A DNA stretch of 25,839 nucleotides. It comes from a virus. Location: positions 1-25,839 of the IMG/VR virus record IMGVR_UViG_3300011997_000014; one strand, given 5' to 3'. Positions 1 through 25,839 of the stretch are shown here, piece after piece. A program made the translations under genes and the position numbers. The notes beneath the pieces were generated by a model. It was not told the DNA's origin and made no database searches. It saw only the letters and a list, made by a program, of their open reading frames with translations. Every line of letters starts with the position of its first letter. Position 1 is the stretch's first letter.

Positions 1-936
1 GTGTATTTGGATCAGTTTGCAATCAGCAATTTAGTGTTTTCTAATGAAGAGATTTGGAAAGATTTAAAATTGCTTTTGGAGCAAGGAGTTAAAGAAGGAA
101 AATTACGATGTCCGATTCCTTATGATCATTTTTTAGAAACACCTCAGGCTGAACCTGAAAAGGCAAAAAAAATTGACGACTATTTTTCAAGTATTTCAAA
201 CGGGTTAGTTTTTAAATCAACTTTTCACATAACTTCTCAGCTTATAATTTCAATGCTTAGAAAGAATAACTTAACTGTTAATACATTCATCGGTAAATTA
301 AAAAAAGAAAAAATACTATCTGAAAAAAGAGAATTTGACTTTTTTTATGACCGGAAGCAAGAATTTGATCAAATGATTGCAGAAGGTGCGAATGTTTCAA
401 ATAGTTTTAGAAATATTACCCATAATCAGAAGATTGAAAAGAAGACTAAAAAAACAATGTACGATGCAATCTACCACATTTCCACACAGGAATTTGTAGC
501 AAGATTGAAGGACCTGATAAAAGATGGCAACATTGTTATTCGGGGTGATAGTTTTTCCTTTATGGATATTCCGAATTGGATTGATCAGACAATTTTCAGA
601 TTGATCAATATTCACAGAATGGATGTTAAGGAAACAAAGAAACTATTATCAATTATTCAGGAATATGGATTTAGTAAGATTGCTCCTCTTGATATTCGCT
701 TTTCACTCTACGCCATTATGTCAATAGAAAGTAAAAAAGAAAATGCTGGAGATCACATTGACATTGAACGAATTGCTGCAGGTTTGCTTATATCTGATTA
801 TTTTTTAATTGACAGGCAAAGGAAGTCTGAAATCATTGAATTAGTCCTTGATAAAAAATATCAAACAAAAGTGTATTCTGGTTGCAAGTTAGATATATTA
901 AGTTTAATCAATGAATTGAAAATGATATTAAATTGA
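1..936 (+). CDS. Hypothetical protein, probably 5'-truncated, possibly PIN-like
   Basis: The frame is open from the first base (GTG) to a TGA at 934-936, giving 311 residues. The real start may lie upstream of the window, because the protein opens directly with a strand-like YLDQFAISNL. An Asp at the end of a first beta strand is what PIN-like nucleases show, and there is an acidic stretch near the C-terminus (IDIERIAAGLLISDYFLIDR, about residues 255-274). I see no complete PIN active site, so the nuclease idea is only an inference. The protein is Lys/Ile-rich, with no signal peptide or membrane segment. It sits just before a restriction-modification remnant, so it may belong to an accessory or defence region outside the phage operons. 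Function unknown. Confidence 0.6.
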   Translation: MYLDQFAISNLVFSNEEIWKDLKLLLEQGVKEGKLRCPIPYDHFLETPQAEPEKAKKIDDYFSSISNGLVFKSTFHITSQLIISMLRKNNLTVNTFIGKLKKEKILSEKREFDFFYDRKQEFDQMIAEGANVSNSFRNITHNQKIEKKTKKTMYDAIYHISTQEFVARLKDLIKDGNIVIRGDSFSFMDIPNWIDQTIFRLINIHRMDVKETKKLLSIIQEYGFSKIAPLDIRFSLYAIMSIESKKENAGDHIDIERIAAGLLISDYFLIDRQRKSEIIELVLDKKYQTKVYSGCKLDILSLINELKMILN

Positions 937-994
937 AACTACCAAATGAAGAAATGAAATCCATGGAAAATGGAATTAAAGATTTTCGGTAAAA

Positions 995-1017
995 GGTAGA
1001 GATTGCAAATCTCTACC
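995..1017. repeat. Perfect palindrome, REP-like
   Basis: A 10-bp perfect inverted repeat (GGTAGAGATT / AATCTCTACC) surrounds a 3-nt centre (GCA). It lies directly upstream of the broken methyltransferase fragment and contains an in-frame stop for that fragment (TAG at 997). Short perfect palindromes of this type often occur as dispersed REP-like elements. Only one copy is present here, so the REP label is a guess. Confidence 0.45.
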
Positions 1018-1173
1018 AAATATGTCAAGGCACACAATGAATTGGATAAAGCTGTTGACCTGGCATACAGACCACAGGCTTTTATCAATGAAGCCAAGCG
1101 GATTGAATTCATTTTCGAATTGTACGATAAATACACAGCCGGACTGTTTGCAAAGGATAAAAAGAAAAAATAA
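1018..1173 (+). pseudogene. C-terminal remnant of a DNA methyltransferase / type IIL (MmeI-like) enzyme
   Basis: The frame from 1018 to the TAA at 1171-1173 encodes KYVKAHNELDKAV, then RPQAFINEAKRIEFIFELY, ending in a Lys run. This resembles the extreme C-terminus of large MmeI-type and related N6-adenine methyltransferases, which typically read AH..LD.AVD..YR...F.....R.EFLF.LY. About 52 codons remain. The frame is closed upstream by a stop at 997 and has no start codon of its own, so it is a fragment. A perfect palindrome lies immediately upstream and a strong hairpin overlaps its stop codon. It suggests that a restriction-modification gene was largely lost, perhaps when the neighbouring DNA was inserted. 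The family call rests on motif memory only. Confidence 0.5.
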
Positions 1174-1217
1174 TATATAACACTAAATTGGCTTCTGCCT
1201 CTTTGGTGTTATATATT
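1172..1217. repeat. Long hairpin at the end of the methyltransferase remnant
   Basis: The arms AATATATAACAC (1172-1183) and GTGTTATATATT (1206-1217) are perfectly complementary. Pairing continues inward with TAAA/TTTG and then GGC-ttct-GCC. The 5' arm overlaps the TAA stop of the remnant. There is no U-tract after the stem, so it is not a canonical intrinsic terminator. It could be a bidirectional transcription barrier or a mobile-element end. Confidence 0.5.
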
Positions 1218-1262
1218 CGAAACTTTCGACTCTAATTAAACCACTCGAATGCATAATTTAAA

Positions 1263-1526
1263 ATGAAGAAGATGAGAAATGATAAAATAATTGATCCTGA
1301 GAATATTGATGATATTCTAGTTGCTCGAATTGAGAACTGGATATACCAAACAAAATGTCGTAAGTGTGGAATGATACATGATTGGTATTTTGCTTCGAGA
1401 AGTACTGTCGAATGGGATGTTTTTTCTTTTGCGATGAACGATTATATCAAAGAACCGAGACAGTTTTATTGTAGCTGTTGCGTCCGAAAAACTGTACAAG
1501 AAATTATCTCCTATAACGAACCTTAG
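1263..1526 (+). CDS. Small zinc-ribbon-like protein
   Basis: The 87-residue protein has a CxxC pair (C32, C35) and a CSCC cluster (C70, C72, C73). This spacing suits one zinc-ribbon-type metal site. Between the cysteine pairs is an aromatic-rich, strand-like stretch (DWYFASRSTVEWDVFSFAMNDY). There is no signal peptide or membrane segment. The ATG at 1263 follows an A-rich leader, usual for this group of bacteria. The gene stands alone: a hairpin lies upstream (1172-1217) and an intrinsic terminator downstream (1555-1578). It could be a small DNA- or protein-binding accessory factor. I do not recognise the family. Confidence 0.6.
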   Translation: MKKMRNDKIIDPENIDDILVARIENWIYQTKCRKCGMIHDWYFASRSTVEWDVFSFAMNDYIKEPRQFYCSCCVRKTVQEIISYNEP

Positions 1527-1554
1527 AATTCATTATTCATATATCACAACTTCC

Positions 1555-1578
1555 AAAGCGGCTCCCGCCTCTTTTTTT
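1555..1578 (+). terminator. Intrinsic terminator after the zinc-ribbon gene
   Basis: The stem is AAAG plus GGC, loop TCCC, GCC plus CTTT, with one mismatch, followed by a run of seven T. It ends transcription of the gene at 1263-1526 and separates it from the following structured RNA leader. Confidence 0.7.
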
Positions 1579-1640
1579 ATTTCCTTTTTTGCGGAGTGGG
1601 TATCTCTCTCACTCAATTTTGCCCCGAATTTATTGATCAC

Positions 1641-1807
1641 ATCCCGGAAAAGTCAAGGGTAATACAAGCGGCCTTCGTTTGGTGCCTGGACAGTATAGCG
1701 TGCCGAAGGCCGCCCTTGACTAGAATCCGGTCTGCTCAATGTGCAATTGGCTCAAAATTAATTGGAGAGCCAGCCTACAAAAATCCACAGGGCAGTGGTG
1801 ACAAACA
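1641..1807 (+). ncRNA. Structured 5' leader RNA, copy A (upstream of the RadC-like gene)
   Basis: P1 pairs CCGGA (1644-1648) with TCCGG (1726-1730) and AGTCAAGGG (1651-1659) with CCCTTGACT (1713-1721), leaving a small asymmetric internal loop. A variable hairpin fills the centre, with a 9-bp stem 1669-1677/1704-1712. Next come a conserved TCTGCTCAAT (1731-1740), a GAGC-containing hairpin loop (about 1764-1775), a 9-nt linker, and hairpin CCAC-AGGGCA-GTGG (1785-1798). Exactly 9 nt separate this last stem from the ATG at 1808. The same architecture recurs at 2438-2686 and 23831-24025, and in reduced form at 24677-24725. TGCTC (1733-1737) can pair with the loop bases GGGCA (1790-1794) as a pseudoknot. 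No known riboswitch or ribozyme signature was recognised. Confidence 0.8.
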
Positions 1808-2281
1808 ATGCAAACAAATTTATTTACTCCCATGCCAATGTACAATTCAACTTTGGCAGAAATTGAGATCAGTTACAAACCAAAGTACAAAGCATCAGAA
1901 CTACAAAAGGTGGTTACTTCCGCTGATGCATACTGTTGTTTAAAGGATGTTTTTCCAAGCTTGGATTACAGGGAATACTTTTACATACTTTGTCTAAATC
2001 GAAATAACAAGGTATTGGGATACTGCCAGATTTCAGCGGGTGGACTCACTGGCACAATGGCTGATGTACGAATGATTATGCAAACAGCTTTGAAATCAAA
2101 TAGCTGCTCAATTATTTTAAGTCACTGTCATCCGAGCGGAAACCTGGAACCCAGTGAAGCCGATAAAGATTTAACCAAGAAGATTCAGGAAGCTGGCAAG
2201 GTTCTCGACATTGCGGTTTTGGACCATCTGATTATTACTTCTGAATCATACTACTCTTTTACAGATGAAGGTAAAATGTAA
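1808..2281 (+). CDS. RadC-family JAB/JAMM-domain protein
   Basis: The 157-residue protein carries a complete JAMM metal-binding signature: E56 in DYREYF, H106 and H108 in SHCHPSGN, and S116/D119 in PSEAD. LDHLIIT follows, as in RadC C-terminal domains. It lacks the N-terminal helix-hairpin-helix part of chromosomal RadC, so it is the short form common on mobile elements. The family was once called a DNA repair protein, but its biochemical role remains unclear; zinc-dependent hydrolase chemistry is inferred from the motif. The ATG at 1808 is supported by the leader RNA, which ends 9 nt before it as in the other copies. An intrinsic terminator follows directly, so the gene forms a one-gene cassette (leader, gene, terminator). 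Confidence 0.85.
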   Translation: MQTNLFTPMPMYNSTLAEIEISYKPKYKASELQKVVTSADAYCCLKDVFPSLDYREYFYILCLNRNNKVLGYCQISAGGLTGTMADVRMIMQTALKSNSCSIILSHCHPSGNLEPSEADKDLTKKIQEAGKVLDIAVLDHLIITSESYYSFTDEGKM

Positions 2282-2282
2282 G

Positions 2283-2305
2283 AAGATGGCTTCGGCCATT
2301 TTTTT
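2283..2305 (+). terminator. Intrinsic terminator after the RadC-like gene
   Basis: ATGGC-TTCG-GCCAT is a stem closed by a stable UUCG-type loop and followed by seven T. The tail continues GTTCGCT (2306-2312). The same string, ATTTTTTTGTTCGCT, follows the terminator at 3069-3091. Confidence 0.9.
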
Positions 2306-2437
2306 GTTCGCTTATGAGGGATCCATAAATTTTATATTAATACCTTCTCTTCTTTTTCATTATTTTGATGATGTTCAGCCTACTACATAGAAATTCTTGT
2401 TACACTCAAATTAGTGGATAAAGTTATTGATCGCCAT

Positions 2438-2686
2438 CCGGAAAAGTCAAGGCTTTGGGTTTCGCCTATTCTGATCTACAAAAACAACACTTCGTGCTAG
2501 TTCAGCTTTTTGCCTGGTCGTACCGATCTTGTTTCGGGACCTGTCAGCACACATACGTACTCAAAGCAAAAACCAGACATTCGGCCTTGACAAGAATCCG
2601 GTTGGCTCAATGTTGATTATCCATAATTTAATTTTAACAGGCGAGCCAGAAGCCAAAATAAGACCTCAGGGCAGAGGCAAAATGTT
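2438..2686 (+). ncRNA. Structured 5' leader RNA, copy B (upstream of the coiled-coil gene)
   Basis: P1 pairs CCGGA (2438-2442) with TCCGG (2597-2601) and GTCAAGGC (2446-2453) with GCCTTGAC (2584-2591). The internal loop is AAA opposite AAGAA, as in copy C. The variable insertion between the arms is about 130 nt, the longest of the three. Downstream are GGCTC (2604-2608), hairpin GGC-GAGCCAGAA-GCC (2640-2654), a 9-nt A-rich linker, and hairpin CCTC-AGGGCA-GAGG (2664-2677). Then 9 nt lead to the ATG at 2687. TGGCTC (2603-2608) is perfectly complementary to GAGCCA (2643-2648) in the first hairpin loop. An out-of-frame ATG at 2682 lies in the 9-nt spacer. With the terminator at 2283, this leader accounts for the 405-nt gap between genes. 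Confidence 0.8.
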
Positions 2687-3061
2687 ATGGGTAAATCAAA
2701 TGTTGCAGAAAAAACAGCCACAATTGCTGAAGTAGTTGAAGTAGTAGAAGTTGCTCCAGTTTTGACCATTGTGAAAGACGAAGTCGAAGCACCGCGAAAG
2801 CTGACTCTGGATGAAAGGATTCAAAGAGTAGAAGACTTATCATTGCTGATCGACCGTTGGAAAACGTTGAATGATTCACGTCGTAAGTTGCAAACCTTCC
2901 AGATCGGAGCTGATTCTCTCAGTTCTGTGATCAGTTTGCGCGATTCAAATGGCAATGAGTTCAAAACTTCCAACTCAGCAGTGATAACCTCTGTTATCGA
3001 CGAAATGAAACGAACCCTGGATGTGAAAATCAAAGATGTTGAAGAGCAAATTAACCTTTAA
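2687..3061 (+). CDS. Hypothetical coiled-coil protein
   Basis: The 124-residue protein has a low-complexity N-terminus rich in Val/Glu (EVVEVVEVAPV, about residues 14-24). A predicted helical region follows (about 40-75), then a Ser-rich middle, and a final charged helix (VIDEMKRTLDVKIKDVEEQI, about 102-121) with heptad-like spacing. No enzymatic motif is visible. The start at 2687 is chosen because it keeps the 9-nt distance from the leader hairpin seen in the sister copies. The gene is flanked by leader RNA copy B and by a strong terminator, matching the organisation of the RadC-like gene before it. Function unknown; a structural or DNA-associated accessory role is possible. Confidence 0.7.
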   Translation: MGKSNVAEKTATIAEVVEVVEVAPVLTIVKDEVEAPRKLTLDERIQRVEDLSLLIDRWKTLNDSRRKLQTFQIGADSLSSVISLRDSNGNEFKTSNSAVITSVIDEMKRTLDVKIKDVEEQINL

Positions 3062-3068
3062 CGAAGAG

Positions 3069-3091
3069 TGGGGCTTACGCCCCATTTTTTT
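3069..3091 (+). terminator. Intrinsic terminator after the coiled-coil gene
   Basis: TGGGGC-TTAC-GCCCCA forms a 6-bp GC-rich stem followed by seven T and then GTTCGCT. That downstream string is identical to the one after the RadC-like gene. Confidence 0.92.
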
Positions 3092-3150
3092 GTTCGCTCA
3101 GGTTTGACATAGATTCTGAATTGGGAAATTAATAGTTAAAAGATTATTTA

Positions 3151-3283
3151 TACCTTTAACTTAAGTTTTGAAATGCTGTTAAGTTTGAGCCAACACCTCG
3201 CGGGCGATGGGGACAAGAACGTTGTCTAAAAGAGTATTTCAAAATTAACCCGCATAGCTCTGCAGAAATGCAGGGCTTTTTTT
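3151..3283 (+). ncRNA. Candidate small RNA with its own terminator
   Basis: A 9-bp perfect closing helix joins TTTTGAAAT (3166-3174) to ATTTCAAAA (3236-3244). Inside are a GC-rich imperfect hairpin (about 3196-3210) and hairpin GACAA-GAACG-TTGTC (3212-3226). An intrinsic terminator follows at 3256-3283. TACCTTTA at 3151-3158 resembles a -7 box, but no good -33 element was found. No convincing ORF occupies the stretch. It lies after one terminator and before the late promoter at 3326, so it would be an independent transcript. It resembles the leader RNAs weakly (GAGCCA followed by CCTC and GGGC), which may be chance. Confidence 0.45.
3256..3283 (+). terminator. Intrinsic terminator of the candidate small RNA
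   Basis: AGCTCTGCA pairs with TGCAGGGCT (one G-U pair) across a GAAA tetraloop, followed by seven T (3277-3283). No protein-coding gene ends just upstream, which supports a non-coding transcript ending here. Confidence 0.88.
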
Positions 3284-3325
3284 ATTGAATGACCTATTGC
3301 CTGAGCTTATCAAACCAGTCGAAAC

Positions 3326-3361
3326 TGTCCTTTCTCCCCATAATCCTGCAACTTACATTTG
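3326..3361 (+). promoter_or_regulatory. Late promoter 1 (portal operon)
   Basis: TGTCCTTTC (3326-3334), a 19-nt spacer, and TACATTTG (3354-3361), a perfect Bacteroidota -7 box. It is one of six copies in this window with identical spacing. The predicted transcript starts near 3368, about 28 nt before the ATG at 3396. Confidence 0.85.
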
Positions 3362-3395
3362 ATTCATCAATCATCATTAATCAATCAAAAATCAA

Positions 3396-3686
3396 ATGGT
3401 TCAACCAAAAGTACAATCAATACGCCGAAACCTGGTCCTCAAAGAACTGGAAATTAGGGAAACTCCGCAAGGGAAACAAATCGTCTTCTCCATCAAGTTT
3501 GTAAAGAAGGATGGAGAGCTGGTTTTTATTCCACGTGCAGTGGCTACCGGACTAAAAATGAACATGAAAGAAAACCGGATGCGCGGAGTTCTTCCTGTGG
3601 ATGAAAACGGAAACGCCTGCGGTCATGTCACTCCTGTTAGTATTGATTCATTGATCGAGTATAATGGTATAAAGGTGAAAATGTAA
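3396..3686 (+). CDS. Small hypothetical protein, first gene of the portal operon
   Basis: The 96-residue protein is basic at its N-terminus (VQPKVQSIRRNLVLKELEIRETPQGKQ) and otherwise strand-rich, suggesting a small beta fold. No motif was recognised. It starts about 28 nt after the predicted start of late promoter 1, behind an AATCAATCAAAAAT-type leader similar to the one before the gene at 6880. Its TAA (3684-3686) is followed by one base and then the portal ATG, so the two are tightly coupled. A role in head or packaging assembly is inferred only from position. Confidence 0.75.
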   Translation: MVQPKVQSIRRNLVLKELEIRETPQGKQIVFSIKFVKKDGELVFIPRAVATGLKMNMKENRMRGVLPVDENGNACGHVTPVSIDSLIEYNGIKVKM

Positions 3687-3687
3687 G

Positions 3688-5049
3688 ATGGCAGATATTA
3701 TTTTTAATGCTCAAGGTGTGCCTCTTCTTGCTTCCGGACGAAGCTATCTGGGTGCCACAACCGGGGTTCCGGCTGCTAGGCCGAACTCAGCGAATCCAAA
3801 ACCTTCTAAGATCGATTTGGATCGAACAACAATCGGCAATTACGAAATTGCCAGCTGGGGATCAAACAACGATTGGCCGTCAAAAGCGGAAGAGATCATC
3901 AACAAGGTAGGAACGCTGAACACTGGCTTGCGCTTTACCCGCAATTTTACCTTGGGCCAAGGTATTTATCCCTGTATTGTTACCGGCTATGATGATAAAG
4001 GCAATGAAATTCTGAAGGCTCCCAAAGATCCGTTACTAACCTTGTTTGCCAACAGTCGTGTTATGCGACGGTATATGGAAAAAGCAATCCGTGATTACCT
4101 GAAGCTCGGGGTTGCTTTCGTGGAGTTCCTGTTCAATGCTGATGGAAGCCAGATTGTTGGGGTAAATGCCATTAATTCAAAATACTGCCGGTTGACCGTT
4201 GCAAATAAAGATGGAGTGGTTGAGAATTGCATCGTGTCCGGAAGGTTTCCTGATACTCCAGGCGAAGGCGAATACACGGTTTATGATGTTCTGGATGAAT
4301 ATGATCCTTATGCTGACCTGGAACGTCGCCGTTGGGCTGGTAAAACAAACGGAAAATCGCTGGTGATGTGTATCCGCGATTCCTGGAGCAATAACGAATA
4401 CTATTCTGCGCCTCTTTGGTTTGCTGCCTATCTGGCCGGATGGATCGATATTGCCAGTATGGTTCCTGCATTCCTGAAAAAAGCCTATACCAATCAAATA
4501 ACCTGGAAATGGCATATCCAAATCCCTTATGCATTCTGGGATCGTCAGTTCCCTGCCAATGAGTTTGCAACCATCGACCTGCGAAAGAAAGCCATTGAGG
4601 ATTATATGGATGATGTGGAAACCAATCTTTGCGGGGTGGATAACGCTGATAAGCCAATCTTTACTTTCTTCGAGATTAATCCAATGAATGGCAAGGCAGA
4701 GGAGAAATGGATTATCGAACCGCTAAACAACAAGCTCAACAGCGAACAGAACCTGGTTACTTCAGCTGCAGCAAACTCTGAAATCATGTTTGCAATCATG
4801 GTTAATCCAAATGTGATGGGAGCGGGGATGCCAGGTGGTGCTTATGCCGGAAACTCAGGAGGGAGCAATATTAGGGAAGCTTACTTGATCAACGTAGCTA
4901 ATGCCTGGCTTGACCGACAAACCATGCTTGATCCTATCGAAATTGTACACCGATACAATGGTGGCGATGAAAATATAGAATGGCGATTTAGAAATACCGT
5001 TCTAACGACCCTCGATTCTGGTGCCGGAACAACTAAAACCTTATCGTAA
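3688..5049 (+). CDS. Phage portal protein
   Basis: The 453-residue protein has the layout of a tailed-phage portal of Bacteroidota phages. An N-terminal part with WGSNNDWPSKAEEII and GTLNTGLRFTRNFTLGQGI (about 54-94) is followed by a mixed alpha/beta body. A C-terminal section has NSEIMFAIMVNPNVMGAG and GGSNIREAYLINVANAWLDR, typical of the helical stem and crown. The portal forms the dodecameric ring at one capsid vertex, through which DNA is packaged and ejected. Terminase and major capsid genes, usually next to a portal, are not seen nearby. The ORF's last base is the first base of the next gene's ATG. The identification comes from overall sequence character and context, without a search. 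Confidence 0.75.
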   Translation: MADIIFNAQGVPLLASGRSYLGATTGVPAARPNSANPKPSKIDLDRTTIGNYEIASWGSNNDWPSKAEEIINKVGTLNTGLRFTRNFTLGQGIYPCIVTGYDDKGNEILKAPKDPLLTLFANSRVMRRYMEKAIRDYLKLGVAFVEFLFNADGSQIVGVNAINSKYCRLTVANKDGVVENCIVSGRFPDTPGEGEYTVYDVLDEYDPYADLERRRWAGKTNGKSLVMCIRDSWSNNEYYSAPLWFAAYLAGWIDIASMVPAFLKKAYTNQITWKWHIQIPYAFWDRQFPANEFATIDLRKKAIEDYMDDVETNLCGVDNADKPIFTFFEINPMNGKAEEKWIIEPLNNKLNSEQNLVTSAAANSEIMFAIMVNPNVMGAGMPGGAYAGNSGGSNIREAYLINVANAWLDRQTMLDPIEIVHRYNGGDENIEWRFRNTVLTTLDSGAGTTKTLS

Positions 5050-6056
5050 TGCTATTCAAAACCATCGAAGAAATCAAACAATTCCTGGCAGTTGGTGCAG
5101 GGACCGACTTTAACAGGTTAAAACCCCATATCCAGAATGCAGAAACTGCTTACTTGAGACCAATGCTTGGTATAGGATTATTCAAGGAATTACAGGATTT
5201 CTATGATAGTCCGTCAGAAACTCCAATGATAGGACAAAATATACTATTCGGCGAGCTTTTGTCACTGGTACAACGGACACTGATTCACCTGACCTATTGG
5301 TCCGGGTTCCAGGTTCTGAACGCCACTATCTCCGATGGTGGTTTCAAACGAACCGAAACCGAAAAGGTCAAGAGCCTATTCAAGTACCAGGAAGTTGAAT
5401 TGAAAGAGTATTTTAAAACAACCGGCTTCAATGGATTGGATGAAATCCTTTTTTACCTTGAGATGGAAATCAAGAAGTCTGAAGCAGAATCAGTCAATTT
5501 CAAATCATTTGTAGATTCAGATGCCTGGACAATCCTGAAATCATCATTCATTCCTGATACCAATACTTTCAACAGCAATATTTTCATTAATCACAGCCGC
5601 CTTACTTTCCTTCGGCTAAAATCTCCCATGCAGTTGGTGGAAGATTTGGACATCAAACCGATACTTGGAGAAACTATTTTTAAGGAAATAAAAACAGAAT
5701 TGGCAAAGATTGATCCGGCAGCAAAAGTGACAGTAATCCTTCCCTATATTCAAAAAGCGATAGCCTATCTGGCGACGGCGCTTTTAATGGAAGAAAGCGG
5801 AGCGGATCTTACGGAGAAAGGCTTATACTTCGAAAGTACTGACGCCTATAATGACCTAACAACAAACAAACAGCCTGCAGAAAGTGATCGGATTAACTTT
5901 CTGGCAAAACGCAACAAAGGGATTGGGCAAAATTATCTGGAGCAGCTAAAAAGTTACCTTAATGCCAATGCCACAGACTGGCCAACTTACTGCGGACAAA
6001 CAGGTAATTTACTGCGACGGACCAATACTGACAAAAAATCTTTCTGGGCATGTTAA
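5049..6056 (+). CDS. DUF6712-like phage protein, putative head-tail connector
   Basis: The 335-residue, mostly helical protein begins with a head-tail-adaptor-like pattern (FKTIEEIKQFLAVGAGTDFNRLKPHIQNAETAYLRP). A second, related-looking half starts around residue 150 (FVDSDAWTILKSSFI, later LRLKSPMQLVEDLDIKPILGETIFKEIKTEL). This suggests an internal duplication. It resembles the DUF6712 family of Bacteroidota phages as I remember it. The start codon overlaps the portal stop (TAATG), indicating translational coupling. The position directly after the portal fits a connector bridging portal and tail. The C-terminal 20 residues are basic and low in complexity. Confidence 0.6.
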   Translation: MLFKTIEEIKQFLAVGAGTDFNRLKPHIQNAETAYLRPMLGIGLFKELQDFYDSPSETPMIGQNILFGELLSLVQRTLIHLTYWSGFQVLNATISDGGFKRTETEKVKSLFKYQEVELKEYFKTTGFNGLDEILFYLEMEIKKSEAESVNFKSFVDSDAWTILKSSFIPDTNTFNSNIFINHSRLTFLRLKSPMQLVEDLDIKPILGETIFKEIKTELAKIDPAAKVTVILPYIQKAIAYLATALLMEESGADLTEKGLYFESTDAYNDLTTNKQPAESDRINFLAKRNKGIGQNYLEQLKSYLNANATDWPTYCGQTGNLLRRTNTDKKSFWAC

Positions 6057-6853
6057 AGATCGAAGTAAAATATCGTCCTATTGGTTGGCTGTCATTCACT
6101 CGAAAGGTTGACAGTAACTTACCTCAGAATTGGGCTGATGTGACTCAAAAGCAACTTATCGCCATTACGCGACTTTACAAGTCGGCAATCTCTGACATTA
6201 ATTTTCTGGAAGCATTAACAGGACTAAAAAAAGGGATCCTAAATAAATTATCGGATTATGAACGCTACAAACTCATGGAAATCTTTGAGTTTGTTGGTGA
6301 TCTGAAACCTTTTCATGAATTTATAATCAGGAAGATTTCTATCTATAGAAAAGGGATGATTCTGTATGCTCCGGAGGGCAAACTCAAAGGTATCACCTTC
6401 GGCCAGTTTATCTTTGCGGATACTTATTTTGCCAATTATCAGCATTCAGGCGATGAAACGGATATGAATAAATTCATCGCTTCGCTGTATTTGAGAAAAG
6501 ATGAACTCTTTGATGAAAAACGTATTCAAAACCGACATCCACAGATTGGGAAAATTGATAAGAATATTCGTGAGGCTATTGTTCTGAATTACCAGTTAAT
6601 GCATGAGTGGCTTGCACTGGCTTATCCTCTGATTTTTCACACGGTATCAGAATTGACAACCATTCCATCCGTTACGGATGGAAATATTGTCTTGCCAGAA
6701 ATCCAAAGAGACCCTAACATCTGGATCAAAGTCTTTCAGAATTTCGTGGGTGATGATATCATTCATGATGAAGTTTGGGCTGCAAAGCCGGTCAATACAA
6801 TCTTTGCTTACATGACCCGAAAATACAAGGAAAACGCAAGGTCCCATAAATAG
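6050..6853 (+). CDS. Hypothetical phage structural or assembly protein
   Basis: The 267-residue protein is predominantly helical and rich in aromatic and charged residues, with no signal peptide or clear membrane segment. It overlaps the preceding gene by 7 nt, so it is co-translated with the connector-like protein. Segments such as WADVTQKQLIAITRLYKS and IREAIVLNYQLMHEWLALAYP look like helix bundles. The position between connector and tail genes is compatible with a head completion, tail assembly or chaperone role, but no motif supports a particular one. Confidence 0.65.
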   Translation: MLKIEVKYRPIGWLSFTRKVDSNLPQNWADVTQKQLIAITRLYKSAISDINFLEALTGLKKGILNKLSDYERYKLMEIFEFVGDLKPFHEFIIRKISIYRKGMILYAPEGKLKGITFGQFIFADTYFANYQHSGDETDMNKFIASLYLRKDELFDEKRIQNRHPQIGKIDKNIREAIVLNYQLMHEWLALAYPLIFHTVSELTTIPSVTDGNIVLPEIQRDPNIWIKVFQNFVGDDIIHDEVWAAKPVNTIFAYMTRKYKENARSHK

Positions 6854-6879
6854 TAAAAACCCATTGATCAATCAAAAAT

Positions 6880-7386
6880 ATGTCAGCAAAATTCTCTCAG
6901 CTCGTTTCCTATTTCGAAAACCTTGCACGTTTGCATAAGGATATCGGTCACTCGGACAGCGAAAAACATTTCTTCCGGATGGAAGTGGATGAAGTGTTGG
7001 GAGGCATTAACCGGACGGATGTGAAGCACCCTTTTCTCATTCTTGAAGGTTATGGTTATGACTTCACCGATGATAAAAGTGACAATCTGCTTAAAAACCG
7101 CCGTGGCGCTTTTATGCTGATCGATCATGTCTCAGACCAGACTGATTTTGAAGCTATTCAATCAGCCTGGGAAAATATGGAAGAAATCGGAGATGAACTC
7201 CTGGTTAGGATGAAAACCGATAAACGAAATCCACTGGTACCGGCTATTCGTGATTTTGATTTCTCAAGCGTTGAAGCATCACTCCTGGTTAATGAATCTG
7301 ATGGAAACTACGGAATCCGATACACTTATGTTCTTACTTCACCACGAAGTAATGAAGTGAATCCGGATAAATGGTTAATCCCATAA
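6880..7386 (+). CDS. Hypothetical phage protein, tail-completion position
   Basis: The 168-residue acidic protein has a helical N-terminus (KFSQLVSYFENLARLHKDIGHS) and an alpha/beta body ending in TYVLTSPRSNEVNPDKW. The small acidic alpha/beta build and the position upstream of the tape measure resemble tail terminator or completion proteins, but I see no diagnostic motif. The ATG at 6880 follows ATTGATCAATCAAAAAT, a leader like the one before 3396. The gene precedes the next start by 10 nt. Confidence 0.65.
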   Translation: MSAKFSQLVSYFENLARLHKDIGHSDSEKHFFRMEVDEVLGGINRTDVKHPFLILEGYGYDFTDDKSDNLLKNRRGAFMLIDHVSDQTDFEAIQSAWENMEEIGDELLVRMKTDKRNPLVPAIRDFDFSSVEASLLVNESDGNYGIRYTYVLTSPRSNEVNPDKWLIP

Positions 7387-7396
7387 ATCGAACAGA

Positions 7397-7930
7397 ATGG
7401 GATATCTTAAGAACAATTTCGGAACCAACGGAAACTTTAAAGGAAAAGCATCAAGATACGTTTCCCAATCAACCGGCAGTCAGCCTGATCCCCAAACCGT
7501 CCAGCAACAGAATGCACTGGTTCAAAAGTGGGCTCCAATGGTTCGAAGCTCTCTTCGTGGAAGCGCACGTTGGTTTTCAGATGGAAAAACTGAATCATTT
7601 GTTATCCGCGATGGTGGCAAACAAACCGAAAGGAAATTAGCTGCCAGCATCATGAGCAAAGTTGGGAAAGAATTCGGTCTGGCCAATTACATTGGATTCT
7701 CCTTTGAACGTCATGGAGTATTCGTGCATAAAGGCGTTGGACGTGGATATCAGTCAAACGGAAATGGATTTGTCACTAGAACAGCCAAATATCCTGCCCG
7801 GGTTCGCGAACGTGTAGCTGTCGAATGGTTCAATCCTGTGCTGGATCGGAACATTCCTATTCTGGCCGATGAACTGGCCAACATCAATGCTGATGCTGCG
7901 GTGAATGCCACCCGGATGAGAATCAAATAA
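7397..7930 (+). CDS. Hypothetical basic phage protein upstream of the tape measure
   Basis: The 177-residue protein is strongly basic and Gly/Arg-rich. It has a disordered-looking N-terminus (MGYLKNNFGTNGNFKGKASR), a middle with KLAASIMSKVGKEFG and YIGFSFERHGVFVHKGVGRG, and a helical C-terminus ending in a basic motif. The size, charge and location match minor tail or head-tail joining proteins (HK97 gp10-like) found just before tape measure genes, but this is an inference. It is the last gene of the operon from late promoter 1; an inverted repeat and late promoter 2 follow. Confidence 0.65.
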   Translation: MGYLKNNFGTNGNFKGKASRYVSQSTGSQPDPQTVQQQNALVQKWAPMVRSSLRGSARWFSDGKTESFVIRDGGKQTERKLAASIMSKVGKEFGLANYIGFSFERHGVFVHKGVGRGYQSNGNGFVTRTAKYPARVRERVAVEWFNPVLDRNIPILADELANINADAAVNATRMRIK

Positions 7931-7948
7931 TCTGTAAACATTTTGCCC

Positions 7949-7983
7949 TTTTCTTTACACGTTATTAAAACATGTAAAGAAAA
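7949..7983. repeat. Inverted repeat between the connector operon and the tape measure gene
   Basis: TTTTCTTTACACGT (7949-7962) and ACATGTAAAGAAAA (7970-7983) pair over 14 positions with one mismatch, around a 7-nt loop. A stem ending in A instead of U on the + strand is not a typical intrinsic terminator here. It lies 14 nt upstream of late promoter 2, so it could be a weak terminator or a binding site for a dimeric regulator. Confidence 0.5.
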
Positions 7984-7996
7984 TCCACTTTTTTCC

Positions 7997-8032
7997 TGTC
8001 CTTTCCCTTCCTGTTTGCCAATCGGATATTTG
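7997..8032 (+). promoter_or_regulatory. Late promoter 2 (tape measure gene)
   Basis: TGTCCTTTC (7997-8005), 19-nt spacer, GATATTTG (8025-8032). The -7 box deviates in its first two bases, but spacing and the other bases match the five other copies. A start about 7 nt after the box would give a leader of only about 9 nt before the ATG at 8048. Confidence 0.8.
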
Positions 8033-8047
8033 TGAAAAATATCTTTT

Positions 8048-11000
8048 ATGGCAACTTCCTACAACAGGCGAATCAACCTTTACATCAACGGTCAGCAGGT
8101 CACCAATGACATTGCCAGTATCCGTGCCGAGATGAACAAGACCATCAACACCCAGGCACGAATGACTATCGGCTCCAAAGAGTATGTAGCCGAAGCATCC
8201 AAAATCAAACAGCTAAAAGCAATCATTGATCAGCACCGGGCTGATATTGGCCAGATTGAAAGCAAATGGTCCATGCGCAACATCGGAAGGATGTTTAATG
8301 ATTATTTCTCGATGGTCACCGCTTTTCTGGCTTCTTCTGTGGCTCTGGTGATGGGGGTAAAACAGATCATTCAAACATATAACGACTTTGAAGAGCGTCT
8401 GGATAACCTTTCAGCTTTAACCGGTTTGGCCGGTAAAGACCTGGAATGGCTGGGTGAAACAGCTAAGAAGATGTCAACAGACACCCTGGAAGGAGGAATA
8501 CGTGTCACCCAATCGGCTCAGCAAATTGTTGATGCATTTACCAAAGTAGGTTCGGCAAGACCTGAACTTCTAAAAAATAAAGAGGCCCTGGTAAATGTTA
8601 CCAAGGAAGCCATCATACTGGCCAATGCGGCCAAGATCGAACTGCAACCTGCCATTTCGGGCCTTACAATGGTAATGAACCAGTATAATGTATCTGCAGA
8701 CCAGGCCCGTCGGATCATTAATGTTCTGGGAGCAGGATCCAAGGAAGGTGCAGGGGAAATTCCATACCTGACCATCGGCTTTGAAAAAGCAGGAACCACC
8801 GCTTCCATGGCCGGACTCTCCATTGAAACACTTACTGCAACACTGGAAACCCTTGCACCCCGGTTTTCACAACCAGAAATTGCCGGTCGGGGACTACGTG
8901 GAATGTTACTCCATCTCCAACTTGGGGCTGATGATACCAACCCTGCCATCGTTGGTATGGGAACAGCCCTGGAAAACCTGGCTAAAAAAGTACTTACCCC
9001 ACAGGAACAACTTAAAATGTTTGGCCTTGAAAACATCAATGTTGCCAATACCCTGATTCAGAATGTGAAAGAATTCAGGCAATATGAGAAGGCAGTAACC
9101 GGAACTAATGTGGCCATCGAACAGGCAATCATTAATACCGGTAACAATAACGCCAAACTTGCCCAGGCCAAAAACCGGCTTAATGTGATGAGTATTGAAT
9201 TGGGTGAAAAACTGGCTCCGGCACTCCAGGTAAGTACCAGTGGATTGACTTATTTTATTAAGGCTTTAACAATCTCCATTGATTTTATATCCCGGCACAA
9301 AGTTTTGATACTATCGCTCATTTATTCCCTTACGGCATACACCATTGCAGCCAAGCTGGCAACAATGTGGGAAGCGAGGAAAAATAAAGAAACACTCTTA
9401 GGTATTGTTGCAGGGTGGCTTCAATCAGCTGCCTTTACTGCACAGTTTGCTGCAATATCCCTGTATAATGCAGGTGTTGCTCTGCTCTCAGGGAACCTGG
9501 CCGTGGCTTCGATTCAGTTCAGGGCCTTCAGCGCTGCCATGGCTGCAAACCCAATAGGGCTGTTTGTCGGATTAGTCGTTGCAGCAGGTACTGCCCTGTA
9601 CTTTTATTCCGGACAGATGACAGCTGCACAAAAAACGCAGTTAATGATGAATGAACTGAATCTGGAAGCTAAAAAAAGGATCGTTGAAGAAAAACTAGCC
9701 ATCGAAGATTTACTGGCCACTGCCCGAAACAAGAAACTTTCAGATGCAGAGCGCCTTCAAGCCATTGCAGAAATGCATAAACTTTCGCCTGCTACCCTTG
9801 GTAATATACAGTTGGAAAATGTCTACACCAAAGAGGCTACCGATTCCATTAATGTTTATATCAAGGCATTGGAAAGAAAAGCATTTGTTCAGGCAGCATC
9901 AGAGAAACTGATCGATATCGAAAAAGAACTTCTTGATCTCTCATCTGGCAAAGGTGCCGATATAACCTTCTGGCAAGCTTTGGGCAACAGCCTGCTTTCC
10001 TTTGGAAATGCTGCTGTTGCCCAGGGACGAAATGCCAATACAGCCTTTTCAAATATGACTGAGCAGCAGAAAGCCTTGTTACTGCAGAAGGAGAAACTGC
10101 TTTCGGTAACCAGGAAACAAAAGGAAGAAGATTCCAAATCCAGAGTGGACGGAGGCGCTGGTACTGGTGTTATTCTTGACCTTGTCCGGGCAAAAGAGCT
10201 GGAGCTGGAAACGGCCAACAAAATGCCGAGATCGACTGAAGCTGAGATAACCGCCCGTAATAAATCGATTGAATCTATCCAGAAGGAAATTGATCGGCTC
10301 AATGAACTTGGAACAAAAAAAGAAGGAAAAGCGGATGACAAACAGGATTCAGAAGCTGAAAAGAAGGAAAAAGAAAGGCTGAAAACGCTCATTGATAATG
10401 CCACAGCGCAGCATGAGGCAAAAATGGCACTAATCAAGAAAAGCCATTTAGAAACAAAAGGATCAGAAGATCAGTTCAAAGCCGACATGCTGATTGAAGA
10501 GATCAATTTTCAGCAGGCTAAAATGGCTATCTATGAGAAGGGAAGCAAAGAATATGAAGCGGCTTATTCCCAGTCTTTGCAATTGCAGGTTGATGCGCAA
10601 AAAACAGTCAAAGACCTGTTGGAAAAGGCAGATAAAGAACTGGCCGATGCCAAGGTGGAAAACCTTGCAGAGGGCATCAAAAAGCAGAAGGCCATTGAGG
10701 AAAACCGGTGGGCAGATGAACTTGCCGGACTAAAAAAACAACTGCTGGATAAAACGGATCTGAAAGAGCAGGAAGTAGCCCTTAATGATACCATTAATAA
10801 AACCATCCAGGAAAAGACATCCGCTCACCTGAAAATAATGTCTGACCTGGAAAAGGCAGAAAATGAGCAACGGATCATGGATGCAGCACTTATTCGTCAG
10901 GCGAAAGCCACCACGGACGAGGAAGAGTTTGCAGCAAAGCGTGATATGGCCCAGGCAGAATATCAGCAGGATTTGATTGATGCCAATGATAATGCCGCTA

Positions 11001-11788
11001 AAATTGCTGTGGCTGAGCGCAGTCTATCGGATAAACTTGTTCAAATCAAACTGGATGAACTGGCCAAGAAACAGGAAATCGGTGATGCTGTTTTCTCAGC
11101 CGCAAATTCATTGTTTGGTGGTCTGGCTGAGCTGGCTGGAAAAGAAACAGCCATGGGCAAAGCAATGTTCCTTTTTCAGCAAGCAGCTGCAATAGGCCAG
11201 GTCATCTTTAATACCGCCATTGCCAATGCTAAGGCAGTAGCCACATTTCCACTAACACTAGGGATGCCCTGGGTGGCCATTAATACCGCTTCTGCCATTG
11301 GCAGCATTGCTTCCATTGTTGCCCAGTCTATCGCTAATTTCTCACAACCTAAAGGTTATGCCAGTGGTGGATATACAGGCGCAGGAGGAAAGAATGAACC
11401 TGCCGGAATAGTCCACAAAGGAGAATATGTCATCCCTGCCGATATGCTTCGCAATCCGCAGATCGCCATGATGGTGGCCGGATTGGAGAACATGAGGCAA
11501 ACCAGATACACCATTACTCCGGGAGCATACCAAACAAGTAAATCCAAAGGTTTTTCTTCGGGTGGTTATACCACTGATGCAAATTCTATTTCCCATTCAG
11601 CACTAAACAGCTTGCTTGGAAAACTGTCCGGCATTAATCCAACTGGCCAAAACCAAAATGAGATTTTATCAGCCTTAGCTTTGGCTGTGTCTGATTTGAA
11701 AAATTGGAATCCATCTATTTCTATCGAAGCTTATGAGCGCAAACGTGAACAATACCAGAAAACTACAAACAGCGGATTAAAAAGATAG
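8048..11788 (+). CDS. Phage tail tape measure protein (TP901-like core)
   Basis: At 1246 residues it is the longest gene in the window. The N-terminal third (about 110-410) has the TP901-type core, with helices rich in Ala, Gly and Thr (NDFEERLDNLSALTGL, then STDTLEGGIRVTQSAQQIVDAF, and AGRGLRGMLLHLQLG). Hydrophobic segments lie at about 87-107, 418-438, 501-521 and 1035-1096. A long Lys/Glu/Ala coiled coil spans roughly 530-1010. The C-terminus has the usual Gly-rich GYASGGYTGAGGK followed by GIVHKGEYVIPADM (about 1103-1133). Tape measure proteins fill the tail lumen, set tail length and help genome entry through their membrane segments. The length suggests a long tail. With no sheath seen, a siphovirus-like tail is the simplest reading. 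It has its own late promoter. Confidence 0.93.
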   Translation: MATSYNRRINLYINGQQVTNDIASIRAEMNKTINTQARMTIGSKEYVAEASKIKQLKAIIDQHRADIGQIESKWSMRNIGRMFNDYFSMVTAFLASSVALVMGVKQIIQTYNDFEERLDNLSALTGLAGKDLEWLGETAKKMSTDTLEGGIRVTQSAQQIVDAFTKVGSARPELLKNKEALVNVTKEAIILANAAKIELQPAISGLTMVMNQYNVSADQARRIINVLGAGSKEGAGEIPYLTIGFEKAGTTASMAGLSIETLTATLETLAPRFSQPEIAGRGLRGMLLHLQLGADDTNPAIVGMGTALENLAKKVLTPQEQLKMFGLENINVANTLIQNVKEFRQYEKAVTGTNVAIEQAIINTGNNNAKLAQAKNRLNVMSIELGEKLAPALQVSTSGLTYFIKALTISIDFISRHKVLILSLIYSLTAYTIAAKLATMWEARKNKETLLGIVAGWLQSAAFTAQFAAISLYNAGVALLSGNLAVASIQFRAFSAAMAANPIGLFVGLVVAAGTALYFYSGQMTAAQKTQLMMNELNLEAKKRIVEEKLAIEDLLATARNKKLSDAERLQAIAEMHKLSPATLGNIQLENVYTKEATDSINVYIKALERKAFVQAASEKLIDIEKELLDLSSGKGADITFWQALGNSLLSFGNAAVAQGRNANTAFSNMTEQQKALLLQKEKLLSVTRKQKEEDSKSRVDGGAGTGVILDLVRAKELELETANKMPRSTEAEITARNKSIESIQKEIDRLNELGTKKEGKADDKQDSEAEKKEKERLKTLIDNATAQHEAKMALIKKSHLETKGSEDQFKADMLIEEINFQQAKMAIYEKGSKEYEAAYSQSLQLQVDAQKTVKDLLEKADKELADAKVENLAEGIKKQKAIEENRWADELAGLKKQLLDKTDLKEQEVALNDTINKTIQEKTSAHLKIMSDLEKAENEQRIMDAALIRQAKATTDEEEFAAKRDMAQAEYQQDLIDANDNAAKIAVAERSLSDKLVQIKLDELAKKQEIGDAVFSAANSLFGGLAELAGKETAMGKAMFLFQQAAAIGQVIFNTAIANAKAVATFPLTLGMPWVAINTASAIGSIASIVAQSIANFSQPKGYASGGYTGAGGKNEPAGIVHKGEYVIPADMLRNPQIAMMVAGLENMRQTRYTITPGAYQTSKSKGFSSGGYTTDANSISHSALNSLLGKLSGINPTGQNQNEILSALALAVSDLKNWNPSISIEAYERKREQYQKTTNSGLKR

Positions 11789-11811
11789 GTGGTAATAGAG
11801 CCTGTCGAACT

Positions 11812-11847
11812 TGTCCTTTCCTGCCTTTTCTTATCATCATACATTTG
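11812..11847 (+). promoter_or_regulatory. Late promoter 3 (distal tail and fibre operon)
   Basis: TGTCCTTTC (11812-11820), 19-nt spacer, TACATTTG (11840-11847). Both boxes are identical to those of late promoter 1 although the surrounding sequence differs. It lies 23 nt after the tape measure stop. The predicted leader before the ATG at 11911 is about 57 nt. Confidence 0.88.
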
Positions 11848-11910
11848 ATTTAGATATTAATGGATTTATTGATTTCTCATTTCTGTTTTTACGCTTAAAA
11901 CACCTTTTCA

Positions 11911-13074
11911 ATGTTAGTTACGCATGAAATAACTGGGGGGTTGGTTCATCTTTCAGGCAATCCAATTCAAATAACCGTTACTGCAAGTGGAGTAAAGCCA
12001 AATCACAAACTCGCGGTTAAAGTCACTTGTGATGCTTTGATGGGATCTCCCTTTGTGGAAGAAATTGCTCCAAAGAACTTAATATCCGTTTTCGATATTT
12101 CCGGATTCATCGATCAGCCGGTGAACTACGATTTCGATTTTCCGGCTGTCGGCGTAGTTACTGCTCATCCGAAATTAGCTTTTTCGGTTATCATCGATAT
12201 CGGTGAGGTATGGACAGATTCTTCCGGCAACCGTCAGGTGTCATGGAATAACCTGTCAACAAACAATTCACTTACAGTCATCAAAGGCAAACTACGGCCT
12301 TATGAACTGGGTATTCTGAATGATTCCGACAAAAGCTTTGCAAGTGAATACATTGAAGGAGGTAAATTCCTGACCCACCTTCCAAATAACCAGGTTGTTT
12401 CACCAACCCAGATCGTAAAGCTCTGGTACCTCTCCCGATGGACCAACGTCCATAATGCGAACTGGATACTTTCAGTTAAAACAGACCTGAAAATTGCTCG
12501 TCTTTACAAGCCTTCAGGAACCTGTGTACTGGATCCTATAAGTGGATTACTTGAGTTCTCGTTTAATCCTGCTTTTGTTGGTTTTGATCTTAAGCCCGGA
12601 GAGACAATACTCAGCTATACCTTTTGGCTTTATGACTCGGAAAACGAAATTTCAGAGCGGCGTACCTATATCGTTGATAATGCTTACTATGAAAAGGCTT
12701 TTACATTCATTTACGTTAATCCTCTCTCTGGTATTGATTGTATATGGCTTACCGGTCCATCCACTGAAGGACTTAAAACAGAATCCGAAATTGCATACCG
12801 TGCAGTTCCTGTTCTGGCCGGTTCCAAGGTAGCCAGTCAAAAAACGATTTCATCCAGCTCACAGCGGACCTGGGAACTGAACACCGGCCCAAAATCACAA
12901 ACTGAAATACTCGCTTTGCGTGATTTTCTATCAACCAAACAGTGTTGGATGGTAGATCCTCAGAATCCAGAAAAGCTTATTCCGGTAAATATTGAACCTG
13001 GTGATAACAAACTTTTTGATAGCGGGGAAGATATTCAGAACCTGGACATTAAAATACTGGAGGCTCACCGATGA
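11911..13074 (+). CDS. Putative distal tail / baseplate protein
   Basis: The 387-residue protein is predicted to be almost entirely beta-structured, with a repeated strand pattern and no signal peptide (MLVTHEITGGLVHLSGNPIQITVTASG). The C-terminal part (TWELNTGPKSQTEILALRDFLSTKQCWMVD) resembles the end of distal tail proteins, where a sandwich domain is closed by a helix. The position directly after the tape measure is where a distal tail (Dit-like) protein is expected. The identification rests on position and fold character. Its TGA overlaps the next ATG (ATGA at 13071). Confidence 0.6.
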   Translation: MLVTHEITGGLVHLSGNPIQITVTASGVKPNHKLAVKVTCDALMGSPFVEEIAPKNLISVFDISGFIDQPVNYDFDFPAVGVVTAHPKLAFSVIIDIGEVWTDSSGNRQVSWNNLSTNNSLTVIKGKLRPYELGILNDSDKSFASEYIEGGKFLTHLPNNQVVSPTQIVKLWYLSRWTNVHNANWILSVKTDLKIARLYKPSGTCVLDPISGLLEFSFNPAFVGFDLKPGETILSYTFWLYDSENEISERRTYIVDNAYYEKAFTFIYVNPLSGIDCIWLTGPSTEGLKTESEIAYRAVPVLAGSKVASQKTISSSSQRTWELNTGPKSQTEILALRDFLSTKQCWMVDPQNPEKLIPVNIEPGDNKLFDSGEDIQNLDIKILEAHR

Positions 13075-13799
13075 AAGGCAGAGTGCAACTAAAAGATATT
13101 TGGAAAGATCCCAATATAAAGGAGTTGATCGATTCGCTTTGGCGAGAGTATCCTGGTCTTTACAACGAAAAGTATGATCGTGATCCTGAGAAATGGCTCC
13201 TTAATATTTTAGGTCAGGATGTAGAATATGGTCAGGCGTTGGGTCAGGATCATTCCATTAATGGGAATGAGTCAACAGCCATTGGTATTGGTGCTATTAC
13301 CCGGGCCTTTCGGGAAATCATCCTTGGTAGTTATGCTACCGAAGATCCCCTGGCAAACCCTGATCAGTGGAAGGCAATCGATAGGCTTATAACAGTTGGA
13401 AAAGGAATCAATGATTCCAATCGTGAAGATGCCCTTATTCTTTTTAAGTCAGGATTGCTTGAACTCTTTAATGGCATCCAGATTAAAAAGTACGATCACA
13501 GAACAGCGCAGGGTGAGCTTGTAGAACCCGAGGATGGAACACTACAGTTTACACCAGAAAAAGGCCTTGAACTTAGGGAAAACAATAAATGGAATAAGGT
13601 TGGGGATAAACACTATCACCATGAACAGGTAAACCCATCCAGAGTATGGGAGATCACTCATAATCTGGCTAAATACCCAACAGTAACAATTACTGATGTT
13701 TCCGGGAATGAGTATGAAGGGGATGTAAAACAAATAGATGAAAATATGATGGTATTAACCTTTTCGGCAGCCCTGTCGGGTTATGCCGATTTAAACTAA
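13071..13799 (+). CDS. Putative tail fibre / baseplate-associated protein
   Basis: The 242-residue protein has a helical N-terminus (LKDIWKDPNIKELIDSLWREYPGLYNEKYD). A short head-repeat-like part follows (LGQDHSINGNESTAIGIG, about 61-78). Its C-terminal domain, WEITHNLAKYPTVTITD...GYADLN (about 189-242), resembles the end of the next protein (VTHGLNTMATMAVIS... to the C-terminus). The two genes therefore seem to carry related terminal beta domains, typical of fibre tips. It starts 4 nt inside the previous gene. It may be a short fibre or a fibre-attachment protein. Confidence 0.6.
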   Translation: MKGRVQLKDIWKDPNIKELIDSLWREYPGLYNEKYDRDPEKWLLNILGQDVEYGQALGQDHSINGNESTAIGIGAITRAFREIILGSYATEDPLANPDQWKAIDRLITVGKGINDSNREDALILFKSGLLELFNGIQIKKYDHRTAQGELVEPEDGTLQFTPEKGLELRENNKWNKVGDKHYHHEQVNPSRVWEITHNLAKYPTVTITDVSGNEYEGDVKQIDENMMVLTFSAALSGYADLN

Positions 13800-13805
13800 A
13801 ATTAA

Positions 13806-14888
13806 ATGGCAAAAAAGACGTTTTTAATTGATTTAGACCTGGCTCTAAATCAGCTTCTTCAGGCAAGGCTTGAGAATTTAGCAACAGCTCCAACCCCCTC
13901 TCCGGGTAGAGTTTACTGGAATACTACCGACAAGTTGGTCTATTACTATGATGGAACCAGTTGGCAAGCACTTGTTATAAGTTCCGATTCGAGAATGACC
14001 AATGCCCGTACTCCAACTTCGCACGTTATCGCAACCAATCTGGCTTTGGGAGCGGAACACACCATCTCTGGAGCAGCAGCCGGTCAGGTCCTTCGGGCAT
14101 CAGGGGCAAACGCGGCAAACTTTCAACAGTTGGCTCATACTGATCTTTCCGGCGTTGGCACAAATACCCATGCCCAGATTGATACCCACATTGCTGATGC
14201 AACCAAACACAGGTTAATTAATGATGCCGCTATTCTTGGAGCAACTACTGAATTATTCTCCGCGGATAAGGTTTTACAATTGATTAATGCCATCAATACA
14301 ACTATTTCTGGAAGTTTAATCTACAAAGGAGGTTATGATGCAGCAGCCAACAGTCCGCTTTTGGATGCAACTCCCATTGGAGGTATTAAAACAGGTTGGA
14401 CTTATGTAGTTACCGCTGCCGGAACATTCTTTGCTGAAGATATTCAGATTGGTGATATGGTTATTGCCAAACAGGATAATCCAACTTTGGCAGCACACTG
14501 GACAACAGTCAATAAAAACATACCAGACATTATCGCTGCTTCAGAAACAGCCCAGGGTATCATTGAAATTGCCACTACTGCGGAAGTTGCTGCAGGAACG
14601 GATGATTTAAGAGCTGTTACCCCGCTGAAACTGAAACAGGCATTAGGTACAACCGGAACTCTGTCCCTGGTTCGTAAGTTCACCCAGACAATTGGTGATG
14701 GTGCAGCTTTGACTTATCCTGTTACTCATGGACTAAATACAATGGCCACCATGGCCGTCATATCCAGAACTGCAGCTCCATTTGATGCTGTGGAATGTGA
14801 GATTATTGATACCAGTGTTAACGTAACGACTTTCAACTTCAATGTAGCTCCAACGGCGGGTCAATACACGGTAGTAATCATGGGCTAA
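13806..14888 (+). CDS. Phage tail fibre protein
   Basis: The 360-residue protein begins with an attachment-type helix (LIDLDLALNQLLQARLENLATAP), followed by a strand module common in phage fibres (PGRVYWNTTDKLVYYYDGTSWQAL, about 35-58). ETAQGIIEIATTAEVAAGTD (about 245-264), continuing DLRAVTPLKLKQAL, is the classic phage fibre repeat seen in many tail fibres. The C-terminal beta domain (about 295-360) resembles that of the preceding protein. Fibres of this kind bind the host surface. The gene lies 6 nt after the previous stop and 10 nt before the next start. Confidence 0.82.
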   Translation: MAKKTFLIDLDLALNQLLQARLENLATAPTPSPGRVYWNTTDKLVYYYDGTSWQALVISSDSRMTNARTPTSHVIATNLALGAEHTISGAAAGQVLRASGANAANFQQLAHTDLSGVGTNTHAQIDTHIADATKHRLINDAAILGATTELFSADKVLQLINAINTTISGSLIYKGGYDAAANSPLLDATPIGGIKTGWTYVVTAAGTFFAEDIQIGDMVIAKQDNPTLAAHWTTVNKNIPDIIAASETAQGIIEIATTAEVAAGTDDLRAVTPLKLKQALGTTGTLSLVRKFTQTIGDGAALTYPVTHGLNTMATMAVISRTAAPFDAVECEIIDTSVNVTTFNFNVAPTAGQYTVVIMG

Positions 14889-14898
14889 AATAAAGATT

Positions 14899-16845
14899 AT
14901 GGCTTCAAGAAAACAGCTTGCTCAACTTGACATCTTAGCGGTAACAAACCTTAATGATCCGGGGTCCGGATTCGTTGGTTTCTCCGCTAAGATGGATGGT
15001 TTGTATCAGAAAATAGGTGCTACAGCAGATACAAGACTATTAACAGCGGTTGATATCGGTGTTAATGTGGCTGCCTATAACCATTCGCATCCTTATCTCT
15101 TGTTATCAGGAGGGGTAATGAGTAACGCTAATGTGGTAACCAATCTTAATGCTGATCTTCTGGACGGACAGCACGGTAGTTATTATGCTTCGGCTGCTCA
15201 TAACCATTCAGGAGTTTATCAGCCTCTGGATGCTGATCTCACGGCTATTGCCGCGCTGGCCGGTACATCCGGATTGTTGAAGAAAACAGCAACCGATACA
15301 TGGGCATTAGATACCACAACATATGTGTCTGGCACTCCATGGACAGGCATGGGTTATGTAGCCGGTACACCATGGACAGGAATGGGATATGTAACCGGAA
15401 CACCATGGACAGGGATGGGATTCTTAACCGCGAATCAGGCTCATACTTTGGATTCTCATTCGAATGTAACAATTACTTCAAATGCGGCTGGAGAGATCCT
15501 GAAATGGAACGGATCAACATGGATAAACAACACTCTTGCTGAAGCCGGGATCCAACCAGCAGGAAGTTATGTAACGGGTACTCCGTGGACCGGGATGGGA
15601 TATGTGACCGGTACGCCGTGGACCGGAATGGGATACTTAACCGCGAATCAGGCTCATACTTTGGATTCTCATTCGAACGTAACGATTACTTCAAATGCGG
15701 CTGGAGAGATTCTGAAATGGAACGGATCAGCATGGATTAACAACACTCTTGCTGAAGCTGGAATTCAGCCTGCGGGAAGTTATGTAACGGGTACTCCGTG
15801 GACGGGAATGGGATATGTGACCGGTACTCCGTGGACGGGAATGGGATATATAACAGGAGGGCCGTATCAGCCACTTGCTACAAATCTGACTTCATTAACG
15901 AATCTGACCTATGCTTCAACTTCGTTTGTGAAAATGACAGCAGCTGGTACATTCACTCTGGATACAACAGCTTATGTGACTGGTACGCCGTGGACAGGCA
16001 TGGGATATGTGACCGGTACTCCATGGACAGGCATGGGATATGTAACGGGAGGCCCGTATCAGCCACTTGCTACAAATCTGACTTCATTAACGAATCTGGC
16101 CTATGCTTCATCTTCGTTTGTAAAAATGACAGCAGCCGGTACGTTCACGCTCGATACTGCAACTTATGTAACCGGTACACCGTGGACTGGTATGGGTTAT
16201 GTGACGGGTACTCCGTGGACAGCAATGGGATATGTGACCGGGACACCATGGACTGGTATGGGTTATGTAACCGGTACACCATGGACAGGGTATGGATATA
16301 CAACAACACCGTTTCCATCAGGCAATGGTATTCCAATAGTTGCAAATGGTAATTCATGGGGAACAACAATTCCAACAACAACATTCGCCTTGCGTACCGG
16401 AGAGGGATCTATCGAATTTTCATCAGCGGGATTTCGAATTCCAACTAGTATAGGCGGCACAGACTGGATTCTAAAAAACAATGGAGCTGGAGGATTTCAG
16501 ATTATTACATGGAATGGTTCATCAGCTAGTACTTATCTAACCTTAGATGCAAGTGGAGTTACTGCCACCAACTTCGTCCTTTCTTCAGACATCAGACTTA
16601 AACAGAATATAAATGCGATCAACTCAGAGAATATAAGCAAGATCAATTTTGTAGAGTTTAGCATGAAGGCTGATTTATCGGATAGGAAACGATATGGAGT
16701 TATTGCACAAGAGGTAGAGAAAGTCGCACCAGAGTTAGTTTATACTAACGACAACGGCGTGAAGTCTGTAGCTTACATTGACTTATTAATAGCCAAAATT
16801 TCAGATTTAGAAAAACGACTTAAAAAATGCGAAAATGCGAAATAA
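14899..16845 (+). CDS. Tail fibre with GTPWTGMGY repeats and S74 intramolecular chaperone
   Basis: The 648-residue protein has an N-terminal fibre module (KQLAQLDILAVTNLNDPGSGF, then NADLLDGQHGSYYASAAHNHSG). A central array of 13 copies of an 11-residue unit (consensus VTGTPWTGMGY, about residues 142-467) is interspersed with two duplicated blocks. The C-terminus is a Peptidase_S74 chaperone domain, with the sequence SDIRLK at S563-K568 and KRYGVIAQEVEKVAPELV (about 595-612). In known cases S74 domains trimerise the fibre and then cut themselves off before the Ser. The last helix (LIAKISDLEKRLKK) is a trimerising coiled coil. It overlaps the next gene by 11 nt. Confidence 0.9.
   Translation: MASRKQLAQLDILAVTNLNDPGSGFVGFSAKMDGLYQKIGATADTRLLTAVDIGVNVAAYNHSHPYLLLSGGVMSNANVVTNLNADLLDGQHGSYYASAAHNHSGVYQPLDADLTAIAALAGTSGLLKKTATDTWALDTTTYVSGTPWTGMGYVAGTPWTGMGYVTGTPWTGMGFLTANQAHTLDSHSNVTITSNAAGEILKWNGSTWINNTLAEAGIQPAGSYVTGTPWTGMGYVTGTPWTGMGYLTANQAHTLDSHSNVTITSNAAGEILKWNGSAWINNTLAEAGIQPAGSYVTGTPWTGMGYVTGTPWTGMGYITGGPYQPLATNLTSLTNLTYASTSFVKMTAAGTFTLDTTAYVTGTPWTGMGYVTGTPWTGMGYVTGGPYQPLATNLTSLTNLAYASSSFVKMTAAGTFTLDTATYVTGTPWTGMGYVTGTPWTAMGYVTGTPWTGMGYVTGTPWTGYGYTTTPFPSGNGIPIVANGNSWGTTIPTTTFALRTGEGSIEFSSAGFRIPTSIGGTDWILKNNGAGGFQIITWNGSSASTYLTLDASGVTATNFVLSSDIRLKQNINAINSENISKINFVEFSMKADLSDRKRYGVIAQEVEKVAPELVYTNDNGVKSVAYIDLLIAKISDLEKRLKKCENAK
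15322..16302 (+). repeat. 33-bp tandem repeat array and duplicated blocks inside the fibre gene
   Basis: Thirteen 33-bp units encode (V)TGTPWTGMGY-like peptides, in runs of 3, 2, 2, 2 and 4. Between them, one block (from 15421) is repeated with an offset of 213 bp (from 15634). Another (from about 15856) is repeated with an offset of about 192 bp (from about 16048). Many units differ at third codon positions but keep the protein, implying selection on the peptide. Length variation by recombination is likely. Confidence 0.9.
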
Positions 16846-19800
16846 GATACTTGTAATTTTATTATTACTATGTTCGGTTTGTTTGGGCCAATCAGTTCCA
16901 GACAATACGACATTCAATCTACGGGATGTGACCAATATTCTTGGTGGTGGATCATTACAGGGGGCCGTAAATTCGGCGGCTTCTTTTCCGGATAGTTTTT
17001 GGGATTCTCGTTATGGCAGCAACTACATGTCGCCTAAAACACTTTATGGATTCAGAAACTACACTATAACAGCCTTACCTTGTGGGCAAAACGTTTTATA
17101 TCTGGGAGGGTTGCCAACTAACCCGCGTTCATATCCAATAAGTTTCGGGCCAACAGCGGGATTAGTTGTGTGTGAGTATGCTGGTTGGAAGTTTAATTCC
17201 GGAGATCCAATACCCGTGGGAGGTCTTACATGGACAATAAAACAATCAGGAGTAACACGCGATGCCACGGCTGATTTCGTTTCAGATGGATCTAAGTGGT
17301 ATTACAATGTAAATCATCATGATCCGTCTGAGCCATTACTACCACCTCTTAGATTTATATATAATCCGGCAAATGGCACAGCAGGAACACTTTCTATCGC
17401 TTTCCAAACATACATGCTTAGTGAGTCATGGTATTGGCAAATGCACTGTCCTACATCATGTTCTTTAGGTACAGCATATTCCACACCACATTTTTCTTGT
17501 TACTCTTTCTACTTTCCAAATTTAGTTGCTGGTGCTAACTATTCACTTTACACTGAAAGACTAACAGGCAATGGCGGAAGTGTTGATATTAATGCCTGGG
17601 ATGCTGCCGGAACAATGGCTTCACCAACTTCACCTATATTAACCGGAACACCATCAGTCTATCCTTCAACGGTGATCTTTAATTCAAATGCAGCAACAGC
17701 GCTTGTTTTTGATTTGCACCCAACAAGTACAGCGAAACTCGATGATTACAGGATCACTTTAACAAGAGTTCTGACATACCCGACTATGGCATCAACGGTA
17801 GGTGCTTATTCAATAACACCAACAACAGCCTGGTCGGGAGGTACAATATACGACGATGGAGGTTCACCAATTCTTAGTAAAGGTGTTTGCTATGGTACTT
17901 CTGCCAATCCTCTTTATTCAGGGCCGCATACGGATAATGGCACGGGTAGAGGTCCTTTTGACAGTTACTTAACCTCATTGAATTCTAACACTACTTATCA
18001 TTACCGTTCATATGCGCATAACTCGGTAGGCGAAGGTTACGGGCCTGATTATACATTTACAACATCACTAGCGGTTGTTGCACCTACGGTATCAACAACC
18101 GCAGTAACAAGTATAGGAACAACAACGGCTACTCTTGGAGGTAATGCAACTAATGCCGGAAATGGAACAATTGACAGCCGAGGTATATTTTATTCAAATA
18201 CCACATCCAGTCCAAATGAAACGAACTCATCTTTTACAGTAGATGGTTCAGGGGTAGGTTCTTTTGCAAGTCCGATCACAGGTTTAACACCAGGACAATA
18301 TTATTATTACAGGGCATACGCCCATAATGGTCTATATGGTTATGGTAGCGTATATGGTTTTTGGACAAACTGTAATCCGGTTGTGTTAAGTGCTGGTTTA
18401 GTTTCGCCTACAGCTATTACTTCGTCAGGATTTACTGCTGGTGGAAATGTTACAAGTTTAGGAGGGTGTGATGGAGCAACCGAAGGAATTGTTGCTGCCG
18501 TTTCACCCACAACACCCACAACAGCCAATTTTAATGGGATTTCAGGTTCAGGTTTGACAGGGCCGTTTACAGCATCAATAACAGGGCTATCACCTGGAGT
18601 TTTGTATAATTACAGGAGCTATGCCACAAACAGTTCAGGCACAACTTACGGAACACAGGGTACTGTAACCACACTGGCAAATCTGCCAACTGTTACGACA
18701 ACGACTGCGACAAATAGTTATGCGTATTATACTCTTGGAGGAAATGTCACATCGGATGGAGGAGCAACCACATCGAAAGGCGTTTATTACGGCACATCGA
18801 CAAGTCCTTCTTCCGGCCTTACCGGATGGTCTGGTGTTGGGTCGTATTCAGGAAATACACCGACGTTATCAGCCAATACACGCTATTATTATCGTGCTTT
18901 TGCTTCAAATAGTGCTGGGACCAGTTATGGAACTGAACTAAATTTCTTAACACCTAGTCCTCCGACAGTAGCATCGACAACAGCCGCGACATCAATAACC
19001 CAAACAACAGCATCAAGCGGAGGAAACGTTACTTCAGACGGAGGACAAACCCTTATCGCAAGGGGCGTTTGTTACGGCACATCATCAAACCCAACGACAG
19101 CTAATTCAACCGTTACAACAACAAATACGACGGGAATATTCACCAGCAGCTTATCGGGATTGGCAGCGGGAACGACTTACTATGTAAGAGCCTACGCATC
19201 AAACTATTTCGGTACGACATACGCGACTCAAATCAGTTTTACGACACAATCAGCGGTTAGTTTGCCAACAGTAACAACGGCAACAGCCTCCGCTTCTTAC
19301 ACCTATTTCACTCTTGGAGGAAACGTTACATCAGACGGTGGAGCAACAACATCGCGTGGCGTTTATTATGGCACATCAACAAGTCCAACATCAGGGGTTG
19401 CAATGGGTACGGGAACCGGTGTATTTTCAGGCACAACGCCGTCACTTGTAGCTGCCACTAAATATTATTACCGTGCGTATGCTTCGAATTCAGCGGGAAC
19501 AAACTACGGAACAGAACTGAATCTGACAACAATGAACATGCCGACAGCTTTTTCCACAACGGCTGCTACGTCAATTACCGGCACAACAGTCACAACAGGA
19601 GGTAATGTTTCATCGGATGGCGGTGGAGGTATTACAGCCAGAGGCGTTGCTTACGCATTATCAACGGTAACAACCACTCCAACGACGGCCAATTCTGTTT
19701 CTACCGTTGCTAATACAACAGGTGTTTTGCCAAGTTATTTGACAGGATTAACCGCCGGTCAGACTTACTATGTTCGAGCTTATGCCACGAACTATTGGGG

Positions 19801-20128
19801 AACGTCTTATGCTCCAGCAATCAATTTCACCACAGCCGGCGGCAATATCACAGTTACCTGGAGCTGTGCAATTGTAGCCGGTTCTGGAGGTATGTTCCAA
19901 ATTCAAGTAAATGGAGGACCGCCAACAGTTAGTCAAGGGGCTTCCGGGTCTGGATCTTTTGTCGTTGCTTCAGGAGCCACCGTTCTTGCATTTACAAATG
20001 CTGGTTCTCGTGGAGGTTGTAATGTAACAATGACAGGGAAATCATCAGTAAGTTGTAGCACACAGGGTTGTACTTCTCAACTCACAAGTAATCCAACAAC
20101 GAACATAACATGTACAGGAGCTAATTAA
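16835..20128 (+). CDS. Secreted adhesin-like protein with seven fibronectin-III-like repeats
   Basis: The 1097-residue protein starts with a good Sec signal peptide (MRNKILVILLLLCSVCLGQS), probably cleaved after the Gln. No proper lipobox is present. Residues 25-70 (NTTFNLRDVT..., ending TLYGFRNY) are a module I associate with Bacteroidota phage or surface proteins. Seven repeats of about 95-100 residues follow (about 315-1003), with the pattern GGNVTSDGG...RGVCYGTS...LTGL..GTTYYVRAYA.N..GT.YG. A Ser/Thr/Gly- and Cys-containing tail ends the protein. Such repeats are typical of exported surface proteins. It starts 11 nt inside the S74 fibre gene, so it belongs to the fibre operon. It could be a tip or decoration protein, or a lysogenic surface protein. 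It ends at a terminator that overlaps the next promoter. Confidence 0.75.
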   Translation: MRNKILVILLLLCSVCLGQSVPDNTTFNLRDVTNILGGGSLQGAVNSAASFPDSFWDSRYGSNYMSPKTLYGFRNYTITALPCGQNVLYLGGLPTNPRSYPISFGPTAGLVVCEYAGWKFNSGDPIPVGGLTWTIKQSGVTRDATADFVSDGSKWYYNVNHHDPSEPLLPPLRFIYNPANGTAGTLSIAFQTYMLSESWYWQMHCPTSCSLGTAYSTPHFSCYSFYFPNLVAGANYSLYTERLTGNGGSVDINAWDAAGTMASPTSPILTGTPSVYPSTVIFNSNAATALVFDLHPTSTAKLDDYRITLTRVLTYPTMASTVGAYSITPTTAWSGGTIYDDGGSPILSKGVCYGTSANPLYSGPHTDNGTGRGPFDSYLTSLNSNTTYHYRSYAHNSVGEGYGPDYTFTTSLAVVAPTVSTTAVTSIGTTTATLGGNATNAGNGTIDSRGIFYSNTTSSPNETNSSFTVDGSGVGSFASPITGLTPGQYYYYRAYAHNGLYGYGSVYGFWTNCNPVVLSAGLVSPTAITSSGFTAGGNVTSLGGCDGATEGIVAAVSPTTPTTANFNGISGSGLTGPFTASITGLSPGVLYNYRSYATNSSGTTYGTQGTVTTLANLPTVTTTTATNSYAYYTLGGNVTSDGGATTSKGVYYGTSTSPSSGLTGWSGVGSYSGNTPTLSANTRYYYRAFASNSAGTSYGTELNFLTPSPPTVASTTAATSITQTTASSGGNVTSDGGQTLIARGVCYGTSSNPTTANSTVTTTNTTGIFTSSLSGLAAGTTYYVRAYASNYFGTTYATQISFTTQSAVSLPTVTTATASASYTYFTLGGNVTSDGGATTSRGVYYGTSTSPTSGVAMGTGTGVFSGTTPSLVAATKYYYRAYASNSAGTNYGTELNLTTMNMPTAFSTTAATSITGTTVTTGGNVSSDGGGGITARGVAYALSTVTTTPTTANSVSTVANTTGVLPSYLTGLTAGQTYYVRAYATNYWGTSYAPAINFTTAGGNITVTWSCAIVAGSGGMFQIQVNGGPPTVSQGASGSGSFVVASGATVLAFTNAGSRGGCNVTMTGKSSVSCSTQGCTSQLTSNPTTNITCTGAN

Positions 20129-20138
20129 TTCAATCAAA

Positions 20139-20175
20139 CAGATTCGGAAAATCTTGTCCTTTCCGGATCTGTTTT
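20139..20175 (+). terminator. Intrinsic terminator of the fibre operon, overlapping late promoter 4
   Basis: CAGATTCGGAAA (20139-20150) pairs with TTTCCGGATCTG (20160-20171), 12 bp with one wobble, followed by TTTT. The loop and 3' arm contain the TGTCCTTTC element of the next promoter. Confidence 0.82.
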
Positions 20176-20190
20176 CTAAGATCAAATTTG
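20155..20190 (+). promoter_or_regulatory. Late promoter 4 (20224 operon)
   Basis: TGTCCTTTC (20155-20163), 19-nt spacer, CAAATTTG (20183-20190). The -33 element is embedded in the terminator hairpin of the previous operon. The predicted start is near 20197, about 27 nt before the ATG at 20224. Confidence 0.8.
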
Positions 20191-20223
20191 GGATAGTTTA
20201 GTAATCCAAATAAAAAAACAAAG

Positions 20224-20709
20224 ATGAAAGTAATGATTACACGCACACGGGTTATGCAGATTGTGGCCGGAGCAGCCGCGTTAAAGACCCTTACCGGCAT
20301 TAAGCTGGCTTATGCAGTAAGTAAGAATATTACCGCCCTTAGACGCGAACAGGACACGATTAAGGATGCCATGCCAAAAGTTAAGGAGCTTGAAAATTAT
20401 AATGAAGAATACGGCCTTCTTTTGGATCAGGAAGCCAGGAAGGATGAAAACGGGAATTTCATTCCGACCGGTAGTGGTAATGTGGCCATAGCCAATTACA
20501 CCAACTATACTGAAAAACTCAAAACGTTGGAGAAGAAATACGCCAAGCCCTTAAAGGAGCAAACCAAAGCCAATGAGGATTTTGATAAGTTCCTTAAAGA
20601 ACCGTTTGAATTTGAATTCTTTCAGTTTGAAGAAACTTATCTTCCTGAAACGGTCACGGTTGAACAAATGGATCTACTAGCCGAAATGATCAAAGGAACC
20701 AATGAGTAA
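20224..20709 (+). CDS. Hypothetical helical phage protein (perhaps DUF1617-like)
   Basis: The 161-residue protein is mainly helical and charged. An N-terminal segment (VMITRTRVMQIVAGAAALKTLTGIKLAYAVSKNI) leads into a coiled coil (ALRREQDTIKDAMPKVKELENYNEEYGLLLDQEARKDENGNF), followed by a second helix and an acidic C-terminus rich in Phe and Glu (about 125-140). The pattern of an N-terminal helix, a pair of helices with YG, and a DENGNF-type turn reminds me of DUF1617 phage proteins, but the assignment is weak. It is the first gene after late promoter 4. A hairpin at 20718-20742 separates it from the next gene. Role unknown. Confidence 0.6.
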   Translation: MKVMITRTRVMQIVAGAAALKTLTGIKLAYAVSKNITALRREQDTIKDAMPKVKELENYNEEYGLLLDQEARKDENGNFIPTGSGNVAIANYTNYTEKLKTLEKKYAKPLKEQTKANEDFDKFLKEPFEFEFFQFEETYLPETVTVEQMDLLAEMIKGTNE

Positions 20710-20717
20710 ATAAAAAG

Positions 20718-20742
20718 ACCGGCACTCTTTATGGGTGCCGGT
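20718..20742 (+). promoter_or_regulatory. Intercistronic hairpin, weak terminator or attenuator
   Basis: ACCGGCACTC and GGGTGCCGGT form a 10-bp stem (G-U at the top) with a 5-nt loop. The downstream sequence is TCTGTT, a poor U-tract, so it may stop only part of the transcripts. The hairpin would bury the ATG at 20731, which argues against that codon as the start of the next gene. Confidence 0.6.
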
Positions 20743-20781
20743 TCTGTTAAAATCAAATTTCAACTATTTACACTTAAAATA

Positions 20782-22683
20782 ATGCTTTCCCTTACCCTTA
20801 AAGGCAATATCATACCCCTAACCGTGGACTTTTCCATGCAACTGACATGGAAAAGTCCGGTGTGTGCTTTTGATAAGATACCAGGAAGCTTTGGTCTTGG
20901 TATTACCTTTCCTATTAATGAATACACCCGTGCTTTATTTGGCTTTGCGGAGCGCTTTGCCAAATACCGAAGCAACAGTAATCAGAAATTTCCAGGCTTT
21001 GAAATCCGTTTTGGTGGAGTACTGCTCATGGCCGGTACGCTAACTATCACCAACGCTTCAGCTACCAGCTACGAAGCCTCACTGATTGATCAGGTCGGGG
21101 TACTGGGTGAACTGGAGCAGGAACGTGATCTGCTGGATATCCCGGCATTCTCCCAGGAAATCAATTGGGTGGGCAGTCCATATTACAATCCGGATCAGCA
21201 TTGTTATTGTGCTTTCCCAATTGTCAATCATGGTTTTTTTACCGATAAAGGATTAATCATCAAGCGCACTGTTTGGGATAATATACCCGGTAAGGGATTA
21301 CAGGCAACGGGTGAAACTTATGACACGCAGGTGATGAGTTACCTGTTTAATAAGACAACTGGTTGTAAGATCAATCAGCTGTTTCTGGGAACTTACATCG
21401 AGATGGAAGAATCCCAGATAGACTTACAGGTTTTGACAGAGAAACACAACACTTATGACTCGGGTAAAGTAACTGTTGTTACTCCTTTCCTTTTCCTGAA
21501 CTATGTGATTAAGGAGGCTCTGAAAGATACCAACTTTCACATCGGAACAAATTTTCTGAATGAAGATGCCCAACTTCGGAACCTTTGTATATACAACAAT
21601 TACGATATCACCATGACCCAGTACCTGCAAACCGGAGAATTGTTGTATCAGGATCAGGTTGTCGGAATCAGTGAATCAGGAAATATAATACTGGTCAATA
21701 TGCCTCATTCAGTAGGGGTGAAACTGTACAGCTATTATCGTTCTTATGAATATGTCCTGACACCTAAGAACCACCTTCCAAAGATGAAGGTTGGCGATTT
21801 GATCTTGTCCACCCAAAACCTGACCAATGTTTGTTTTCACTTCTTGCCTGATAATACCGTTAATATCCTTTCCAGGGAAAAGCTATTAACCGGTAATGCA
21901 ATTGATCTGGATGAGTATTTCTTAGGTGTATGGGAAATCGGAGAGCAAAAAAGTGTAGCCTTAAAGTTTACCAGGGAACATGACTCCAATGATCTGGTAT
22001 TTTCTGAACGTTTTAATGATCTGAGTGACCGAAGAGCTGATATCAAGCAGCCGGTTGCCGATTGGCCGGGAATATGGGCAATAGCCAGTCCTGTCGAAGG
22101 TGAAATCCGGCTCATGAGTTCAAACAATACTTTCTATCAGTATAAATGGATTACCCAGGAGAAAGTTAATGGATCGACCATGGCCTCAGATACCACCGAT
22201 GTGTTAGGCTGGGAGGAAATCTCGATCGGCCTTCAAAACGGCTGGCATGAGTTTGGCAGAGAAGAAATAGAAGAGATCAAATCATCATGGTCAAGTTGCT
22301 ATGGTAACGATCAGCTTACACTGGTTAACCAGCAGGGAAACATGAACACCTGGAAGGCAAAAACGCAGGCCTTTTCACCACGTCTGATGATTAATAAGGC
22401 TAACAATTCCGGTGGAGTCCAAAATGCAAATTTCTCCTTCGAATATGAAAAAGCAGATACCGGGATTCTCCCTCTTTACTGGAAAAACTGGAACCAATTC
22501 TGGTCGAACCGCCTTGCAGTAAGTGGAGAATTTGACATGCCGGTTAATGTGCTTCGGTATGTGATCTACAACATTTGTAGCAAGTACCGGACCCGTGAGG
22601 GTGAATTCATGATTGAAGAAATGAGCTGCGAACTATTCATTGACCGCATTGGAACTACACAGGTAAAAGGGTTTAAGGTATAG
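20782..22683 (+). CDS. Putative baseplate / tail hub protein
   Basis: Starting at the ATG at 20782, the protein has 633 residues (MLSLTLKGNIIPLTVDFSMQLTWKSP). This start follows an A-rich leader, while the upstream in-frame ATG at 20731 sits inside a hairpin. The N-terminal part (FEIRFGGVLLMAGTLTITNASATSYEASLIDQVGVLGE, about 75-115) resembles the first domain of hub-type baseplate proteins of Bacteroidota phages, a beta barrel that sets a local coordinate frame. The remainder is strand-rich with many Trp and Asn, and the C-terminus forms a small alpha/beta domain. A tail-tip hub or receptor-facing baseplate role is inferred from size, fold character and position. It is read from late promoter 4. 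Confidence 0.6.
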   Translation: MLSLTLKGNIIPLTVDFSMQLTWKSPVCAFDKIPGSFGLGITFPINEYTRALFGFAERFAKYRSNSNQKFPGFEIRFGGVLLMAGTLTITNASATSYEASLIDQVGVLGELEQERDLLDIPAFSQEINWVGSPYYNPDQHCYCAFPIVNHGFFTDKGLIIKRTVWDNIPGKGLQATGETYDTQVMSYLFNKTTGCKINQLFLGTYIEMEESQIDLQVLTEKHNTYDSGKVTVVTPFLFLNYVIKEALKDTNFHIGTNFLNEDAQLRNLCIYNNYDITMTQYLQTGELLYQDQVVGISESGNIILVNMPHSVGVKLYSYYRSYEYVLTPKNHLPKMKVGDLILSTQNLTNVCFHFLPDNTVNILSREKLLTGNAIDLDEYFLGVWEIGEQKSVALKFTREHDSNDLVFSERFNDLSDRRADIKQPVADWPGIWAIASPVEGEIRLMSSNNTFYQYKWITQEKVNGSTMASDTTDVLGWEEISIGLQNGWHEFGREEIEEIKSSWSSCYGNDQLTLVNQQGNMNTWKAKTQAFSPRLMINKANNSGGVQNANFSFEYEKADTGILPLYWKNWNQFWSNRLAVSGEFDMPVNVLRYVIYNICSKYRTREGEFMIEEMSCELFIDRIGTTQVKGFKV

Positions 22684-22689
22684 TAAACC

Positions 22690-22725
22690 TGTCCTTTGGA
22701 GGAGTGGCCTATTCCCCTAAGTTTG
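22690..22725 (+). promoter_or_regulatory. Late promoter 5 (lysis cassette)
   Basis: TGTCCTTTG (22690-22698), 19-nt spacer, TAAGTTTG (22718-22725). Here the -33 part is the canonical TTTG, which ties the phage motif to the ordinary Bacteroidota promoter. A start near 22732 excludes the in-frame GTG at 22704 and leaves an almost leaderless ATG at 22740. Confidence 0.85.
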
Positions 22726-22739
22726 AAATCAAAAACACT

Positions 22740-22940
22740 ATGAAAGAAACTCCCCAGGCAGGTGCCTTTGGCACAATCGCAACCTTTCTGTTTGGCTCAA
22801 TGCTTCACCTGGATAAAGCCATGCAGGATGAAATAACCTTTTGGCTGCAAACTGCCGCCTTTCTGATTTCATTAATCGTTGGTATACTGACCATTTTTAT
22901 TTCAATCCGCAAAATCAGGCAAAAAGATGCAAAGAATTAA
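22740..22940 (+). CDS. Putative holin
   Basis: The 66-residue protein MKETPQAGAFGTIATFLFGSMLHLDKAMQDEITFWLQTAAFLISLIVGILTIFISIRKIRQKDAKN has a weakly hydrophobic first segment (GAFGTIATFLFGSMLHL). A clear membrane helix follows (FWLQTAAFLISLIVGILTIFI), then a basic tail. That is the build of a small class II-type holin. Late promoter 5 favours the ATG at 22740 over an upstream GTG at 22704. It overlaps the peptidase gene by 14 nt, and the trio 22740-23660 is a standard lysis module. Holins form membrane lesions that release the endolysin. Sequence alone does not prove the role. Confidence 0.68.
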   Translation: MKETPQAGAFGTIATFLFGSMLHLDKAMQDEITFWLQTAAFLISLIVGILTIFISIRKIRQKDAKN

Positions 22941-23349
22941 ACTTTCGACCAACCTCTATTTGGATGAATATATTCCCAAAGAGCTGTATTTGAAATTTGA
23001 GTCAACCCCTTATATCCTGATTGGACTATTGGACAAACGGCTGATTACAGCTGATCAGAAGCTCCGGGATCAATTTGGCCCAGTCACGATCAATAACTGG
23101 TGGGATGGGGGAAGCCGGAACTGGTCAGGAATCAGAACTCCGGAAACAACTTTGTTCAGCCTCACTTCTCAACATGCGCATGGAAGGGCATCCGACAAAC
23201 TATTCACGGTGTCAGCAGCCGAAGTCAGGCAATATATCCGGGAGCATTGGCGCGAACTAGGTATCACTTGCATCGAGGACAATGTAAGCTGGGCGCATTC
23301 GGATGTAAGAAACTGGATTGGTAATGAATTATTAATCGTGCAGCCATGA
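22927..23349 (+). CDS. M15-family peptidase, putative endolysin
   Basis: The 140-residue protein contains the M15A-type zinc site: H83 and D90 in SQHAHGRASD, and H124 in SWAHSD. A likely catalytic E117 lies in CIEDN, and WWDGGSRNWSGIRTP (about 58-72) is the conserved entry loop. Members cleave D-Ala-containing or other cross-bridge peptide bonds in peptidoglycan. No signal peptide is present, which fits holin-dependent release. The start lies inside the holin candidate gene (14-nt overlap) and the stop overlaps the following ATG (ATGA). It is the lytic enzyme of the lysis cassette. Confidence 0.9.
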   Translation: MQRIKLSTNLYLDEYIPKELYLKFESTPYILIGLLDKRLITADQKLRDQFGPVTINNWWDGGSRNWSGIRTPETTLFSLTSQHAHGRASDKLFTVSAAEVRQYIREHWRELGITCIEDNVSWAHSDVRNWIGNELLIVQP

Positions 23350-23660
23350 AAATATTCTTTCTAAATATCTGGAAATATATCACCTTCCTTTTTGCAGGAA
23401 TCATTGCAGGAATGGTTGCAGCCATTAAGTTGATCGAAAAGCCATCGGTTGTAAATGTTGCAGCTGACACATTTGTGGCAGAGCAAACCCAGCAAATCGG
23501 AAAACTAAAACAAAGAGGTGATGGAAATTTGCAGGATATTTCCCTGCCTACTCAGATCCCAACCCGAAAAGAAAAGCGACTTGCACGTAGAGCTGCAAGA
23601 CGTGAGCTGCGTCAAGAAAGGAGAAATCAGCAGGAGGAAGATAATCTTAAAAGTCCATAA
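23346..23660 (+). CDS. Membrane-anchored basic protein, spanin- or holin-like
   Basis: The 104-residue protein has an N-terminal membrane helix (IWKYITFLFAGIIAGMVAAIKLI, about 8-30). A short hydrophilic middle follows (EQTQQIGKLKQRGDGN), then a strongly basic helix (RKEKRLARRAARRELRQERRNQQEE, about 74-98). It starts 4 nt inside the M15 peptidase gene and ends before an intrinsic terminator, so it is the third gene of the lysis cassette. An N-in anchor with a charged extension resembles an inner-membrane spanin, but no outer-membrane partner is seen. It could also be an accessory holin. Confidence 0.62.
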   Translation: MKIFFLNIWKYITFLFAGIIAGMVAAIKLIEKPSVVNVAADTFVAEQTQQIGKLKQRGDGNLQDISLPTQIPTRKEKRLARRAARRELRQERRNQQEEDNLKSP

Positions 23661-23710
23661 TGTAATTTGTTCCTTATCATTTGATTGATTGAATTATTGA
23701 TTGATTTTGA

Positions 23711-23743
23711 ACCCGAAACCTACCAGTAGCTTTCGGGTTTTTT
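23711..23743 (+). terminator. Intrinsic terminator after the lysis cassette
   Basis: ACCCGAAA (23711-23718) pairs with TTTCGGGT (23731-23738), with a 12-nt loop and six T. It closes the transcript from late promoter 5. The 365-nt gap to the next gene holds this terminator and leader RNA copy C. Confidence 0.88.
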
Positions 23744-23830
23744 CATTTCTTTCCTTTTGGTTTTCAGGTTTAACAGATGACATAGAGAGCTTTTCTTCTA
23801 TCAATTTGATCCCAAAGTTATTTGCGCATT

Positions 23831-24025
23831 CCGGAAAAGTCAAGGGAGCTTTTCTCCTTCCTGAAGGGAAATGAAAAGCTTGCTCTGCACTCGGTCACTT
23901 TCTCGCTTCACTTCAAAACTGACATTCGCCCATTGACAAGAATCCGGTCTGCTCAATCTGGTAGGGTTCAAATTAACAGGCGAGCCAGAAGCCAATAAAA
24001 ATCTGTAGGGCAACAGTGAAACAAA
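23831..24025 (+). ncRNA. Structured 5' leader RNA, copy C (upstream of the DUF6573-like gene)
   Basis: P1 pairs CCGGA (23831-23835) with TCCGG (23943-23947), and GTCAA-GGG (23839-23846) with CCC-a-TTGAC (23929-23937, one bulged A). The AAGAA side of the internal loop is identical to copy B. The insertion contains its own hairpin, AGCTTTTC/GAAAAGCT (23847-23854/23873-23880). TCTGCTCAAT follows, then hairpin GGC-GAGCCAGAA-GCC (23979-23993), a 9-nt linker, and CTGT-AGGGCA-ACAG (24003-24016). The ATG comes 9 nt later at 24026. More than 20 kb from copies A and B, it keeps loop sequences and spacing while the final stem bases change in a compensatory way. Confidence 0.8.
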
Positions 24026-24466
24026 ATGAGTGATTTTTCAGATTGGGAAGTAATTGACACTTACAGCACCAAACAGGCTGTTGAAGATGGATTCTTAGTC
24101 CGTGTAGATCAAAAGATTTCAAAAGAAGCAGGTATCAAGTATCCGGTTTACCTGACACGTGCGGTTTGGGATAAATACGTGGAACTGCCTGAAGGTTTTG
24201 AAGGAGTTCAGGATCTGGACGGGAGGCTTTGGGATGTACTTTTCATGTTCATGTTTGCCGCCAGGGCATGTCCACAGTCAACATTAATGTATAAGCTGAA
24301 TGTGGTGCTTGCTGACAAAGGAGATTGGGAACAAAACGAGAAACTGGATCCTGACCTGGATGGTAACCGGAATATGCGCTTGGTGACTCTCAAATCGGTC
24401 ATCCAGGCACAGGACTTTGACGATCCGTCACCAGCCATTTTTATCATGAAACCAAATGAGGATTAA
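24026..24466 (+). CDS. DUF6573-like protein
   Basis: The 146-residue protein shows the pattern of the DUF6573 family found on plasmids and phages of Bacteroidota and Firmicutes: DGFLVRVDQKISKEAGIKYPVYLTRAVWDKYVELP, followed by GRLWDVLFMFMFAARACP and a strand-rich C-terminus ending in FIMKPNED. The family's biochemical role is unknown to me; it usually travels with mobile elements. The start is fixed by leader RNA copy C (9 nt spacing). It lies 2 nt before the next ATG and leads a four-gene set that ends at the terminator at 25361. Confidence 0.75.
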   Translation: MSDFSDWEVIDTYSTKQAVEDGFLVRVDQKISKEAGIKYPVYLTRAVWDKYVELPEGFEGVQDLDGRLWDVLFMFMFAARACPQSTLMYKLNVVLADKGDWEQNEKLDPDLDGNRNMRLVTLKSVIQAQDFDDPSPAIFIMKPNED

Positions 24467-24468
24467 TT

Positions 24469-24669
24469 ATGGAGACAGTCGAATTAACATTATTAGAATA
24501 CCAAAGGCTGATGGATGCCCTACTGTGGGTCATGGGTCCATACCTGGAATCTGATGATCCACTGAGCGAGCATCCACACCTTTTCGAGCTTGGCGAATGT
24601 TACAACGAGTTGTACCACAAAATGCCCAAAGATCTGGAACACAATTATCCTGAACTTATCTTTTACTAA
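24469..24669 (+). CDS. Small acidic hypothetical protein
   Basis: The 66-residue acidic helical protein (METVELTLLEYQRLMDALLWVMG..., ending YHKMPKDLEHNYPELIFY) has no recognised motif. It begins 2 nt after the DUF6573-like gene's stop and is probably co-translated with it. Its 3' end lies just upstream of the reduced leader copy D. Small acidic proteins beside DUF6573-type genes on mobile elements are sometimes anti-defence factors, but nothing here shows that. Confidence 0.6.
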   Translation: METVELTLLEYQRLMDALLWVMGPYLESDDPLSEHPHLFELGECYNELYHKMPKDLEHNYPELIFY

Positions 24670-24676
24670 TCAAACC

Positions 24677-24725
24677 GGGTGAGCTTGATACCCAAATAAG
24701 ACCCAAAGGCATGGGCATTTTTACT
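24677..24725 (+). ncRNA. Reduced leader RNA, copy D (3' half only)
   Basis: The two-hairpin 3' module is present without the long P1. GGGT-GAGCTTGAT-ACCC (24677-24693) keeps the 9-nt loop beginning with GAGC but changes the stem. An 8-nt A-rich linker and CCCA-AAGGCA-TGGG (24702-24715) follow, with 10 nt to the ATG at 24726. Each changed stem base is matched by its partner. No GCTC partner is obvious upstream; TGCC at 24623-24626 could pair with GGCA in the second loop, but that may be chance. Confidence 0.6.
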
Positions 24726-24944
24726 ATGGATATTACTCTTAATGAAAGTTGGCTGAGCGGAAAATATAGCTGTGGAGTTATCGATACTTCCCTTGGAACA
24801 GTTGAAGTATTTGACGATGAAGAAGGATTCTTTGCTCGTGATGAACATGCCTGGGAAATAATTCTGGAAATCCATCAATTGTGGATTAGTGGGGATATGA
24901 CTACCGAACAGGCTTTCAAACAATGGATTTCATCAAACATTTAA
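24726..24944 (+). CDS. Small acidic hypothetical protein
   Basis: Started at 24726, the protein has 72 residues (MDITLNESWLSGKYSCGVID...). A strand-rich N-terminus is followed by a helix (AWEIILEIHQLWISGDMTTEQAFKQWISSNI). The in-frame ATG at 24711 is rejected as the start because it lies in the loop and 3' arm of the leader hairpin, and the sister leaders put the ATG 9 nt after the stem. The protein is very acidic (VEVFDDEEGFFARDEHAWEI), which could suit a nucleic-acid-mimicking or protein-binding role. It lies between the other small genes of the DUF6573 cluster. Function unknown. Confidence 0.62.
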   Translation: MDITLNESWLSGKYSCGVIDTSLGTVEVFDDEEGFFARDEHAWEIILEIHQLWISGDMTTEQAFKQWISSNI

Positions 24945-24954
24945 TAAAAAAATC

Positions 24955-25362
24955 ATGGATTATTTAGTCTTAGGCTCAAACGGCTTTGCCCAAATGGGTG
25001 ATTCAGCATTTTACAAAAAACTGAAAGTTGAAATGCGGGTTCTTTTAGATTATTTTCACTCCAGTTTTCCCATTCCTCAGAAATTTAAAACGATTGTCTA
25101 CTACTCAGTAAAAACATTTCATCACGATTTTGGTGATTATCAGGAAATTGTTCTGTGGTATGACCGTGAATATGTTGATTCTTTGGAAGATTCAGAAATC
25201 GAATCAGAAACACAAGTCTTCGAGGTGTTTTGGAGTTGGTTTCGGGTAATTGAATCAGCTAATCTTGAATCTGATCAGTTAACAGGTCAAATCAAGGAGG
25301 CTTATTTCAAATCAGTTGATGTTTCAAAAGGTGAGCATTTATCGGTATCAATTGCATCGTAA
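24955..25362 (+). CDS. Hypothetical protein, last gene of the DUF6573 cluster
   Basis: The 135-residue acidic protein is rich in Tyr, Phe and Glu, with alpha/beta character (KLKVEMRVLLDYFHSSFPIPQKFKTIVYYSVKTF and IVLWYDREYVDSLEDSEIE). It has no membrane or catalytic motif that I recognise. It begins 10 nt after the previous gene behind an A-rich leader and ends directly at an intrinsic terminator, whose first bases overlap the stop codon. Function unknown. Confidence 0.65.
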   Translation: MDYLVLGSNGFAQMGDSAFYKKLKVEMRVLLDYFHSSFPIPQKFKTIVYYSVKTFHHDFGDYQEIVLWYDREYVDSLEDSEIESETQVFEVFWSWFRVIESANLESDQLTGQIKEAYFKSVDVSKGEHLSVSIAS

Positions 25363-25393
25363 AAAAAGGGGGAATGTAAAATTCCCTTTTTTT
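25361..25393 (+). terminator. Intrinsic terminator, A/T-flanked, after the DUF6573 cluster
   Basis: GGGAAT (25370-25375) and ATTCCC (25381-25386) form the core stem around GTAAA. Seven A lie before it and seven T after it, so it could work in both directions. The tail AGTCGCT resembles the GTTCGCT that follows the terminators at 2283 and 3069. Confidence 0.88.
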
Positions 25394-25417
25394 AGTCGCT
25401 GCACTTCTAACTGATAT

Positions 25418-25453
25418 TGTCCTTTCCCTGTTAAGCTCCTTTACTCAATTTTG
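25418..25453 (+). promoter_or_regulatory. Late promoter 6 (gene at 25491)
   Basis: TGTCCTTTC (25418-25426), 19-nt spacer, CAATTTTG (25446-25453). It follows the terminator at 25361-25393. The predicted start is near 25460, about 31 nt before the ATG. Confidence 0.8.
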
Positions 25454-25490
25454 AATCACATTCATTTTTTAACTCATAAAAAACAGCACA

Positions 25491-25839
25491 ATGAAAACAC
25501 TTTTTTCAGTAATGATTCTGATGATTGGTTTGCTTATTGCTTTGCCTTATGGCAATCAGGTACAAGCATCAATTCCAACCGATCAAACTTCTTTTGTAGT
25601 AGATAACCAAAACATGGCACCTGCGGTACAAGCCCAGGAGGAAGGAGGTGTTCCGGCTACACCGGAGAAAACCAATGTTGTGCAAGAAACTACAGGTAAT
25701 TTCTTCTCTGATAATTGGGGCGCATTGCTGATGGGTTTACTTGGGTTTGCTGATGTGGTAGCAAGATTAACTCCAACAGAAAAGGATAATTCAATAGTGA
25801 ATTTTCTGATGACCTTGTTCAATGCGATTATCCCAAACC
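25491..25839 (+). CDS. Exported small membrane protein, holin-like, cut by window end
   Basis: The frame is open from the ATG at 25491 to the window edge (116 residues seen). It starts with a Sec signal peptide (MKTLFSVMILMIGLLIALPYG, likely cleaved near VQA|S). A Gln/Glu/Pro-rich linker (residues 30-66) follows. The final visible region (WGALLMGLLGFADVVARLTP then TEKDNSIVNFLMTLFNAII) contains two hydrophobic segments. The GLLGFADVVARLTPTEKDNS pattern is one I associate with small membrane proteins of Bacteroidota phages. It has its own late promoter, so it is probably a late phage product, maybe an envelope or lysis function. The C-terminus is missing. Confidence 0.72.
   Translation, partial: MKTLFSVMILMIGLLIALPYGNQVQASIPTDQTSFVVDNQNMAPAVQAQEEGGVPATPEKTNVVQETTGNFFSDNWGALLMGLLGFADVVARLTPTEKDNSIVNFLMTLFNAIIPN

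Follow-up and report, generated by a model that had tools for sequence, protein, structure and literature searches.

A putative single-stranded DNA promoter hairpin and a two-hairpin RNA module in series before genes of Prolixibacteraceae mobile elements

Conjugative plasmids are known to use single-stranded DNA (ssDNA) promoters, such as Frpo in the leading region of the F plasmid, which let them make anti-restriction proteins before the DNA is double-stranded (PMC9849209; PMC11541004). The promoters in these two reports use a sigma-70 type consensus, and Bacteroidota, whose sigma-ABfr promoter consensus has been described separately (PMC7366714), are not mentioned in PMC11541004. In a viral window (IMG/VR record IMGVR_UViG_3300011997_000014, the whole stretch of 25,839 nt that was analysed), we found an element that joins a large imperfect hairpin to a small two-hairpin RNA module. 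The large hairpin and the Frpo/ssi promoters (F, ColIb-P9) are alike in being imperfect stem-loops that would rebuild promoter boxes on the transferred strand, in standing before anti-restriction and establishment genes, which here are probably also those of leading regions, and in being repeated within an element with every copy on the same strand. Unlike Frpo/ssi, the large hairpin carries Bacteroidota -33/-7 boxes, holds its -7 box in a preformed bubble flanked by two helices, is followed by a dedicated RNA module and also occurs in tailed prophages. With copy 1 rather than Frpo as the blastn query, no sequence similarity to Frpo emerged. Sequence comparison strongly suggests that the large hairpin may act as an ssDNA promoter like Frpo, and we give a probability of roughly 0.57 to the reading in which serial modules follow each other, a folded-ssDNA promoter hairpin and then a two-hairpin translation-initiation RNA.

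The RNA module also has described counterparts. The guanidine-II (mini-ykkC) riboswitch has two small hairpins near the start codon, with stems of free sequence and conserved loops that may kiss; the module shares the two-hairpin architecture but differs in loops and linker and has no Rfam match. The module stands before numerous unrelated genes of mobile elements, some of them inside operons, which makes a metabolite sensor unlikely. The MS2 coat hairpin, a phage translational operator, has a short stem of free sequence and a conserved loop beside the start codon, and the module is like it in stem, loop and start-codon position. Unlike the MS2 operator, the module precedes many genes of one element, and, again in contrast to MS2, we know of no protein that binds it.

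An earlier note on this DNA had described one RNA leader of 170-250 nt in four copies, which merges two separable things, the RNA module and the large hairpin. Every element that it had placed in order in copies 1-3, and the final stem of copy 4, was found in a sequence check, including the arms CCGGA...GTCAAGG / CCTTGAC...TCCGG, the GCTCAAT, the GAGC-containing hairpin loop, the A-rich linker and the length-variable insertion (loops of about 57, 134 and 87 nt in copies 1, 2 and 3). GCTCAAT is not the free segment it was taken for but the 3' strand of a helix ATTGA..GC / GC.TCAAT, and the four copies are part of a larger set of 10 module copies in the genome at E ≤ 1e-9. Compensatory change holds for the 3' two-hairpin part and not for the nearly invariant arms of the large hairpin. 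The 3' part stands as a new structured leader; that the whole is one RNA is not supported.

The large hairpin and its promoter words

The large hairpin of copy 1 (1604-1770, minus as the folded strand) reaches further outward on both sides than the arms above, with an outer helix of 1604-1623 and 1749-1769, an inner helix of 1632-1659 and 1713-1740, and a loop at 1660-1712. Copies 2 (2400-2638, outer arms TTACACTCAAATTAGTGGATA / TATCCATAATTTAATTTTAAC) and 3 (23799-23979, outer arms TATCAATTTGATCCC / GGGTTCAAATTAACAG), also assigned to the minus strand, were recognised by sequence and by coevolution of the outer arms. On the minus strand, the left arm bears the Bacteroidota promoter TTG-N20/21-TAnnTTTG, so that the stem-loop in one strand rebuilds boxes of the -35/-10 type that would be read toward the gene. 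In copy 1 the -33 element TTGAC (1652-1656) lies in the paired stem and the -7 element TAAATTCG (1625-1632) in an unpaired bubble, as is general for the large hairpin; the corresponding positions are 2446-2450 and 2419-2426 in copy 2, and 23839-23843 and 23813-23820 (TAACTTTG) in copy 3. Among 65 non-redundant copies, anchored without reference to the -7 box, 62 show TAnnTT(T/C)(G/A) where 1.8 are expected. The strict TAnnTTTG is present on the minus strand in 57/68 non-redundant copies and on the plus strand in none (0/68), and the full -33/-7 arrangement, TTG/T-N18-22-TAnnTT(T/C)(G/A), in 67/68 copies on the minus strand and 2/68 on the plus strand. The spacing from -33 to -7 is 20-22 nt in all 68 non-redundant copies, of which 14 (about 21%) have TTTAC in place of TTGAC. 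Altogether, 126 unique copies of the putative Bacteroidota-type promoter hairpin were found.

The CCGGA/GTCAAGG arms are nearly invariant and sometimes mismatched, and therefore show no covariation. The outer arms coevolve: their pairing is -10.24 kcal/mol compared with -7.11 kcal/mol when permuted, and the best of 5000 permutations gives -7.89. Wobble pairs in the outer helix are minus-type in 55 cases and plus-type in 9 (33.5 and 9.4 in the swapped control), an excess of about 4 sd over that control among copies that are related; the inner helix has 11 minus-type and 3 plus-type pairs, which are few events, again in related copies. These wobbles indicate that the strand which folds is the minus strand, the template for the genes downstream. 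As DNA, the minus strand of copy 1 folds with z = -4.13, a value reached by 0/200 shuffles; only 42/68 copies fold better on the minus than on the plus strand (p = 0.012), and the strong copies within a cluster are all on one strand.

It is also evident that the large hairpin stands at transcription-unit starts and is missing between operon genes, because the distance from the module to the previous stop has a median of 152 nt with the hairpin and 3 nt without it. We propose that the long imperfect hairpin, in the manner of Frpo/ssi promoters, becomes active once the minus (template) strand is present in single-stranded form and has folded, and that the 3' arm of the hairpin then provides a sigma-ABfr promoter with the -33 TTG in duplex and the -7 TAnnTTTG in the preformed bubble. 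RNA polymerase would start transcription there and continue along the 5' portion of the minus strand into the gene downstream, which may thus be expressed early after entry. In a duplex this promoter would face away from the gene, which should therefore be switched off on conversion to double-stranded DNA. If true, an ssDNA promoter of Bacteroidota with divergent sigma-ABfr boxes would add a second promoter type, specific to this phylum, to those known to work in this way, and the placing of the -7 box in a preformed bubble offers a testable structural model for RNA polymerase opening a folded single strand.

Gene neighbourhood and alternative explanations

Among about 530 genomes, the elements were found only in Prolixibacteraceae, the family of the window, and the carriers are mobile genetic elements of these Bacteroidota. 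A blastn comparison of copy 1 (hairpin and module) with 72,556 plasmids and 50,697 phages gave no match. Genes downstream of the elements encode ArdC, RadC, DnaJ-like, N6-methylase, DUF6573 and SymE proteins. Of 12 genomes tested, 9 have a relaxase and a conjugative-transposon TraG, typically at a distance of 3-40 kb from the clusters, and one complete genome (G001) has a relaxase within 30 kb of each of its five clusters. At one locus (L120) primase, MobC-like and relaxase genes follow the cluster in its own orientation; ArdC-type clusters are 15-30 kb away from relaxases, with a less telling gene order. The kinds of downstream gene and the proximity of relaxases would suit conjugative leading regions, which are inferred here from gene order. 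The main counter-evidence to an ssDNA promoter comes from the window itself, whose copies sit in a tailed prophage with tape measure and endolysin genes, a double-stranded phage genome with no obvious single-stranded stage; neither a PF03432 relaxase nor a Bac_Flav_CT_G protein was found in the window genome. With slightly less than even odds, and hence only tentatively, we would suggest that the mobile elements of Bacteroidota possess a programme of their own for expression at entry, common to conjugative elements and tailed phages, in which Frpo-like hairpin promoters with a pre-melted -7 box are combined with a dedicated RNA element controlling the translation of operon genes singly. The large hairpin and the RNA module would together mark entry genes and could be used to find anti-defence genes.

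Could the whole element instead be the single RNA leader of the earlier note, read on the plus strand from a promoter further upstream and acting like a riboswitch or by binding a protein? The plus strand can also fold into a long hairpin, the module is certainly RNA, and the loop has further structure in long copies; nevertheless, this is unlikely, given that a forward promoter of the sigma-ABfr type, upstream of or within the element, is confined to the 2/68 copies above, that the wobble asymmetry favours the minus strand, that the arms are invariant rather than covarying, and that operon-internal copies lack the large hairpin. It would also leave the minus-strand TAnnTTTG, conserved in an unpaired bubble, without a role. 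Cruciform extrusion on supercoiled double-stranded DNA, for which the early promoters of phage N4 are the comparison case, would use the same promoter words on the same strand for immediate early expression in phages and conjugative elements, and would account for tailed prophages as well as relaxase-adjacent copies. However, long arms with imperfect pairing and loops of 28-160 nt are unfavourable for extrusion, and single-stranded entry better explains the gene context in conjugative elements, which makes cruciforms quite an unlikely explanation.

In duplex DNA the promoter words do point left, and minus-type wobbles would suit a minus-strand RNA too, as expected if TTGAC/TAnnTTTG were an ordinary leftward promoter of a divergent gene or antisense RNA, with the inverted repeat serving as an operator or as the fold of an antisense RNA. 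Yet a minus-strand ORF starts within 200 nt to the left in only 10/87 hairpin copies, at least some of these being spurious antisense ORFs, whereas in 68/87 an ORF on the same strand as the element ends within 400 nt to the left; the downstream genes would moreover be without a promoter, and we regard this reading as improbable. Integron attC sites lie 3' of cassette genes, have an RYYYAAC core and work with an integrase partner. That the hairpins are attC-like recombination sites of mobile single-gene cassettes would agree with the imperfect stem, the variable loop, the one gene per unit seen in places and the gene order shuffled among elements, but is highly improbable: the hairpins stand 5' of genes at transcription-unit starts and not between operon genes, no attC core motif was seen by eye in the arms, and the promoter words would be left unexplained.

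The two-hairpin RNA module

Under the preferred reading of a promoter hairpin followed by an RNA, the resulting transcripts would carry the two-hairpin RNA before individual genes, hairpin B stopping 8-10 nt before the AUG, and the RNA may act in translation initiation, as an enhancer or as the operator of an RNA-binding protein. The module is about 55 nt long, consists of hairpins A and B and ends 8-10 nt before the ATG. A homologue search with covariation, suggested earlier as a check, bore out the family, with about 147 occurrences in the loci examined. Matches to model R2 were accepted only at ≥ 42 bits, because many R2 matches of 15-24 bits outside the family are noise; two candidates, at 31 bits within a ketosynthase-like gene (L157) and at 29.9 bits (L284:9827), were dropped. 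Exact matches to CCGGAAAAGTCAAGG in tRNA-like regions (L001, L003), many unrelated viral contigs and two cyanobacterial contigs were attributed to chance.

In the window, all on the plus strand, the copy 1 module (1759-1807, 45.7 bits) precedes a RadC/JAB-domain gene (1808-2281; PF04002, 2.1e-38), that of copy 2 (2635-2686, 72.0 bits) a gene of the recurrent MGKSNVAEK... family of 18 proteins (2687-3061; no Pfam match), and that of copy 3 (23974-24025, 70.6 bits) a DUF6573 gene (24026-24466; PF20213, 2.8e-17). The module also occurs 5' of operon-internal genes, and copy 4 (24673-24725, 58.3 bits), which has no promoter hairpin and starts 3 nt past the previous stop, is such a form; it ends at the ATG of a 72-aa gene of a recurrent family (24726-24944). 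Its hairpin A pairs GGGT (24677-24680) with ACCC (24690-24693). The changing last stems noticed earlier are those of hairpin B and all pair: CCAC (1785-1788)-AGGGCA-GTGG (1795-1798) with a further pair A1783-U1799, CCTC (2664-2667)-AGGGCA-GAGG (2674-2677) with G2662-C2678, CTGT (24003-24006)-AGGGCA-ACAG (24013-24016) with A24001-U24017, and CCCA (24702-24705)-AAGGCA-TGGG (24712-24715) with G24700-C24716. The gap to the ATG, previously given as 9 nt, is 9 nt in copies 1-3 and 10 nt in copy 4.

The selection on structure claimed for the last hairpin is well borne out: among 142 distinct copies, hairpin B, whose loop is ARGGCA, is paired in 99.6% of cells, and 5/5 pairs covary with changes on both sides. 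The extra pair across a 1-nt bulge is G-C in 76/142 rows and A-U in 63/142. The covariation score of the module is 0.489 compared with 0.171 when shuffled (reached by 0/500 shuffles) and at most 0.093 in slid controls; it exceeds chance, as expected of a structured cis-regulatory RNA. Single-sequence folding of the modules is insignificant (z about -0.3 to 0.15), so it is the covariation that carries the case for the RNA. Consistent with the earlier failure to recognise a known riboswitch, ribozyme or leader, Rfam at gathering thresholds gave 0 matches over the window, and a permissive comparison (E up to 5, 1540-2800) gave four sub-threshold matches, none over the hairpins of the elements. 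The module is thus well supported as a new structured RNA leader family absent from Rfam, in a phylum without Shine-Dalgarno initiation and at a place that would normally be free of structure to suit the ribosome.

GUGCCAG in hairpin A resembles the 530-loop region of 16S rRNA, a likeness that was set aside since about half of the copies have GAGCCAG. Loops A (GCC) and B (GGC) have a nearly invariant kissing complementarity, and GCTT/GCCT in loop A goes with AAGGCA in loop B in 8/8 cases compared with 29/116, which is only suggestive of kissing because the rows are related.

Two separable modules

The window lies at C52:168153-193991 of a 5.0-Mb genome (G000) and is a tailed prophage, with phage-type genes for a tape measure protein (8048-11788) and an endolysin (22927-23349). 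All of the copies reported in the earlier note, three long and one reduced, are present in it. Rfam has no match to the element, which that note had not recognised as a known riboswitch, ribozyme or ribosomal leader. Nearly all named genomes with the element are MAGs of Prolixibacteraceae or of unclassified Bacteroidota, and we therefore took Prolixibacteraceae as the family. A covariance-model search with the long form (R1), of the kind the earlier note had proposed for finding homologs, gave matches in 66 of the 140 genomes searched within the family; a sample of 395 genomes from the phylum yielded no copy besides those in the window's own genome.

The element had been regarded as one structured RNA leader, but it separates into two modules, a large hairpin and a short module, each of which also occurs alone. 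R2, a model restricted to the final 55 nt, has 149 matches spread over 42 loci. Of these, 147 score at least 42.9 bits, with a gap below them down to 31 bits, and 143 of the 149 stop precisely at an ATG. A median of 152 nt separates copies that have the large hairpin from the preceding same-strand ORF, whereas copies lacking it lie a median of 3 nt past a stop codon. The large hairpin therefore marks the start of a transcription unit, and the short module precedes individual genes, including those inside operons; the fourth window copy is of this operon-internal, short-module-only kind. The short module is in turn absent from some hairpins on viral contigs (L013, L019, L045 and L047).

Structure and covariation of the short module

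Hairpin A has a 3-4 bp stem (GGC/GCC, GGGU/ACCC) and the loop GNGCCAGAU, with an inserted hairpin in some copies; an A-rich linker leads to hairpin B, which has four free base pairs, the loop ARGGCA and a fifth pair over a one-base bulge. The insertion, a variable hairpin between CCAGA and UGCC, is found in about one fifth of modules (L120 9123, L126 1399, L274 13012 and others). Across 142 distinct module rows, 98.7% of cells are paired, and the fifth pair of hairpin B is G-C in 76, A-U in 63 and G-U in 2. The covariation score is 0.489, compared with 0.171 (sd 0.009) in shuffles and at most 0.093 in slid controls, although R2 was built from some of the 142 rows and the alignment was fitted to R2, which somewhat favours the structure. 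All pairs of hairpin B show changes on both sides, which is not a product of this fitting, and the first 30 sequences give the same picture. The compensatory change proposed earlier is thus borne out for the short module. Single module sequences fold no better than shuffles, so the evidence for the structure is comparative. At the sequence level the module is established as an RNA, a new motif that belongs to no known family. A GCC/GGC loop-loop contact between hairpins A and B is possible: loop B is AAGGCA in 8/8 modules whose loop A ends in U and in 29/116 with loop A GCCA.

The large hairpin as a putative single-stranded promoter

Pairing in the large hairpin continues outward through class-specific arms, namely CTCTCC..AATTTTGCC with GGCTCAAAATT..GGAGAG, GTTACACTCAAATTGCGGG with CCCGTAATTTATTTTTAAC, and ATCAATTTGATCCC with GGGTTCAAATTAACAG. 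In 68 non-redundant copies, true left-right arm pairs reach -10.24 kcal/mol, compared with -7.11 for permuted pairs; 5000 permutations went no lower than -7.89. Where the minus strand is the one that folds, the non-Watson-Crick pairs tolerated in the stem are expected to be G.T there, which appear as A.C on the plus strand. The outer helix has 55 such minus-type wobbles and 9 plus-type (arm-swapped control, 33.5, sd 5.0, and 9.4, sd 2.7), and the inner helix 11 and 3. The hairpin is more stable on the minus strand in 42/68 copies (P = 0.012), and the minus-strand fold of copy 1 has z = -4.13.

A bubble separates the outer from the inner helix, and its left side reads TAnnTTTG on the minus strand, which is the sigma-ABfr -7 box of Bacteroidota (PMC7366714). 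Among copies anchored on the inner arms only, 62/65 have the box, compared with 1.8 in shuffles, at an offset of 12-14 from the core in all 62, with TTG (or TTT) as a -33 box 20-22 nt ahead of it. The facing side of the bubble shows no conservation, and a strict -7 box on the plus strand occurs in 0/68 copies. The large hairpin is best explained, though not proven, as a single-stranded promoter. In such a minus-strand fold, the -33 box and the spacer would be base-paired, and the stem would end in a pair made by the initial T of the -7 box, whose other bases would be unpaired from the outset. Polymerase would then move on toward the 5' end of this strand, which serves as template for the right-hand gene, from a predicted start about 12 nt past GCTCAAT, so that the 5' UTR would essentially be the short module. 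In duplex DNA this promoter would be directed left, where a same-strand ORF ends in 68/87 copies and few have a divergent ORF. Frpo/ssi promoters drive leading-region genes while the incoming DNA is single-stranded and are off after duplex conversion (PMC9849209, PMC11541004); the large hairpin, as read here, would follow the same logic. Titles, counts and abstracts in the literature searched yielded no paper relevantly combining Frpo with Bacteroidota, and the promoter would be a new variation on this type.

A second hairpin class, CGGAACGGTAAAGGGG...CCCCGTTGACCTGATCCG (L266-L272, L274-L276 and L128), has G.G and A.G mismatches in its stem and keeps TTGAC in the right arm but has TTTAC in the promoter arm; ArdC genes follow at least some copies. 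Long hairpin loops (window 2446-2591; L006, L008, L050 and others) have in common an inverted segment in their interior, GTTCAGTTTT...AAAACTGACATTCG, which is conserved among copies before different genes; other large-hairpin loops are only 28-30 nt.

Downstream genes and mobile-element context

Downstream families are DUF6573 (23), RadC/JAB (22), MGKSN (18 proteins), DnaJ-like (15), small cysteine-rich (12), a 65-aa family (12), ArdC (12), a 135-aa family (8), N6 DNA methylase (3), SymE and DUF4326. Of these, ArdC and methylases are characteristic of anti-restriction functions or leading regions. The small MGKSN protein (window 2687-3061), among the commonest downstream of the module and with no function assigned, matches only the uncharacterised phrog_19224 and is a candidate regulator or anti-defence gene.

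Of 12 genomes tested, 9 have relaxase PF03432 and Bac_Flav_CT_G, and each of the five clusters in the complete genome G001 is no more than 30 kb from a relaxase (87/50000 circular shifts). In five elements the cluster is directly upstream of the relaxase on the same strand; the order in L120 is cluster, CHC2-type primase and MobC-like gene (both by eye), relaxase, so that the genes point at the usual, here presumed, place of oriT. The window copies, however, sit in a prophage, and neither PF03432 nor Bac_Flav_CT_G was found in the window's own genome. To account for apparently conjugation-type promoters in a tailed phage, either the promoter would be active on supercoiled duplex as well, or the units would have been captured by phages. 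In related viral contigs, L029 for one, copies stand beside the same phage-type genes as in the window. Five IMG/VR contigs classed as viral (L018, L029, L037, L050 and L065) bear the same hairpin/module units as window 1641-24725, with RadC, DnaJ-like, MGKSN and N6-methylase families in common. Directly left of the window on C52 of G000, between hairpin copies in the prophage, lies L137:11925-14708; its 927-aa product looks, by eye, like a methyltransferase of restriction or BREX/type IIG systems. A putative tail-fibre protein (window 14899-16845) has many near-identical GTPWTGMGY repeats, and its C-terminal part resembles, by eye, an intramolecular chaperone domain.
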